62,961 nucleotides of DNA. It comes from Balneolaceae bacterium. GTDB taxonomy: Bacteria; Bacteroidota; Rhodothermia; Balneolales; Balneolaceae. Position 1 is the stretch's first letter, and each line of letters begins with the position of its first letter. A model generated the notes under the pieces. That model was not told the DNA's origin. It made no database searches and was given only the letters and a program-made list of their open reading frames with translations. Below are positions 1 through 62,961 of this stretch, one piece after another. The position numbers were made by a program, and so were the translations under genes. The stretch lies in the NCBI GenBank assembly GCA_007694095.1, contig RECI01000143.1:1-62961 (forward strand). Reading direction: 5' to 3'.

Positions 1-236
1 AAGAAGCAAGCACATTCTTTCGTTCCGTCAGGAACGATTGGTGAAACGGCAACATCTATAAATATCAGGAAATAGATAATGTAATTTCCCATACCAATGG
101 GACACAAATCAATATACAGTCAAATAAAAAACACCCAATCCCAAACGGTGTAAAATTTTTAAAATTCAAAACTATTTTTTTCTGAAAACTCTTTTTATAT
201 TGGGTGTCTGTAGAAAATTCAAAAAACAACATATAT

Positions 237-431
237 ATGATCGGAGTTAACGTAAAAGATAACGAAAGCATTGACCGGGCAATTAACCGTTTCAAAAAAA
301 TGGTTACACGTTCACGCATTCTCAATGAGTACAAAGAGCGTCAGCAGTTTACAAAACCTTCTGAAGAAAAAAGAGAAGCGATGAAAAAGAGTGTCCGTGA
401 AGAAAGAAGACGTCACAGAGAAAACTACTAA
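237..431 (+). CDS. rpsU: 30S ribosomal protein bS21
   Basis: Small basic ribosomal protein of the 30S platform, 64 residues from the ATG at 237. The sequence begins MIGVNVKDNESIDRAINRFK and ends in an Arg/Lys-rich tail (REERRRHRENY), as expected for bS21. A GTG 33 bases upstream (204) would add 11 residues that do not resemble the family, so the ATG is preferred. No Shine-Dalgarno sequence is visible before it (AT-rich ATATAT leader), which is ordinary in this group. The gene stands alone, convergent with radA, with a hairpin overlapping its stop codon. Confidence 0.93.
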   Translation: MIGVNVKDNESIDRAINRFKKMVTRSRILNEYKERQQFTKPSEEKREAMKKSVREERRRHRENY

Positions 432-449
432 GCTGAATACAGCTTTTTT
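430..449 (+). terminator. Short intrinsic terminator of rpsU
   Basis: AAGCTG (430-435), loop AATA, CAGCTT (440-445), followed by a T run to 449. The stem begins inside the rpsU stop codon and the T tract overlaps the radA stop codon on the other strand. The six-pair stem is weak, but its placement between two convergent genes is right. Confidence 0.55.
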
Positions 450-1788
450 AAAAAAGATCTGATATAAAAGCCGCTGTTTTCATCTCGGTCACACCATCTG
501 CAACATCGGCTTTAAAATTTGGCGTAACTGCTTTCTTCATACCCATTTTTGCGGCCTCCCTCAGCCGCTGCTCTGGAAACGATACTTTCCTCACCTCACC
601 GCCAAGTCCTACTTCCCCGATAAACAGTGTACTGCTATCTACTACCCTGTCTTTCAGGCTGGAAACAAGTGCCGAAACCACGGCAAGATCTGCCGCCGGA
701 TCAGAGATTTTCAGTCCCCCGGCAATATTCAGGTATACATCCTGCCCCGTATAACTTAACCCTGCTCTTTTTTCAAGTACTGCAATGAGTAATGAAAGCC
801 TGCGCTGATCGAACCCGCTGGCAGTGCGTTGTGGCGTTCCATAGCTGCTGGGTGATACAAGCGCCTGAACCTCAACCAAAATGGGACGGGTACCCTCCAT
901 GATGCAGGTAATGGAATTTCCGCTTACATCATTTGTGGTATCTGATAAAAATAATGCCGAAGGGTTACTCACCTCCTCCAGTCCCCCTTCTTTCATCTCA
1001 AAAACACCCACTTCCTGGGCAGGGCCAAACCGGTTTTTCACGCATCGAAGCAGCCTGTACAGGTGATTTTTATCGCCTTCGAACTGCAGTACCGTATCCA
1101 CCATGTGTTCGAGAATTCGCGGTCCGGCAATATCTCCTTCTTTGGTTACGTGGCCTATCATCAGCGTGGTGATATTCTCTTTTTTGGCGATTTGCTGCAG
1201 CAACGCGGAACATTCCCTTACCTGTTGTACACTGCCGGGTAGGCTTGAAAGTTCATCGCTAAAGAGCGTCTGGATGGAGTCAATAACCAAAAGGTCGGGC
1301 AGTATAGACCGGGCCTGGTTTATTACATGCTTTACTTCAGTTGAAGAACTTACGTAGAGGTTATCCCCGTTCAGGCCAATGCGTCCGGCACGCTGTTTAA
1401 TCTGTGAAGCTGATTCTTCTCCGGCTATATATAAAATTTTTAAACCGGGGCATTTGTGAGCTACCTGAAGCATCAGTGTGCTTTTTCCGATCCCAGGGTC
1501 GCCGCCCAACAGGGAAAATGAACCGCGTGTTAGCCCACCGCCGAGAACACGGTCAAATTCCTGCAAATTTGTAGAGATTCTTTCCCGGTTACCCAGCTTA
1601 ACCTCTGACAAGCGAATGGCTGCATCACCCGGTGATGAGATATCAATCTTGTGTTTTTTCGTATGTTCCTTAACGATTTTCTTTTCAGAAAAGGTGTTCC
1701 ATTCTTCACAACCGGGACATACACCCAGCCATTTTGGGGATAAATGGCCACAGCTGCCACACTCAAAATAGGTTTTTTCTTTCGCCAA
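448..1788 (-). CDS. radA: DNA repair protein RadA
   Basis: 446-residue RecA-like ATPase that promotes branch migration and processing of recombination intermediates in the cytoplasm. Visible: N-terminal four-cysteine zinc motif (C10, C13, C24, C27), Walker A GGDPGIGKST at about 95-104, the RadA-specific KNRFG motif, and a Lon-protease-like C-terminal domain. Length is normal for the family. The start is a TTG at 1788 giving MAKEKTYFECGSCG, which matches the usual RadA N-terminus; no nearby ATG gives as good a protein. It lies 14 bases downstream of the flippase-like gene and may be cotranscribed with it. Confidence 0.95.
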   Translation of the reverse strand: MAKEKTYFECGSCGHLSPKWLGVCPGCEEWNTFSEKKIVKEHTKKHKIDISSPGDAAIRLSEVKLGNRERISTNLQEFDRVLGGGLTRGSFSLLGGDPGIGKSTLMLQVAHKCPGLKILYIAGEESASQIKQRAGRIGLNGDNLYVSSSTEVKHVINQARSILPDLLVIDSIQTLFSDELSSLPGSVQQVRECSALLQQIAKKENITTLMIGHVTKEGDIAGPRILEHMVDTVLQFEGDKNHLYRLLRCVKNRFGPAQEVGVFEMKEGGLEEVSNPSALFLSDTTNDVSGNSITCIMEGTRPILVEVQALVSPSSYGTPQRTASGFDQRRLSLLIAVLEKRAGLSYTGQDVYLNIAGGLKISDPAADLAVVSALVSSLKDRVVDSSTLFIGEVGLGGEVRKVSFPEQRLREAAKMGMKKAVTPNFKADVADGVTEMKTAAFISDLF

Positions 1789-1802
1789 GAACTAAAAATA
1801 GG

Positions 1803-2852
1803 TTAGTTATTCTCGTCATCAAGTCTTTGCGCTACCGAATCATTCACATACCACAACATTGCAATAATTCCGATACCAATGCTGATATAATACGTAATAA
1901 TTCGCCACACAAAAACTGCCAGCCCAATGAAGCCACTTCTGTCAATTAGTGGACCGAGGAAAATAGCGAACAGCCCTTCAACCCCTCCGGATCCCCCAGG
2001 TGTAGGAATCACAAGGAATGCAAGATTCATTGCCAGGCTTCTTAAAACCAGCAGAATTTCATTGGCCGGCAGCAAGCTCAATACTACGATAACCGGAATA
2101 GCAATTCGACAAAGCCAGCTCAAAGTTGATAAAATAAACGCCTTGAGAACAAAACTGTATGGTTTTTTTCTCAGTTCGATTGAATATTTCTCAAGATTTT
2201 CAGCCTCTGCCTTCACTTTCACTGAATATTTCCTGAGAAAAGGCAACTTGAAAACCACGTTTACGATTTTCTTTAATGCCGCTGGATTGATCAGCAACCC
2301 ATACGCCAGAAGGCCTCCATAACCCAGAAGGCTGATGTAAATCAGGATCATAGTAATATTTCCAACAAGACCTATTTCTTCCGGAAGCACCTGGAAGTAG
2401 ATGCTGGATATCACCAGGATGGGTACTGCAAGTGCATACCAGAACTGATCCAGTAAAACCCCATAAAGTACAATTGCCGATGATTTGCCCAGTTTGATCC
2501 CTTCTCTCGTCATGGCAAATGTTGCTACCGGAGCCCCGCCAATGGTTGAAGGTGTAACGGCTGATGCAAAATCCCAGGTAAGAGCAATTCGCATGGCAGC
2601 CATTTTGGATATGGCTTTATCGGCCAAAAAACGAATTTTAGCAGCAGAAAAATAAACTTTCAGCAATGTAACCGCGATGGCAAGAACAAGGCCGGGTAAC
2701 CTTTTCGGTTTCAGGTGTTCCAGGATGCCAGGCGTGTATGTGAGATAGATCACTATCCCCATGCTGATAATACTCAGGCTTATGGATATAGCCAGGTATT
2801 TAAACGAAATGAGCGGCCCGGACGCAGAATTATTTTGTTGGATATCAGACAC
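1803..2852 (-). CDS. Flippase-like / LPG synthase TM-domain protein
   Basis: 349-residue polytopic inner-membrane protein of the lysylphosphatidylglycerol synthase TM-region (UPF0104, YbhN-like) family. Family marks are TPSTIGGAPVATFAMTREG near residue 105 and PTPGGSGGVEGLF near 285. The C-terminal aminoacyltransferase domain of true MprF is absent, so this is the TM part alone; family members are thought to handle lipids or lipid-linked sugars, but the substrate here cannot be read. The start is GTG (2852). It sits between fbaB, with a terminator in between, and radA. Confidence 0.8.
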   Translation of the reverse strand: MSDIQQNNSASGPLISFKYLAISISLSIISMGIVIYLTYTPGILEHLKPKRLPGLVLAIAVTLLKVYFSAAKIRFLADKAISKMAAMRIALTWDFASAVTPSTIGGAPVATFAMTREGIKLGKSSAIVLYGVLLDQFWYALAVPILVISSIYFQVLPEEIGLVGNITMILIYISLLGYGGLLAYGLLINPAALKKIVNVVFKLPFLRKYSVKVKAEAENLEKYSIELRKKPYSFVLKAFILSTLSWLCRIAIPVIVVLSLLPANEILLVLRSLAMNLAFLVIPTPGGSGGVEGLFAIFLGPLIDRSGFIGLAVFVWRIITYYISIGIGIIAMLWYVNDSVAQRLDDENN

Positions 2853-2905
2853 AAAGTTTGTGTGAAATTAATGTACAATATCGCACAAAGAAAGGCAGGA
2901 ATTAA

Positions 2906-2938
2906 ACCATGCCGGTTATTTTATTTAACCGGCATGGT
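2906..2938 (-). terminator. Intrinsic terminator after fbaB
   Basis: Perfect 13-pair inverted repeat, ACCATGCCGGTTA (2906-2918) and TAACCGGCATGGT (2926-2938), with a 7-base AT loop, in the gap between the fbaB stop and the flippase gene start. On the minus strand the stem is followed by TTTAATT, a modest T tract. Confidence 0.75.
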
Positions 2939-2949
2939 AAATAATTGGA

Positions 2950-4026
2950 TCAAGCCAATGTGATTTCTTCACTCAGGTAAACATCCTGGATGTGATTGAG
3001 AAGTTTAACACCTTCGTTCATTGGCCGCTGGAATGCTTTACGCCCGCTGATGAGGCCCATACCGCCGGCTCTCTTGTTAATTACAGCAGTTTTTACAGCA
3101 TCAGCAAAGTCGTCTTTTCCAGATGCACCGCCTGAGTTGATCAGCCCGGCACGTCCCATATAACCATTGGCAACCTGGTATCGGGTAAGATCGATCAGGC
3201 TATCGCTTGTCAGTTCATCATAAATGCGCTGATCAAGTTTACCATAGCTGGAATTGCCTGTATTCAGCGCAAGATATCCGCCATTGTTTTCCGGAAGTTT
3301 CTGCTTCACAATATCGGCTCCGATGGTAACACCCAGGTGGTTAGCCTGGCCTGTAAGGTCGGCGGATGAGTGATAATCCACGCCATTCACCTTGAATGCA
3401 TTATTACGTGTGTAGCACCACAGAACGGTTGCCATTCCGAGTTCGTGAGCGTAATCAAATGCTTCAGCAACTTCAACGATTTGTCGTGAAGATTCTTCCG
3501 AACCAAAATAGATGGTAGCTCCAACGGCAGCAGCACCCATATCATACGCTTTCTGAATGGTTCCGAACATAATCTGGTCGAATTTGTTCGGGAAAGTAAG
3601 TAATTCGTTATGGTTAATTTTTACCAAAAACGGAATTTTATGGGCATACTTTCTGGCCATGGCACCCAATACGCCAAATGTAGAAGCAACTGCGTTACAG
3701 CCACCTTCGATGGCAAGTTTAATAATATTTTCCGGGTCAAAGTAAGCTGGATTTTTGGCAAAAGACGCACCGGCACTATGCTCTATTCCCTGGTCTACGG
3801 GAAGAATCGAAAGATAACCGGTTCCGGCAAGCCTGCCGCTGTCGAACATTCTTTGCAGATTGTGAAGAACCCTGATATTTCTGTCAGAATGGTACCATAC
3901 ATCATCAACATAGGTTGGTGATGGAACATGAAGTTTTTCTTTGGGAATGGTTTTACAAACATGGGTGAGCAAAACTTCAGCATCTTTCCCCAGTAATTCC
4001 TCTATACTTGATATTGCAATTGACAT
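2950..4026 (-). CDS. fbaB: Class I fructose-bisphosphate aldolase (DhnA/FbaB type)
   Basis: 358-residue TIM-barrel Schiff-base aldolase of glycolysis/gluconeogenesis (fructose 1,6-bisphosphate to DHAP plus glyceraldehyde 3-phosphate), cytoplasmic. Seen: the [10 protein letters not shown] motif near 75-84, [11 protein letters not shown] near 108, KINHNELL near 136, and [10 protein letters not shown] near 236-245. By comparison with the archaeal-type family K241 in that last motif is the likely Schiff-base lysine (inference). It is longer than archaeal forms because of an N-terminal extension of about 70 residues, usual in the bacterial FbaB branch. It has a clear Shine-Dalgarno sequence and is divergent from dusB. 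Confidence 0.9.
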
Positions 4027-4035
4027 TTTTAAATA

Positions 4036-4040
4036 CTCCT
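4036..4040 (-). promoter_or_regulatory. Shine-Dalgarno of fbaB
   Basis: On the minus strand AGGAG lies 9 bases before the ATG at 4026. This stands out because most starts in the window have no such site, and suggests strong or regulated translation of the aldolase. Confidence 0.6.
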
Positions 4041-4234
4041 GTTGTTTTATTTAGCAATTTTGTTTAACACTCTAATATACAGGTTAAATCAACAATAGGC
4101 TATTCAATAAGGTTGATCAGAGTAGTGGAAGCGCTTTGATTTTTATTTTTTTAAACAATTTAGTCCGGTTTCTCAAAAACCGTTATTTTAGTGTTCTTTA
4201 AATTTTTCCTGACATCATTCGTTACATAGCAGAT

Positions 4235-5224
4235 ATGAAAATCGGAAATATACTACTTGGCAATAAGCCGCTTTTTCTCGCTCCTATGGAAGACGTTACC
4301 GATTCTCCGTTCAGGCAGATCTGCAGACGGATGGGGGCTGATATTGTCTACACCGAATTCATAAGCTCCGAAGCCATAATCCGTGACTCTGATATCGCCA
4401 TCCATAAAATGCAATTTGAAGAGGAAGAACGCCCGTTTGGAATCCAGATATTCGGAGGGCGTGAGGAAGCTATGGAAGGGGCTGCAAAAGTGGCCCTTGC
4501 CAATAATCCCGACCTGATTGATATCAATTTCGGATGCCCGGTTTTTAAAATTGTTAAGAAGGGAGCAGGATCAGCCTGCCTCAAAGACCTGGGCATGATG
4601 GAACGGATGACAGCAACGGTGGTGAACGCTGCCGGCGGCCTGCCTGTGACCGTAAAAACCCGCCTGGGATGGGACGATAATACCATCCGGATCCAGGAAG
4701 TTGCATTGATGCTTCAGCATCTCGGGGTTAAAGCACTTACTGTTCATGCACGCACACGGGCTCAAAAATATAAAGGTGAGGCCCGCTGGGAATGGCTTAA
4801 AAAACTGAAACAAACCCCCGGCCTTGAAATTCCGGTTATAGGTAACGGTGATGTGACTTCACCTCATCTCGTTAAAAAAATGTTTGATGAAACCGGTGTG
4901 GATGGTGTGATGATTGGGCGCGGCGCAATCGGCAATCCCTGGATTTTCCGGCAGTCACGCCACTACCTCGAAACGGGTGAGCTGCTGCCTGAAGCTACGA
5001 TTCAGGAACGGCTGGAGCTCTGCGCTGAGCAGCTTCGGCTTTCTGTTGACCACCACGGAGAAAGATACGGTGTCATCATCATGAAAAAGCATTACGGACA
5101 GTACCTGAAGGGAATACGTAACGGAAAAAAACTGCGCGCGGCCATCATGGACGAAAAAGAGATGGCTCCCATCCTCGAACTGCTCCTAAACTTCCGTGAA
5201 GAAGAAATTTTTGCTTTGGCTTGA
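4235..5224 (+). CDS. dusB: tRNA-dihydrouridine synthase, DusB type
   Basis: 329-residue FMN-dependent enzyme that reduces uridines in the tRNA D-loop. Seen: LAPMEDVTDSPFR at about 15-27, INFGCPVFK with catalytic cysteine C101, VKTRLGWDD, LTVHARTRAQ, the IGNGDV phosphate-binding strand and GVMIGRGAIGNPWIF, followed by the C-terminal helical tRNA-binding region. Order and length are typical of the DusB branch. It is a monocistronic plus-strand gene, divergent from fbaB. A palindromic element lies about 50 bases after the stop. Confidence 0.93.
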   Translation: MKIGNILLGNKPLFLAPMEDVTDSPFRQICRRMGADIVYTEFISSEAIIRDSDIAIHKMQFEEEERPFGIQIFGGREEAMEGAAKVALANNPDLIDINFGCPVFKIVKKGAGSACLKDLGMMERMTATVVNAAGGLPVTVKTRLGWDDNTIRIQEVALMLQHLGVKALTVHARTRAQKYKGEARWEWLKKLKQTPGLEIPVIGNGDVTSPHLVKKMFDETGVDGVMIGRGAIGNPWIFRQSRHYLETGELLPEATIQERLELCAEQLRLSVDHHGERYGVIIMKKHYGQYLKGIRNGKKLRAAIMDEKEMAPILELLLNFREEEIFALA

Positions 5225-5273
5225 TATTTCGACAAGAAGGGCTTAAACCCAATCCGGGGTGCCAACTCCCTGT

Positions 5274-5293
5274 CCGTTGGCTGAAGCCAACGG
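5274..5293. repeat. GC-rich palindrome (REP-like) after dusB
   Basis: CCGTTGGC, tetraloop TGAA, GCCAACGG: a perfect 8-pair hairpin in the 144-base gap between dusB and the toxin gene. There is no T tract on either side, so it is not a standard terminator. Its shape resembles short REP-type intergenic palindromes; no second copy was noticed in the window. Confidence 0.5.
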
Positions 5294-5368
5294 CAATTGT
5301 GCCACTACAAGCCCATATTACAGTCTGGTTTAGCAACCGCACGGGAAAAATGGAAAAAGTTTAATAAA

Positions 5369-5668
5369 TCAGGCTTGATCTAAATGTTTTTCAATCCAAT
5401 CGGGATCGCGACGGCAATCGGTAATGGCATGAATGTAAACGGTTTGTCCTGCCAGGGTGTAGTAAATGGCCCAGGGGAAACGCTTAGACAGTGCTCTGTG
5501 AAAGTTATGATGAATAATAAGATGGGCACCAGCAGTATATTTTAGCGACTCAATATCATTGTAAAGGTTTTCAAGAAAGTAACTGCCAAGGCCGGACCTT
5601 TGATGTTCATAAAACCGGTACCCATTAATGAGATCATCTCTGGCAAGATCCAGGATTCGAATCGTCAT
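5369..5668 (-). CDS. ParE/RelE-superfamily toxin
   Basis: 99 residues, beginning MTIRILDLARDDLINGYRFY and ending in the typical strand-helix HAITDCRRDPDWIEKHL. This is the plasmid-stabilisation (ParE/RelE) fold: helical hairpin, then a beta sheet with conserved Arg (SKRFPWAIYY). ParE members poison gyrase and RelE members cleave mRNA; which applies cannot be read from sequence. It overlaps its upstream antitoxin by 4 bases (ATGA), the usual antitoxin-first order of type II modules. Confidence 0.85.
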   Translation of the reverse strand: MTIRILDLARDDLINGYRFYEHQRSGLGSYFLENLYNDIESLKYTAGAHLIIHHNFHRALSKRFPWAIYYTLAGQTVYIHAITDCRRDPDWIEKHLDQA

Positions 5669-5883
5669 TGAACGGCTTTATTAATATGTTTTTTTGCCTG
5701 TTGCCAATCCAGAAATTCAGCTGCTCCCTGTTCTGCCATTGCTGCCCGTTGCTCTAACATTTTTTTGTGGCTTTGAGGTACCTCAAGTTGTTCTTCATCG
5801 ATGCTGAGGTGCTGCCAAATGGTTTCCATCAAATGCAGTTTTTCCTCTTTAGTCATCTGTTTGATTTCGGAAAGGGTAATCAT
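5665..5883 (-). CDS. Addiction-module antitoxin (unstable antitoxin family)
   Basis: 72-residue acidic/helical protein, MITLSEIKQMTKEEKLHLME..., of the putative addiction module component family (PF09720 type) that pairs with ParE-like toxins. The N-terminal helices are followed by a variable C-terminal stretch expected to wrap the toxin. It starts at the ATG at 5883 with an AT-rich leader, where autoregulation by the antitoxin-toxin complex would be expected (family knowledge; no operator was recognised). Confidence 0.82.
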   Translation of the reverse strand: MITLSEIKQMTKEEKLHLMETIWQHLSIDEEQLEVPQSHKKMLEQRAAMAEQGAAEFLDWQQAKKHINKAVQ

Positions 5884-6076
5884 AATAATTAAAAAAGGTA
5901 CCAGGTTTAAGTCTGTTTAATAACGAAAAAAATTATGAAAGATGATATAAAAATTAATTTATTAATCAGATACAAATAGTCAGTTAAAGAGTCGTTTCCG
6001 GTTCATTGGGAAGTTTTATACACGCCTGGCAAAATGGCATAAGCAATCATACCATTTTTCGTGCCGAACATTTATA

Positions 6077-7345
6077 CTAAATCCTATCAACACCCATATA
6101 AGGCCGGAGAACGTCAGGGATCACCACATCACCCGCACCGGTCTGGTATGTTTCCAGGATGGATGCAACCACACGGGGAAGCGCCAGGCCCGATCCGTTG
6201 AGCGTGTGAACCATCTCGGTTTTACCCTTTTCGTTCCTGAATCGAAGCTGCATCCGCCTGGCCTGGAATGAACCAAAATTGGAACATGAGCTTACCTCCA
6301 GCCATCTCTGCTGGCCGGGACTCCACACCTCAAGATCGTATTTCTTGGTTTGGGTAAAACCCATATCGCCGGTACACATCAAAAGTGTGCGATATGGCAA
6401 ATTCAATTTCTGAAGCAGTGATTCAGCATATTCCCGAAGGGTTTCCAGCTCTTGATCCGAGCTATCGGGATGTACAAATTTCACCAGTTCCACTTTATCA
6501 AACTGGTGCAGGCGGTTCAAACCGCGCACTTCCTTACCGTAGCTTCCGGCCTCCCTTCGCCAGCAAGGGGTGTATGCAGTGTAATAGATCGGTAAATCAT
6601 CCATCGACAGGATTTCATCACGGTGAAAATTGGTCACTGGAACTTCTGCCGTTGGAATTGCAAAAAAACCGTCGCGCGGCACGGTATACATCATATCTTC
6701 CTTGTCCGGAATCTGCCCTGTGCCACGGGCTGAATCCTCATTTACAAAATAGGGCGCCTGTATTTCCGTGTATCCGTATTCAACCGCCTCATTCAGGAAA
6801 AAGTTTATCAATGCTCTTTGAAGCCGTGCCATCGGTCCCACATAAAAAGGAAAACCTGCACCGGTCACTTTTGAGCCCCTGTCAAAATCAATCCATTTTT
6901 TTTCCGCGGCTATATCCCAGTGTGGCAGCCTCCACTCTTCACTAACGGGTTCACCCCATGTCGAATAAACCACATTATCTTCATTGCTCCTGCCTACCGG
7001 AACAGAAGCATCGGGTACATTGGGAATCTGGTAGAGCAATTCATCCCGCTCATTTTGCAAAACAGATAACGACTCTTCAAGCTGTTTGATTTTATCTTTA
7101 CTGTCACCGGTTTCACGGATCAGTTTTTGGGCTTCTTCTTTTTTCCCCTGGCCCATCAGCTGGCCGATCATTTTTGCCTTTTTGTTACTTTCGGCACGTG
7201 CAAGATCAAGTTCTGTGACGGTTTTTCGCCATTCTTCATCCTTCGCCAAAACAAGGTCAACAGCGGCACTGTCTTTTTCCCCTTTATTAACCATCCCCTG
7301 TTTCACAAGTTCACGGTTCTCACGGATAAAATTGATATCAAGCAT
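6077..7345 (-). CDS. serS: Seryl-tRNA synthetase
   Basis: 422-residue class II synthetase charging tRNA-Ser. N-terminal long antiparallel coiled coil (about residues 28-105) that grips the tRNA variable arm, then the catalytic domain with motif 2 CWRREAGSYGKEVRG, the TGDMGFTQTKKYDLEVW segment and motif 3 NGSGLALPRVVASILE. Complete and of standard length. It is monocistronic; the 467-base upstream gap contains a degenerate repeat element rather than a recognisable leader regulator. Confidence 0.96.
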   Translation of the reverse strand: MLDINFIRENRELVKQGMVNKGEKDSAAVDLVLAKDEEWRKTVTELDLARAESNKKAKMIGQLMGQGKKEEAQKLIRETGDSKDKIKQLEESLSVLQNERDELLYQIPNVPDASVPVGRSNEDNVVYSTWGEPVSEEWRLPHWDIAAEKKWIDFDRGSKVTGAGFPFYVGPMARLQRALINFFLNEAVEYGYTEIQAPYFVNEDSARGTGQIPDKEDMMYTVPRDGFFAIPTAEVPVTNFHRDEILSMDDLPIYYTAYTPCWRREAGSYGKEVRGLNRLHQFDKVELVKFVHPDSSDQELETLREYAESLLQKLNLPYRTLLMCTGDMGFTQTKKYDLEVWSPGQQRWLEVSSCSNFGSFQARRMQLRFRNEKGKTEMVHTLNGSGLALPRVVASILETYQTGAGDVVIPDVLRPYMGVDRI

Positions 7346-7812
7346 GAAATTGTATGTTATAATCAGATTCCAATAAAGCTATAAAGATACGAGGAGTATA
7401 TACCCGTTTAAAATTATTTTATGAATACATGAAGAACTGACCACTTGAGCCTTTGGTCAAACATTTTAGTTTTGAGAAAAAATCTTGCGGTTTTGTTGCC
7501 ACGAAGGCGCTAAGACGTAAAGGTGCACGAAGGGGTTTATGGGGGGCATGTGGAATAAATTTTGCCTGTAACCTTGATAAAGAGTTTTATTCATCTTTGT
7601 GAACCCTTGTGCCTGCGCACCGAAGTGCTACTGCACACAGGTGTGACTTCGCGCCTTCTCCCATGGGGATCCCGTTGGGGGTGGCAAAAACAGCTATAGA
7701 TATCTTTTAAGAAAATAATTGCAAAATTCACACCCAGAGAGATTGTTTTCCTAACTAATTAAAGTTAATTTTGATTTCAATTAGAAATTTTAGGCTTTAG
7801 GAATTATATATA
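7346..7812. other. Gene-free gap between serS and lrp
   Basis: 467 bases with no credible reading frame. It serves as the shared upstream region of two divergent genes, serS (minus) and an Lrp-type gene (plus). The middle holds an interrupted inverted-repeat element (7494-7688). The last 60 bases are AT-rich and contain CTAATT near 7752 and AATTAG near 7778 in inverted orientation, a loose candidate operator for the Lrp protein encoded just downstream. Confidence 0.6.
7494..7688. repeat. Degenerate GCCAC...GTGGC-bounded repeat
   Basis: The left arm begins TTGTTGCCACGAAGGCGC and continues GTAAAGGTGCACGAAGG. The right part carries CTTTGTGAACCCTTGTGCC, then CTTCGCGCCTTC, and closes with GTGGCAAAAAC. 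Arms and internal words are mutually inverted but interrupted by about 30 and 20 bases of unrelated sequence. The same word class recurs at 24295-24351. No coding potential. Confidence 0.55.
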
Positions 7813-8289
7813 ATGAATCAATTGGACGAAACAGATATCAAAATTTTAAACCATTTACAGGAAAACGGTCGCGCTCAGCGAAATACGATCGCCGAAATTG
7901 TGCACCTGTCGGTACCCTCAGTTTCTGAACGGATGAGAAAGCTGGAAGAGAAGGGACTTATTTCAAATTACAATGCTATTCTGGATGCCAAAAAATTTAA
8001 TTTTGATATCACCGCATTCATTTTTGTGGAAGTAGACGGATCAGAAAGATATCCTGTTTTTGTAAAGCAGGTCACGAATCATCCAGAAGTTCTGGAATGC
8101 CATTCAATAACAGGTGATGGTTCACATGTACTGAAAGTCCGGACTAAAAATACCGAGTCTCTTGAAAAACTACTCTCCCTCATCCAGACGTGGGATGGCG
8201 TTACGCGAACCCGGTCAAATATTGTGCTTTCAACTTTTAAAGAAACCCGCAAACTCCCGATCGAACAAATCGAAGAAATCAAAAAATAA
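7813..8289 (+). CDS. Lrp/AsnC-family transcriptional regulator
   Basis: 158 residues. The N-terminal winged helix-turn-helix (LDETDIKILNHLQENGRA..., VSERMRKLEEKGLI) is followed by the RAM/ligand-binding beta-alpha-beta domain (TAFIFVEVDGS...VLECHSITGDGSHVLKV). Such proteins sense amino acids and bind palindromic AT-rich sites. The gene is directly followed by a polytopic membrane protein gene in the same frame, 12 bases after the stop, so it may control or be cotranscribed with it. The effector is not readable. An AGGA lies about 12 bases before the ATG. Confidence 0.9.
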   Translation: MNQLDETDIKILNHLQENGRAQRNTIAEIVHLSVPSVSERMRKLEEKGLISNYNAILDAKKFNFDITAFIFVEVDGSERYPVFVKQVTNHPEVLECHSITGDGSHVLKVRTKNTESLEKLLSLIQTWDGVTRTRSNIVLSTFKETRKLPIEQIEEIKK

Positions 8290-8301
8290 CAGAGTGCCGG
8301 C

Positions 8302-9795
8302 TTGCAGCTAATCTCACTGATTTTTATTTATTGGTTTGCTTCAACACCAATTGCTGCCATATTTCCGGCTGATCAGATCATAACGGGGACAAACCGAATT
8401 GCACTGAGTATTTCGGGTGGTGAAGAATCAATACCAACTACCGAACAGCTTCAACTTGCACGAAGTATTGGAATCACTTTACTCGAAGTTGATCATCCAA
8501 CACATATCCGTGAGATTCGTGTTCCCGGTTTCTATTTCCTGTTGAACTCGCCATTTTGGTATTATACCCCACATCAACTTGAAGATACCGACAAACTGAT
8601 CCATGAAATCGAATTTCACTACAGGTCTTCTGCTGCATTAAATGGGAATTCAATTGCAGCGATAAGCCTGTTCAACTACCCTGATGACCGCAGCGGTCGA
8701 TTCCACAGGGGTTTAACTGTAATTAGTGATTCATTAAGCAGCCTGATTGGAAAGCCTTTCTATTACAGGTCGGCCCATTCAAATATTCCACCCATTCCTG
8801 ATGGCTTGAGTTTTATTGTATCTACTGTATATGTTTCGCAGGTTCCTGACACGCTTCACAGCCCGGTAATTCAATTCAGGCCTTCTCATAATACCCCCGA
8901 ATCAGTCGCTTCACTCCAAACCGTGCTGAACCGGCTTCTTGAATTTGAAAATAGCATCATTATTTTACCGGCCGACTGGTTTTTTGAACGGCTTTCTGCA
9001 CAGCCCGATATCGCAATTATCTTTTCCGCACATACCCGGGGTGAAGAAATAATCCTCCCTTTGCCTGATGATGATGATGGTATGCCTGATCCAAATCTCA
9101 GTGTAATACTTCTGTTCCTGATTTTTGCCGCTTTCGTTATTCATTATCGTTATCAGCCCACATATCCTTTTTTTATTGTAAGGTATTTTTTCAATCACCC
9201 GTTTTTTGTGGCAGATATCATGGAGAACCGGCTGAGAAATTTGATACCGGGAATAATCATGCTTCTAAAACATTCCGCATTGAATGGTCTGTTTTTTTGT
9301 TGTCTTGGAATTTATTTCATCAGTGAAACCGGCTGGAAATGGCTTACAGATTTTTATCCGGCAATATTCTTTCAGCCAATACCTGAATTTACGCTGTTTA
9401 TTGCTGGCACCTTACTTGCCATACTGGTGCATTTCCTGTCTCTCGTTTGGATTTTTCTGCTAAATAAATCACTTAAATCTCCGGGACAGGTTATTCATCT
9501 ATATTCCTGGCCTCTCTCTCTGAACCTGGTATTTGTTTCGCTGCTTGTACTTTTGGTTCAAATTGATGCAGCTATAGTATGGGTTCTCCTTCTTTCATCA
9601 CTTTCAGTTATAGTATGGTTCACAAGTTACAATGTGGCAGCTATTGACAGCGCACGATTCCTGTATAAATATATAGCGCTGAATATTTTTCTAACCGTTG
9701 GAGTTCACTTTCTGTTCATTGTTTCCCTTATACTTTTTCTTTTCTTTACACCAAGCATCTTTGAACCATTGTACTGGCTGATTATGATTCCCTGA
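8302..9795 (+). CDS. Unknown exported/polytopic membrane protein
   Basis: 497 residues; I do not recognise the family. The start must be the TTG at 8302: it is in frame with, and only 12 bases after, the Lrp stop, and the next Met is past residue 250. Residues 1-20 look like a signal sequence (QLISLIFIYWFASTPIAAIF). Residues about 25-260 form a soluble, presumably periplasmic domain ending in an acidic DDDDG turn. From about 266 there are roughly six hydrophobic segments (266-283, 323-340, 362-388, 405-420, 424-446, 456-483). No catalytic motif stands out. It is convergent with rpoN, whose stop is 8 bases away. Confidence 0.7.
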   Translation: MQLISLIFIYWFASTPIAAIFPADQIITGTNRIALSISGGEESIPTTEQLQLARSIGITLLEVDHPTHIREIRVPGFYFLLNSPFWYYTPHQLEDTDKLIHEIEFHYRSSAALNGNSIAAISLFNYPDDRSGRFHRGLTVISDSLSSLIGKPFYYRSAHSNIPPIPDGLSFIVSTVYVSQVPDTLHSPVIQFRPSHNTPESVASLQTVLNRLLEFENSIIILPADWFFERLSAQPDIAIIFSAHTRGEEIILPLPDDDDGMPDPNLSVILLFLIFAAFVIHYRYQPTYPFFIVRYFFNHPFFVADIMENRLRNLIPGIIMLLKHSALNGLFFCCLGIYFISETGWKWLTDFYPAIFFQPIPEFTLFIAGTLLAILVHFLSLVWIFLLNKSLKSPGQVIHLYSWPLSLNLVFVSLLVLLVQIDAAIVWVLLLSSLSVIVWFTSYNVAAIDSARFLYKYIALNIFLTVGVHFLFIVSLILFLFFTPSIFEPLYWLIMIP

Positions 9796-9802
9796 TCAAC
9801 TT

Positions 9803-11329
9803 TCACATTATTTGTTTTCTCAGCCTCGCAACCGGCAGATTCAGGCTTTCCCGGTATTTGGTAACCGTTCGCCTCGCAACTTTGTAACCTTTCTCTTTTA
9901 AGATATCAGTAAGCGCCTGGTCGCTCAGGGGTCTTTTCTTGTTTTCATTTTCAATTACCTGCTGAAGAATTTTTTTCAATTCCCTGCTCGACACATCTTC
10001 ACCGCTTTCGGTTTCCAACCCTTCGCTAAAAAAGTATTTAAGTTCAAAAACGCCGAAATGGGTCTGAACATATTTCCCATTAACCACCCTTGAAACCGTG
10101 GAAATGTCCATCTGAATTCTTCTTGCGATATCTTTTAGAATCATCGGTCTCAAGCCTTCACCATACTTGAAGAATTCTTCCTGGAGAGCTACGATGGTTT
10201 TCATTGTCTTCATCAGGGTATTTTGGCGTTGGCGGATTGAATCTATAAACCACTGTGCCGATTCCACTTTATCCTTGATGAATTTCCTTGTGTGGGCATC
10301 ATTTCCTTCACTCTCTTTTTTTAGCTTCAGATTTTCCCACATCATTTTATATTCGGGTGATATTCGAAGCGCAGGTACATTCCTTTGGTTCAGGCGTATC
10401 ACAAATTCACCATCTCCGGAAATATCATCGCCTGCAGGCTCAAAGTAAACTTCAAAATCCGGTTCAATGTATTGCCGGGTGTCTTCGTCCGGGCTAAGCA
10501 CTGCTCCCGGGCGTGGATCCAATCCTCTTATCAGGTCAAATACAACTTTCAGTTCTTCGTCGTCAATATTTAGCCTGTTTTTCAGCTTATCAAAGTGTTT
10601 TTTTTCAAAAGCATCCCACTCATTTTCCAGCAACAGGATTGCGTTCCGGCGAACTACCGGGTCAGTATCAGAATATTTAACCTGGCAAAGGAGGCAGTCC
10701 TGCAAATCCCTTGACGCGATTCCAAGCGGCTCAAGCTGCTGAATTTGTTTTCGGACATGTTCCACAACTGCACGTTCCACAAGCCTTCCATGGTTAAAAG
10801 CAATGTTATCCACTACTGCCTCAGGATCACGGCGAAAATAACCATCCTCATCAAGCGAACCAAGTATTTGGTCGGCAATCAGTTTTTCATCATCGTTTAG
10901 ATCTAGCAAACTTACCTGCTGCTCAAGTTCTTCAAGAAGAGATTCATGATAAGGGTTGGGCAGATCTCTCCACTCTTCATCCCATTGCGGAACCGAATAA
11001 GTGTTACCATCATATTCGGTATTCTGTATAAAAGAATCCCAGTCTATTTCTTCATTTTTATCAACAGGATCAATATCCGTGTCAGCCTCTTCACTCTCCG
11101 GTTCATTCTCTTTTATTTCCCATTCCTGTTCTGTATCCAATTCAGACAATCTTTCATCCTGAAGCGGATCTGCTTCTTCCAGAACCGGGTTAATTTCAAT
11201 CTCCTGTTTTACGCGCTGTTCAAGGCCAATGGTTGGAAGCTGGAGCAGTTTAACAAACTGTATCTGTTGAGGACTCAGTTTTTGCTGGAGCGTTTGCTTT
11301 TGTGATATGTCCTGCCTTGTTCTTAGCAT
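9803..11329 (-). CDS. rpoN: RNA polymerase sigma-54 factor
   Basis: 508 residues. Glutamine-rich region I at the N-terminus (QTLQQKLSPQQIQFVKLLQL), an acidic region II (about 50-120), the core-binding domain, a helix-turn-helix (ILKDIARRIQMDISTVSRVV), and the RpoN box ARRTVTKYRE at 485-494, which reads the -24 element. It needs AAA+ activators, none of which is encoded in this window. It starts immediately after the DUF3109 stop (0-base spacing), so the two are probably one transcript. Confidence 0.97.
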   Translation of the reverse strand: MLRTRQDISQKQTLQQKLSPQQIQFVKLLQLPTIGLEQRVKQEIEINPVLEEADPLQDERLSELDTEQEWEIKENEPESEEADTDIDPVDKNEEIDWDSFIQNTEYDGNTYSVPQWDEEWRDLPNPYHESLLEELEQQVSLLDLNDDEKLIADQILGSLDEDGYFRRDPEAVVDNIAFNHGRLVERAVVEHVRKQIQQLEPLGIASRDLQDCLLCQVKYSDTDPVVRRNAILLLENEWDAFEKKHFDKLKNRLNIDDEELKVVFDLIRGLDPRPGAVLSPDEDTRQYIEPDFEVYFEPAGDDISGDGEFVIRLNQRNVPALRISPEYKMMWENLKLKKESEGNDAHTRKFIKDKVESAQWFIDSIRQRQNTLMKTMKTIVALQEEFFKYGEGLRPMILKDIARRIQMDISTVSRVVNGKYVQTHFGVFELKYFFSEGLETESGEDVSSRELKKILQQVIENENKKRPLSDQALTDILKEKGYKVARRTVTKYRESLNLPVARLRKQIM

Positions 11330-11914
11330 CTATTTGGCCATACCATTTCTAATTTCATTACAAGCTTCTAAAAAATCCTGATACCAGGATTCTCCATACC
11401 GGCGTTCGAATGATGTTTTCAAAAAATCGGCAAGGTAAATACCGTTGTCCTCACCGCAGCGGCGTCCTGCCGAGCAGAGTTCGGGAATGTACTCAAAATT
11501 GGCATAATCAAAGCCTGCAATATGTTTTAACCTAACCGGGTAAAGATGACAGCTAATCGGTTTTTCCCATGAAAACCGACCTTCATCGTAAGCCCGCTGT
11601 ATTGCGCAAGTAGCTACACCGCGAGTATCTTTCTGCACAAAAATGCATTCACCCGATCCGATGCAGGATATTTCATATCCCTTCTTTGTATCACCCTGAA
11701 CCACACCATGCTTTTCAACAACATCAACAGCTTCCGGTGAAAGTTCATCCTTTAATTGTTTAAACGCTTTTCTGAGCACAGGAATTTCATCCTTGCTCAC
11801 AGGAGCACCGGCATCTCCAACCACACAACAAGCACCTTTACACCGGCTGATGTTACAGGCAAATTTTGCCGTGGCTATATCTTCAGATAAAATAACATCG
11901 TGAACTCGAAGCAT
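11330..11914 (-). CDS. DUF3109 family cysteine-rich protein
   Basis: 194 residues from the ATG at 11914 (MLRVHDVILSEDIAT); an upstream ATG at 11941 would add nine hydrophobic residues not typical of the family. About ten cysteines occur in clusters: CNISRCKGACC, CIGSGEC, a single Cys, SCHLYP, and CSAGRRC. The pattern resembles the YkgJ-type putative zinc or iron-sulfur binding proteins. Function is unknown; the family is frequent in Bacteroidota. It directly abuts rpoN. Confidence 0.82.
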   Translation of the reverse strand: MLRVHDVILSEDIATAKFACNISRCKGACCVVGDAGAPVSKDEIPVLRKAFKQLKDELSPEAVDVVEKHGVVQGDTKKGYEISCIGSGECIFVQKDTRGVATCAIQRAYDEGRFSWEKPISCHLYPVRLKHIAGFDYANFEYIPELCSAGRRCGEDNGIYLADFLKTSFERRYGESWYQDFLEACNEIRNGMAK

Positions 11915-12244
11915 ATCATGTACCGCAAACAGGACTAACAAATTATATTGATCTGCTAAAAATACGGAGATCCCGTGTCAAACTCAGGTTCTCTTTACGG
12001 GATAATTTTTAACTCAACATTAGAAGCTTTTTGCACTGTTTATGCCAACATGTTGTTCATCTTTCGATTTGCGATGAACTGAATGTCCTATTTACGAATA
12101 GGAAAAAATTCGGTCATTCGTTCTATCGGTTCTTCGGTATATCACAAATCATATAGTATCAATCAATTTTTTTTACTCCCGAATCCGTTTGGCCAGGACA
12201 GCCCTGAAAGGATGCCTATGGCACGACCCGGGGTACTGTTGATT
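11915..12244. other. Gap between dprA and DUF3109 genes
   Basis: About 330 bases, no gene. Contains a 10-base palindrome CAACATGTTG (12046-12055) and a small perfect hairpin CCTATT-TACG-AATAGG (12087-12102). Either could be a regulatory site for the DUF3109-rpoN transcript, which starts to the left; neither has a T tract in the sense of the minus-strand genes, so they are not terminators of dprA. Confidence 0.4.
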
Positions 12245-13369
12245 TCAACATAACCCGAAATATTTTCCGGCTTTCTGCCTTACCACACCGAGCATTTCCA
12301 GCTCCAGCAGTAACGGTAAAAGCTGATAGGTGGGTTTACCGGTTTCTTCACAGAGTTGATCAATATGAAGATCACCTCGGGTAAGAATCAAACAAATATC
12401 TTTACCCTGTTGACCTAACTCCAGCGACTCCCATTTTTTTGATGCAGCGGAAACTGTCTGTTTTGCATTAACTTCTGAATGAATTGAGATTTCTTCATAA
12501 ATATCTGTCGGATTTTGTACAAGTTTGCCTTGTCCCGTTTTTATAAGATAATTGCAGCCTTTGCCCCTTGCATAATTCAGCGGATGGGGGATCACAAAAA
12601 CTTCCCGGTTTTGATCCAGTGCATATCGGGCGGTGATCATACTGCCACCTTTAATACCGCTCTCAATTACCAATACTCCCCGGCTCATCCCGCTTACAAT
12701 ACGGTTTCTCCCGGGAAAATTTACTGCATCAGGTGCAGTTCCGGGTGGGTATTCTGTTATCACTGCGCCACTATTTTCAATGATCCGGTCTGCGATGGGT
12801 TTATTTTTCGCCGGGTATATCACATCAATCCCGGAACCTAATACCGCAACCGTTTTCCCGCCTGCTTTTAGAGTGCTTTTATGAGCGATGGTATCAACTC
12901 CGTAAGCCAGGCCGCTGTTGATGCACAAACCCGCCTCTGACAGCTTTATAGCCCATTGTTCAGCCTGTTCCATTCCATATACAGACGGCCTCCGGGTTCC
13001 AATGATGGCAACACCATCCTTGTCGAGTACATTTCTGTCACCCTTTATCCATAAAAGAACAGGTGGATCGTAGATATGCCTCAGATAACCTGGATAATCT
13101 TCATCATCTATGGCAACCAGACCGGCGCCAAGTTTTTCCGTTTTATCCAGTATGGCATCAGCCTCATCCCAGCCTTTAAAGGCTGTAATATTTTTTGCGA
13201 CAGTTTCCCCGATTCCGTCAATGCGCAAAAAATCGCGCATCTTCAATCTGAACAGATCTGACGCGTTATCCACCCCGCTTTTGTCCAGCAGCAGTTTGAT
13301 GCGCCTCAACCCTAAATCAGAAATCCGCTGAAGTGCCAGCAGTGCCCTATAATGATTCCTCCTTTTCAA
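12245..13369 (-). CDS. dprA: DNA-processing protein DprA
   Basis: 374 residues. Helix-hairpin-helix region (about 10-70), the DprA Rossmann domain with GTRRPSVYG, SGLAYGVDTIAH, VLGSGIDVIYP and FPGRNRIVSG, and a C-terminal winged helix. DprA loads RecA on incoming single-stranded DNA during natural transformation. The start is uncertain: the frame opens at a TTG (13369) that lies inside the 3' end of obg, just before a strong AGGAGG that is not followed by any usual start codon in this frame within 10 bases. The 23-base overlap with obg suggests translational coupling. Confidence 0.9.
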   Translation of the reverse strand: MKRRNHYRALLALQRISDLGLRRIKLLLDKSGVDNASDLFRLKMRDFLRIDGIGETVAKNITAFKGWDEADAILDKTEKLGAGLVAIDDEDYPGYLRHIYDPPVLLWIKGDRNVLDKDGVAIIGTRRPSVYGMEQAEQWAIKLSEAGLCINSGLAYGVDTIAHKSTLKAGGKTVAVLGSGIDVIYPAKNKPIADRIIENSGAVITEYPPGTAPDAVNFPGRNRIVSGMSRGVLVIESGIKGGSMITARYALDQNREVFVIPHPLNYARGKGCNYLIKTGQGKLVQNPTDIYEEISIHSEVNAKQTVSAASKKWESLELGQQGKDICLILTRGDLHIDQLCEETGKPTYQLLPLLLELEMLGVVRQKAGKYFGLC

Positions 13370-14345
13370 TTCTCTTTAGCTTCTCCCAAATTTTCTCTTT
13401 TAATATTTCGATGTTGTGCCCCGTGGCAGATGAAATTTCGATTAACTCAATATTATCCTCAATCTGAACCGGTTTATCGAGCTGGTAGCCCGGTTTTAAA
13501 TCCATTTTAGTGATTGCGAGCAGGCGTGGTTTATCAAGCAGATCGGGCCGGTATTCTTTCAATTCACGAAGAAGGGAAGTATACTCAGCTTCAACGTCAG
13601 ACGTGCATGCCACCATGAAAAGCAGCAGGTTATTGCGTTCGATATGCCGCAAAAAGCGGAGACCAAGTCCCTTACCCTCGTGGGCATCTTCGATGATTCC
13701 CGGGATATCTGCCATCACAAAGCTGCGGTAATCGGATGATGTTACCACGCCAAGGTTTGGCTCAAGCGTTGTAAATGGGTAATCAGCGATTTTAGGTTTC
13801 GCCTCCGACATGGCAGCGAGCAGGGTACTCTTGCCTGCATTCGGAAAACCCACGAGGCCCACATCGGCGATCAGTTTCAGTTCAATCTCTATGGTGCGTT
13901 CCTCACCCTCTTCACCCATCTGCGCGTGTTGAGGGGTTTGATTTGTGGCACTTCGAAAATGCCAGTTCCCCAGGCCACCTCTTCCCCCTTTGGCAATCAC
14001 AAGCTCCTGGCCGTCATTGGTTATTTCCCCGATTCGTTCTTTCGTATCAGCATCATAAGCGATGGTACCAAGCGGCACTTCAAGGATTTCCGTTTCACCG
14101 TCTTTCCCGGTTTTTCGTGAACTGCCCCCATGTTCTCCGTGCTTCGCTTTAATAAATTTCCGGTATCTAAGGTCGAGTAATGTGTTAAGCTGAACATTTC
14201 CCTTTAATACCACATCTCCTCCCTTGCCCCCATCGCCACCATCGGGCCCACCTTTTGGGACAAATTTTTCCCTTCGAAAATGGGCCATGCCACTCCCGCC
14301 ATTACCCGCATTGACATAAATTTTGGCGTAATCAGCGAATCTCAT
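13347..14345 (-). CDS. obg: GTPase Obg/CgtA
   Basis: 332-residue ribosome-associated GTPase involved in 50S maturation. Glycine-rich Obg fold at 1-158 (GNGGSGMAHFRREKFVPKGG), then the G domain: G1 GFPNAGKST at 166-174, G3 DIPGI, and a G4 reading TKMD rather than the canonical NKxD, a variant I associate with Bacteroidota homologs. The C-terminal OCT domain found in Firmicutes members is absent; length matches the short form. The 3' end overlaps the dprA frame. Confidence 0.95.
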   Translation of the reverse strand: MRFADYAKIYVNAGNGGSGMAHFRREKFVPKGGPDGGDGGKGGDVVLKGNVQLNTLLDLRYRKFIKAKHGEHGGSSRKTGKDGETEILEVPLGTIAYDADTKERIGEITNDGQELVIAKGGRGGLGNWHFRSATNQTPQHAQMGEEGEERTIEIELKLIADVGLVGFPNAGKSTLLAAMSEAKPKIADYPFTTLEPNLGVVTSSDYRSFVMADIPGIIEDAHEGKGLGLRFLRHIERNNLLLFMVACTSDVEAEYTSLLRELKEYRPDLLDKPRLLAITKMDLKPGYQLDKPVQIEDNIELIEISSATGHNIEILKEKIWEKLKRIEKEESL

Positions 14346-14402
14346 ATTCGATTTTTTGATGAGTCAGAATTGAAGACCGGAATAAAACCGGAACTCAATC
14401 AA

Positions 14403-15245
14403 TTATTTATTCTCCAGAATTCTTAATAACAGTGATATTTTCTTTTTGAGTTTGGGTCTTTTCACAATAAAATCGAGAAATCCGTGCTCAAGCAAATATT
14501 CGGAGGTTTGGAAATCATCTGGCAGGTCTCTCCCGATGGTCTGGCGTATTACACGAGGCCCTGCAAATCCGATCAGCGCACCCGGTTCACCTATATTAAA
14601 GTCGCCCAGCATGGCATAACTGGCCGTAACCCCTCCTGTGGTTGGATTGGTCATTACTGATATAAACGGAACTTTCTCTCTTTCAAGAAGGGCAAGCTTT
14701 GCCGAAGTTTTTGCAAGTTGCATCAGGCTGTATACGCTCTCCATCATTCGGGCTCCACCCGACTGTGATATGATGATTAATGGGGTTTTTGTTTCACGGG
14801 CATGATCGATGGCCACTCGCAGGCGTTCTCCCACAACCGAACCCATACTGCCCCCAATAAATGCAAAATCCATGCAGGCGATTATGACATCGCGTTTGTC
14901 CAGCTTACCGACTCCAACCCTGCACGCATCAGTTAAGCCGGTTTTTTCCTGTGTCTGTTTTAAACGGTCGGAGTATTTTTTCCGATCTACAAACTCAAGA
15001 GGATCAGTTGGCAGAATGTCACCTGCAATTTCCTTATAACTGCCGTTATCAAACAGAAATGAAAAATATTCCTGACTCCCTATCCTGAAGTGGTAACCAC
15101 TGAGCGGGTCAACCCACACATTTTCCTCAAGTTCACGCCGGTGGATGGTTTCACCTGTTGTGGGAACTTTAATCCAGATCCCCTCCGGCATATCCTTTTT
15201 CTTGCTTGTTTGAATGTTAGTGTCTTTTCTTTTAAACCACGACAT
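14403..15245 (-). CDS. accD: Acetyl-CoA carboxylase carboxyltransferase beta subunit
   Basis: 280 residues; with AccA it transfers the carboxyl from biotin-BCCP to acetyl-CoA, the first step of fatty-acid synthesis. The carboxyltransferase core is intact (MDFAFIGGSMGSVVGE, SGGARMMESVYSLMQLAKTS, PTTGGVTASYAMLGD, GFAGPRVI). The N-terminal zinc ribbon has lost all four cysteines: at the expected positions stand V27, T30, D46 and S49 while the surrounding ribbon sequence is kept. Related AccD proteins in Bacteroidota show the same loss (recalled family knowledge). Confidence 0.94.
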   Translation of the reverse strand: MSWFKRKDTNIQTSKKKDMPEGIWIKVPTTGETIHRRELEENVWVDPLSGYHFRIGSQEYFSFLFDNGSYKEIAGDILPTDPLEFVDRKKYSDRLKQTQEKTGLTDACRVGVGKLDKRDVIIACMDFAFIGGSMGSVVGERLRVAIDHARETKTPLIIISQSGGARMMESVYSLMQLAKTSAKLALLEREKVPFISVMTNPTTGGVTASYAMLGDFNIGEPGALIGFAGPRVIRQTIGRDLPDDFQTSEYLLEHGFLDFIVKRPKLKKKISLLLRILENK

Positions 15246-15413
15246 AACGATATATTAAGTTTTAGAACTCCTAAAATAACGAATAAAGCCCGAAGCAAAA
15301 ATCATTAATCAAAAATTTTAAAAAATGGCTTATCAAGTGCCAGTGTTTTTAAAATTTAATTTTCTTGCCAAAAATGGTAAAAAAATCAAAAAACAAGCAC
15401 CAAAATTCAAACA

Positions 15414-15434
15414 TTTTGGAATTTGGAATTTGTG
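15414..15434 (+). repeat. Short-word repeat GGAATTTGGAATTTGTG
   Basis: The core GGAATTTGGAATTTGTG occurs in the gene-free stretch between accD and tsaB (15246-15512). The same word, in reverse complement, lies upstream of the FG-GAP gene at 32429-32450; in both, a CCCGAAGGGA- or CTTCGGGA-like sequence follows. Confidence 0.55.
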
Positions 15435-15512
15435 TTTTGCCCCGAAGGGATCACTTTGTGGAAAATTTCAGTTTATCCCGGTTAGTAGATTCCTAATCAA
15501 AACAGAGAGAGA

Positions 15513-16184
15513 TCAACCAACACTCGTGTTATTCACCTGGCTCATGGTAAGATAATCCGGCTCAAACCTTTCTACATCAGCTTTTTCAAAATGGGATTTA
15601 ATAAGCGGGTGGTACCAGCCTAAAATAAGGTTTTTTGCAGTGATGGCTTCTGTGCCATGACACCTTATCCCCTCTCTGATTTCCGGGCTCAACCGATCCC
15701 AGCCGGTTCCTGTGATGATTTCATGATTATTTATTTCCTGCTCCAGGTCATCAATCTTACGAACCGCAGGATTTGTGATTCTTAGTAAACCGCCCTGTGT
15801 TTTTTCAATTTTTTGATAATAGAGATGCTCCCGTCGCGCATCAATAACGGAGTGAATGATACCAGGAGGTGCATCAATGTATGGCACTGCAAAACTGAGC
15901 AGTGTTGGCAGCGTGTAGAGTAGTACATGTTGCCGGAAAAGGAGTCCTTTTATCGCAGCGGCACCAATTCTCAGCCCAGTATAAGAGCCGGGACCATTAC
16001 TGAAAAGGACAGCTTCCAGATCTGATATGCCGGCATTGTGGCGGTCTAAAAGTTCTCGAATAAATGTGAATGTATATTCTGAATGAACACCTTTCCCTTC
16101 GATTCGTTCTTCTGTGACACTTAACGGATTCATCGCAAGAGCAACGGAACAAACCGGTGTTGATGTTTCGATGGCAAGTATCAT
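15513..16184 (-). CDS. tsaB: tRNA threonylcarbamoyladenosine protein TsaB
   Basis: 223-residue ASKHA-fold protein, partner of TsaD/TsaE in making t6A37 of ANN-decoding tRNAs. The N-terminus MILAIETSTPVCSVAL and the SNGPGSYTGLRIG motif are diagnostic. The C-terminal half is divergent, as usual for TsaB. The gene overlaps the upstream DUF3857 gene by 4 bases (ATGA), implying cotranscription. Confidence 0.92.
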   Translation of the reverse strand: MILAIETSTPVCSVALAMNPLSVTEERIEGKGVHSEYTFTFIRELLDRHNAGISDLEAVLFSNGPGSYTGLRIGAAAIKGLLFRQHVLLYTLPTLLSFAVPYIDAPPGIIHSVIDARREHLYYQKIEKTQGGLLRITNPAVRKIDDLEQEINNHEIITGTGWDRLSPEIREGIRCHGTEAITAKNLILGWYHPLIKSHFEKADVERFEPDYLTMSQVNNTSVG

Positions 16185-18184
16185 AACCGTTGATTTTCGA
16201 TAAACCAGACATCGTTGCTTAAATCAACCCAGCGTGCATACATACGCCTTAACTGGCTGTAAACGTCGGCCGGAAACTCCTTCCGATTGATTTCGATATC
16301 GAAGGAATATTCGATGGTGTTTCGCTCTGTAAGATATTCTTCAAAAAGACGTGCCCCAACAAGGCTGGTTGTCCGTGTTTCGCCGGATACATCAAATGAG
16401 AACCCGTCGGGCAGTTCAATTTTATAGTGAATGTTTAGTAATTCTGGCGCATCCAGCGTAATAGGCGCCCTCCGTTCTGTTGATTCAAATGGGTTTCTGA
16501 AGAGGTATCCCACAATCATCGGCCGGAATTCGATACCCTCAGTAAATGTGATCGCGTAATCGGGAATGGTAAAATTAGTCTCGACGCGCACTATGTCGTT
16601 GTCCTGCCCGTCGATGGTGATCCGGTTTTGTTCCAGCACTGCATCGCTGTACACATCAAAAAATGTTTCGGAAATTATTTCACGAAGGGATGATCCGCGT
16701 TCTATATTCTGGCGAATTTGCTGAGATGGATATCCTCTCGTTTCAGCTTCCAGCCTGCCGGTGAGCGAGCCATCATGGGTAAGCCGGGCATCCACAAAAA
16801 TATCAAGGCTGAAAACGCTGCGGTCAGGTGTTATATCGATCCATTGATGAGCTTTTTCTGTGAGTACCATCCCCTGTTCGTTGTAAGAATCAACCGGAAT
16901 CAGGTTGGGCAGGCTGTGCGGAAAGGATGCATCCATAAAAAAGGTTTCATCGTCAATTTCACTTACAATCAGCATGCTGTTGAACTGAAAAAGTGATGGA
17001 AAAGATTTGTTGATGCGCCCGAATTCACGAGCAGAAAAGTAGAGTGGTTTGGCGTCGAGCCCGGCACCTCTTAGCATTGCCAGCAGCACAAGGTTTATCT
17101 CCGCCTGGGTAGCCGGTTCTCCTGCCATCACATGATCCAGGCTGCCATCCGCAAACACAGAACGCTGTCCGTTAAATTGAACTGAACCATTTACAGTTTT
17201 AAAAATATTTGTCATAGCTGCTGTATCGGATGGCGATTCTTCAGCAATATCACTACCAAGCGTCATCAGTGCCGTGTAATTGTCTGTAAAGTAAAACGGG
17301 TTGTGATTGCGTAAAATTTGCGCGGCAACAAACTCCCAGCTGTTTTCAAGAGGCTGCCGGGGCTGCCCGAATTCACTGATCTGAAAGCGCAGTTTAGAAC
17401 GGATATCGTCAATAGATGAAACATAACTCGATACATCCAGCGGCGGGATGTTACCTGCACTCCATTTCTGGATATATACCGGCTCGGGACGCCGGTATGT
17501 GAAAATCATCGGTACGCTGCTGGTATCCACACGCTGCTCTTCATACTTTAATTCAAAATCCACATTCTCTTTTACCGTTTCGTAACGTGCAAAATTTGAA
17601 TTTTGCAGGTAAAATGAAGCCTGACGGGTCGGGACCCGGTGTGAGAGGTGAAAATCGGGCAGTTCTTCAATATACCGCCTTTCAAGTGTGTATTTGTATT
17701 CGATAATGGAACCTTTCTGAACATCGGGCATCTCGAATTCGATAATTTTGTAGCGCGAATTTAAATCCACAATACGTGTGTCATTCCGTTGAAGATAGCT
17801 TCTAGTACCATCGGTATGATGAGTGATTCCCTCCAGGTTCACAATCCGTTCAATATCATCGGCAAAATAAAACGGGATGCCCACCATTGCTGCTTCGGCA
17901 ATATCAAACGGATCATCACTGAATACTTTGATGCGAATCAGGTAATCAATCATAGCCACAAGATTCCGGCCTGTCTCAGGTAACCGGACAAATGACTGTT
18001 TTCTAAGGTATTCGTATGGATAGGAATGATCTGGCTCGTAAAAAAATTCTTCGTCCGGTATCACTCCAAAATGATCAAAGATCTGAAGCTTTTCAAGCTC
18101 CTCTAGATTCTGCTGAGCAGCAGAATCAGGGGGTAAGTAAATCAGAAAACAGGCCAGCAGACCAAGCAAAAAAAAGAACCTCAT
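16181..18184 (-). CDS. Exported DUF3857 / transglutaminase-like protein
   Basis: 667 residues with a signal peptide (MRFFFLLGLLACFLIYLPPD, cut near SAAQ). An N-terminal DUF3857 beta domain (about 60-260) is followed by a transglutaminase-like domain (about 285-425) and a C-terminal beta-rich domain similar to DUF2569/DUF3858-type regions. The expected catalytic Cys of the transglutaminase core (GDCKDK-type motif) is not there: the aligned stretch GEPATQAEINL (355-365) has no Cys, and the expected His in FNH is S403; the Asp (D418) remains. Probably a binding rather than catalytic domain. Overlaps tsaB by 4 bases. Confidence 0.8.
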   Translation of the reverse strand: MRFFFLLGLLACFLIYLPPDSAAQQNLEELEKLQIFDHFGVIPDEEFFYEPDHSYPYEYLRKQSFVRLPETGRNLVAMIDYLIRIKVFSDDPFDIAEAAMVGIPFYFADDIERIVNLEGITHHTDGTRSYLQRNDTRIVDLNSRYKIIEFEMPDVQKGSIIEYKYTLERRYIEELPDFHLSHRVPTRQASFYLQNSNFARYETVKENVDFELKYEEQRVDTSSVPMIFTYRRPEPVYIQKWSAGNIPPLDVSSYVSSIDDIRSKLRFQISEFGQPRQPLENSWEFVAAQILRNHNPFYFTDNYTALMTLGSDIAEESPSDTAAMTNIFKTVNGSVQFNGQRSVFADGSLDHVMAGEPATQAEINLVLLAMLRGAGLDAKPLYFSAREFGRINKSFPSLFQFNSMLIVSEIDDETFFMDASFPHSLPNLIPVDSYNEQGMVLTEKAHQWIDITPDRSVFSLDIFVDARLTHDGSLTGRLEAETRGYPSQQIRQNIERGSSLREIISETFFDVYSDAVLEQNRITIDGQDNDIVRVETNFTIPDYAITFTEGIEFRPMIVGYLFRNPFESTERRAPITLDAPELLNIHYKIELPDGFSFDVSGETRTTSLVGARLFEEYLTERNTIEYSFDIEINRKEFPADVYSQLRRMYARWVDLSNDVWFIENQRL

Positions 18185-18274
18185 AGATTGATATTAAATC
18201 AATAATTTAAAGAATACATGGCCTATGAAGGCATACACATTTTCAGATTCGGGTTATTCTTAAATTCAGAACGT

Positions 18275-19576
18275 TTATTTATTTATCGTATTTACACAAA
18301 ATTGTCCTTTGTTGTAAACACCAATGGCACGGCCTGTAAGTTTTTCACCTATATAAGGTGAATTTCCTGATTTTGACCTAACCACACGGGCCGAGTAAAT
18401 CCACTCCTCGTCTGTATTAAACAGTGTAAGATTCGCTTTATTACCTGCTTCTAAACGTGGCACTTCAATATTTAATATTTTCCGGGGATTTTGAACCAGT
18501 TTTTCCAGTATTTCCGGAAGTGAAAGCACACCCGGCTGCAATAATCGTTTTACGCAAATACTCCAGGCAGTATCCAGTCCGATGATCCCATTTGGCGCAT
18601 ATATAAATTCCACCTCCTTCTCTTCGATGGAATGCGGGGCATGGTCGGTGCATATCACTTCAATTGTTCCGTCAACCAAGCCCTCGATCATTGCGTTCAC
18701 ATCATCCTGTGTTCGCAGCGGCGGGTGCATTTTAACATTTGTGTCAAACCGCCGTCGTTCCACCTCTTCATCGGTAAGATCGAAATGGTGAGTACAAACT
18801 TCCGTGGTTACATTAAGGCCGTCGGCTTTTGCTTTTCGAACAAGATCTACACCTTTTCGTGTACTGATGTGTGCAACATGAACATGCCCGCCGGTAAATC
18901 CGGCAAGGAAAATATCCCGGGCAATCATTACTTCCTCAGCTATGGAGGGAGTTCCCTCGAGACCAAGCCTGGCTGATACCTCGCCCTCGTGCATGTGACC
19001 AGGCCGTGACAAATCCAAATCTTCTTCGTGGTTGATAATCGGCACGCCCAGCATGGAAGAATACTCGAGTGCCACACGCATCACCTGTGAGTTATAAACC
19101 GGGTCGCCATCGTCGCTGAAGGCAACTGCACCGCCATTTTTCATGTCGGCCATTTCAGCTATGGATTTACCGGCCCGCTCTTTGGTGACACAGCCGATAG
19201 GATGTACTTCTACCAACTGTCTTTTGGATTTATTTTTGATAAACTCCACCACATCACGTGTATGGATGGCCGGTTTGGTATTGGGCATACAGGCCACTTC
19301 AGTAAAACCCCCGAACATGGCCGAACGGCAACCCGTCTCGATTGTTTCTTTGTGTTCGTAACCCGGCTCCCTGAAATGAACATGCATATCCATCCAGCCT
19401 CCGCTAACATAAGCGCCGCCGCCGTCAAAGAGTTCTTCTCCATCATTTTGATCCAGCCCGGAAGATATTTCAACAATAATTCCGTCTTTGATCCTGAGGT
19501 CAAGGGTTTCTTCACCCTGATAGCCGGTGCCCACAGGTTTTACGTTTTTGATCAGCAGGTTAGGGGTCAGATTCAT
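18275..19576 (-). CDS. pyrC: Dihydroorotase
   Basis: 433-residue amidohydrolase of the type I (multidomain-related) dihydroorotase class, cyclising carbamoyl-aspartate in pyrimidine synthesis. Seen: the metal motif DMHVHFREPG near 62-71, GGFTEVACMPNT, a conserved FSDDGDPV, HVAHISTRKG, and ICTDHAPH, giving the expected His/Asp ligands. The barrel is flanked by the small beta domain at both ends. Standalone; no pyr-operon neighbours and no attenuator recognised. Confidence 0.93.
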   Translation of the reverse strand: MNLTPNLLIKNVKPVGTGYQGEETLDLRIKDGIIVEISSGLDQNDGEELFDGGGAYVSGGWMDMHVHFREPGYEHKETIETGCRSAMFGGFTEVACMPNTKPAIHTRDVVEFIKNKSKRQLVEVHPIGCVTKERAGKSIAEMADMKNGGAVAFSDDGDPVYNSQVMRVALEYSSMLGVPIINHEEDLDLSRPGHMHEGEVSARLGLEGTPSIAEEVMIARDIFLAGFTGGHVHVAHISTRKGVDLVRKAKADGLNVTTEVCTHHFDLTDEEVERRRFDTNVKMHPPLRTQDDVNAMIEGLVDGTIEVICTDHAPHSIEEKEVEFIYAPNGIIGLDTAWSICVKRLLQPGVLSLPEILEKLVQNPRKILNIEVPRLEAGNKANLTLFNTDEEWIYSARVVRSKSGNSPYIGEKLTGRAIGVYNKGQFCVNTINK

Positions 19577-19664
19577 TTCACCAAAATTTCATTTTATTTT
19601 AAGTGAAATATAGGCTGATTTGACGGGAAAAACGATGCCGAATTGCTTGGGAGTTACCCCATTT

Positions 19665-19907
19665 TTATTCTTCTGAAATTTTCTCAACATCTACAATATA
19701 AATTGCTTCTCCCTTTCTGATATCCACAACTCCGCTCACTACTCTGAGTAAATCCCCTTTTTCGAAAGGGAGATCAAGCTGAAATGGTTCTTGTGATACA
19801 GGCGTTGCCCCACCTTCATTTTCCCATTTTGACTGAAGCTCGTAATAACGCGCCGCACTCTCGGGTATATTCAGTTTAATTTTAATCTGCTTAATCGTTG
19901 GTTCCAT
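19665..19907 (-). CDS. Small protein of unknown function
   Basis: 80 residues from the ATG at 19907 (MEPTIKQIKIKLNIPESAARYY); a longer reading from 19976 adds a hydrophobic leader that looks spurious. Mixed charged protein with a likely strand-rich C-terminal half (GDLLRVVSGVVDIRKGEAIYIVDVEKI). No signal peptide, no TM segment, no recognised family. Composition and frame statistics look coding. It lies between pyrC and the PLP lyase and has no obvious partner. Confidence 0.6.
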   Translation of the reverse strand: MEPTIKQIKIKLNIPESAARYYELQSKWENEGGATPVSQEPFQLDLPFEKGDLLRVVSGVVDIRKGEAIYIVDVEKISEE

Positions 19908-20004
19908 AATTCTCTGATTTAATCCATTCACTGTTTTTACATACACACATGTTAACATAACCGATGCGCCAATCATTCTCTACGTATATCATTCAAAGTA
20001 TAAA

Positions 20005-20026
20005 CTGAAAGCTGACGGCTGATAGC
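20005..20026 (+). repeat. CTGAAAGCTGA-type short-word repeat
   Basis: CTGAAAGCTGACGGCTGATA, built on the words CTGAAAG and GCTGATAGC, in the gap before the small unknown gene. The same words reappear in both orientations at 27801-27859. Confidence 0.45.
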
Positions 20027-20136
20027 CTTTAGTTTTGTTGGCCGTGAATCAAATTAACAATCAGGACAATTCAGTACACATAACGATTCCTGTAGTTCCT
20101 AAATCATAACAGCTGTAACACCAAATATATCATATG

Positions 20137-21354
20137 CTAATCTAATGCCTGTTTAAGATCCGCGATGATGTCCTCAGCTGATTCAATTCCAACCGACATA
20201 CGGACCAATCCGTCTGTAATTCCTGCAGATTCACGGATCTCCTTTTTCATAACAGCATGAGTCATGGTAGCCGGATGCTGAATCAGTGTGTCAACAGTGC
20301 CAAGGCTCACGGCAAGTGATGCAAATTTTAAACGATTCATCAATTCAATACCGGCGTCAAGACCTCCATCCAATTCAAAAGAAATCATACCACCACAACC
20401 GTTTATCATTTGTTTTTTAATGATTTCAGCATCAGGGTGAATTGCTGAGCCTGTATACCAGATTCGATGTATTTTGGGATGTCTGAATAGAAATTCCGCC
20501 ACCTTTTTCCCGTTTATATTGTGTTGTTTCATCCGGAGAGGAAAGGTTTTTAAACCCATCAGGGTGAGCCATGCATCAAACGGACCTGCGATACCGCCAA
20601 AATTTTTACGATACGTTTTCATGTTTGAATGTTCAAAAAATCCCTTTCTTGCCACAAGTGCGCCACCTATGATAGTACCGTGACCATTTATGTATTTTGT
20701 TGTTGAATGAGCCACAATGTCTGCACCCCATTTTAAAGGACGCATATGATAAGGTGTGGCAAAAGTATTATCAACCATAACGAAGGCTCCGGCTGCGTGA
20801 GCCAATTCCGTAATTCTTTCTAGATCACAAACCCGCATGGTCGGGTTTGCAATGCTTTCGAGATAAACAAGAGAAATGTCATCATATTGTTTTAAAGCAA
20901 CTTCCAAAGAATTAAGGTCGTTTGGGTTGATATTAATCACCTCAATATTAAACTGTGGGGCATTTTCCTGTAAAAACTGAGAAGTACAGCCATATAGAGT
21001 TTCTTGTGCCAGTATTTTTTTCCCGGAAGCAATTGCCATGATACCCGTTGTAATTGCTGCCATTCCTGATCCAAAAAGCATACCCTCTGTTTTTTCTTCT
21101 ATATCCAGACCTTCCATGTCGGCAATGATTTGCTCAGCCTTTTCAACAGTCGGATTACCCAATCTTGAATAGCTATGTGTTGCTGAGCTCTCTTCATGTG
21201 CAAAAAAACGCCGCCCTTCTTCAGCATTTTTAAACGTAAATGCAGATGTCTGATAAATGGGCATCACATGTGAACCATACGGATCATTACCGGGATGATC
21301 TGCCCGGGCGCATATCGACTCAAGAGTTCTTTTTTGTTTCAACTCTGTTTCCAT
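20137..21354 (-). CDS. Cys/Met-metabolism PLP enzyme, methionine gamma-lyase-like
   Basis: 405 residues, fold type I PLP enzyme of the cystathionine gamma-synthase/gamma-lyase group. PLP lysine K220 in HSTTKYINGH; Y121-G-C123 in TLYGCT matches the Tyr/Cys pair characteristic of methionine gamma-lyase rather than cystathionine enzymes, so conversion of methionine to 2-oxobutyrate, ammonia and methanethiol is the favoured reading (inference). SYSRLGNPT and TMTHAVM are also present. It is translated from inside the 3' end of its upstream Lrp regulator (35-base overlap), pointing to local amino-acid-responsive control. Confidence 0.85.
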   Translation of the reverse strand: METELKQKRTLESICARADHPGNDPYGSHVMPIYQTSAFTFKNAEEGRRFFAHEESSATHSYSRLGNPTVEKAEQIIADMEGLDIEEKTEGMLFGSGMAAITTGIMAIASGKKILAQETLYGCTSQFLQENAPQFNIEVININPNDLNSLEVALKQYDDISLVYLESIANPTMRVCDLERITELAHAAGAFVMVDNTFATPYHMRPLKWGADIVAHSTTKYINGHGTIIGGALVARKGFFEHSNMKTYRKNFGGIAGPFDAWLTLMGLKTFPLRMKQHNINGKKVAEFLFRHPKIHRIWYTGSAIHPDAEIIKKQMINGCGGMISFELDGGLDAGIELMNRLKFASLAVSLGTVDTLIQHPATMTHAVMKKEIRESAGITDGLVRMSVGIESAEDIIADLKQALD

Positions 21355-21823
21355 TCTCCGTCACCAATATTTTTGATTGCTCTTTCAATACCGAAAGCAC
21401 TATACTTGTATAAATACGTTCTACTCCCGGCACCTGTGTTAATTTTTTCCTGAGAAATTGTTCATATTCTTTGGTATCCTTTACCACAATGTGAAGAAGG
21501 TAATCGTACTCTCCCGTAGTGTTATAACAGGCAAGAATTTCGGGCAAATCACCCATGTGTTTCGAAAATTCTTTCATCTCTCCAAGCTGGTGAACTGATA
21601 GTTTGATTGAACAGAATACTGTTAACCCTTTATCAACCGACTCCCTGTCGATCCAGGCAGTATATCCTTTGATAACTCCCTCTCTTTCCAGACGCTTAAC
21701 CCGTTCGAGGGTTGGAGTGGTGGTAAGCCCAATCCTCCTTGCAAGATCGTTGTTTGTAATCCGGCCGTTATCCTGAAGCAACTCAATAATCTGCCGATCA
21801 GTCAAATCTAATTTAACAGACAT
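21320..21823 (-). CDS. Lrp/AsnC-family regulator of the lyase
   Basis: 167 residues: N-terminal HTH (LTDRQIIELLQDNGRITNND, TPTLERVKRLEREGVI) and C-terminal RAM domain (VFCSIKLSVHQLGEM...ILACYNTTGEYDYLLHIVV). It is the promoter-proximal gene of a two-gene unit with the methionine gamma-lyase-like enzyme. Lrp proteins frequently control linked amino-acid catabolic genes and themselves. An AT-rich palindrome lies about 20 bases before the start. AGGAT is found 12 bases upstream of the ATG. Confidence 0.9.
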   Translation of the reverse strand: MSVKLDLTDRQIIELLQDNGRITNNDLARRIGLTTTPTLERVKRLEREGVIKGYTAWIDRESVDKGLTVFCSIKLSVHQLGEMKEFSKHMGDLPEILACYNTTGEYDYLLHIVVKDTKEYEQFLRKKLTQVPGVERIYTSIVLSVLKEQSKILVTENGNRVETKKNS

Positions 21824-21843
21824 TTGAAGAATTTTATCCTGTT

Positions 21844-21858
21844 TATATTGTCAATATA
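21844..21858. promoter_or_regulatory. Candidate Lrp operator
   Basis: TATATTG-T-CAATATA, a perfect 15-base palindrome with one central base, 21 bases upstream of the lrp start. AT-rich dyads are what Lrp/AsnC proteins bind; assignment is by position and symmetry only. Confidence 0.45.
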
Positions 21859-21954
21859 CAGAATAATATCCTGTAAATAAATGATATTTCGGATAATGAT
21901 ACAGATTATATCGCTTCTGTTAGTACTGGCGGTAATAATCTTGCCAATTACTTA

Positions 21955-22012
21955 AACCCGGATTAAGCGATAGACTTCGGAAGTCTTTTTCGTCTATTGC
22001 TTAATTTGGGTT
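21955..22012. repeat. Stem-loop repeat, copy A (short form)
   Basis: The left arm (21955-21975) begins AACCCGGATTAAGCGATAG and the right arm (21992-22012) begins GTCTATTGCTTAATTTGGG; 18 of 21 positions pair. The inside carries the nested palindrome GACTTCGGAAGTC. The left arm is identical to that of copy B (60873-60893). The right arm overlaps the 3' end of the phosphatase gene and supplies its final codons and TAA stop. On the minus strand it could also act as a transcript-end hairpin. Confidence 0.75.
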
Positions 22013-23095
22013 AAAAACAGATTCGATTACCGGCCCAACGGGCTTTTGATTAACGTATTCAAGCCCAAGAAACCGGGCCACCGTTTTTGCTACCTGTTTC
22101 TGATAAAGCTGCATCGGTTCTTTGACGATGCCGGTTGCAGGTGAGTCGGGGCCGATAACGGCAATCCAGATTTCTTCTGAGCCTTCTATACGAGACCCGT
22201 GATGCCGCCAGTGATCGATGGGATCGGTACCCCGGCCATGGTCGGTGGTGATAATAAGGGTGGTTTTGTCTTTGTAAACCGGATGGGACTGCACCATCTC
22301 CCAAAGTTCACGTATGAAAGCGTCTGTCTGCCGGGCAGAATAGAGGTAAGCCTGGTAATTGCCATCGTGGGCAAAGTCGTCGGTTTCGCCATATGCAATG
22401 TAAACCAGGCGCGGTTCATGTTTACGGATATGCTCAACAGCATAGTGATGTGTGAATGCGTCGAGCCGAACCGTACCCCACGGGCTGGGAATCTGGTGAA
22501 GCAGTTTATTTAAAAATACTTCCCGATCGGTGAGATCATCCCCTTCAACCGGGTCAAAACCGGCATTTACGGGAATTCCGCTTCGTTCGCTATTAATGAT
22601 ATAGGGAAAAACATCCCAGGAACCGAAAGCGGCTACTTTACCCCTGAATCCCGGCTGATTATTCACAAATTCCAGAACAGTGGTATTGGGATTCGGAATT
22701 CTGGCATTGCTGTTTATTTCTTCATCAACATAACCCACCAAAATCTCACTATAACCGGGATAGGAAAAATTAAGCCCGTTGGCCACATCTACCCTGTTAC
22801 CAAATGCACGGTTACCGTAAAGCTGCCCTTTTTCCACGATTACACTCCAGAAAAATGGCATCAGCAGCTGCTTCCTTACATCAGGGTCATCATCCCAAAA
22901 TGCTTCTGTAAGATCTTCAGAATTGCGCACATAGTCTTCGTGGGAAATCAGTTTTTCATCCGCACCGGTGTAGAGTTCCTGCCAGCGTAACCCATCTAAT
23001 GTTATCAGGAAAACATTTTCCGTTTTTAATGGATTTTGTGCAAATAGCTGTGTTCCAAAAATGAGAATAATTAGAGAAAACAGGATTTTTTTCAT
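22001..23095 (-). CDS. Exported alkaline-phosphatase-superfamily hydrolase
   Basis: 364 residues with a signal peptide (MKKILFSLIILIFGTQLFAQ). Alkaline phosphatase/sulfatase/phosphodiesterase superfamily: first metal Asp in LITLDGLRW, a candidate nucleophile region FSYPGYSEIL, and metal ligands in GETDDFAHDGN and TTDHGRGTDPIDHWRHHG. Substrate not readable; a phosphoester or phosphodiester is likely. The last residues (NPN and stop) are encoded by the arm of a dispersed repeat, so the original C-terminus may have been altered. Same direction as a second, distinct superfamily member upstream. Confidence 0.85.
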   Translation of the reverse strand: MKKILFSLIILIFGTQLFAQNPLKTENVFLITLDGLRWQELYTGADEKLISHEDYVRNSEDLTEAFWDDDPDVRKQLLMPFFWSVIVEKGQLYGNRAFGNRVDVANGLNFSYPGYSEILVGYVDEEINSNARIPNPNTTVLEFVNNQPGFRGKVAAFGSWDVFPYIINSERSGIPVNAGFDPVEGDDLTDREVFLNKLLHQIPSPWGTVRLDAFTHHYAVEHIRKHEPRLVYIAYGETDDFAHDGNYQAYLYSARQTDAFIRELWEMVQSHPVYKDKTTLIITTDHGRGTDPIDHWRHHGSRIEGSEEIWIAVIGPDSPATGIVKEPMQLYQKQVAKTVARFLGLEYVNQKPVGPVIESVFNPN

Positions 23096-23245
23096 ATCAA
23101 CATCACAGTTTTTTTAATATGGTTTTACTGGTAATTAAATGGCAGAGGGGTGGGCGAAACCGAAGATTAGAGTAATCACGTAACAGAACAACAGAGAAAT
23201 AATTTTGCTTTCCTGATTTATATCTAATCAACATGTAACAGATCC

Positions 23246-24217
23246 TTAATCATGTGTGAATGCATGTTTTACAGGACGTGCAATCCAGCCTTCAGGCGGC
23301 TCAATACCAAAAATATATGCAATGGTCGCGGCGGTATCATAGGTATTGATAAATGGCCCAAGGTCTTTGCCCACTGTAACACCTGCGCCGTATATGATCC
23401 ATGGGATCAGAATCTCATCATCGGTTGACCCTCCATGGCCAGTGCCTACTCCTCCGTGATCGGAAGAAATCATCACAACAGTCCTCCCTTTTATACCACT
23501 CTCTTCGATTGCAGCAAGTGTAGTCCCTATCAGGCTGTCGGCATGCTGAACGGAATTGTAATATTCCTGTGAACCGTGAGCAAAACGGTGTCCGAAATGA
23601 TCCACATGATCGAGCTGGATAAAAAGAAAATTGGAGCGTTCGGCCAGAATGTGTTGATTGGCTTCATGCATGGTATCTTCCGCCCATAAAACCCGGTCTT
23701 CGGTAGTTTCACGGGGTAGGTCGGGCATATAAATGGTATCCACAAAATCGTGTTCAAAAAGGCGGCCGAATCCCGGCCAGTCGTAGAATGATGCTGTGGA
23801 AAGCCCCGGTTTTTGGCTTTTCAGTGCATAAAAAACAGTGGGGAAAAAACCTCCCGGGCCCATTGTGGTTGGCGTAATCTGATAGTCGTCCTGTTCCCAG
23901 CTGTTCGACGTAATACCGTGTTGCTCCGGTCCTGCCCCCATAATCATAGACGCCCAGTTCGGGCTGCTGTTTGTAGGCATTACTGCCCGGGCAGTAAGGG
24001 TGGATGCCCCGTTTTGCATCATATAGTCAATATTTGGGGTGTGGGCATTCCGGATTCCATCGGGGCTGAGTGCATCCACCCCGATAAAAATAACATGGTC
24101 GATCCCGTTAATTCCTCTATTAGTCTCACCGTTTTGATTTGATGAACATGAGACAGCCAGAAACAAGACTATAGTACTGATTATGATGATACTGGTATGC
24201 TGAATACTTTTTTTCAT
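23246..24217 (-). CDS. Type I phosphodiesterase/NPP-like lipoprotein
   Basis: 323 residues; lipoprotein signal with the lipidated Cys at 24 (LFLAVSC). Belongs to the phosphodiesterase/nucleotide pyrophosphatase branch: VIFIGVDALSPDG metal site, nucleophile-bearing MPTNSSPNWASMI, FIQLDHVDHFGHR and SSDHGGVGTGHGG metal ligands. Predicted to hydrolyse phosphodiesters or phosphomonoesters at the cell surface or in the periplasm. Part of a same-strand run with mmsA, a glycerophosphodiesterase and the previous hydrolase. Confidence 0.87.
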   Translation of the reverse strand: MKKSIQHTSIIIISTIVLFLAVSCSSNQNGETNRGINGIDHVIFIGVDALSPDGIRNAHTPNIDYMMQNGASTLTARAVMPTNSSPNWASMIMGAGPEQHGITSNSWEQDDYQITPTTMGPGGFFPTVFYALKSQKPGLSTASFYDWPGFGRLFEHDFVDTIYMPDLPRETTEDRVLWAEDTMHEANQHILAERSNFLFIQLDHVDHFGHRFAHGSQEYYNSVQHADSLIGTTLAAIEESGIKGRTVVMISSDHGGVGTGHGGSTDDEILIPWIIYGAGVTVGKDLGPFINTYDTAATIAYIFGIEPPEGWIARPVKHAFTHD

Positions 24218-24294
24218 AACAGTTGGTTTGTAAATAATTGATGCACTTTTTTTTAATTTTTAACGCAGATGAATCAGTCCAGATACGTTTTGTT

Positions 24295-24351
24295 TTGCCA
24301 CAATGATTATCACAAAGGTTTATCTGTGTAACTCTGTGTCATCTGTGGCAA
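24295..24351. repeat. TTGCCACA...TGTGGCAA-bounded element
   Basis: TTGCCACA (24295-24302) and TGTGGCAA (24344-24351) are perfectly inverted and bracket words such as TCTGTGTAACTCTGTGTC. This resembles the larger degenerate element at 7494-7688. It lies between two hydrolase genes and has no coding potential. Confidence 0.5.
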
Positions 24352-24378
24352 CTATTAATCAAATTGAGGTTAAAATTA

Positions 24379-25188
24379 TCATTTAAAAAGCGGTTCATAC
24401 ACCGAATCGATCTGGTAATACTGAACCCCGAGGCTAAGCAGCCGCTCCACATCCTGTTTGGCGCCCTCCCATGTATCTTGCCCCGCCTGTACATACCTGA
24501 ATTCGTTCACAGCCGCCACTACAACTACGTTCAATTCATCTGCTTTTTTGATCATCTCTTCGGTTAACTGACTTGCCAGCATAAAGAGGTGATACCTGCC
24601 ACTCACATCTTCTCCGGCATTCGCCGCTTCCACCATGCCGTTAAAGCCAATGGAGTGCGAGGTGCGATCGTAAAAATACTCTTTGGCCTGGGCACTGCTG
24701 AGAATGTAGGTGGTTTCCACGAGTCCGTGCCGGATCAGCGCCTCTTCAATTTCCCGGTAAAAACCTTCAGAGAGATCATTCCCTTTTACATCGAGCATAA
24801 GTTTTGTGCGGCCTGCTGCGAGTTCAGCGGCTTCGGAGAAAAGAATCGGCCTGTCGCCGTCAATATATGACCGGAGCTGTTTGATTTCATTCCAGTCCAT
24901 TTCTTCAACTCGACGGGGATCATTATAAAAACGAAGGAAATCAGCATCATGATGAAGAATTGCCCTTCCATCCCGCGTTTCACGAATGTCCACTTCAAGC
25001 ATCCAGTAACCCCGCTCAATCGCTGAAAGCATGGCTGCCCGCGAATTTTCGGCGTGATCTTCATCTACAACACCGCCACGGTGAGCAATTAAAAAAACAT
25101 CCGGGTTCTCTGGCTGCTGTCCCTTCAACATTTCCGGCTGAAGGGACAGAATTACAGCAATTATGAGACAACAACAAATTCTGATCAT
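24379..25188 (-). CDS. Exported glycerophosphodiester phosphodiesterase
   Basis: 269 residues from the ATG at 25188 (MIRICCCLIIAVILSL), which gives a clean signal peptide and lies 13 bases after mmsA; a longer frame would overlap mmsA. GDPD TIM-barrel marks: IAHRGG, HAENS, LEVDIRETRDG, ILHHD, then LMLDVKGN and the C-terminal VQYYQIDS. Hydrolyses glycerophosphodiesters to glycerol 3-phosphate plus alcohol (choline, ethanolamine, inositol or glycerol). Cotranscription with mmsA is likely from spacing. Confidence 0.88.
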   Translation of the reverse strand: MIRICCCLIIAVILSLQPEMLKGQQPENPDVFLIAHRGGVVDEDHAENSRAAMLSAIERGYWMLEVDIRETRDGRAILHHDADFLRFYNDPRRVEEMDWNEIKQLRSYIDGDRPILFSEAAELAAGRTKLMLDVKGNDLSEGFYREIEEALIRHGLVETTYILSSAQAKEYFYDRTSHSIGFNGMVEAANAGEDVSGRYHLFMLASQLTEEMIKKADELNVVVVAAVNEFRYVQAGQDTWEGAKQDVERLLSLGVQYYQIDSVYEPLFK

Positions 25189-25201
25189 TGAAAACAGCAG
25201 G

Positions 25202-26680
25202 TTAGAATTTGCGGTCCCAGTCACGAATCCAGCGCTCCACAATCACCTTGGTCTGCGTGTAAAACTCCACAGCATGATGCCCCTGAGCGTGCAGGTCTCC
25301 GAAAAAGCTCTCCTTCCAGCCGCTGAACGGGAAGTAGGCCATGGGTGCTGCCACCCCGATGTTAATCCCGATATTCCCGGCTTTCGCTTCGTACCGGAAC
25401 TGTCTTGCTGCAGCACCGCTGCTTGTAAAGAGACATGCCATGTTCCCGTATGTCTGGCTGTTGATCAGATCGATGGCATCATCCACCGTATCCACATGCA
25501 TCAGGCCAAACAGCGGACCAAAAATTTCGGTTTTGGCTATGGAACTACCTGGAGCAACGTCATCCATGATGGTTGGGTATGCCCAGTAACCACCCTTGTA
25601 CGATTCAACATTCTTACCGCGGCCATCAACCAGGATGCGGCCACCTTCTTTTGCCCCGGTTTCAACATATCCGTAAACGCGCTCCCTGCTTTGTGCCGAA
25701 ATAACCGGCCCCATTTCGGTATCATTATCGAGGCCATACCCTACTTTGAGGCTCGCGGCCTTCTCCGTGATGGCCTTTGTGAACGGGTCCCTGGCGCTTC
25801 CAACCGTAACGGCAAGAGAGTTCGCAAGGCAGCGCTGGCCTGCACAGCCAAATGCTGAATCACCAACGATGCGTGTGGTCATGTCCATATCGGCATCGGG
25901 CAGTACAATTACCATATTTTTTGCCCCGCCCTGTGCCTGTACACGTTTTCCGTTAGCCGATGCCGTGGTGTAAATATGTCTTGCCACCGGTGTTGAACCG
26001 ACAAAACTAACCGCTCTTATCACAGGATGTTGCAGCAAAACATCAACCGCCGTTTTATCACCGTTAACAAGCTGCACCACACCGGGCGGCAGATCCAGCT
26101 GATCGATCAGCTCGAAGATTTTAACGGCCGACATTGGCACCTTTTCACTTGGTTTCAAGATAAAACAGTTCCCTGAAGCGACTGCATATGGCAGAAACCA
26201 TAAGGGGATCATCGCCGGAAAGTTGAACGGCGTGATGGCCGTTACCACACCCAGCGGCTGGCGAATCATGTGTTCGTCGATTCCGGTAGCGATATCCTCG
26301 TTATTGGTTCCCTGCATCAGCATAGGCATGCCGCACGAATTTTCTACGTTTTCGATACCCCTGCGAATTTCACCGATGCTCTCTTTATACGTTTTTCCGC
26401 ATTCATTTGTAATGATTCTGGCCAGGTCGTCGGCGTGCTCTTCCAACAGGTTTTTAAAATGAAACATATACTGGATTCGCTTTGTTACAGGTACACGGCG
26501 CCATTCATCAAAAGCTGTTTCGGCTGCAAGAATGGCCTCTTCAACTTCCTGCTTTGAAGAGATCGGCACGTTCGCTATTGCTTGCCCGGTAGCCGGGTTT
26601 ATCACTTCCCCGGTTTGGCCTGATTCCGAGTTTCTCCACAGGCCATTAATGTAATTTTTAAGTTTATTTACTGAATTCAT
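25202..26680 (-). CDS. mmsA: Methylmalonate-semialdehyde dehydrogenase, MmsA/IolA type
   Basis: 492-residue CoA-acylating aldehyde dehydrogenase that converts malonate or methylmalonate semialdehyde to acetyl- or propionyl-CoA; the last step of myo-inositol and valine breakdown. Seen: [43 protein letters not shown], the QGGAKN in place of the usual ELGGK, and catalytic C284 in FGCAGQRC, all diagnostic for this branch. Followed closely by the glycerophosphodiesterase. Its company with phosphodiesterases is one reason to consider an inositol-phosphate substrate, though valine catabolism is an alternative. Confidence 0.92.
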
Positions 26681-26739
26681 TCGATCTTAGGTTTAATGAT
26701 TTCTGTTGTTGATCCTTTTCTACCGTAGCTATTTTGTTT

Positions 26740-26766
26740 GGATACTGGATACTGGATGCTGGATGC
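26740..26766 (+). repeat. GGATACTGGATACTGG short-word repeat
   Basis: Two GGATACT units followed by two GGATGCT-like units in the gap between mmsA and the DUF1080 gene. The 16-base core GGATACTGGATACTGG occurs again at 40214-40229 upstream of susC. Confidence 0.55.
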
Positions 26767-26835
26767 ACGTTTTGGGATTTATCCTGATATAAATATCCAT
26801 GAAAACGATTTCATAATTGGAATATAGGCATTTAA

Positions 26836-27690
26836 TCAAAGTAATTCTTTAATCCTGATATTTTTCCAGTACACTTTTTGGCCTTTCGCCCACCATGAAA
26901 TCCCGCCATGAACCTGGAGCCCGATATGTCCCTGATCGCCTAACTGTTCATAAACCCGCTCTTTATCAAAACGCGGGTGGATATTCGCAGCTGCATCGAA
27001 TTTGCCGATCATTACACCATTAATCCATGTGGTAATAATAGGGTATTTGCCTTCGCAGCGTATGCGAAGTTCATTATATTCATTTAGTTTCCATGCAGCA
27101 CGCCACTGTTCCATGGTACAGGCATAACGGTCTGGGTTTTCATCAAGATCCGGATAGAGATCAAATGGCCTCATTTCAAGATCAACAAGGTTACCGTCAT
27201 TATCAAAAACACCAAAATGCCTGAACGGTTCGGTGCGCCAGGCTCCTGTTCCCTGCCCGTACAAAAATCCGCTAATGCCGCCATTGTTGGGTTCATCATG
27301 ATAGTCAACGTAAACCTGGTAAGAGTCGCCATTGTGTGCCGAGCGAAGAAAAACCCCTGAATCGCATCCCCATTCAGGTTTTACATCAAGTATGAGTTCG
27401 AAATCGCTGTATTTTTTGTCAGTTAGCAGCACTCCACCGTTTCCTGAACCGGGAGGATCCTGCTCGCAAACAATCGTCCCGTTTTCCACTTTCCAGCTTG
27501 CACCATTAATGTGCCATCCATCCAAATTTCTTCCATTAAAAATGGAGACGAAATCATCATCACAAGCTTCAGGCAGTTTCGCTTCATTCTTTATAGCTGA
27601 GGATAAACCGATTGCCGTGGTTGCACTAAGGCCGGCAGTAAGGACAGTGGTGGATTTAAGAAACTGGCGGCGGTTAATCTGGTTATTCAT
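26836..27690 (-). CDS. Exported DUF1080 (3-keto-disaccharide hydrolase-like) protein
   Basis: 284 residues. The N-terminus has a Tat-like signal (NRRQFLKSTTVLTAGLSA). The rest is one DUF1080 concanavalin-like domain: FNGRNLDGWHI, a GVFLRS strand and the C-terminal GHIGLQVHGG, WKNIRIKEL. DUF1080 members occur in polysaccharide loci and some cleave 3-keto-glycosides; activity here is inferred only. It stands alone between mmsA and the phosphatase-like lipoprotein, same strand. Confidence 0.85.
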   Translation of the reverse strand: MNNQINRRQFLKSTTVLTAGLSATTAIGLSSAIKNEAKLPEACDDDFVSIFNGRNLDGWHINGASWKVENGTIVCEQDPPGSGNGGVLLTDKKYSDFELILDVKPEWGCDSGVFLRSAHNGDSYQVYVDYHDEPNNGGISGFLYGQGTGAWRTEPFRHFGVFDNDGNLVDLEMRPFDLYPDLDENPDRYACTMEQWRAAWKLNEYNELRIRCEGKYPIITTWINGVMIGKFDAAANIHPRFDKERVYEQLGDQGHIGLQVHGGISWWAKGQKVYWKNIRIKELL

Positions 27691-27800
27691 AGGTTCAGGA
27701 GTTTGGTTTCTGTTTTATGGTATTTTTAATTCTAAATTGAGCAATAGTGTCCTTGATTTTTTGATTCTTACTTAAATTTTTAAAGAGCTGTCTAAGAGTA

Positions 27801-27859
27801 AATGAAAGCTGTCACCTATCAGCATTCAGCTGAAAGACGCTAGCTGATAGCTGAAAATA
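27801..27859. repeat. CTGATAGCTGAAA short-word repeat, both orientations
   Basis: Contains GAAAGCTGTCACCTATCAGC and, inverted, GCTAGCTGATAGCTGAAA. Related to the words at 20005-20026. Located just after the endonuclease/phosphatase-like gene end, possibly folding as a loose hairpin. Confidence 0.45.
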
Positions 27860-27887
27860 AGCACCTTATCTAATACATTTTCCGGGT

Positions 27888-28802
27888 TTAATGCTTGAAT
27901 TCAAGATCAGCCACAACAGGCAGATGGTCGGACGGGAAATGGCCATCGCGGATATCTGCAAGAATACCGTGCTGAATTACGGAAAAATTCGTGTCTACAA
28001 AAATATAATCGATACGCCGGTCGGGATAAATTTCCCGGAACGCGTTCCATGTTGATGTAGGCCCATGATGGCCGTAACGTGAGTGGTAAAACCCATCGAA
28101 CAATTCCACTCTTACAGGTCCGAGTTCCGGATCGGCAAGAATTTTGTATGGATCCTGGCTCTCTACAGCGTTCAGGTCGCCCATCACAATCACAGGATCG
28201 CCACCAGAAAGTTCAGAGACTTTTTGAAGGATCAGTTTAGAGCTGTTTCGGCGTGCTTCCTGGCCCCTGTGGTCGTAATGGGTGTTGAAAACTATAAATC
28301 GTCTGTCGTTTTTTTTGTCGTATAAGCGGGCCCATGTCACAATCCTTGTGATGGCAGTATCCCATCCCATACTGCCGGGCACATCCGGAGTTTCGGAAAG
28401 CCAGAAGGTGCCATCTTCAACCAGGTCGAAGCGGTCGGATTTATAGTAGATGGCACAAAACTCGCCGGCTTCACCGCCGTCATCACGGCCAATTCCAACC
28501 CAATCGAATTCCGGCAGCATTTCATCAAGATCCCTAAGCTGGTTGATAAGCCCTTCCTGAGTGCCAACGATGTCGTTTTTATGAAAACGGAACATGCTGG
28601 CAACAAAATCCTTACGATGCGGCCAGGCATCGGGCCCATCAGCCGGATTATCGAAACGGATATTGAAAGACATCACCCGCATTGGTTCATTGATTGTGGT
28701 TGATCCACCTGAAGTTCGGCCTGTCTCAGTACATGAAGTGGCTGAAATGAGAAAAAATATAAGGCTTAAAAAAATGATGATATATTGACTGTTTGAAAGC
28801 AT
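27888..28802 (-). CDS. Endonuclease/exonuclease/phosphatase-family lipoprotein
   Basis: 304 residues, lipoprotein signal with Cys24 (ISATSC). EEP-fold motifs: MSFNIRFDN, GTQEG, NTHYDHRG, VMGDLNAV, RIDYIFVD and SDHLPVVADL, giving the full metal and catalytic set (Asn, Glu, His, Asp, Asp, His). The fold covers sphingomyelinase C-like, inositol-polyphosphate phosphatase and nuclease activities. A surface lipoprotein in a SusC/D locus with several phosphodiesterases favours a phosphoester substrate rather than chromosomal DNA. Confidence 0.86.
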   Translation of the reverse strand: MLSNSQYIIIFLSLIFFLISATSCTETGRTSGGSTTINEPMRVMSFNIRFDNPADGPDAWPHRKDFVASMFRFHKNDIVGTQEGLINQLRDLDEMLPEFDWVGIGRDDGGEAGEFCAIYYKSDRFDLVEDGTFWLSETPDVPGSMGWDTAITRIVTWARLYDKKNDRRFIVFNTHYDHRGQEARRNSSKLILQKVSELSGGDPVIVMGDLNAVESQDPYKILADPELGPVRVELFDGFYHSRYGHHGPTSTWNAFREIYPDRRIDYIFVDTNFSVIQHGILADIRDGHFPSDHLPVVADLEFKH

Positions 28803-28819
28803 GGTATTTTTTGTTGTAA

Positions 28820-31800
28820 TTAAGGTGTGATTGTCCTGGTGATTCCTGCTGAATCGAAGAACGTTATTTCCCGCATCATCCCGGTCAAAAAAACCGATCT
28901 CGCAGATTGTGATAAATAACCTGATCCGCGATAAAATTCCACTTTTTCCTGACTTCCATCCTGAAAAGTAATTATTGCCGATGTTTCGGACTCTTCTGCC
29001 CTTAACTGCTTATAACCATCAGAATGTACGATTTCAAACATTTCAGCCCGGCCATCATTTCTTGCGCTCAATACCCGTTTCCCTCCGGCCAAACCGCCAA
29101 TCGTTACCAATGATTTTCCATCCTGGTCCAGAAAAAAGCCACTCTCATCATAGCCAATGGGCTCAAAATTTCCGGTGCCGTCACCCCTCAGCATCAGTCC
29201 GCTGAAGGCATTGTAACGGCCAATAAATACGTCAGTAGAAAACGAGTTTCCTGTGAGAAGAATATCCGTGTAACCATCGCCGTCAAAATCTCCCGAAATC
29301 ATCCCATAAACCGGGGCAAACTGAGCCTCAATTGGCAATGGTTTTACATCAAAATCTTTCCCCCCCCGATTTAGAATGATGCTCGACTGAAATGTGTGGA
29401 TGCTGTAACTTTGTGCCTCGTTCAATTGACGGGCAGTTAAAATATCACCCAGTGCTGCTTCGCCGTATGATGCATAGGTTGGAAACCGGCGGGCCATTTC
29501 CGGCATTTGCATCATAAAATCATCCCGCAGGTGAATCGGGTGGCGTTCACCTGCTATGATCTGGCTTATAACGGGATCCACAATACCATTGCCGTTAAAA
29601 TCATTAATATGTATTTGTACAGGGCCTTCTTCCCTGTTCCGAAGCAAGGAATTCAGGCCGAGGTTTCCGGCCACATAGTCTGTATAACCATCCTGGTTAA
29701 AATCAGCTGCTGTGATACTGTTCCACCATCCTACAGTTTCTGCCAGGCCAAGATTTTCGGTTACATTTACCAGGTGGCCACCGCGATTTTCGAAAACAGT
29801 TATTGGCATCCATTCGCCTGCCAGGATCAGATCCTGCCAGCCATTGTTGTTATAATCCGACCATATAGCCGCAGTAACCATCCCTGTATTCTTCAGCCCG
29901 GGCGCAACTGTATCCGTTACATCTACAAATTTACCGTCAGAGAACTTCAGGATTAAACTCTCCGGTTTTTGAGGGTAGTGATTTGGCACCACCCTGCCAC
30001 CGACAAAAAGTTCAAGATTGCCATCATTATCCAGATCGGCTGCAATCACAACGGAAGTGCTCGCCCTGATGTCGGGCAATGCATCGGGTGAATGCAAGAA
30101 CGTTCCGGAGCTGTCGCCAAAATAGAGACGGTCTCGGTAATACTGTGATCCAGGAGCAAATTCACTGCCGCCACTGGCTATATAGAGATCAAGATGGCCG
30201 TTCCCGTTGGCATCAAATAAGAGCGCCCCGGTATCTTTTTCATACGCAGGACCAACATCAATATCTTGACCCGTAAATGTACCATCAGCGTTCTGCAGGA
30301 AAATTTTTCCCGATTGTCCAAAAGCCCCGCCGATAAAAAAATCGTCCAACCCGTTTTTGTTGATATCACCCACGGCAATTCCCGGGCCGGTTCTTGAAAA
30401 CTTATGGGGCAAGAGCGGCTGTATGTTAAAATCAATGAAATTATCTTCCTCGTGTACAAAATCGACACGGGCAGTTTCTGTAATGTTCTTAAAAAGAGGT
30501 TTTTTGACTGCTGCAGAATTTCTGTAGTGAACCGGGAATAATGACTGCTCCCCATAAACTACATTCGTCACACTATTTACAGGCAGTGTACTCACGACCT
30601 GCTTTTGATCATCAGGCCATATCACAACCAGCGAATCGATTTCCGTTACAGATCCCAGGCCGAAATGCACGGGTGTTGCCATTGCTGAAAGATACCCACG
30701 AGATACGGAATATTGGTGATGCAGGCTCCTACCATCGAAATAAAGTGACAACTTTGCACCTATAGCCTGGCGGTTGTGCCCGGGGCCTGAGAGCTTCACC
30801 TGTAAATAATTGTTGTCGTTTTCATTGAGGTTCCTGTAAACAAACACTTCCTGGTTGATATTGTTGATGACCAGGTCAAGACGTCCGTCATTGTTCAAAT
30901 CGGCAAATGCCGCACCGGTGGAGTATGTAGGCTCCCGAAATCCCCATTCCGGGGAAACATTGCTGAACGTAAGGTCTCCGTTATTTTTGAAGAGATAGTT
31001 TCTCTCAAAAATACCCTCCAGGTTCTGTAATTCATCATAAAGCCGCTCCATCATCCGGCGGTCAAATACACCGTTTCTCAGGATGTCCATTTTAATCTTC
31101 GAGAAATCATTATCTGCCGGATTGCGCGGCAAGCCGTTAGTTATCATCAGGTCCAGCCAGCCGTCATTATCAATATCTGCGAAAAGGGCTGACCAGCTCC
31201 AATCTGTACTTTCAACTCCGGCCAACGGGGCAATATCCGTAAACACCGGGTGGCCAAGTGGGGTAAGGCCATTATTCAGTTGCAGTACGTTCCGTTTTAC
31301 CTGTGGTTCATATCCCATTATTAGCTGGGACAGATACCGTTCGTAACCGGCGGATTCATACATCTGCTTGAGCCTCCGGTTCGATTCCGGCAGCATATCT
31401 AAGGTGATGATGTCCATAAGGCCGTTGTTGTTGATGTCACCAAAATCTGTACCCATCGATGCATAGCTTTGATGGCGAAAATAATCGGCTGCCCGGTTTG
31501 TGAATGTGCCGTCGCCGTTGTTGATGTAGATGATGTCGTTCGGTAGAAAATCATTGGCCACATGAATATCCGGCCATCCGTTCCCGTTGATGTCGAACAC
31601 ATTAATACCAAGCCCGTAGCCTTCAATCAGAATTCCTGCTTCCGTTGATACGTCGGTAAAAGTTCCATCACCATTATTCCTGTACAATCTGTCGGTGTTG
31701 ATATGTTCCCCGTTAAGCAGTTTTGGTTTGATCACATTGGGAGGTACATCACCATGGCCATTGTTGAGTACATACAGGTCAAGAAACCCGTTTTTATTAT

Positions 31801-32365
31801 AATCAAAAAAAACTGCCTGAGTCGAAAATCCGGTATCAGCGATCCTGAACTCCCGTGCACTTTCGGTGAATGTTCCGTTGCCGTTATTTATGTAGAGTTC
31901 GTTTGCACGGCGGCCGGGATCAGCATACGGCCCGCCAAAGCTGATATAGATATCCAGCAAGCCGTTGTTGTTGATATCAACAAGTGTTACACCGCTTGCC
32001 CATTTCCCTTCCGTTTGGATCCCTGATTGGCCGGTAATGTCGATAAATCGAAAACCACCCTCATTTTGAAAGAGGCGGCTTTTACCCATATTCGAGGCGA
32101 GAAAAATGTCATTATATCCGTTGTTGGTAATGTCACCAATGGCCACCCCGGCACCGTTATAAAGCATTTCGAAAGTGACAATGTTCAGATCTACACTTTC
32201 ATCCACCTGGTTTACAAATAAGATTCCCGTTTCAGACGATCTCAATAGTTCGAACATTTCAGAAGGAACATCTTTACCGCTTTTACATCCCTGGCATGTA
32301 AAACAAAATATTACAACCATTGAGAGTAAAATTCGTGTTGAATACTGAGAATAAAACATAAACAT
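28820..32365 (-). CDS. Large FG-GAP/VCBS repeat protein with ASPIC/UnbV domain
   Basis: 1,181 residues from the ATG at 32365, giving a lipoprotein-like signal (LLSMVVIFCFTCQGC); the frame is open further upstream but that part translates an intergenic word repeat (IWNLEF). At least thirteen calcium-loop motifs of the form D-x-N-x-N/D-G-x-x-D are visible, for example DINNNGLLDIYI, DYNKNGFLDLYV and DFDGDGYTDILL. They form two beta-propeller halves separated by an ASPIC/UnbV domain (QAIGAKL, GSVTEIDSLVVIWPD). Such CRTAC-like proteins are surface proteins of Bacteroidota nutrient loci; the ligand is unknown. Confidence 0.88.
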   Translation of the reverse strand: MFMFYSQYSTRILLSMVVIFCFTCQGCKSGKDVPSEMFELLRSSETGILFVNQVDESVDLNIVTFEMLYNGAGVAIGDITNNGYNDIFLASNMGKSRLFQNEGGFRFIDITGQSGIQTEGKWASGVTLVDINNNGLLDIYISFGGPYADPGRRANELYINNGNGTFTESAREFRIADTGFSTQAVFFDYNKNGFLDLYVLNNGHGDVPPNVIKPKLLNGEHINTDRLYRNNGDGTFTDVSTEAGILIEGYGLGINVFDINGNGWPDIHVANDFLPNDIIYINNGDGTFTNRAADYFRHQSYASMGTDFGDINNNGLMDIITLDMLPESNRRLKQMYESAGYERYLSQLIMGYEPQVKRNVLQLNNGLTPLGHPVFTDIAPLAGVESTDWSWSALFADIDNDGWLDLMITNGLPRNPADNDFSKIKMDILRNGVFDRRMMERLYDELQNLEGIFERNYLFKNNGDLTFSNVSPEWGFREPTYSTGAAFADLNNDGRLDLVINNINQEVFVYRNLNENDNNYLQVKLSGPGHNRQAIGAKLSLYFDGRSLHHQYSVSRGYLSAMATPVHFGLGSVTEIDSLVVIWPDDQKQVVSTLPVNSVTNVVYGEQSLFPVHYRNSAAVKKPLFKNITETARVDFVHEEDNFIDFNIQPLLPHKFSRTGPGIAVGDINKNGLDDFFIGGAFGQSGKIFLQNADGTFTGQDIDVGPAYEKDTGALLFDANGNGHLDLYIASGGSEFAPGSQYYRDRLYFGDSSGTFLHSPDALPDIRASTSVVIAADLDNDGNLELFVGGRVVPNHYPQKPESLILKFSDGKFVDVTDTVAPGLKNTGMVTAAIWSDYNNNGWQDLILAGEWMPITVFENRGGHLVNVTENLGLAETVGWWNSITAADFNQDGYTDYVAGNLGLNSLLRNREEGPVQIHINDFNGNGIVDPVISQIIAGERHPIHLRDDFMMQMPEMARRFPTYASYGEAALGDILTARQLNEAQSYSIHTFQSSIILNRGGKDFDVKPLPIEAQFAPVYGMISGDFDGDGYTDILLTGNSFSTDVFIGRYNAFSGLMLRGDGTGNFEPIGYDESGFFLDQDGKSLVTIGGLAGGKRVLSARNDGRAEMFEIVHSDGYKQLRAEESETSAIITFQDGSQEKVEFYRGSGYLSQSARSVFLTGMMREITFFDSAGITRTITP

Positions 32366-32428
32366 GTGATGACATGAATGGGAGATCCATCCCTCAAACC
32401 TAACCCGGATGTACCGAAATTCCCGAAG

Positions 32429-32450
32429 CACAAATTCCAAATTCCAAATT
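32429..32450 (-). repeat. Short-word repeat, second copy of GGAATTTGGAATTTGTG
   Basis: On the minus strand this reads AATTTGGAATTTGGAATTTG then TG, matching 15414-15434. It sits in the 213-base gap between the PQQ dehydrogenase gene and the FG-GAP gene and inflates the apparent upstream reading frame of the latter. Confidence 0.55.
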
Positions 32451-32578
32451 GCTAATATCAATTTTTATCTGATTTTTCGGAACAATAAAGCCAGAATTGC
32501 TGGTAAAAAATGTTTGAAATTTGATGCCTGGATTTTGAAATTTCTTCCAATTTTGGTCAAAATATAAATTTAAAGGCA

Positions 32579-34735
32579 CTAATCGTTCGGCAGCACAAAA
32601 ACCACAAATGAATCACCTGGCTCAGTAACCAATTTACGGTGACCCTGCCCGCAATAGAGACAGTTACCACCCACACCGATCACCACGTATTGTTTGCCAT
32701 TAATTTCATAAGTGCTTGGTGTGGCAAATGCACCGGTTTCGAGTTCGGTTTCCCATAAAATTTCACCGGTATCTTTATCAAAAGCGCGGAACATTCTGTC
32801 GCGGGTGGCGGCGATAAAAATTAGTCCTCCAGCCGTAACCACCGGGCCTCCCAGGTTTTGTGTACCGGTTGGCGGTATCCCCCTTTCAGTAAGTTGTTTA
32901 TACTCGCCCAACGGAACCTGCCAAAGAATTTCACCCTGGTTGAGGTCGATCGCATTTAAGGTTCCCCAAGGCGGTTTAATGGCAGGAAAACCTTCCTCAT
33001 CACGGAACTGGTAGTAATTCCTGTGAACATACGGGGGAATATTTGACGTTTGTGCATCTACATCAGCAGTTTCTTTGGTTTCGATGTCATACAAAAATGA
33101 GATGATGGCATTCAATTCATTTTCATTGAGTGAAAGTGGCGGCATTGCTCCCCTCCCTTCCACAATTACAGAGGCAGCTTCATCGGTTGAAATATTCTCT
33201 TCTATATTGAGTAACTCGGGAAATGGCGGCACTCCTTCACGGTTAAAACCGTGGCAAACGGCACAGTGAGCTGTATAGAGCTGTTCACCAAAAGACAGCA
33301 TTCCCAGTTGAAGGGTTTCGGTTTCCACCATAGGCATTATGTATGGAATATTATTGGCATTCACATACATAATTCCGCTTGAGGGATCGTGCGCCGCGCC
33401 TCCCCACCATGCACCACCGTGCAGTCCCGGCATGATAATTGTACCCGGACTCAGGCTTGGCGGATCATAAATCCCCCTGGAACTGTATTTACGAAATTGC
33501 TCGCGTGCCCATGCATTTTTTTCGGGTGAAAGGTCTGTAAGATCATCCTCCGTTAATCCATGCATTGAGAACGGCTCCGGTTTTACGGGAAATGGCTGTG
33601 TGGGCCATGCCTGCTCTCCCAAAAGCGTGGATGGGGGTACCGGCCTGTTCTCTATCGGGAATAGTGATTCGCCTGTATCCCGGTTCAGAAGAAAAACCAT
33701 CCCGGTTTTTGTAACCTGGGCAACGGCATCAACAAATTCTCCGTCGTGGTAAACTGTCATCAAATTTGGCGGTGTTGATAGATCGTAATCCCATAAATCG
33801 TGGTGCGTTGTCTGGAAATACCAGATCAGATCACCTGTTGCTGCGTTTAACGCTATGATCGCATTTCCGAAAAGGTTTTTGCCAATACGGTCGGCACCAT
33901 AAAAATCGTAGGATGGCGATCCCAGCGGAACAAACACCATTCCCCGCTCATCATCAAGGCTCATACCTCCCCAGTTATTGGTTCCGCCTAGTATTTCCCA
34001 TGAATCTTCCGACCATGTTTCGTATCCGTACTGCCCCGGGTGGGGAATTGTGTGAAAAATCCATTCAATTTCACCGGTTCTGACGTTAAAAGCCCTGATA
34101 TGGCCTGGTGTATGCCGCTGTGGCCCCTCCGGTACCCTTCCGCCTAAAATGTATAAATCTTCATAAATAATTCCCGGAGAAGTGGGGCTGATAGAAAGCT
34201 CTTCCGCCGGTTCCCGATCGAGGCCCTGTCGGAGGTCAACCCGGCCCTCTTCTCCAAAATCCGGAAATGGCATACCGGTATTTGCATCAAGAGCATACAA
34301 ATAGAATCCACGTGTAAAGAATATTCTTTCTTCTGAACCGTCAGTCCAGTAGGTTACACCCCGGTTGGCATGACTAGGGCCGTCTGCATCAAAGCTCCAG
34401 AGTTCTTCTCCGGTTTCAGCGTTTAACGCAATAATTTTAAGGGCGGGAGAGCTGATGTACATCCTGTTCCCGATAATTACGGGATTTGCCTGAATGGTTG
34501 ACCGGTCCGTTTTATCACCGGTTCTGTAAATCCACGCTACTTCCAAATTATGAACATTGCCTTTGTTTATTTGCTGAAGCGATGAGTATTGGCTGTTTGC
34601 TTTATCACCGCCGGCTACATACCAGGTAATGTAATCATCGGGATTGTAGGGAAAGGTGATTTCTCTTTCGGTTTTACCGCAAGCTTGCAGAAAGCAGATT
34701 AATACAATTAAAAAGACACGATATTTATTATGCAT
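32579..34735 (-). CDS. PQQ-type quinoprotein dehydrogenase with inserted cytochrome c domain
   Basis: 718 residues; lipoprotein signal with Cys19 (FLQAC). Eight-blade PQQ-type beta-propeller with repeated GD/GE-LIW..tryptophan-docking motifs (ALNAATGDLIWYF, LNRDTGESLFP, DKDTGEILWE). A haem c module is inserted before the last blades: C491-A-V-C494-H495, with M531 in GAMPPL as likely axial ligand. It should oxidise an alcohol, polyol or sugar in the periplasm and pass electrons through the haem to the respiratory chain. No PQQ synthesis genes are in the window. Lies between the FG-GAP gene and susD, separated from susD by a terminator. Confidence 0.88.
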   Translation of the reverse strand: MHNKYRVFLIVLICFLQACGKTEREITFPYNPDDYITWYVAGGDKANSQYSSLQQINKGNVHNLEVAWIYRTGDKTDRSTIQANPVIIGNRMYISSPALKIIALNAETGEELWSFDADGPSHANRGVTYWTDGSEERIFFTRGFYLYALDANTGMPFPDFGEEGRVDLRQGLDREPAEELSISPTSPGIIYEDLYILGGRVPEGPQRHTPGHIRAFNVRTGEIEWIFHTIPHPGQYGYETWSEDSWEILGGTNNWGGMSLDDERGMVFVPLGSPSYDFYGADRIGKNLFGNAIIALNAATGDLIWYFQTTHHDLWDYDLSTPPNLMTVYHDGEFVDAVAQVTKTGMVFLLNRDTGESLFPIENRPVPPSTLLGEQAWPTQPFPVKPEPFSMHGLTEDDLTDLSPEKNAWAREQFRKYSSRGIYDPPSLSPGTIIMPGLHGGAWWGGAAHDPSSGIMYVNANNIPYIMPMVETETLQLGMLSFGEQLYTAHCAVCHGFNREGVPPFPELLNIEENISTDEAASVIVEGRGAMPPLSLNENELNAIISFLYDIETKETADVDAQTSNIPPYVHRNYYQFRDEEGFPAIKPPWGTLNAIDLNQGEILWQVPLGEYKQLTERGIPPTGTQNLGGPVVTAGGLIFIAATRDRMFRAFDKDTGEILWETELETGAFATPSTYEINGKQYVVIGVGGNCLYCGQGHRKLVTEPGDSFVVFVLPND

Positions 34736-34933
34736 TAAAAAAACAGGTTATGAAAGTTTCTATCGAATGATGCTACAATTCTAAAATTTTTCAGTAAAAC
34801 TTAATGGAACTCCAGGGCTAATCACGTCGAACAATTGTATGACAAGCAGATTACTGTTCACCCTTACCTGATTCCGGATCAATGTGCTAATTTACAGTTC
34901 CCAGAATACTGCAAAAACTCAACTAAATAAAAA

Positions 34934-34976
34934 GGAAGGTTTTTGATCGCCATCAGACCGATATCAAAAACCTTCC
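34934..34976 (-). terminator. Intrinsic terminator after susD
   Basis: Perfect 14-pair stem GGAAGGTTTTTGAT (34934-34947) / ATCAAAAACCTTCC (34963-34976). On the minus strand it is followed by TTTTTATTT. It ends the susC-susD transcript 26 bases after the susD stop, so the PQQ dehydrogenase gene must have its own promoter. Confidence 0.85.
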
Positions 34977-35002
34977 CATGGTAAACAAGTCAAAAAATCA
35001 GA

Positions 35003-36481
35003 TCAATGGCCGGGATTTTGCTCAAGTACCCCGCCGCTGATATCAATCTGGTTTTGAGGTACAGCATAGTAATAATGGCGCGGTCGCACAAAATTTCGGG
35101 GAGGATCGAACGGGCCTCTGTCTTCGCCGTAGATGGCGACGATATCCACTATGTTTGCTTTATCCCATCGCATCAGGTCGAAATGGCGCTTGTTTTCACC
35201 TGCAAGTTCTACACGCCTTTCATGAATGATGTGCTGCATTGTAGCATTCGATACAGGAGCCAGGCCACTTCGCTGTCGAACTGCATTGAGTTCCGTATCA
35301 CCATTTTGGCCAAGCCGGATTTTTGCTTCAGCAACATAAAGGTATACTTCGGCTGATCTCATAAGAGGAATATTACTATCACCACTAAGTCCACCGGCCT
35401 CCCTCCATTCCGAAAACTTTTGAAAATGGTAACCTGTAGTAGGAGACAAATCGGCTGTATATACCGTTTCCCCCCTGTCTCCACCTAAATCAAATACATC
35501 TCCGGGCCTCATGATTGAATACCCCTGTCTTGGGTCGTCGTCTTCGTATTCTTCAAGAAGATTGGGTAATGGTGCATGGAAATCCCAGCCGCCCCATGGC
35601 CTTGGCGCACTGTAAATACGGTGTGCCGGTGCATTCCAGCCTTGAGATCCGGCAACAGTAAAAAGGATTTCCGGATTATATTGCGTTTGAATCTTGAAAT
35701 TTTCCTGAAAGTTAGAAGCCAACGGATAGGGTCCGCTAATTACCTGATTGCCGGTATTTATGGCATCCTGAAAACGTTCCTGGAATGTATAGAGTTTGGT
35801 TAGAAAACCCCATGCTGAGCCTTTATTTGGCCGTCCAACATTGTTGCCTGAATGCGTGAGTGGCAATAATTCTGCGGCTTGCAAAAGATCTGATTCAATT
35901 TGCGCGTGTGTCTGCTCAAGTGTGGCACGCGGTTTATTAAATTCATTATCGATTACATCCTGTTCAAGAATGAGCGGCATTCCTCCAAATAGTTTTGCAA
36001 GATACCAGTATGACATACCACGCATGAAGTGTGCTTCTCCGAGAATTCGGTTTTTTATGCCCTGATCCATGTTTATGTTTGGAACGTTGATCAGGATGTC
36101 GTTCGAACGATTGATGATTTCATACATCGACCTCCAGGTACTTTCAAAATAGGGGTGAGAGGAATCGTAAGTGAAATTTTCGATATCTGAATGCACTCCG
36201 TGGTCACCTGCCCTGTATTGATCGTCTTCAGGTATACCAAGTAGTGTGTTAATACGATGCCCCCAAAGATTACCTGTTGCCAGCGGAGCATAAATCGCAT
36301 TAACAGCAGCTTCGGCATCATCGGCGTTCCGCCAAAAATCTTCAGATGTTGTTTGTCCGTACGGCGGTACGTCAAGTATTCCTTCATTGCAGCCGAACAT
36401 GACGAAAAACAAACCGGGTATCACGAACATTAACAATAATGTTCTCCAATTCATATGTTTTGATGTTATTAAAGTTTTCAT
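35003..36481 (-). CDS. susD: SusD/RagB-family surface nutrient-binding lipoprotein
   Basis: 492 residues from the ATG at 36481, which has AGGAT upstream and lies 50 bases after the susC stop; earlier in-frame starts overlap susC. Lipoprotein Cys31 (LFFVMFGC). SusD hallmarks: DVPPYGQTTSEDFW N-terminus, the tetratricopeptide-like helical core (MRGMSYWYLAKLFGGMPL), and the C-terminal RRVELAGENKRHFDLMRW and PQNQID. It lids the SusC barrel and binds the substrate at the cell surface. Confidence 0.95.
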   Translation of the reverse strand: MKTLITSKHMNWRTLLLMFVIPGLFFVMFGCNEGILDVPPYGQTTSEDFWRNADDAEAAVNAIYAPLATGNLWGHRINTLLGIPEDDQYRAGDHGVHSDIENFTYDSSHPYFESTWRSMYEIINRSNDILINVPNINMDQGIKNRILGEAHFMRGMSYWYLAKLFGGMPLILEQDVIDNEFNKPRATLEQTHAQIESDLLQAAELLPLTHSGNNVGRPNKGSAWGFLTKLYTFQERFQDAINTGNQVISGPYPLASNFQENFKIQTQYNPEILFTVAGSQGWNAPAHRIYSAPRPWGGWDFHAPLPNLLEEYEDDDPRQGYSIMRPGDVFDLGGDRGETVYTADLSPTTGYHFQKFSEWREAGGLSGDSNIPLMRSAEVYLYVAEAKIRLGQNGDTELNAVRQRSGLAPVSNATMQHIIHERRVELAGENKRHFDLMRWDKANIVDIVAIYGEDRGPFDPPRNFVRPRHYYYAVPQNQIDISGGVLEQNPGH

Positions 36482-36531
36482 TTTATCCTGTAATTTCTTG
36501 GTTGTTTGGGATTTATACATTATCAGATTTA

Positions 36532-39500
36532 TCAAAAATCTATCACAGTGCCGAATGTCCATGTTCTCGGTTGCGGATACTGGGCATAATCAACATTACG
36601 CTGCAGGTTGCCGTCTGTGTAGCCAAGTTCAGGATCAATTCCAGAATACGGTGTAATGGTAAACACATTGATACCAGTTACATAGAAGCGAACTCCTCTC
36701 AGTCCAACAACGTCTGTAACACTGTTTGGAAGTGCATAACCAAGTGTAAAAGATTTAAGCCTGAAGTAACTTCCATTTTCAATAAACAGATCAGATGCCC
36801 TGTGATTAAGGTTGTTTCGGAGTGTAGTCATCCTTGGAATGGAATTGCTTGTACCCTCGCCATTCCACCTGTCTATAGTTTCAGCATACATGTTGAACGG
36901 ATATGTTGGATCGAGTCCCTGCATACGGTCAGCATTAAAAATTTCAACTCCTGCTGCTCCAACAAAGTGAAGGTTCAGGTTAAAATTCTTGTACCCTGAT
37001 GACAAACTAAGCCCATAAGTCATATCAGGATGCGGGCTGCCAAGAATCTCACGATCGTCGGCTGTGATCATTCCGTCACCATTCAGGTCAACAAACCGAA
37101 CATCGCCAGGCCTGATATTGGCTCTCCTCGAGTCATTGGCAATATTAGGGTCGCTATCAATTTCTTGTTGATTTTGATAGATTCCATTTGTTCTCCAACC
37201 ATAAAACGTGGCGATCGGATGCCCCTGGAAAGTTCTTGCTAATTCCTGATTTGGCCTTCCATAAGTTGCCGAGCTAAGGAAATCATCATTAAGGTTTGTC
37301 ACCTCATTTCTAATAAAAGAGGCATTACCGGAAACTGAAAAACTAACTTCACCAACCTGACCGGAATATCCCAGTTCAATCTCAAGCCCCTGGTTACGAA
37401 TCTCGCCAACGTTTACATCAGGCACGGAAGCTGTACCTAATACTGCGAGTATTGGGGGGGCAAGAAGTACATCTTTTGAATCCCGGATAAAGTATTCAAT
37501 CGATGCGTTAACGCGGTCGTTGTACCAACGTGTATGCACACCAAAGTTGAGCATTTCTACCGTTTCCCAGGAGATATTACGGTTAGGAATCCGGGTCTGA
37601 CTGATGCCGCGTATCTGTGCACCCTGGAAACTGTATTGAGCATTCTGTGCATACAATCCAAGGAACTGGTGCCGGGCAATGGATTGGTTGCCTGAACGCC
37701 CCCAGCCAGCCGTTAATCTCATATTACTGATAACATCTCTGAAATTATCAAAAAAGCTTTCCTCTGAAATTCTCCATCCTGCTGATACAGCTGGAAATAT
37801 CCCCCAGCGGTTGTCGGCAGAAAAGCGGGAAGAACCGTCGTAACGGATGCTCGCTGTGAGGAGATACTTATTGGCAAAAGCGTAGTTTACGCGGCCGAGG
37901 TAGGAAAGCAGCGCATCTTCCACAGTTGTACCAGATGCCCCGAAGACGCTACTTCCGGAATTCAGCACACGCTGTGTTGCAGATTCGTCGGCAAAATCCC
38001 TCCTGGCTGCAGAGAAATCTTCTCCTGTGTAGGTCTCCTGAACAATTCCAGCAAGGCCATCGATATCATGATTCTGTGCGATTGTACGACGGAAATGGAG
38101 GAACAACTCAGAAGAAACCGAGGTTCCTTCACTGAAAGAACGGTTTAACTGGTTTTGAGAACGCGCCCTGATTTGCTGGTTAATAATTGGTTCAAATGAG
38201 TACGAATCATCTATTGCGTAATCAACACCTACGCTTCCTCGAATAGAGAATCCTTCAATGAGATCAATTTCGGCTTCAACATTTCCGAGAACCCTTCTTC
38301 TTTCCGTGTTTGAATCGGAATCCTGCTCTACTGTAAAAATGGGGTTGTTAATATCACCGAATTCACCACTGATTTGTGAAGAACCGTATGAACCATCCTC
38401 GAATTGAACGGGCAGACCCGGGTGAAAGCGGATGGCACTCCAGAGAACACCGGTTTGTGCCGATAGTGTGTTTAATGAATTGCCATTGGTGCGTGTTAAC
38501 GAAAGGTTTTGTCGCAGATTAATACGACTGCCAACCCTGTGATTTGAATTGATCTTCAATCCATACCGGTCAAAAAAGGATGATTTCATCATTCCCTGCT
38601 CATCTGCATAGTTACCGGAAATATAGAAAGACGAGTTACGTGTACCACCCTGTATTGAAAGGTTATAATCCTGGATAGAACCTCTGCCAAGAAGTTCATC
38701 CTGCCAGTTTGTACGTTGAGTTTGATATGTTTGATCCTCCCAAATTGGATTTATGGGAAGCCCGTCATTCACATATCTCTCACGCTTCAGCATGGCCAGG
38801 GTTGGAGCATCCAGTACATCAATTGTATTTATTGGGTTTGAAAAACCAATGGATGTATTAAACCGAACCTGAAGATCCTGATCGAACCGGCCTCTTTTAG
38901 TTGTAACCAAAATTACACCGTTTGCAGCGCGGTTTCCATAAACAGCGGCAGAAGATGCGTCTTTCAGGATATCAATCGACTCCACATCATCTGAATTGAT
39001 GTTGTTAAGGCTCTGCAAATCGGATGGCATACCGTCAATTACAATAAGCGGATTGGCGTTATTAACTGTTCCGGTACCGCGAATCCTGATGGCGCCGCCT
39101 GATCCGGGGGCTCCCCCACCCCTTACAATTTCAACACCAGATGCCTGTCCCTGCAGTGCAGTCGATAAGTTTGTGATGGGCTGATTATCGAGTTGATCAG
39201 AACGCACGGAGGCAATTGAGCCAGTGATTCTTTCCTGACGCTGCATACCATATCCAACCACAACTATATCGTCGAGCATTTCTACAGCCCTATCAAGTTC
39301 GATAATAATTACAGTGGACGAACCTATGTCAACCGTTTTATTTATATACCCTACCGATGTGATAAGGATTGTTGTGAGCCCTTCCGGAACACTGATTTCA
39401 AATTCTCCGTTAGGATTCGTATTTGTTCCAATCAGGGAACCGGTAAGCTCTTCACTGCCCTGAATCACTATGGTTGCTCCTGGAATTGGTGTTCCATCTG

Positions 39501-39975
39501 TTGCATCTCTAACTACACCACTTATTGTTTCCTGGATAATGACAGTTTCTTCTGCTTCTTCTTTTTTAACAATCAGCAGATAACCTTCTTGGGAAAATCG
39601 GAAATCAAGCCCCGTATTACTCAGAATTTTATCCAGTGCATTACTCACCCATATTCCCTCTTCAATAATAGTAACGTTCACATCAGGAATGATATCACCT
39701 CTTAGAGTGAGTTTCATTCCGGTTTGTGCCGCAACTGCATGGAGGGCATTAATTAATGGCTGATTTTGAATATTCAGGCTTATTTCTTCCTTTATATCTG
39801 TTTTGTAGAACATATTTTGCATCGCTATGATGTTTGCAAAATATTGTTCCTGATTTGTTAATGTTGGCTGAAATTGAACAGACGCATGTGCATGATTATC
39901 AGCAGCAACTGCAATTAACAAAGCAGTCAGAAGCGTGAAGGTTTTTATGATACATCTGCATTTTGGTTTTCTCAT
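36532..39975 (-). CDS. susC: SusC/RagA TonB-dependent transporter with STN domain
   Basis: 1,147 residues from the ATG at 39975, which has GGAG upstream and yields a proper signal peptide; a longer frame exists from 40047. Domains: STN signalling domain (about 68-136), carboxypeptidase-regulatory-like domain (about 151-230, GVVRDATDGTPIPGATI), TonB box/plug start DDIVVVGYG (about 235-243), plug with VRGGGAPGSGGAIRIRG and IDILKDASSAAVYGNRAANG, and the 22-strand barrel ending in a Phe. The STN domain implies signal transduction to the FecR/sigma pair upstream. Confidence 0.96.
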   Translation of the reverse strand: MRKPKCRCIIKTFTLLTALLIAVAADNHAHASVQFQPTLTNQEQYFANIIAMQNMFYKTDIKEEISLNIQNQPLINALHAVAAQTGMKLTLRGDIIPDVNVTIIEEGIWVSNALDKILSNTGLDFRFSQEGYLLIVKKEEAEETVIIQETISGVVRDATDGTPIPGATIVIQGSEELTGSLIGTNTNPNGEFEISVPEGLTTILITSVGYINKTVDIGSSTVIIIELDRAVEMLDDIVVVGYGMQRQERITGSIASVRSDQLDNQPITNLSTALQGQASGVEIVRGGGAPGSGGAIRIRGTGTVNNANPLIVIDGMPSDLQSLNNINSDDVESIDILKDASSAAVYGNRAANGVILVTTKRGRFDQDLQVRFNTSIGFSNPINTIDVLDAPTLAMLKRERYVNDGLPINPIWEDQTYQTQRTNWQDELLGRGSIQDYNLSIQGGTRNSSFYISGNYADEQGMMKSSFFDRYGLKINSNHRVGSRINLRQNLSLTRTNGNSLNTLSAQTGVLWSAIRFHPGLPVQFEDGSYGSSQISGEFGDINNPIFTVEQDSDSNTERRRVLGNVEAEIDLIEGFSIRGSVGVDYAIDDSYSFEPIINQQIRARSQNQLNRSFSEGTSVSSELFLHFRRTIAQNHDIDGLAGIVQETYTGEDFSAARRDFADESATQRVLNSGSSVFGASGTTVEDALLSYLGRVNYAFANKYLLTASIRYDGSSRFSADNRWGIFPAVSAGWRISEESFFDNFRDVISNMRLTAGWGRSGNQSIARHQFLGLYAQNAQYSFQGAQIRGISQTRIPNRNISWETVEMLNFGVHTRWYNDRVNASIEYFIRDSKDVLLAPPILAVLGTASVPDVNVGEIRNQGLEIELGYSGQVGEVSFSVSGNASFIRNEVTNLNDDFLSSATYGRPNQELARTFQGHPIATFYGWRTNGIYQNQQEIDSDPNIANDSRRANIRPGDVRFVDLNGDGMITADDREILGSPHPDMTYGLSLSSGYKNFNLNLHFVGAAGVEIFNADRMQGLDPTYPFNMYAETIDRWNGEGTSNSIPRMTTLRNNLNHRASDLFIENGSYFRLKSFTLGYALPNSVTDVVGLRGVRFYVTGINVFTITPYSGIDPELGYTDGNLQRNVDYAQYPQPRTWTFGTVIDF

Positions 39976-39983
39976 GGAAACAA

Positions 39984-39987
39984 CTCC
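39984..39987 (-). promoter_or_regulatory. Shine-Dalgarno selecting the susC start
   Basis: GGAG on the minus strand, 8 bases before the ATG at 39975. This favours 39975 over the upstream in-frame ATGs at 40047/40044. Confidence 0.55.
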
Positions 39988-40213
39988 ATTATTAGTAGTT
40001 AGAGATTGAAGGTTGTTGAAATGAATTTTATACAAGGCATTCATCACTTTGACAGAATGAATAAAAGTGTTGCCGTTTTACCATTCATCATATCAGACAA
40101 TTTGAAAACGTTACACCCTGCATCCTTCACTGCAAAATTGTTTCTGTAAAACAATTTTGTTGTTCTGCTGTCCAATCCATTTATTTAATGCAGTCTGTGG
40201 TGCGTGGGGTTCA

Positions 40214-40229
40214 GGATACTGGATACTGG
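40214..40229 (+). repeat. GGATACTGGATACTGG, second copy
   Basis: Exact 16-base match to the core of the repeat at 26740-26766, in the same orientation, upstream of susC. Confidence 0.55.
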
Positions 40230-40424
40230 TTCGGCTTGTTCAGTGTATATCCAGCTTCAACTGAAGCCGGTGTATGCCTTCACAGATGTACATGCCAAAC
40301 CATTACCATGGCAGTTTTCTATAAATTAAATCAAGGTCAAAACACAAAACCCGTATCCTGTATTATGTAATTTGCAGCGTATTCCTGGAAACCTGATCAC
40401 TATAACGTAACAGAGATCCAAAAA

Positions 40425-40456
40425 AAAAGCAGGCCCGAATTATTGAGCCTGCTTTT
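40425..40456 (-). terminator. Intrinsic terminator after the MFS gene
   Basis: Stem AAAAGCAGGC / GCCTGCTTTT with a 12-base loop. On the minus strand the GC stem ends in an uninterrupted run of T, about 40 bases after the MFS stop. A strong terminator separating the MFS transcript from susC. Confidence 0.9.
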
Positions 40457-40493
40457 GAAAATTTCGTGCTAAAAAAATTTCTATTTCAATGAT

Positions 40494-42047
40494 CTAGAGT
40501 TTTTCAATTTGATACCCGCCTTTTTTCTTGTCTTTCAGATAGACTACCAAAAAGACAATAGCAAGCAGAAAAGCAAAAGGAACACCATAAAGGAAGGAAA
40601 CACGCCCACCGTAATTATCGGCCGGTCGAAGCACTGCAAACGCCCGTTCTGTTAATTCCTGTTCCTGTGCAATTCCGGAATCCAGCAATGCCCTCATTGT
40701 ATCAGCTGTGTACCTGCCATGAAATTCGTTATTTTCTCTGTAGTAGCTCAATGATTGCTGTGCAAGATTCAGAACAGTTTCGACATCGGCTTGTGTAAAA
40801 CCAAGTTCCATTAACCTGTCAGTATCTCCGCCTGCAGCTCTGGCTTGTGCAACATATCCGGGAAACCGGTCGTCAATTTCTTCAAGTATGAGAATAGTTT
40901 GCTGTTCATCAAGGGCATCCGGAATGTACCTGTCAGCGATTTCACCCATTACGGCATTCGATATTCCGGCACCGACAAAACCCATACCCATCAGCAAAAT
41001 CAAACCGAGTGACCCTGCCTTAGGAAACCGTTCGCTCATAAAACCAACCATTGTTGGGAAGTAGAATGTAATACCTACAGCAAAAAATGTAGCGGCGATC
41101 ATCAGCGGCACAATTCCGGATTCTATGAAAGAGAACAACAATAGGCCAATTGCTGTAAATATTGATGCTCCCAGCAACATACCAGGTGGTGAAAATCTTT
41201 CTACAAATGGGCCTGCAAAAAACCTTAAAGTCATCATTATTCCGCTTATCCAAACAAAGACCAGCATTCCATGCACACCGGCTGCCTGCAATACTTCAGG
41301 AATCCAGCGGCTTGGCCCCATTTCAAGACCAAGGCTTATCATTTTCAGAAATATTAAACCCCAGATTAATGGATGTGTAAATGTATACCTGAACATTTCC
41401 CTGATTGGAACACCAGCTTCGGCAATAAGCGTTTTCGGAAAGTTTTCTGTGAGAAGTAAATAACCATAAATTAAAACAGGAATATAAACTATGGATATTT
41501 GGAAAGTCCAGTGACCGATATTCAATGGCCCAAGCACACCGATTTGAACCATTGCCCATCCGAGTAAACCGCCGAATACCATTCCTCCAGGGAAGAATGC
41601 ATGGAAGTGATTTAATTTTGTTACTTTATTATCAGGAAAAAGTGCAGCCGTGAGCGGATTACCGGTTACCTCTATTAAACCATTCCCAAGGCCAAATCCA
41701 ACAGCTCCAAGAAAAAGAATCCAAAAAGCGTATGGTTCACCCGCAAATGGGTAGGCCGCAAGAAACAGGGTAACGCCGGCAAGGTGACAAACAAATGCAC
41801 CTCGGGCAGCGTTTTTAAACCCAATTTTCTCAAGAAACGGGCCGATGGTAAGTAATCCAATAGCCATACCCCAAAGAGCAGCACCTCCAATTACACCCAC
41901 ATGAGCATTTGAGAGTATAAATTCTGTTTTTAGTTGTTGCAGAACATTACTTACAAGAACGAAAGAAAAAGCTGTTGGCAGAAGAGCCAGGCATATGCCT
42001 GAAAACAGTTTTTTCCGGTTTACTGTCCCATCACCATTTGTAGACAT
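40494..42047 (-). CDS. Major facilitator superfamily permease with an inserted loop domain
   Basis: 517 residues with twelve predicted TM segments. The first half has GNGLIEVTGNPLTAALFP and NHFHAFFPGGMVFGG, a pattern reminiscent of FucP-like sugar permeases. Between TM11 (about 345-370) and TM12 (about 484-504) lies a hydrophilic insertion of roughly 110 residues (DALDEQQTILILEEI...LRPADNYGG), which is unusual for MFS. Placed between susC and fecR, it is the likely inner-membrane importer of the product released by the locus; the substrate cannot be read. Confidence 0.85.
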   Translation of the reverse strand: MSTNGDGTVNRKKLFSGICLALLPTAFSFVLVSNVLQQLKTEFILSNAHVGVIGGAALWGMAIGLLTIGPFLEKIGFKNAARGAFVCHLAGVTLFLAAYPFAGEPYAFWILFLGAVGFGLGNGLIEVTGNPLTAALFPDNKVTKLNHFHAFFPGGMVFGGLLGWAMVQIGVLGPLNIGHWTFQISIVYIPVLIYGYLLLTENFPKTLIAEAGVPIREMFRYTFTHPLIWGLIFLKMISLGLEMGPSRWIPEVLQAAGVHGMLVFVWISGIMMTLRFFAGPFVERFSPPGMLLGASIFTAIGLLLFSFIESGIVPLMIAATFFAVGITFYFPTMVGFMSERFPKAGSLGLILLMGMGFVGAGISNAVMGEIADRYIPDALDEQQTILILEEIDDRFPGYVAQARAAGGDTDRLMELGFTQADVETVLNLAQQSLSYYRENNEFHGRYTADTMRALLDSGIAQEQELTERAFAVLRPADNYGGRVSFLYGVPFAFLLAIVFLVVYLKDKKKGGYQIEKL

Positions 42048-42097
42048 ATTAATTCAGATTTGGTTAGTATTGAGCAAATTGAAAACAGAATAAAAAT

Positions 42098-43162
42098 TTA
42101 TTCTGTAATAAAAAACACAATATTCTTCGCTTCCCTGGTAAAACCGATTCCCATAGATGCCGATATAACCGTAAGTATTTCATTCAATTCCGCATATTGG
42201 AATGTTCCGGTGAATGGAATATCATGTAAATTTTTTTCTGCGATAGTTATATTCAAATCAAACCTTCTTTCAAGATCCTGAACTGCCTGCTTAAAAGGTG
42301 TATTATTAAAGTGAATGCCCCCGCTTGTCCAGAGTAGATGATATAAAACATCTGTTCCCACGGCAGGTTTTGGGTTTTGTCCTCTTGAAATTTGTGTTTT
42401 GGTACCTTTTACCAAAATCACTTTTTCCGGCTCTTCTATCATATCATCTGAAGAACTAACAGAAACCATCCCATCACTAACCACAACCTGGACCTCATTA
42501 TCTTCGCTCCATCCGCGTATATTAAATTCCGTGCCCAGTACTTCAATAACAGCGTCCTGGACGTGTACAACAAATGGATTATTTTCGTTGTACGTTACTT
42601 TAAAATAGGCCTCTCCATCGAGATAAACTTCCCTCTTGTTACCTTTAAATTCCTGGGGAAATTGCAACTGACTTGCCGAATTCAGCATAACCTCGGTTCC
42701 ATCGCTAAAACGCACTCTTGCTTTTTCACCACGATCTGTTTCCATTTTTTTAAGGGTGTAAAATCCATTTTGTTCTGCACTTATCTCCTGTATGATATTG
42801 TTCTGAGATATGCTATATGCAAACAGTCCTGCAAGCGCTATTACAAGAATTGATGCTGCCAATTTATAATAACCAACACTTGATTTGTAATGTTTAATAC
42901 TTTTCGATTCAGCCTTCACCGAATTGAATCTTGCCCGTTGAATAGCCTTTTTTCTTTCCTGGAATTTCATCCATGCAACCTCCACGTCAACTGAAAAATC
43001 TTCCTGAGGGGTTAAGTTCCAGATTTTTTGTAAATCCTGGATCAACTCTTTATTCAACGGATCAGATTTGATCCACTCCTCAACAATTTTTTTTTCTTCA
43101 ACAGAAGCATTACCAGCTATATACGTTACGATAATACCCTTGTTTTCAGTTTTTGATTTCAA
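42098..43162 (-). CDS. FecR-family anti-sigma factor
   Basis: 354 residues. Cytoplasmic N-terminal anti-sigma region, one TM segment (about residues 97-115, AASILVIALAGLFAYSI), the FecR domain (KARVRFSDGTEVMLNSASQLQFP, VLGTEFNIRGW), and a C-terminal DUF4974 domain (FNNTPFKQAVQDLERRF) related to STN, which contacts the SusC signalling domain. The start is TTG at 43162 with a well-placed GAGG; an in-frame stop lies a few codons upstream and no ATG is available. It should hold the ECF sigma factor inactive until SusC signals. Confidence 0.93.
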   Translation of the reverse strand: MKSKTENKGIIVTYIAGNASVEEKKIVEEWIKSDPLNKELIQDLQKIWNLTPQEDFSVDVEVAWMKFQERKKAIQRARFNSVKAESKSIKHYKSSVGYYKLAASILVIALAGLFAYSISQNNIIQEISAEQNGFYTLKKMETDRGEKARVRFSDGTEVMLNSASQLQFPQEFKGNKREVYLDGEAYFKVTYNENNPFVVHVQDAVIEVLGTEFNIRGWSEDNEVQVVVSDGMVSVSSSDDMIEEPEKVILVKGTKTQISRGQNPKPAVGTDVLYHLLWTSGGIHFNNTPFKQAVQDLERRFDLNITIAEKNLHDIPFTGTFQYAELNEILTVISASMGIGFTREAKNIVFFITE

Positions 43163-43169
43163 CCGGATG

Positions 43170-43173
43170 CCTC
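43170..43173 (-). promoter_or_regulatory. Shine-Dalgarno selecting the fecR TTG start
   Basis: GAGG on the minus strand, 7 bases before the TTG at 43162. It decides the start in the absence of any ATG. Confidence 0.6.
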
Positions 43174-43364
43174 TATTTATTTTCTCTTATAATTCATCCT
43201 GCAAACAGTTACCATAATTACCGCCTCAATGTACTTCGTTGCTTAGAATCAATTTGTGTTAAATATCATATTGTTTCACAGTCAACATCAGGAGTAATTG
43301 AGCTGTTCAAACTAATAAAGGAAACAACTGAAAGTGCTATCACCCTTAACCTGATTATGATAAT

Positions 43365-43386
43365 TTAACAATTAATTAATTGTTAA
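43365..43386. promoter_or_regulatory. 22-base perfect AT palindrome upstream of fecR
   Basis: Arms TTAACAATTAA and TTAATTGTTAA form an uninterrupted perfect dyad about 200 bases upstream of the fecR start. A dimeric repressor or activator site is the simplest reading; cruciform or terminator roles are less likely because no GC stem or T tract is present. Confidence 0.5.
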
Positions 43387-43516
43387 GTAATTATCGCAAT
43401 AATCAGTTACCGGGGGATTTTATTGTACATCAGAAACAGTAAAAAGAGAGGGTAAACCTGTAAATGATAAAAATTTTTGCCTCCTCCAGTGATCGAATAA
43501 CTCATGATCAGAATAT

Positions 43517-44080
43517 TCAAATCAATAGATAAGACAATTTCTTTCTCAAAATTTTAAGTGTACGCGACATCTGAGACTCTACTGTTTTTACCGAAACATC
43601 CATTACACCGGCAATTTCATCATATGTAAGACCATCTTGCCTGTGAAGCATATAGGTCATACGGCTTCTCTCAGGCAATTCCTCAATGGCATTTTGTATG
43701 GCAGCCCGAATCTGTTTTTCTCTCCTTTCATCAATATACCCGGTTTCTTGCTGATAATAATCCTCTAACCAGATTGGATCATATTTTTCCTTGATTTGAA
43801 GATGTTTGATATGATTGAGGCATTTGTTTCTTACTATTCTATAAAAATAAGACCGGACAGACCCATTAATTTCCCATGAATCACCTGAAATCCAAACATC
43901 TGTATACGTTTCCTGTACGATCTCTTCTGCAACAGCTTTCGACTTTACATAACGCCAGGCAAAGCGCGATAATGACTCATAATATTTTTTGTATAAAATT
44001 TCGAAAGCATATTCTTCTTTTTCCAGAATAAATTCCTGCCACAATTCCTGGTCGTTATCCGGCTGATCCCAGTTCTTCAT
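43517..44080 (-). CDS. ECF RNA polymerase sigma factor, Bacteroides-expansion type
   Basis: 187 residues. Region 2 (FEILYKKYYESLSRFAWRYV, AEEIVQETYTDVW) and region 4 (LPERSRMTYMLHRQDGLTYD, VKTVESQMSRTLKILRKKL), joined by a short linker, with no region 1 or 3. It is of the family co-encoded with FecR and SusC in Bacteroidota and should direct transcription of the susC/D genes when released by the neighbouring FecR. First gene of the locus, with 568 gene-free bases upstream. Confidence 0.94.
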   Translation of the reverse strand: MKNWDQPDNDQELWQEFILEKEEYAFEILYKKYYESLSRFAWRYVKSKAVAEEIVQETYTDVWISGDSWEINGSVRSYFYRIVRNKCLNHIKHLQIKEKYDPIWLEDYYQQETGYIDERREKQIRAAIQNAIEELPERSRMTYMLHRQDGLTYDEIAGVMDVSVKTVESQMSRTLKILRKKLSYLLI

Positions 44081-44648
44081 TTAAGCTTTCGAATTTTGGT
44101 CAATTGTCCCTTATAAATTCCAACAACTGAACAGCCTCACCATTATACATTGTGAATCTGATTTCCCGAAATTGGAACCGCTTTTTTTTACAAATAGTAG
44201 ATTTTTTACTGAAAATGTTTACTATTTGGACGAACATATAATTTTTTGCACAAAGTTGCTTTAATTTTTTTGTTAATTATTTTAAAGCAAAACTCTTCTG
44301 GCCTTTTCTTTTTGCTTTTTTTGCAAAAAAGAAATCCCGGATACTGTTCAATACCCGGGATTTGGTTATTTATCCATTAGGGATCAATAGATAATCATGT
44401 CGAAAACTGTAATTGATGCATGTATAAATGAACATCATATATGCAGTAGACAATTAATTAGCCAGCTACCCTGTAAATATTTCGATAATTGCCAAGACAC
44501 AAAGTTGATTTACACCCCCACGTGATACCATTGCAGAAAATTGTTGTGAATCCGCTTAAATTTCGATCACTTATGCTATATTTGACATTTTCCGAAGATG
44601 GATAATCCTAATATTTCTAGCAACCGTACTATTATACTTTCACTAAAA
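44081..44648. other. Gene-free gap upstream of the sigma gene
   Basis: 568 bases. Nothing coding was seen. A terminator-like hairpin at 44332-44363 lies 285 bases after the dehydrogenase stop, so the stretch between may be a long 3' untranslated region or an untranslated RNA. The left part is very AT-rich and should hold the ECF sigma promoter. Confidence 0.55.
44332..44363 (-). terminator. Intrinsic terminator (distal to the suf/SDR transcript)
   Basis: AAATCCCGG (44332-44340) pairs with CCGGGATTT (44355-44363), 14-base loop. On the minus strand it is followed by CTTTTTTGC. Well-formed, but unusually far from the preceding stop codon at 44649. Confidence 0.75.
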
Positions 44649-45380
44649 TTATATCATATACGAACCGCCATTGATATGGAAAGTGGAGCCTGTCATATGT
44701 TTTACTTTTCCTGAAGCGAGGAAAGAAACTAGTCTGGCAACTTCTTCAGGCTGGGTAAGAGAATTAAAAGATGATTCGCGGGTCAAATAGTCAATCCCCA
44801 GCTCTTCAATTGAATCCTTTGCCATATCTGTTTCAACGAATCCCGGTGCAATAGAATATGCAATAATTCCATTTTTGCCAAAATCCCGTGCAATACTTTT
44901 TGTGAATGCCACCATACCTCCTTTCGAAGCAGCATAAGCGGCATACTCCTGGTTATCACCGCGATAGGCGGCTCTTGAAGCGATATTGATAATGATTCCA
45001 CCGGTAGATTGCTGGATGTGTGAATTGATGAACCACTTGCATAACAGGGAAGATGCCCTGAGATTTACCAGAAAGGTTTCGTCCCATGAGGCAAGCCACT
45101 CTTCATCAGAAACTGAGAAATCGGCTTTTCTGAATATTCCTGCGTTGTTAACGAGCACCCCTGGTAAATCTTTTTCAAAAATCGGCTTAAGTGTTACGCC
45201 AAGCAATAACGGATCAGCCAGATCTGTATGGATCCCCCTGAAAGACCTGATCGAACTCATCTCTTTCGGAAATCCGGTAACACGCGCTGTACCTGTGACC
45301 CGGAAGTTTTGCTTCAGCAACTCAACGGTAATTTGCCGCCCTATTCCTCTGGCCGCGCCGGTTATAAGTGCATGTTTCAT
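44649..45380 (-). CDS. Short-chain dehydrogenase/reductase, FabG-like
   Basis: 243 residues, classical SDR: cofactor motif TGAARGIG near 7-14, NNAG near 88-91, the catalytic Tyr/Lys in YAAYAASKGG, and IAPGFVETDM. Likely NADP(H)-dependent; close to 3-oxoacyl-ACP reductases but the substrate is not determined. It overlaps the DUF2480 gene by 4 bases and ends the run that begins with sufB. Confidence 0.88.
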   Translation of the reverse strand: MKHALITGAARGIGRQITVELLKQNFRVTGTARVTGFPKEMSSIRSFRGIHTDLADPLLLGVTLKPIFEKDLPGVLVNNAGIFRKADFSVSDEEWLASWDETFLVNLRASSLLCKWFINSHIQQSTGGIIINIASRAAYRGDNQEYAAYAASKGGMVAFTKSIARDFGKNGIIAYSIAPGFVETDMAKDSIEELGIDYLTRESSFNSLTQPEEVARLVSFLASGKVKHMTGSTFHINGGSYMI

Positions 45381-45904
45381 TCAGCAGGAACAGTTTTTAC
45401 CCGTTTTTTTTTGTAAACAGGTACGTTTGAACACGCCTCACCGTACATCAGTTTGCCAACGTAAGGAAGAAGCTTTTTTGTTGCGTACATGTATACTTCA
45501 GACGGTACATCTATTTTACTGCATCCTTTTAACAGAACATAACTCCCTTCATACTGCTGCCAGTCGATTGTATCCAGTTTTCTCTTGAAAAGTTCACTTA
45601 TCGCCATTTGTTTTTTTCCAAAAAACACATCCTCTGCAAATTCATCGGCATGCTGAACAATCACCATGAATGCCCATTTTGGCAGGATGGCATCGGTAGA
45701 ACAATATACCGTTAAAAAACCTCCCTTGTATTGGCTCCAGTCATGAGCCTCCATTTTTTCCCGGAAATCGGCCTCTTTCAAGATCAACCCATGAAAAAGA
45801 AAGTCTTTCAAATCCAATTCAAAAAGATGTACTCCCACTGCAATCTTTTCGAGATCAATCGTCTGGAGTTTGGACAGTTTTACTTTGTTTACAATTTCTG
45901 ACAT
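45377..45904 (-). CDS. DUF2480 family protein
   Basis: 175 residues from the ATG at 45904 (MSEIVNKVKLSKLQTIDLE), the usual start of this family; an upstream ATG would add 15 residues with no family match. Soluble, with KGCSKIDVPSEVYMYATKKLLPYVGKLMYGEACSNVPVYK at its C-terminal part. The function is unknown; the gene family is restricted to Bacteroidota-type genomes and is recurrently next to suf genes, so a link to Fe-S assembly or quality control is plausible (inference). Confidence 0.82.
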   Translation of the reverse strand: MSEIVNKVKLSKLQTIDLEKIAVGVHLFELDLKDFLFHGLILKEADFREKMEAHDWSQYKGGFLTVYCSTDAILPKWAFMVIVQHADEFAEDVFFGKKQMAISELFKRKLDTIDWQQYEGSYVLLKGCSKIDVPSEVYMYATKKLLPYVGKLMYGEACSNVPVYKKKRVKTVPAE

Positions 45905-45980
45905 ATGGTTATCTGATGGTCTGTGCTTGTGAGTTTTTAGTTTACTCATCGGGGTGCCAGGACTGTCGCTATCGCTTTAT

Positions 45981-45995
45981 TCCCGATGATCGGGA
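45981..45995. repeat. TCCCGAT-G-ATCGGGA palindrome
   Basis: A perfect 7+1+7 dyad in the 139-base gap between the A-type carrier gene and the DUF2480 gene. Possibly an internal operon hairpin or operator; no T tract. Confidence 0.4.
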
Positions 45996-46043
45996 CTGGA
46001 ACAGCACCAAATTTCGCTTTGAATACTTTTCACTGCTCACTCC

Positions 46044-46379
46044 TTACAGCGAAAAAGATTCACCGCACGAACAGCTGCGGGCGGCATTGGGATTGTGAAA
46101 ATGAAAACCTTTTCCGGTTAAGCCATCTGAATAATCCAGGCTGGTTCCGGCCAGGTAGAGAAAACTTCTCATATCAACCACTACCCTGATACCGTGTTCT
46201 TCAAAACTTTTATCCGTTTCAGTAATTGTCTCTGCAGGCTCAAAGTCAAGGTTATATGTAAGCCCTGAACAACCCCCGCTTACCACGGATACCCGAAGTG
46301 GCAAAACCGGGGCTAAATTTTTTTCATTCCGAATCTCATGTATTCGTTGTGCTGCCCGTTCCGTGATTGAGATCGACAT
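46044..46379 (-). CDS. sufA: A-type Fe-S carrier protein (SufA/IscA/HesB)
   Basis: 111 residues. HesB fold with the three cluster-binding cysteines in GGCSGLTY and CSCGESF. Accepts Fe-S clusters from SufBCD or Nfu and delivers them to targets. Same-strand, 40 bases after nfu, within the suf run. Confidence 0.9.
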   Translation of the reverse strand: MSISITERAAQRIHEIRNEKNLAPVLPLRVSVVSGGCSGLTYNLDFEPAETITETDKSFEEHGIRVVVDMRSFLYLAGTSLDYSDGLTGKGFHFHNPNAARSCSCGESFSL

Positions 46380-46419
46380 TGTATTTCTTCAGATGAAGTG
46401 AAATAAATAGTTGTTTTCG

Positions 46420-46971
46420 TTAAACCGAAATTACCTGAATATCCGGATCAATCCGCTTAACCATACTTTCTATGGCGTATAGAGTTCCTGAAGTAGCTGT
46501 TGGGCATGTTCCGCATGCACCCTGGTAGTGAACCTTAAGGCGGTTGCCGTCGAGCCCGATTATTTTCAGTCCACCGCCATCAGCCAGGAGATAAGGCCTT
46601 ACCTGTTCATCCAGCATTTGGTTAATTTGAATCAGCCTTGGGTCATCCGTTTCCAATACTTCCCTTGATGCATGAACTTCATCATCGGCTTCCAGGTTTA
46701 GTTGAGGTTTTGCATCCCTGATTGGCGGAGCAAGTTTTCGCAGCAAATCCGACCAGACTGCATTTCCATCCTGTGTTACAGTAATATATCTATCAACATA
46801 GTATACATTAATCACGTTATCGATGCTGAACAGAGCCTTGGCAAGTTCATCATGCTCAGCCTCACCACTATTCTCGTACGATCGTGTCACACCATTGGTC
46901 AAAGGTTCGGCCAGAACAAAGCGCATGGCATCTGGATTCGGTGTTCGTTCTATTTCTTTAATTTTCGGCAT
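46420..46971 (-). CDS. Nfu-type Fe-S scaffold/carrier
   Basis: 183 residues. Nfu N-terminal domain (ERTPNPDAMRFVLAEPL... typical) followed by a linker and the NifU C-terminal domain with CxxC (GACGTCPTAT). Binds a labile 4Fe-4S cluster between subunits and passes it to apo-enzymes. Located 15 bases after sufS. Confidence 0.9.
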   Translation of the reverse strand: MPKIKEIERTPNPDAMRFVLAEPLTNGVTRSYENSGEAEHDELAKALFSIDNVINVYYVDRYITVTQDGNAVWSDLLRKLAPPIRDAKPQLNLEADDEVHASREVLETDDPRLIQINQMLDEQVRPYLLADGGGLKIIGLDGNRLKVHYQGACGTCPTATSGTLYAIESMVKRIDPDIQVISV

Positions 46972-46986
46972 ATTATCTCACTGTTT

Positions 46987-48231
46987 TTATTCAAAAAATG
47001 ATTTTACATACTTGATTCCTTCAACAAGCCTGTCTGTATCGTTATGGTTGTTGTAAAACGAATAGGATGCCCGGGTTGTTGCCGGCACATTGAATCTCCT
47101 TAAAATAGGCTGTGCGCAATGATGGCCTGTTCGCACCGCAATTCCCTGCTTGTCGAGAATGGTTCCCACATCAGATGCATGGATATGATCAAACACAAAT
47201 GAAATAAGTGCAGCCCGTTTTTTTGCCTGACCAATAAACCTGATGCCATCAATTTTGCTTAGCTGTTCCATCCCATATTCCAGCAGTTCCTCTTCACGCC
47301 TTGCGATATTATCCATACCAATCTCATTCAGATAGTCAATTGCCTCACTTAATCCGATGGATGCTGCAATAGGCGGTGTTCCGGCCTCGAACCTGAATGG
47401 TACTATATTGTACGTGGTCTCTTCAAAGGATACTTTGTCGATCATATCACCGCCGCCCCGATACGGCGGCATTCCGTCGAGAATATGTTTTTTGCCGTAT
47501 AAAATTCCGAATCCGGTGGGGCCACACATCTTATGAGATGAAAAAGCATAAAAATCGGCATTCAGTTCCTGAACATCCACCTTTTGGTGAGGTACTGCCT
47601 GTGCGCCATCGAGCAGAACAACCGCTCCTGCAGCATGTGCAAGTGCCGTTATTTCATGCACAGGATTTATGGTACCCAGTGCATTTGATACATGGATAAC
47701 AGCAACCATTTTGGTTTTCGAACCAAGCATCGCTTTGTATGCGTCCATGTCGAGCTCTCCGGTATCTGTAACCGGAATAACCCTGATAACTGCACCCGTT
47801 TTTTGCGCAATCATCTGCCACGGTACAATGTTGGCATGATGCTCCATTTCAGAAAGGATGATTTCATCGCCTTCATTAAAATGGGCAAGCCCGTAACTGT
47901 TTGCCACGAGGTTGATTGAATCGGTAGTCCCGGTGGTATAAATGATTTCATGTTCATCTGCTGCGTTAATAAAGTGTCTCACTTTTTTACGTGCAGCCTC
48001 AAAAGCGTCTGTGGCCTGCTGGCTCAGCGTATGAATACCCCTGTGAACATTGGCATGTTCAAACCTGTGGTAATGATCAAGCCGGTCTGCAACCCGTGAC
48101 GGCATCTGGCTCGATGCACCATTGTCGAGGTAAACAAGCGGATGCCCGTTTACTTCCCGACTCAACACAGGAAAGTCCTTCCTGATTTCATCGAAATCAA
48201 CAGCCGTATATTTTTGAACAGCCTGGCTCAT
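46987..48231 (-). CDS. sufS: Cysteine desulfurase SufS
   Basis: 414 residues from the ATG at 48231 (MSQAVQKYTAVDFDEIRKDF); an upstream ATG at 48282 is less family-like. Class V aminotransferase fold, PLP lysine in FSSHKMCGPTG, the active-site cysteine in RTGHHCAQP, EMEHHANIVPW. Mobilises sulfur from L-cysteine to the SufBCD scaffold. No SufE or SufU is seen in the window, so the sulfur-transfer partner must lie elsewhere. Confidence 0.95.
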   Translation of the reverse strand: MSQAVQKYTAVDFDEIRKDFPVLSREVNGHPLVYLDNGASSQMPSRVADRLDHYHRFEHANVHRGIHTLSQQATDAFEAARKKVRHFINAADEHEIIYTTGTTDSINLVANSYGLAHFNEGDEIILSEMEHHANIVPWQMIAQKTGAVIRVIPVTDTGELDMDAYKAMLGSKTKMVAVIHVSNALGTINPVHEITALAHAAGAVVLLDGAQAVPHQKVDVQELNADFYAFSSHKMCGPTGFGILYGKKHILDGMPPYRGGGDMIDKVSFEETTYNIVPFRFEAGTPPIAASIGLSEAIDYLNEIGMDNIARREEELLEYGMEQLSKIDGIRFIGQAKKRAALISFVFDHIHASDVGTILDKQGIAVRTGHHCAQPILRRFNVPATTRASYSFYNNHNDTDRLVEGIKYVKSFFE

Positions 48232-48302
48232 TTTGAATATTGTTTTAAACCTTGCAACGTCCCTGGAATGCTTAAAATGCAAACATTACAAGTTTGATGG
48301 TG

Positions 48303-49640
48303 TTATATGGTTACTTTTTTTTGTTTAGGCTTACTGTTTGCCTTGGTATATCTGTAAACTTCTTCCACAAGCAGTTTATGCACCGATTCTACTTTTACGT
48401 TTTCGATGGTTTCAAGTGCGAAGGCGTATGTCAAAACTTCTTTTGCCTTTTCTTCGGTCATGCCGCGGCTTTGAAGATAAAACACTTCTTCCGGATCAAA
48501 ATTTCCAATGGTTGCACCGTGCGAACAGAGAACATCATCTGCGAAAATTTCGAGCTGCGGCTTGGTATTCACCAATCCGTCTACCGATAACAACAGGTTT
48601 CTGTTCTCCTGGAATGAATCGATTTTTTGGGCATCCCGCCTCACAAATATCTTTCCGTTAAAAATACTGTGAGCACTGCCATTTACTACAACTTTATGAA
48701 GCTGGTGGCTGTTCGCATGCGAGAAACGGTGGTCCATTACAGAGTGTGTGTCTGCAATTTGTTCACCGTCAATTAAAACAAGTCCATCGAGTGTAAAATT
48801 TACTTCTTCATCTTCCTGGATAACGCGGGGCTCGTTACGTGAAAGCTTTGCTCCCAGTGTTATTGTGTACGAATGGTATTCAGAGTTCTTCTCCACGTAT
48901 GTAATGGGACGCGACATATGGATGGCTTTAATACTGTCTCTCTGAATACGAACGTGGTGGATATGTGCTTTTTGTTTAACTTTTACCTCGCATACCGGTA
49001 TGGTCATATAAGAGTTTTCACCCAAACCGATATGGTCTTCGATAATAGTAACATCCGATTCCTCTTCGGCCATAACCAGCATTCTTGGGTTAGCGATATA
49101 TGGCTTTGCTGAATCGGTATAGAGATTTAAAACATGGATGGGGGCTTCTGCTTTCGCTCCTTTTTCCAGGTGGATAAATGCCCCGTCTTCGAACATAAGG
49201 CCATTATACGCAGTAAATATATCGTTCTCATAATTCACCAGTTTGTTGAGATATTCCTGCACCACTTTATTTTTTGGAAAATTCCGCAGGTTTCCAACAG
49301 TTACACCCTTACCAAGCCCTCCGATCGAGGAGTAAATTTCATGAAAACGGCCATTTATAAAGACAAGACGGCTTCTGTCGGCTTCGGGCAAGAAGTACTT
49401 TTCTATGCCGGCAGCAGGCTGCATGCCAGCTTTATCCATACCGGTAAACTCCGTCCTGGTGATCGCTTTTAAATCGGTAAATCTCCACTCTTCAATTTTT
49501 CTGTGAGGAAACGAAGTGGAGTTGAGTCGCATCATGCTTTTTTCACGTATGCCAGTCCAGAGCCGGTTATCAGGCTCGGGGCTGTGCATGGCCAGTTTAT
49601 GCAGGATGGATGGTTCTATCCTTGTGGGATGAGCAGTCAT
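48303..49640 (-). CDS. sufD: Fe-S scaffold component SufD
   Basis: 445 residues. SufBD family: N-terminal helical part (WRFTDLKAITRTEF), the right-handed beta-helix core (HRFSHANSHQLHKVVVNGSAHS, FNGKIFVRRDAQKIDSFQ) and the C-terminal CSHGATIGNFDPEEVFYLQSRG. Forms SufBC2D with its neighbours. It shares the A of TAATG with the sufC stop. Confidence 0.95.
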   Translation of the reverse strand: MTAHPTRIEPSILHKLAMHSPEPDNRLWTGIREKSMMRLNSTSFPHRKIEEWRFTDLKAITRTEFTGMDKAGMQPAAGIEKYFLPEADRSRLVFINGRFHEIYSSIGGLGKGVTVGNLRNFPKNKVVQEYLNKLVNYENDIFTAYNGLMFEDGAFIHLEKGAKAEAPIHVLNLYTDSAKPYIANPRMLVMAEEESDVTIIEDHIGLGENSYMTIPVCEVKVKQKAHIHHVRIQRDSIKAIHMSRPITYVEKNSEYHSYTITLGAKLSRNEPRVIQEDEEVNFTLDGLVLIDGEQIADTHSVMDHRFSHANSHQLHKVVVNGSAHSIFNGKIFVRRDAQKIDSFQENRNLLLSVDGLVNTKPQLEIFADDVLCSHGATIGNFDPEEVFYLQSRGMTEEKAKEVLTYAFALETIENVKVESVHKLLVEEVYRYTKANSKPKQKKVTI

Positions 49641-50413
49641 TATTTAGCCTCTCCGTTTACTGTTGCGAGTGATTCAAGCCAATCGTATCCTTTTTCTTCA
49701 AGTTCAAGGGCAAGTTCTTTTCCGCCTGATTTCACGATCCTGCCGCCAATTATCACGTGCACAAAATCAGGAATGATGTAGTTGAGCAATCGCTGGTAAT
49801 GAGTAATCAAAACCACGGCGTCATCATCACCATGAAGTTTGTTAATTCCATCTGCTACAATCCTCAGCGCGTCAATATCCAGCCCCGAGTCCGTTTCATC
49901 AAGAAGGGAGAGTACCGGCTGCAATACAGCCATCTGGAAAATTTCATTTCTCTTCTTTTCACCACCTGAGAAACCGGTATTTACACTTCTCTCAAGGAAA
50001 TCGGGATTCATATCAACAATCTCAAGTTTTTCTTTGATGTATTCATCAAACTCCAGAGGGTCAAGCTCCTCCCGGCCACGTGATGCGGCGATAGTATTGT
50101 ATGATTCCCTGAGGAGAGTAGTGTTTGTTACTCCGGGAACTTCTACCGGGTACTGAAAAGCAAGAAACAAACCGGCATGCGCCCTTTCATCCGGGTCGAG
50201 TTCAAGAATGCTTTCTCCGTTAAACAGAATATCACCCCCTGTTACTTCGTATTCAGGATGTCCTGCCACAACTTTTGCAAGCGTGCTTTTTCCACTTCCG
50301 TTTGGGCCCATAATGGCGTGTATTTCTCCTTTATGTACGGTGAGGTTTACTCCTTTCAGGATTTCTGTTCCCTCACTCTCTACTACAGCATGTAAATTTC
50401 TGATTTCTAACAC
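49640..50413 (-). CDS. sufC: SufC ATPase
   Basis: 257-residue ABC-type ATPase without membrane partners. Walker [11 protein letters not shown]-loop [10 protein letters not shown], signature [10 protein letters not shown], and [10 protein letters not shown] in place of the standard DEPTSGLD, as usual for SufC. Starts at GTG (50413), giving MLEIRNLH like other SufC proteins. Confidence 0.97.
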
Positions 50414-50571
50414 AATTTTGAATCTTATGTTTTTGTTTTATTTCGGTTAATATCTTGTTGATTAGTACTTTTGATCAGCGGAAGCCCATGTATGAACCTG
50501 GATTAGCCACTTCTTAAGTTATGTCCGGGTTGTTTACACTTCCGGACCGGATAGAAGAACATTTATTTCTC

Positions 50572-52014
50572 TTATCCCACACTTCCTTCGAGTTTAATGC
50601 CAAGCAATTTATTTGCTTCAACTGCAAATTCCATTGGCAGTTCTTTGAGCACTTCCTTGCAAAACCCATTCACGATCAGTGATATGGCATCCTGCTCACT
50701 TATTCCCCGCTGCTGCAGGTAGAATATTTGCTCTTCACCTACCCTCGATGTGGTGGCTTCGTGTTCCACTTTACCCGTTGGGTTCGACGACTCGATATAT
50801 GGAAATGTATGAGCGCCACATGTTTGGCCGATCAGCATTGAATCGCACTGTGAATAATTCCGTGCGTTGTGGGCTTTTTTGCTGAACTTCACTTCACCGC
50901 GATAACTGTTATTGGAGTTTCCGGCAGAAATACCTTTTGAAATTATCGTGCTTTTTGTGTTTTTCCCAATGTGGATCATTTTAGTCCCGGTGTCGGCCTG
51001 CTGTCGTTTATTGGTTACTGCCACAGAGTAAAATTCACCTACTGAATTGTCGCCCTGTAAAATAACACTTGGATATTTCAGGGTAACGGCAGATCCGGTT
51101 TCAAGCTGGGTCCACGAAATTTTTGAATTTTTGCCGCGGCAAGCGCCCCGTTTGGTTACAAAATTGTAAATTCCGCCTCTGCCGTCTTCATCACCCGAGT
51201 ACCAGTTCTGAATGGTAGAATATTTAATTTCCGCATTATCCATAGCAATGAGTTCTACCACAGCGGCGTGCAGCTGGTGCTCATCATACATAGGTGCTGT
51301 ACAACCTTCAAGGTAACTCACATGACTGTTTTCTTCAGCGATGATCAATGTCCGCTCGAACTGCCCGGAGTTCATGTTATTTATCCGGAAATATGTGGAA
51401 AGCTCCATGGGACAGATGGTATCTTTTGGAACATAACAGAATGAACCGTCCGAAAATACCGCAGAGTTGAGTGCCGCGTAGAAGTTATCACGGATCGGCA
51501 CCACCGAGCCCATGTATTTTTTTACCAGTTCCGGATGTTCATGAACGGCTTCAGATATGGAGCAGAAAATTACCCCAGCTTCAGCAAGTTTGTCTTTAAA
51601 CGATGTAAAGATGGAAACGCTATCGAAAACCGCATCAACAGCCACACCTGCCAGCATTTTTTGTTCTCCAAGAGGTATACCAAGCTTCTCGTATGTTTCC
51701 CTGATATTTGGGTCAACATCATCGAGGCTGTTCAGTTTCGGCTTATTTTTTGGCGCCGAATAGAACTGGAGTGTGTCAAATTTCGGCTTTTCATATACAG
51801 CATTAAACCAGGATGGCTCTTTCATTTCAGTCCATGCCCGGTATGCTTTAAGCCTGAACTCTGTCATCCATTCAGGTTCATTTTTTTTCTCAGAAATCAA
51901 TCTCACTACATCTTCATTGATCCCCTTCGGAAAATCTTCGTATTCAACATCTGTGGTGAATCCATATTTATACTCTTCACCAATCATCGACTCGAGAGCC
52001 TTGGTCTCACTCAT
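50572..52014 (-). CDS. sufB: Fe-S scaffold component SufB
   Basis: 480 residues; first gene of the suf operon. Beta-helix core with the conserved [16 protein letters not shown] and [17 protein letters not shown]; several cysteines for nascent cluster. Separated from sufC by 158 bases, which is loose for this operon. An 11-pair AT-rich inverted repeat lies about 90 bases upstream. No SufR or Rrf2-type regulator gene is adjacent. Confidence 0.97.
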
Positions 52015-52103
52015 ATGTATATCTGTTTTTAACTTTAATAATTGCAGTATTAGAACATTCAGAACTCTTTATAAGTTCGGCTATTCAGTTTTAAAAGGAG
52101 AAC

Positions 52104-52130
52104 TATCTTTATTTGGAATAAATAAAGATA
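52104..52130. promoter_or_regulatory. Inverted repeat upstream of sufB
   Basis: TATCTTTATTT / AAATAAAGATA, 11 perfect pairs around a 5-base spacer, between pta and sufB. Candidate operator of the suf operon or an AT-rich hairpin ending pta; the T content after the stem is poor, which favours an operator. Confidence 0.45.
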
Positions 52131-52241
52131 ATCAAAATCACACCCATGCCAAAAAGCAACCTGTACAACAGTTTTAAAGAAAGCACTATTTGGGAAAATA
52201 TTCCAATTGATAGAGATTATCAGATCGATAGAGCGATTTTT

Positions 52242-53225
52242 TTATACACTCAATAGTGCCCCTACGCAGGCTGTATTTACAATATCATCAACCGAACAGC
52301 CCCTGGAAAGATCCATATACGGTTTGCCCAGGCCTTGCAGGATAGGCCCGGTGGCCAAGGCACCTGCCAGGCGTTCCGTAATTTTATAGGCAATATTGCC
52401 GGCATCAAGATTCGGAAATATAAAAACATTCGCTTTACCGCCTACAGGGGATTCAGGCGCCTTGCGCCTGGCGATATCCGATACAAAAGCCGTATCGAAT
52501 TGCAATTCACCATCCATAAGCCAACCTTTATTTTTCACACTTGCATTGTTAAAAGCCTCCTGAACCAGATCCACGGATTCATGCATAGCACTTCCTTTTG
52601 TTGAAAATGAGAGAAAAGCAATAACCGGTTCAGAGCCGGTGAGCTTCTGATGGGTATTGCCTGCATCCAGGGCAATTGAAGCAAGTTGTGCGGAATTGGG
52701 ATAGGGCACTACCGCGCAATCTGCATACGTAAACACATTGCCATCCGGCATCTCCATTAAAAAGGAACTTGATACAATTGACGAACCTTCTGCTACACCC
52801 ACTGTACGAAGTGCCGCCCTGATTACATCAGGTGTGGAAGCTACAGACCCGGCAACCGCGGCGTCCGCGTCACCCCTGTCAAGGAGCCATCCGGCTGTGA
52901 ACAGGGCACTTGAACTCATCGCACGAATCTGTTCATCTGTTGGATTTTTATGGGAAAGCTTTTCTCTGAAGTAGCTGATTTTATCTGGTTCAGTTTTATT
53001 ATCTGCTACAGGCAGGATTGTAATTGCCGCCGGGATGCTGGTGTTATTGTCTTCAGCTAATTTATGGATTGCCGATTCGGATCCTAAAAAAACCGGAATC
53101 GCAAGATTTTCTGTATACAGCCTTATCCCTGCCAGTATTACCCGGATATCGGTTGCTGCTTCAGGCAACAGGACTCTCTTTTTCAATCCTGCCGCTTTAT
53201 CCCTGATTATTTTAAGCTGACTCAT
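52242..53225 (-). CDS. pta: Phosphate acetyltransferase
   Basis: 327-residue single-domain phosphotransacetylase: acetyl-CoA + phosphate to acetyl phosphate + CoA. Seen: VLLPEAATDIRV, DRGDADAAVAGSVASTPDVIRAAL, FLSFSTKGSAMHESVD, GKANVFIFPNLDAGNIAYK, and GPILQGLGKPYMDLSRG. Short form without the N-terminal DRTGG domains. No ackA adjacent. Same strand as suf. Confidence 0.93.
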   Translation of the reverse strand: MSQLKIIRDKAAGLKKRVLLPEAATDIRVILAGIRLYTENLAIPVFLGSESAIHKLAEDNNTSIPAAITILPVADNKTEPDKISYFREKLSHKNPTDEQIRAMSSSALFTAGWLLDRGDADAAVAGSVASTPDVIRAALRTVGVAEGSSIVSSSFLMEMPDGNVFTYADCAVVPYPNSAQLASIALDAGNTHQKLTGSEPVIAFLSFSTKGSAMHESVDLVQEAFNNASVKNKGWLMDGELQFDTAFVSDIARRKAPESPVGGKANVFIFPNLDAGNIAYKITERLAGALATGPILQGLGKPYMDLSRGCSVDDIVNTACVGALLSV

Positions 53226-53299
53226 ATAACTTTGTTTTTATCTTTTTTCTTATTTGCCTGATGTTATCACTTTTATGTAAATCCAAGATGTAGTTTTTT

Positions 53300-54163
53300 T
53301 TAAATCAGCATTAAAATTGCAATCACAGCTAAACAGAGACCGGCCCATTGAAATTTTGTAAATGTGTCCCTCCAGATGAAGATTCCCAGCAATGTCCCAC
53401 CTAGCACTGTCAATACATTAGCTGAGCTGTAAACGATTGCACCATTTAGCCGTTCAAGAGCTTCAATTAAAAAAATGGAAGCAAGCAAATTTGGTATACC
53501 GACCCCGATGCCGAGTATTAATTCATTTTTCGAAAATTTCCAGTCCTTTTTCATTGCCAAAAAGATAATGCCTACAAAAAAAGCAGTCAAAAAAACCAGT
53601 CCCATAAAATGCTCCTTCACCATTATCCTCGAAAATTCCGCTTCATAAATTTTGAGTGATGCATCGCCTATTCCGGTAAGTATAAATAATAAAACAAGAA
53701 GCCAGGCAACGCTGAAAGGCTCCTGCCACATTTTTCTTTTATCCGGCAGCAAGAGGAACAGTGTGAAAAAAACCAGGAGAATCCCCAGCCATTGATAGAA
53801 ATCCAGCACCTCTAAATAGATAACCGTAGAGAGGAGCACCGGAATAATAAGGGATATTCTCATAGCTGCCACACTGATTCCCACTCCATTGTAAAACACT
53901 GATTTACTATAAATAAAGAAATTAACAATGAAGATCACCCCGACGGCAACAGCAATTAAAACCGGTAAAAGAAGCGACTCACCGCTGGCATCGGGGATTT
54001 CTGCATGCCTGAATGAAATCAGATATGCCGCAACTGTTGCAATAAAATAATTGATAGTTAAAACCCGGATTGTCCCCAGTTTTTTATGCTCAATAATTTT
54101 TAAAAAATGTGCAATCAGTACCGAACACACTGAGCTTAAAAAAATGAATACCCAGCCCGACAT
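53300..54163 (-). CDS. EamA/DMT-family transporter
   Basis: 287 residues with about ten TM segments, a tandem of two EamA repeats (final GGTLLGIFIWRDTFTKFQWAG). The ATG at 54163 shares one base with the stop of the upstream lipoprotein gene; the TTG just before is the alternative. Drug/metabolite transporter; substrate unknown. Last gene of the group starting at the UDP-sugar or NUDIX gene. Confidence 0.82.
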   Translation of the reverse strand: MSGWVFIFLSSVCSVLIAHFLKIIEHKKLGTIRVLTINYFIATVAAYLISFRHAEIPDASGESLLLPVLIAVAVGVIFIVNFFIYSKSVFYNGVGISVAAMRISLIIPVLLSTVIYLEVLDFYQWLGILLVFFTLFLLLPDKRKMWQEPFSVAWLLVLLFILTGIGDASLKIYEAEFSRIMVKEHFMGLVFLTAFFVGIIFLAMKKDWKFSKNELILGIGVGIPNLLASIFLIEALERLNGAIVYSSANVLTVLGGTLLGIFIWRDTFTKFQWAGLCLAVIAILMLI

Positions 54164-55914
54164 CAATCAATGATATTAAGTGTAAAATTACCGTAGGCCA
54201 GAATTTCCTGCGGCCTGTCATGAAGCCTTCTTGATGTGTAGTCAACATTGTTTTCGAGGTGGCGGATAATTGCCGACATCCTGGTGTTTCTTTTTTTCAA
54301 TGCATCTGCCCAATAATAGTTAAATATGTGATGTCTTTTGTTCTCCATGCCGGCACCCGTATAAATGGACGATGTTTGTCCGGGCCGGTTACTGAATACA
54401 ATTACGGAATTTGGTATTCTCCTCAAAAGCCTGTTTGCTGTTTCCTGAAGTGCAAACGTGTAGGCTGTACGCAGCGGGACCAGTATTCCATTGCTTTGTG
54501 GAATGGTAAATTGAAAGTCGCCAAAAAGATATACTGAATATGGATTAAGCCGTTCAAATTCATCAAAAATTAAACCTGTGATCAATCCATCTCCAACCGG
54601 CTCTTCAGCGAAGTCAATATACATCCGGCCTTCTTCTGTAAGTGTGGCGTAACCGGAAAAGTAAACGAAAAGATTGCCCGTGGAATCCATCGCTGCCACA
54701 GACCTCAATTCATCTTTCCATGTTTCATCAGAATCGATTTCGATTACATAAATCTGATCATTTGCGAGTTGCAGTGCATATCTCATATAGAACTCGAACA
54801 GCCGGTGGTCTCTGTCGAGATATTGCCTGAAGTAAGCCCCTTCAGCAAATCCATTTGTTAGTATGATGGCACGGTCGTTCGGATTATTCCTCTTTAAAAT
54901 TGGTACGGATGTTTCCACATCAACCTGTCCGAATGGGATTTCTTCAAATTCAAAAATATCCGGTGAACCTGAAGAAACCTCTGAAAACCACTCAATTTCA
55001 CCGCTGTTACGGGTAATAAACACTTCGGATCCTCCAAAACGGACCCTGAACCAATCTCCCGGTCCATCCCCCATAAGTTCGAGTGAACTTCCTGCACCAA
55101 CTTCTGTAATCACATTGAGGTCATTAACAACTGGTGCGTTACGGAGAACAGCAACAGGGGTTGTAATATGGATATACGGCTTCAGAAACGTATCAGCCCT
55201 TACCCGGTATAAATTTGATGTGTCATTAAAACCGACAATAACAGTAAGAATGCTCTCACCGTCTACAGACTCATCCATCCCATCTGTGATGGCTGCAAGA
55301 TTTAACTCTACCCTTCCATTTTGAACCGGAAAATGATTGCGTGAATAGACGGTATCTTCCTGAAAGGTTACATAAAGTGATGAAATGAATTCACTGTTTC
55401 TGTTAATCGTTCGGAGTGTATCGTATCTGATTTCCGTGCCGCTTCTTCTCATCAGTTCTGTTTCCCCGGTAAAAATGGGGTCGCCTACAGGCTGTAAGTT
55501 TGTGACAGAAAATATGGCGAGAATACCTGCCGTCACGTTGAGTGCAATTTTTTGATTTCCCGATACAGACGGCATAATGGCAGATGAATTCGCTGCAACG
55601 GCCGCAAAGGATGCACCGGTCAGGGCTAATGCCATAAAAGCCCATCTCGGCCTGTACTGCTGAATGGTTCTTTCAGCCCTTACCCTCTGTATATATTCTT
55701 TTTCAACAACGCTATGAACAGAAAATGACATCAGAGGATTGTCGATGGTAGCCTCACGATCGAGGAGAAGCACTTTATTTTCGCTTAAGACTTCAGGATC
55801 CTGGCTTGTATCTATGGCATACCGATCCGTAACAACCCACCTGCTCGAAGTGCAGGAAATCAGTATAAATACTGTTGACAGGAAAAGTAGTATGGCCGCC
55901 AGTCTGATCGACAT
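54163..55914 (-). CDS. Lipoprotein with SH3-like and degenerate caspase-like domains
   Basis: 583 residues from the ATG at 55914. Lipobox ILISC (Cys21); two hydrophobic helices (about 91-111 and 121-140); an SH3-like segment about 249-306 (AVLRNAPVVNDLNVI, GDWFRVRFGGSEVFI); and a C-terminal region about 346-583 that reads like a caspase/peptidase C14 fold: RAIILTNGF, LFVYFSGYAT, and a terminal RPQEILAYGNF. The positions of the catalytic His and Cys carry Y422 (SGYA where GHG is expected) and FGDFQF (where DaCfSG is expected), so it is probably inactive. The assignment is tentative. Seven bases after the barrel gene. Confidence 0.62.
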   Translation of the reverse strand: MSIRLAAILLFLSTVFILISCTSSRWVVTDRYAIDTSQDPEVLSENKVLLLDREATIDNPLMSFSVHSVVEKEYIQRVRAERTIQQYRPRWAFMALALTGASFAAVAANSSAIMPSVSGNQKIALNVTAGILAIFSVTNLQPVGDPIFTGETELMRRSGTEIRYDTLRTINRNSEFISSLYVTFQEDTVYSRNHFPVQNGRVELNLAAITDGMDESVDGESILTVIVGFNDTSNLYRVRADTFLKPYIHITTPVAVLRNAPVVNDLNVITEVGAGSSLELMGDGPGDWFRVRFGGSEVFITRNSGEIEWFSEVSSGSPDIFEFEEIPFGQVDVETSVPILKRNNPNDRAIILTNGFAEGAYFRQYLDRDHRLFEFYMRYALQLANDQIYVIEIDSDETWKDELRSVAAMDSTGNLFVYFSGYATLTEEGRMYIDFAEEPVGDGLITGLIFDEFERLNPYSVYLFGDFQFTIPQSNGILVPLRTAYTFALQETANRLLRRIPNSVIVFSNRPGQTSSIYTGAGMENKRHHIFNYYWADALKKRNTRMSAIIRHLENNVDYTSRRLHDRPQEILAYGNFTLNIID

Positions 55915-55921
55915 ATAACCT

Positions 55922-57169
55922 TTAGAATGAAATAACAGCACCGAAACCCATAAGATGCCTCAGTTTAAACGAATCTTCATCCCCCGGGTCCGATAACCAA
56001 AACGGGATCTCATACCTCAGTACAAAACCCCTGGGCTTTCCATGATAATCGGGAATGTTTAAAGATAACGAAAAACCTGCACCTGCATTGGAAAACGAAG
56101 TAGATGTATCATTGACCGTTGTTTCAAATGACGTTCCGGTATCAAAGAAAAGGTAAGACCTGAAACTCAGAAACTCGGATATGTAGGGAATTTTATTGAA
56201 AGCAACGGCAACCGGATTCCAGTAATCGAACTCAGCGTTTAACGCCAGCACATTGTTAAAAAGAAAGGGCTCTGTACTGCAACCGCCATCAGCCTCTCCG
56301 TTTTGGCATGGTTTAAATGAATCAATGTCCCGATTGGTGTATCCTCGTACATTTGCACCACCGGCTACCTGGATATTCCCGCTGTGCATCCAGCTTGTTG
56401 GAATGGTTCCTTTTGCACGCGTAAACCCGTTACCCATCCATTGAGCAGCAGGCCTGATGCTTCTCGAAAATAAGTATTCAGGTGTTGTGTTTGAGGATGA
56501 TATCCCTGCAAATACTCTCAGACGGATACCCCAAAATTCGTGAAGATCTGTCCGCTGGTGTGCAGTAATTGCAGCCAGAGAAAATGCTTCCTCAAGATAT
56601 TGCATACTTGCATCGGCACGTATGGTGTACCAGCCAAGGGAATGGTCATCCTGAATCTCAAAAGATGCGGATGTAAGAAATTTATCCTGGTCTGACCATA
56701 GCAGTGGAAATGGGGTGTATTCATGGTCGAAGCGTTTTTCGAAAGAATTGTAGATTTCCGCTTCCCGGTATCTTCGCTCATCAAAACCCTGCTGCCATCT
56801 TTTACTGAAGCCAACACCGTGGTTATGGTAACCGGTACGTATGGAGCTTATAAACTGAATACTTGCTTCACTGCCATATTCCGACCATGACTGAATCGGT
56901 TCTGTGAAAGACATATAGTATGAAACGGGAACTTTCGGGAACCAAAGCCCAAGCCATACCCCTGCATCGAGACGATGTGGGCCGTCTTCGAATGTACCCG
57001 GTACCTGGCCTTTGAGCCGTAATCCCACGCGGATTCCATCCACATCGTTGTACCACAAATCGGGTGAGGGCAGCAGCTCATAACGAGTTGACTGCGCTTC
57101 AGCATCCTGAGCGATGAAAAACGGCAGTAACAGTAAAAATGATAAAGTCAGCAGATAGATACGAGCCAA
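55922..57169 (-). CDS. Outer-membrane beta-barrel, surface-antigen (BamA/D15)-like
   Basis: 415 residues with a signal peptide ([20 protein letters not shown]) and alternating amphipathic strands, ending in LMGFGAVISF with a terminal Phe, the outer-membrane sorting signal. GGANVRGYTNRD resembles the VRGF/Y motif of Omp85 barrels; POTRA domains are absent. The start is TTG at 57169, inside the 3' end of the NUDIX gene. Tightly linked to the caspase-like lipoprotein downstream, suggesting the two act together in the outer membrane. Confidence 0.75.
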   Translation of the reverse strand: MARIYLLTLSFLLLLPFFIAQDAEAQSTRYELLPSPDLWYNDVDGIRVGLRLKGQVPGTFEDGPHRLDAGVWLGLWFPKVPVSYYMSFTEPIQSWSEYGSEASIQFISSIRTGYHNHGVGFSKRWQQGFDERRYREAEIYNSFEKRFDHEYTPFPLLWSDQDKFLTSASFEIQDDHSLGWYTIRADASMQYLEEAFSLAAITAHQRTDLHEFWGIRLRVFAGISSSNTTPEYLFSRSIRPAAQWMGNGFTRAKGTIPTSWMHSGNIQVAGGANVRGYTNRDIDSFKPCQNGEADGGCSTEPFLFNNVLALNAEFDYWNPVAVAFNKIPYISEFLSFRSYLFFDTGTSFETTVNDTSTSFSNAGAGFSLSLNIPDYHGKPRGFVLRYEIPFWLSDPGDEDSFKLRHLMGFGAVISF

Positions 57170-57606
57170 TCGTCAAGTATTTGATTGGAGGTTAGAATAT
57201 GTTCTGTTAGTTCTAGCAAACGTCGTTGTTCCGGCCAAAGTATCATTTTTATTGCTTTTTCGATCGGGAACCAATCAAATTCGGAATGTTCATCATCGAG
57301 AGTAATTTTTGCATCGAAAGAAATCCTGGCTGCAAATGCCGGAACAGCATGTATTTGATCGGTTCCCGGTTCATAAAACCGGTTAATACTTGGAATTGCC
57401 CAAAATAACTCGGGTAAAAGCCCGGTCTCTTCTTTGAGTTCGCGAAGAGCAGCCTGCCAGTAATATTCATTTTCCTGAACTTTTCCCCCGATCATTCTCC
57501 ATTGTCCCTCATAAATATGCCCTGCTGCCCTTCTGAGAAGCAAATACTCGGGCTTCTCATATTTTTGCCGGTAGGGATAGAGATCAATCAGTTTTTTTTC
57601 AGCCAT
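57148..57606 (-). CDS. NUDIX hydrolase
   Basis: 152 residues. A complete Nudix box, GGKVQENE...RELKEETGL (residues about 41-64), coordinates the metal for hydrolysis of a nucleoside diphosphate linked to X. Family substrates include dNTPs, ADP-ribose and NDP-sugars; placement after the UDP-glucuronate decarboxylase suggests but does not prove an NDP-sugar. Overlaps the neighbours on both sides (8 bases with uxs, 22 with the barrel gene). Confidence 0.88.
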
Positions 57607-58546
57607 CTGTTAGAACCTGCTCCTTAAAATACTCCAAGGTTTTAAGCAGTCCAGTTTTACGGCTGGTCACGGGTTCCCAATTCAAAACACGTTTTGCCTT
57701 CGAAATATCCGGCTGACGTATTTGGGGATCATCGGCCGGGAGATCTTTGAAAATTATTTTACTCTTGCTGCCGGTTATCTCAATGATCTCTTTGGCAAAG
57801 TCCATGATAGATATTTCCTGCGGGTTCCCGATATTTACAGGCTCTACTTCATCGCTTTCGGCAAGCCTGAATATTCCCTCAACGAGGTCATCTACATACG
57901 TAAAAGATCGTGTTTGAGAACCATCTCCAAATACTGTAATCGGTTCATTCTGAAGTGCCTGCCTGAAAAACGTTGGGAGTGCCCTTCCGTCTCTCAACCG
58001 CATCCTGGAGCCATAAGTATTAAAAATTCGTACAATGCGAGTGTCGATATTATGATACCGGTGATAAGCCATGGTCATTGCTTCGGCAAACCGTTTGGCT
58101 TCGTCATATACACCCCGATAACCGGTAGGATTCACGTTTCCCCAATACGTTTCTTTTTGGGGGTGTTCGAGCGGATCCCCATACACTTCGCTGGTAGAAG
58201 CAAGCAGGAAGCGTGCTTGTTTTGCCCTTGCGAGTCCCAGCGTTTTATGTGTGCCGAGTGAACCAACTTTGAGGGTCTGTATAGGCATTTCTAGATAATC
58301 GATCGGTGAAGCCGGAGATGCAAAATGAAGAATCAAATCAAGCGGCCCGTCAACATCAAGATAGTTTGTTACATCGTATTTTATAAAAGTGAAACCTTCC
58401 TTGCCAATCAGATGTGTTATATTGCCGGTAGAGCCTGTTATCAGGTTATCTATACAGATTACCTCCCACCCTTCGTTAAAATACCGATCGCATAAATGTG
58501 AACCCAGAAAGCCGGCCCCGCCGGTAATAAGTACTCTTTTATTCAA
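57599..58546 (-). CDS. UDP-glucuronate decarboxylase-like NAD-dependent epimerase
   Basis: 315-residue extended [15 protein letters not shown] at 9-20, [10 protein letters not shown] near 79, the STSEVYGD segment, and Y147xxxK151 in GVYDEAKR, with EP(V/I)[12 protein letters not shown]: the signature set of UDP-xylose synthases. Starts at TTG (58546), fixed by the [14 protein letters not shown]-terminus. Directly follows UDP-glucose dehydrogenase, so the pair converts UDP-glucose to UDP-glucuronate and then UDP-xylose (inference for the second product). Confidence 0.9.
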
Positions 58547-58593
58547 AACGATTCCAAGTTTTTAGTTCTGATTGGCCGGCAGCGCCCGCCGGG

Positions 58594-59928
58594 TTAAGCA
58601 TTAATACTTGGCCTTCCAACACTTACATATGTAAGGCCTGCTTCTTCGGCACGGTTTAAATCATAGAGGTTGCGTCCGTCAAAAATAACAGGAGTTTTCA
58701 TATTCTTTACAAATTTCTTCATATCCGGCCTCCGGAACTCGTTCCATTCAGTACAAATAACAAGTGCGTCGATACCATCCAGAACCGAATCCCGGTCATC
58801 CATAAATTCCATTTTGGCAAGTGTTTCTTCTGCAGCCGCTTCACGGAAAGTATCGACAGCTTCCGGGTCATACGCTTTCATAAAAACACCGGATTTGGCA
58901 AGTTCTTTTGTGATATAGAGAGATGGCGCTTCACGGATATCATCCGTTTCCGGTTTAAAAGACAACCCCCACACACCCACAGTTTTCCCCTCCAGATTGC
59001 CATTGTAAAATTTTTTCATTTTTTCTACAATAGAAACCTTCTGAGATTCATTAACCTTCATCACGGAATCAAGAATCTTAAAATCGTATCCAAATTCACC
59101 CGCAGTATGATGGATAGCCTGAACATCTTTTGGAAAACAACTACCGCCGTAACCAATACCGGCAAATAAAAACCGCTGGCCAATCCTGGAATCGGTCCCC
59201 ACACCTCTTCTAACATTATCAACATTGGCGCCTACCCGTTCACAAATATTTGCGATCTCGTTCATAAATGTGATTTTTGTGGCAAGCATGGCATTAGCAG
59301 CATATTTGGTCAGCTCGGAACTGCGCTCATCCATTATAATGATGGGGTTTCCGCTTCTTACAAACGGTTCATAAAGAGCCGTCATCATTTCAGCAGCTTT
59401 TTCACTTCCGGTTCCGATTACAACACGCTCCGGTTTCATAAAATCTTCAACAGCAGCCCCTTCCCTCAGAAATTCCGGGTTACTTACCACATCAAAATCT
59501 TCATCCGTTTTGGCAGATATCTTTTCATAAACCCTGTCTGCTGTACCAACCGGAACTGTACTTTTGTTCACAATCACACGATATCCGGGAAACTGATTGA
59601 ACAATTCTCCCAGTTTGTCAGCAATATTTAATACAAAACTCAGGTCGGCCTGACCATTTGCCCCTGGTGGTGTGGGCAAACAAAGGAAAAGGATATCGGA
59701 TTGTTCAAAAGCCTCTTCAAGGTTTGTCGTGAATATCAGCCTGTTTTCCCTCAGTGCACGCTCAAAAACATGACTTAACCCCGGTTCATAAATCGGAATT
59801 TTACCTTCCCTCATACGCTGAATCTTGTTTTCGTCAATATCCACGCATATCACGTCATTTCCGCTGTCGGCAAAACAAGTTCCCGTTACCAGACCAACAT
59901 ACCCTGTACCAATAACTCCAATTTTCAT
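58594..59928 (-). CDS. ugd: UDP-glucose 6-dehydrogenase
   Basis: 444 residues. NAD-binding GTGYVGLVTG at 7-16, NKSTVPVGT, the conserved catalytic C264 in GYGGSCFPKD, and the C-terminal UDP-binding domain (GLSFKPETDDIREAPS). Makes UDP-glucuronate for envelope polysaccharide. First of two clustered nucleotide-sugar genes; greA is 26 bases upstream. Confidence 0.96.
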   Translation of the reverse strand: MKIGVIGTGYVGLVTGTCFADSGNDVICVDIDENKIQRMREGKIPIYEPGLSHVFERALRENRLIFTTNLEEAFEQSDILFLCLPTPPGANGQADLSFVLNIADKLGELFNQFPGYRVIVNKSTVPVGTADRVYEKISAKTDEDFDVVSNPEFLREGAAVEDFMKPERVVIGTGSEKAAEMMTALYEPFVRSGNPIIIMDERSSELTKYAANAMLATKITFMNEIANICERVGANVDNVRRGVGTDSRIGQRFLFAGIGYGGSCFPKDVQAIHHTAGEFGYDFKILDSVMKVNESQKVSIVEKMKKFYNGNLEGKTVGVWGLSFKPETDDIREAPSLYITKELAKSGVFMKAYDPEAVDTFREAAAEETLAKMEFMDDRDSVLDGIDALVICTEWNEFRRPDMKKFVKNMKTPVIFDGRNLYDLNRAEEAGLTYVSVGRPSINA

Positions 59929-59954
59929 CTGAATAACTTTATTTTTTTAATTGG

Positions 59955-60425
59955 TTAACGTTCAATATTAAGTATTTCCAACTCGAGTGTGCCTGCCGGC
60001 ACTTTGACTTTTACCACCTGTCCAATCTCTGTTCCAAGAACAGCTTTTCCGATAGGAGAATCGACTGAAATTTTTCCGAGTTTAAAATCTGCTTCATCTT
60101 TTGAAACCAGTGTATATTTCATTTCTTTTTTCATTTTCAGGTTCCGGATAGTCACTGTAGAAAGCAGATAGGCTTTCGATGTATTGATATTCTTTTCATC
60201 GATGATGGTTGATGTAGCCAATATATTATCGAGTTCGGCGATTCTCTTTTCCAGGTGGCCCTGGGCCTCTTTTGCCGCATCATATTCTGCATTTTCACTA
60301 AGGTCTCCTTTCGAACGTGCCTCGGCAATTTCGTTTGCAATTTCTTTTCTGCCGCGTGTTTTCAGGTCGTATAATTCTTTGTCCAGTTTTTCATAACCTT
60401 CCCTGGATAAATAATTCTTCTTCAT
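59955..60425 (-). CDS. greA: Transcription elongation factor GreA
   Basis: 156 residues. N-terminal coiled-coil finger (residues about 1-75: REGYEKLDKELYDLKTRGRK, ARSKGDLSENAEYDAAKEAQ with the two acidic tip residues), then the FKBP-like C-terminal domain (VSPxG-type SPIGKAVLGTEIGQVVKV). Rescues backtracked RNA polymerase by stimulating cleavage. Close to ugd on the same strand. Confidence 0.96.
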   Translation of the reverse strand: MKKNYLSREGYEKLDKELYDLKTRGRKEIANEIAEARSKGDLSENAEYDAAKEAQGHLEKRIAELDNILATSTIIDEKNINTSKAYLLSTVTIRNLKMKKEMKYTLVSKDEADFKLGKISVDSPIGKAVLGTEIGQVVKVKVPAGTLELEILNIER

Positions 60426-61163
60426 AAATAATTGTTTATTCGTCTTTATTAAACAGAAATAGCAGAAAATTCTGCTATTCTAATAATTGTCAATTTCACT
60501 ATTTTCAGAATAGTAAAAATATGATGATACGGGCTGTTTCCCAACCATTATTTATATCTTATTGATTTTGAACCGGGATTACCAGGTAGAATTTTATTTT
60601 AATGGGCTGAAGCAAGGGGGCAGCAAGATACTTTAACGAACCCGTGCCACCAGCTGGCAGACCAGATATACATCGGAAGAATATGCAAATTAAGGAAATC
60701 ACCAAGACTATAGGTATGTAAATTTTTTACATATGTTTTATCTCCCGGGAATCCGCCTGACGGCTGATAATGAATTCGTGTTATTGGGTTCTTACATACA
60801 GAGCCAAATGATACAGGACAGGTTTTCCCGGATGCAGTACACGATCAGACAGGGAAGAACCCCGAAGAGTTCAACCCGGATTAAGCGATAGACTTCCGAA
60901 GTCTTTCGGAGTTGTGAAAGAATCCCTTAGATATAAAAAAATCGAAGTTTTAGTAAAATGAAGAGAGACTTCGGAAGTCTTTGTCGTCTATTGCTTAATT
61001 TGGGTACAAACCAAAAACCGTTTACAAGCTTTAATTGACATATTGCGGAACTTGAGCTATACCAGTAATCGAAATAACTTCGGCGTTCAACATTCGATAT
61101 TCAGTGTTCGAAATTTTTTCAAACTCTCAACTTCCAGCATCTCAAAATAAAATTATTCCCGTC
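60426..61163. other. Large gene-free gap upstream of greA
   Basis: 738 bases without a credible gene. Contains a small hairpin TATGTAAA-TTT-TTTACATA (60714-60732), stem-loop repeat copy B (60873-61005), and words such as TTCAACATTCGATATTCAG at about 61085-61110. The greA promoter should be in the first part. No RNA gene was recognised. Confidence 0.55.
60873..61005. repeat. Stem-loop repeat, copy B (long form)
   Basis: The left arm (60873-60893) is identical to copy A's; the right arm (60986-61005) matches copy A except for its last base. The inside carries GACTTCCGAAGTCTTT near the left arm and GACTTCGGAAGTCTTT near the right arm, a near-perfect direct repeat (one mismatch) separated by about 60 bases of AT-rich sequence absent from copy A. 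Confidence 0.75.
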
Positions 61164-62894
61164 TTACAATGCATGCACTTTTTCCTGAGGCCAGCTTAAC
61201 CTTACCCCCAGATCCGTCAGTATTGACTGGAATTCACGAACACGGCTGCTTTGCTCATATACCTGGTGCGGTTCAAGTTTATTATTTTTACAAAAAGCGA
61301 TGAAAGCCCCGGCCGATTCCCCGATATTCCATTCCACCGGCTGCAATCTGTAACACCCGTTTGTGATATGAGTGGTACCGATATTTTTGCAGGCCGGTAT
61401 CATGTTTCGTACTCTTTGAGGAATCAGTGAACCAAGAGGTATCTGGAAAGGGAGTGAACTGATGTCTATATAATTGTTCCCTTTCGTGCTTGGGTGCAGG
61501 TCGATACGGTAAGCACCGATACCTATCGAATCTTCAAACTCGTAAGCACGGACTTCTTCTCTGCCCAGGCCTGTTTCCTCCATTCTTGCCTCAGTTCCTA
61601 CATGCTGCTCGAGTACAGTAAATTTTGCCTTGATTCGCCGGCTTTCGCGAATATATGCATGTTTGGCCATGCCGTGTTTTGTGTTGAAAATATCACCCCT
61701 TAGCCGCAATCCGGGCCATCCATAACCACCGTCCGGACGCGGTGCCTCTGTTTGCAGCCAGTAAATCAGCGACAAATTAAGCTGTACAGCCTGGTTCAGA
61801 TGGTGCTGAACTACATCTTCAGGTTCATCAACGAGTTTACCCTCGAGGTACGCATGCTGCGGCCAATTTATACAGGCTATAGGCCCACGATAAAAACCGG
61901 GTTCAAAATTATTGTGGTTTAATACCTGCCGGTACGCCCACCAGCCGTCTTGGTCAAGCGGGTCGAACGGAAGGGTACGGGGTTCCAGTGTCATAGGGTG
62001 GGTATAGGTAAGGCTGAACAGCGGGCCTGGCCAGGGAGGAGAGATATTTGGTGTATAATTTCTCCAAAAATCGTACTGTTGCGGCTGTTCTATGGTATAA
62101 TTTTCTCCGTCAATGTATTCCAGCAGGAAACACAGGTTGAACGCCTGAACATTACCGGGGTCTGCCTGTTCAGGCGCATGCGGCTCCCCGGTTTCATCGC
62201 GTCCTTCCGCACCAAGTACATACTCCACATTTCCAAGTTTCAGCAAATCACCCTTTTCGGTAGCATCAATAAACCAGGGTGCTGTCAACAACAGGTGACT
62301 GCCGGTATTGGCGTTCTGAACCGTGATTGATCGAAAGTGATCACCGACTGTCTCCGCAGTAACCGGAACATGTTCCCTGAGGATTCGAAGCTGCCTGCTG
62401 CTGATCCATTTCGCTAACATAGCCTCCAGTACGGCAACTGAAACCTGCGGTTCATGTGCAATCCGCGATACCCAGCCGTCTCCCGGATTTAAAAACTCTT
62501 CATTCTTCAGTGAATCTATTAGCGGGTAATTTCTTCGGTAGTAATCCCGTACATCTCTGCGATATTGCTGGTAACTCCGTGAAGCGCCAAAATCTTCCAC
62601 CCACGGATTTTCGTCCGGAGGCACGGCTTGTGAGGTGAGCTGCCCGCCAATCCAGTCGGTCGGTTCGGTCATAATAACCGAAAGGCCCAGTTTTAATGCT
62701 GACAGAGCCGCGGCACATCCGCCGGTTCCCCCGCCAATAATTACGAGATCGGCACTCGATTCACTGCCGGGCAATATGGCGGTTTTACCTGAATACGCTG
62801 ATGATGTGAAAGTACGGGCACCGAAACCTCCCGTCACCATACCAGCTGCGAGAAAGCCGGTTTCTTTGAGAAAATCTTTCCGTGTTTTGGGCAT
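61164..62894 (-). CDS. Exported FAD-dependent oxidoreductase (PF12831-type)
   Basis: 576 residues. The N-terminus has a Tat-like signal (RKDFLKETGFLAAGMV). FAD-binding GGGTGGCAAALSALKLG near 54-70, TDWIGGQLTSQ, a mid-region with aromatic-rich insertions, and the C-terminal NIGESAGAFIAFC typical of the FAD-dependent oxidoreductases found with sugar-utilisation genes. The substrate is not readable. The upstream 67 bases to the window end show nothing more than an AT-rich leader. Confidence 0.83.
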   Translation of the reverse strand: MPKTRKDFLKETGFLAAGMVTGGFGARTFTSSAYSGKTAILPGSESSADLVIIGGGTGGCAAALSALKLGLSVIMTEPTDWIGGQLTSQAVPPDENPWVEDFGASRSYQQYRRDVRDYYRRNYPLIDSLKNEEFLNPGDGWVSRIAHEPQVSVAVLEAMLAKWISSRQLRILREHVPVTAETVGDHFRSITVQNANTGSHLLLTAPWFIDATEKGDLLKLGNVEYVLGAEGRDETGEPHAPEQADPGNVQAFNLCFLLEYIDGENYTIEQPQQYDFWRNYTPNISPPWPGPLFSLTYTHPMTLEPRTLPFDPLDQDGWWAYRQVLNHNNFEPGFYRGPIACINWPQHAYLEGKLVDEPEDVVQHHLNQAVQLNLSLIYWLQTEAPRPDGGYGWPGLRLRGDIFNTKHGMAKHAYIRESRRIKAKFTVLEQHVGTEARMEETGLGREEVRAYEFEDSIGIGAYRIDLHPSTKGNNYIDISSLPFQIPLGSLIPQRVRNMIPACKNIGTTHITNGCYRLQPVEWNIGESAGAFIAFCKNNKLEPHQVYEQSSRVREFQSILTDLGVRLSWPQEKVHAL

Positions 62895-62961
62895 ATTAGA
62901 ATGATATTATATTCTTAATCAGCCCTAAAATATTGAATATTAATTTAAAAGGAAGCGTTAC

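Follow-up and report, generated by a model that had tools for sequence, protein, structure and literature searches.

A candidate SusC/D locus for an inositol-containing phosphodiester in a Balneolaceae bacterium

Results

Gene content and transcription units of the locus

We analysed a 62,961-nucleotide stretch of DNA from a Balneolaceae bacterium (contig RECI01000143.1 of assembly GCA_007694095.1; hereafter the window). Searches with Pfam and TIGR profiles define a set of minus-strand genes that spans positions 44080 to 22001, with an ECF sigma factor first and an alkaline-phosphatase-superfamily enzyme last. Each gene family that an earlier note had read from this DNA was recovered in its place, and all features described below lie on the minus strand.

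The ECF sigma factor (43517–44080; Pfam Sigma70_r2/r4_2) is followed by a FecR-type anti-sigma factor (42098–43162; PF04773 and PF16344) and an MFS permease (40494–42047; PF07690), which may carry the released product across the inner membrane. The SusC-type TonB-dependent transporter, which has an STN domain (36532–40047), and the SusD-type surface lipoprotein (35003–36562), both assigned by Pfam, are encoded by adjacent genes on one strand, as in PUL-like loci.

Downstream of susD lies a PQQ-type quinohaemoprotein dehydrogenase (32579–34735), probably a lipoprotein (LQAC). Its quinoprotein propeller domain scores 653.6 bits against PF01011, its nearest relatives are of the glucose/quinate type (alignments to 1kv9, 1yiq and 1kb0), and a cytochrome c motif, C491xxC494H495, is inserted in the propeller; the predicted structure has low confidence (mean pLDDT 54). 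PqqE and PqqC gave no matches in 58 genomes, in a search in which no control genome exceeded the cut-off either. Next are an FG-GAP/ASPIC-UnbV lipoprotein (28820–32461; Pfam) and an EEP-fold lipoprotein (27888–28802; PF03372), a candidate inositol-phosphate or sugar-phosphate phosphatase. The EEP profile matches PDB 4c1r, deposited as 'mannosyl-6-phosphatase' (E=7e-61), and the predicted structure is again of low confidence (mean pLDDT 62). The DUF1080 protein (26836–27690; PF06439 above cut-off, E=1.7e-32), a family now named '3-keto-disaccharide hydrolase' in Pfam, has a Tat-like N-terminus. No LacABC or Gfo/Idh-type dehydrogenase adjoins it in the window; the PQQ dehydrogenase is present instead. 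A general pairing of PQQ dehydrogenases with DUF1080 was considered and rejected, DUF1080 adjoining only one of 20 PQQ dehydrogenase paralogue loci elsewhere.

The remaining genes encode an MmsA/IolA methylmalonate- or malonate-semialdehyde dehydrogenase (25202–26680; TIGR01722, 569.6 bits against a cut-off of 448.5) and three further phosphoesterases. The glycerophosphodiester phosphodiesterase (GDPD; 24379–25242; PF03009) has invariant H-R, E-x-D and H motifs. It is followed by an NPP-type phosphodiesterase lipoprotein (23246–24217; PF01663, E=5e-33), whose closest PDB relatives are NPPs, and by a divergent alkaline-phosphatase-superfamily enzyme (22001–23095) with weak matches to PF01676, PF00884 and PF01663 and no PDB relative by profile search.

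The longest-ORF rule places three starts too far upstream. The true start of susD is probably downstream of the first ATG, since the orthologue translations contain an in-frame stop, and the orthologues of the ASPIC and GDPD genes start later (for GDPD probably near an internal MIRICC).

The earlier note had proposed a terminator 3' of susD and, with it, several transcripts. The terminator is real (34928–34980; −22.1 kcal/mol, z −5.5); it was found by folding and was overlooked by a consensus scan, probably owing to its long loop. A second intrinsic terminator, absent from the note, lies in the gap between the MFS gene and susC (40425–40456; consensus scan and folding, z −6.1). With strong terminators at both sites, the region probably comprises at least three transcription units.

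A conserved block in related genomes

Six genomes keep the genes for the PQQ dehydrogenase, DUF1080, MmsA and GDPD in one contiguous block: that of the window and those designated G005, G011, G012, G016 and G018. These genomes are related to one another, so that counts over them are not independent. The gene-order comparison suggested in the earlier note thus found the genes together, not scattered, and because the block recurs in five other genomes the gene set is, on this comparison, far from a chance assembly. The four-gene core is conserved at 52–91% identity while the iol genes and the MFS gene have moved around, and the block genomes usually add EEP, ASPIC, MFS or SusC/D genes to it. Within the genus set, the block is confined to iol-positive genomes.

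Orthologues of the PQQ dehydrogenase (65–89% identity in four genomes, plus a fragment in G018) all lie inside the block, and close orthologues of DUF1080 (64–88%) were found only in the five block-carrying relatives. The EEP enzyme has orthologues in four genomes, the ASPIC lipoprotein in G011, G012, G016 and G018, and the enzyme at 22001 in G005, G011, G016 and G020 (66–84%). Close orthologues of the gene at 23246 are limited to G011 and G020, and the G020 copy is shortened. MFS orthologues (71–72%) are directly upstream of the PQQ dehydrogenase gene in G005, G012 and G016.

SusC has orthologues in G011, G012, G016 and G018 (70–89%) and SusD in four genomes (65–89%). The degradative enzymes are conserved directly alongside the pair in G011 and G012. 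In G016 and G018 the enzymes and the pair are on different contigs; in G016 (Rhodohalobacter sulfatireducens WB101, a cultured relative that also has iol genes) these are contig 57 for the block and contig 61 for the SusC/D orthologues. No orthologue of the window pair was found in G005, though the enzymes are present there. In G012 and G016 an orthologous ECF sigma factor (56–59%) lies upstream of orthologous FecR (48%), SusC and SusD genes.

A scan of 84,980 species genomes with the DUF1080 alignment returned the block only in Balneolaceae; the scan relied on a pair of short peptide patterns and could have missed relatives (G005 and G012 were not returned). For remoter DUF1080 matches (Planctomycetes and others), the remaining block genes were not found within the fetched flanks.

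Linkage to inositol catabolism and PI-PLC

The MmsA of the window is the sole copy found in its genome. The iol operon of that genome, iolE-D-J-C-B-G with a sugar-type ABC transporter, lies on another contig (contig 185), and iolA was not found in it; iolB, C, D, E and G are thus outside the window cluster. Two features of this operon count against the reading given below: IolG scores just below and IolE well below the curated cut-off, and the operon, like the loci for phosphoinositide phospholipase C (PI-PLC), is on contigs other than that of the window, which makes the linkage in this genome indirect.

In relatives the linkage is closer, and several iol genes lie inside or beside the block in G012 and G005. 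In G012, the interval from susD to the MFS gene holds iolB, iolC, an aldolase gene and iolD; in G005, PI-PLC flanks the block on one side and iolG-B-C-J-D on the other. The iol-positive genomes that lack the block (G006, G010 and G024) carry an mmsA of 61–62% identity within the iol locus. Among 28 genomes of the genus, MmsA was found in 10 of the 11 iol-positive and none of the 17 iol-negative genomes (Fisher p ~8e-7, relatedness ignored).

PI-PLC has the same counts in these 28 genomes (10/11 against 0/17; Fisher p ~8e-7, relatedness ignored), and its genes adjoin SusC/D pairs in the genus. The window pair belongs to a different subfamily from these PI-PLC-linked pairs (SusC 33% identity), which also counts against the reading below. 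A homologue of the window GDPD (76% identity) adjoins the SusC/D-PI-PLC locus of G006, and among 17 loci examined outside the genus, 11 have SusC/D next to PI-PLC. The link to inositol, a guess in the earlier note, is upheld on three counts: iol genes in or next to the block, an iol operon that lacks iolA in the window genome, and the co-occurrence and synteny of PI-PLC.

Discussion

A proposed route for an inositol-containing phosphodiester

Because relatives carry the same genes inside or next to an inositol operon, we consider it likely (probability about 0.7) that the locus is a SusC/D system for an inositol-containing phosphodiester that feeds inositol catabolism. What the sequences show directly is the set of genes, its conservation, its linkage to iol and PI-PLC genes, and mmsA as a single copy; we infer enzyme activities, step order, substrate, regulation and what the PQQ dehydrogenase and DUF1080 do. 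The substrate most likely derives from an inositol lipid, as its head group or in deacylated form; glycerophosphoinositol and a glycosyl-inositol phosphate are examples. The SusD lipoprotein would bind the compound and SusC would import it across the outer membrane, under control of the ECF sigma/FecR pair. GDPD and the NPP-type enzyme would cleave the phosphodiester, and the EEP enzyme and the enzyme at 22001 would remove phosphate. Together with DUF1080, the PQQ dehydrogenase may remove a sugar after oxidising it; alternatively, it may oxidise a polyol. The product would be taken up by the MFS carrier and the sugar-type ABC transporter of contig 185, and the inositol converted to malonic semialdehyde by IolG-E-D-B-C and the aldolase encoded on that contig. 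The window MmsA, acting as IolA, would convert malonic semialdehyde to acetyl-CoA as the last enzyme of inositol breakdown.

A broader proposal, which we regard as doubtful, is that the genome encodes, scattered over several contigs, a system that handles glycosylated inositol phosphates from eukaryotic membranes (GIPC-like, with glucuronosyl-inositol phosphate head groups). One part would be contig 268, where SusC/D, PI-PLC, a Gfo/Idh oxidoreductase, DUF1080, glucuronate isomerase and mannonate dehydratase occur together. The window would supply another SusC/D pair, the phosphodiesterases and, to take the sugar off by oxidation, the PQQ dehydrogenase with DUF1080; contig 185 would degrade the inositol.

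Alternative explanations

The several phosphoesterase families of the window would also suit general scavenging of organic phosphate, with any use of inositol carbon incidental. In Flavobacterium, PusCD loci, defined by induction on phosphate depletion, pair SusC/D with phosphodiesterases and phosphomonoesterases (PMC8115612), and the window likewise has SusC/D together with such enzymes. This explanation is unlikely, however: it gives no obvious role to the mmsA, iol, PQQ dehydrogenase and DUF1080 genes of the same block, only iol-positive genomes carry the block, and the regulators near susC are the ECF sigma/FecR pair, the Pfam scan of genes in this region having shown no phosphate regulator. 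Still less probable is degradation of a glycoside or polyol (for example the inositol glycoside galactinol) by PQQ-dependent oxidation and DUF1080 cleavage, with the phosphoesterases as bystanders. Hydrolysis of 3-ketoglycosides, in concert with dehydrogenases, is a known or proposed function of DUF1080 proteins (PMC9007349), and close orthologues of both proteins occur in the same six genomes. The phosphoesterases are, however, about as tightly linked as this redox pair: all six blocks hold GDPD, five the EEP enzyme and four the enzyme at 22001. The rarity of DUF1080 beside PQQ dehydrogenase paralogues argues the same way.

We give a similarly small chance to the genes being unrelated neighbours with separate functions, expressed in several transcripts, of which only MmsA serves inositol catabolism. 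The two strong terminators that split the region, which also count against our main reading, the differences in gene order and content between genomes, and the restriction of close orthologues of the 23246 gene to two relatives would fit this explanation; the persistence of the four-gene core in six genomes speaks against it. GDPD-family enzymes are able to act on polyglycerol-phosphate polymers, and with other phosphoesterases present, a teichoic-type or other such polymer, an alternative raised in the earlier note, might be the substrate. We consider this very improbable, the linked genes being those of inositol and not of glycerol or ribitol.

Relation to known systems

The locus combines known kinds, namely SusC/D, Pus and iol loci. 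Like the Flavobacterium Pus loci, it has SusC/D with phosphodiesterases and phosphatases, and no glycoside hydrolases in their place; unlike them, it is linked to genes of inositol catabolism and includes an ECF sigma/FecR pair of its own as putative regulators. A survey of inositol catabolic gene clusters (IolCatGC) found them in no more than 3% of the species of Bacteroidetes, and its text leaves Balneolaceae unmentioned (PMC9430895). The present case shares with those clusters an iolA-type MmsA and, in the same genome, iolB, C, D, E and G, which in relatives are in or next to the locus, whereas the iolA copy of the window lies in a SusC/D-phosphoesterase locus and the aldolase is Cgl0159-like. 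DUF1080 clustered with an exported dehydrogenase recalls the 3-ketoglycoside pathway (PMC9007349), but the dehydrogenase there is LacABC or Gfo/Idh and here a PQQ-type quinohaemoprotein. Gluconobacter GOX1857 is a quinoprotein inositol dehydrogenase (Hoelscher 2007, as cited in PMC8102297). By description, the window enzyme is likewise a PQQ-dependent dehydrogenase with a possible polyol substrate; it is set apart by its probable lipoprotein nature, by the inserted cytochrome c domain and by an IolG in the same genome. In the open-access literature, we found no published description of a SusC/D locus linked to inositol catabolism.

SusC/D loci are usually interpreted as glycan systems. The present locus offers a testable, sequence-defined case in which a SusC/D pair and phosphodiesterases would join inositol catabolism in one route, and it provides candidate substrates for uncharacterised families: the alkaline-phosphatase-superfamily group of the enzyme at 22001, the EEP group and the PQQ dehydrogenase with inserted haem. 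If the proposed route is correct, inositol lipids and inositol phosphates would be a carbon source for some Balneolaceae, and the occurrence of SusC/D beside PI-PLC in most of the loci examined outside the genus suggests that SusC/D pairs may capture inositol phospholipid head groups more widely in Bacteroidota.

Gene content and organization of the locus

The window sequence and domain searches bear out the gene content and coordinates that the earlier note assigned to the locus. It occupies the minus strand from 44080 to 22001 and encodes, in order, an ECF sigma factor, FecR, an MFS permease, SusC, SusD, a PQQ-type dehydrogenase (PQQDH), an ASPIC protein, an EEP-fold lipoprotein, a DUF1080 protein, an MmsA/IolA-type methylmalonate-semialdehyde dehydrogenase (MMSDH), a glycerophosphodiesterase (GDPD), an NPP-type phosphodiesterase and a divergent alkaline-phosphatase-superfamily protein; the last two genes are named here by coordinate (23246 and 22001). 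The single terminator described in that note, after susD (34980–34928), is present, and there is a second one between the MFS gene and susC (40456–40425). Spacing and terminators point to the likely transcription units: sigma; FecR-MFS; SusC-SusD; and a last unit running from PQQDH to the 22001 gene. The starts of the longest ORFs lie too far upstream for susD, ASPIC and GDPD.

The source genome measures 4.56 Mb and is 99% complete; the window corresponds to its contig 161. Its surroundings include ordinary Fe-S assembly genes upstream of the locus (46420–49640; Nfu, a class V aminotransferase of the SufS kind and a SufBD core protein) and a gene for an FAD-dependent oxidoreductase (PF12831; 61164–62894).

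A conserved gene block within the genus

Within its genus, the window genome is closely related to Balneolaceae MAGs that bear CSSed isolate names and to Rhodohalobacter sulfatireducens WB101. SusD orthologues occur in four other genus genomes (65–89% identity) and DUF1080 orthologues in five (G005, G011, G012, G016 and G018). PQQDH, MmsA and GDPD adjoin DUF1080 in all five, forming a block that usually also includes EEP, ASPIC, MFS or SusC/D. EEP and ASPIC were each found in four of the five and the 22001 orthologue in three (G005, G011 and G016); MFS is present in all three whose contigs extend to that position. The window's gene order from SusC to Lrp is reproduced in G011. A scan of a large set of named genomes, made with two short peptide patterns that may miss some relatives, revealed no such block outside the Balneolaceae.

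Linkage to inositol catabolism

Contig 185 of the window genome carries an inositol catabolism (iol) locus comprising iolE, iolD, an aldolase gene, iolC, iolB and iolG, together with a sugar-type ABC transporter and a LacI-like gene. This locus contains no iolA, and the window MmsA is the sole MMSDH found in the genome. The IolB and aldolase orthologues of the window genome match KduI/IolB and Cgl0159.

The two gene sets are physically joined in two relatives. In G012, the stretch separating susD from MFS carries, in the same orientation, an SDR gene, iolB, iolC, an aldolase gene and iolD; the IolD and IolC proteins of G012 score above curated cut-offs. Along one stretch of G005, a calcineurin-like phosphatase gene is followed by PI-PLC, a SusD remnant, DUF1080, EEP and GDPD, and these by MFS-PQQDH-EEP-DUF1080-MmsA-GDPD-22001, a sodium symporter, iolG, iolB, iolC, the aldolase gene and iolD.

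Among the 28 genus genomes, 11 carry iol genes. MmsA and PI-PLC are each found in 10 of these 11 and in no others, and the block is found in six genomes, all iol-positive (Fisher p = 8e-7, 8e-7 and 0.001, respectively, uncorrected for relatedness). The block-free, iol-positive genomes G006, G010 and G024 have an MmsA (61–62% identity) within the iol locus itself. The iol locus of G020 contains no MmsA; an MmsA of 81% identity is encoded at a site away from it, where it is accompanied by genes of the 23246 type (shortened) and the 22001 type. This G020 site (locus L060, 13323–17753, on contig 97) is a remnant or variant of the block, and at the place expected for GDPD it has an ORF (15204–15662) resembling, by eye, a small transposase.

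Linkage to PI-PLC genes

PI-PLC (PF16670) genes adjoin SusC and SusD in the window genome and in G006, G011, G012, G016, G018 and G024; the G017 gene adjoins a SusD and an ABC gene of the inositol-locus type. In G006, two SusC/D loci, one with an NPP gene and the other with PI-PLC, flank a GDPD 76% identical to that of the window. Judged by sequence, the window SusC/D pair and the PI-PLC-linked pair may import different inositol compounds, since their SusC proteins are only 33% identical.

Outside the genus, SusC and SusD homologues lie near PI-PLC in 11 of the 17 loci examined (L106–L122); PI-PLC-C1 genes beside SusC/D are often accompanied by ECF sigma/FecR and a calcineurin-like phosphatase. 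At two loci within the genus (L066, window genome contig 268, 1–13824; L072, G018 contig 392), the SusC/D-PI-PLC genes adjoin a Gfo/Idh-type oxidoreductase, DUF1080, glucuronate isomerase and mannonate dehydratase, a gene set that suggests glucuronosyl-inositol phosphate as the substrate.

Enzymes of the locus

The H-R, E-x-D and H motifs of GDPD are kept in 6/6 orthologues. Domain and profile comparisons identify the 23246 protein as NPP-like, and the EEP profile matches 4c1r (E = 7e-61), a structure deposited as a mannosyl-6-phosphatase. Profile search gave no solved-structure relative of the 22001 family.

The PQQ enzyme (32579–34735) is closest to the glucose/quinate type. Its cytochrome c domain is inserted inside the propeller, before the last blades, whereas in the aligned solved quinohaemoprotein alcohol dehydrogenases this domain is C-terminal. 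Proteins of the DUF1080 family are known, or have been proposed, to hydrolyze 3-ketoglycosides (PMC9007349), and Gluconobacter has a PQQ-dependent inositol dehydrogenase (PMC8102297). The window enzyme is a candidate for either role, as partner in a 3-ketoglycoside route or as an inositol dehydrogenase.

A proposed route for inositol compounds

The components have been described singly, as PusCD loci (PMC8115612) and, separately, as iol clusters (PMC9430895). The open-access literature searched yielded no description of PusCD-like and iol genes combined, with iolA inside a SusC/D-phosphoesterase block, and as far as that literature shows the combination appears new. The sequences show the gene content, the linkage, the sole MmsA and the co-occurrence, and the working of the system is inferred. 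In the route that we propose, SusC/D would take up an inositol compound, whose phosphodiester would be cut to give inositol or inositol phosphate, followed by dephosphorylation. The product would enter via the MFS or ABC carrier, and the Iol enzymes would degrade the inositol, with MmsA catalyzing the final step.
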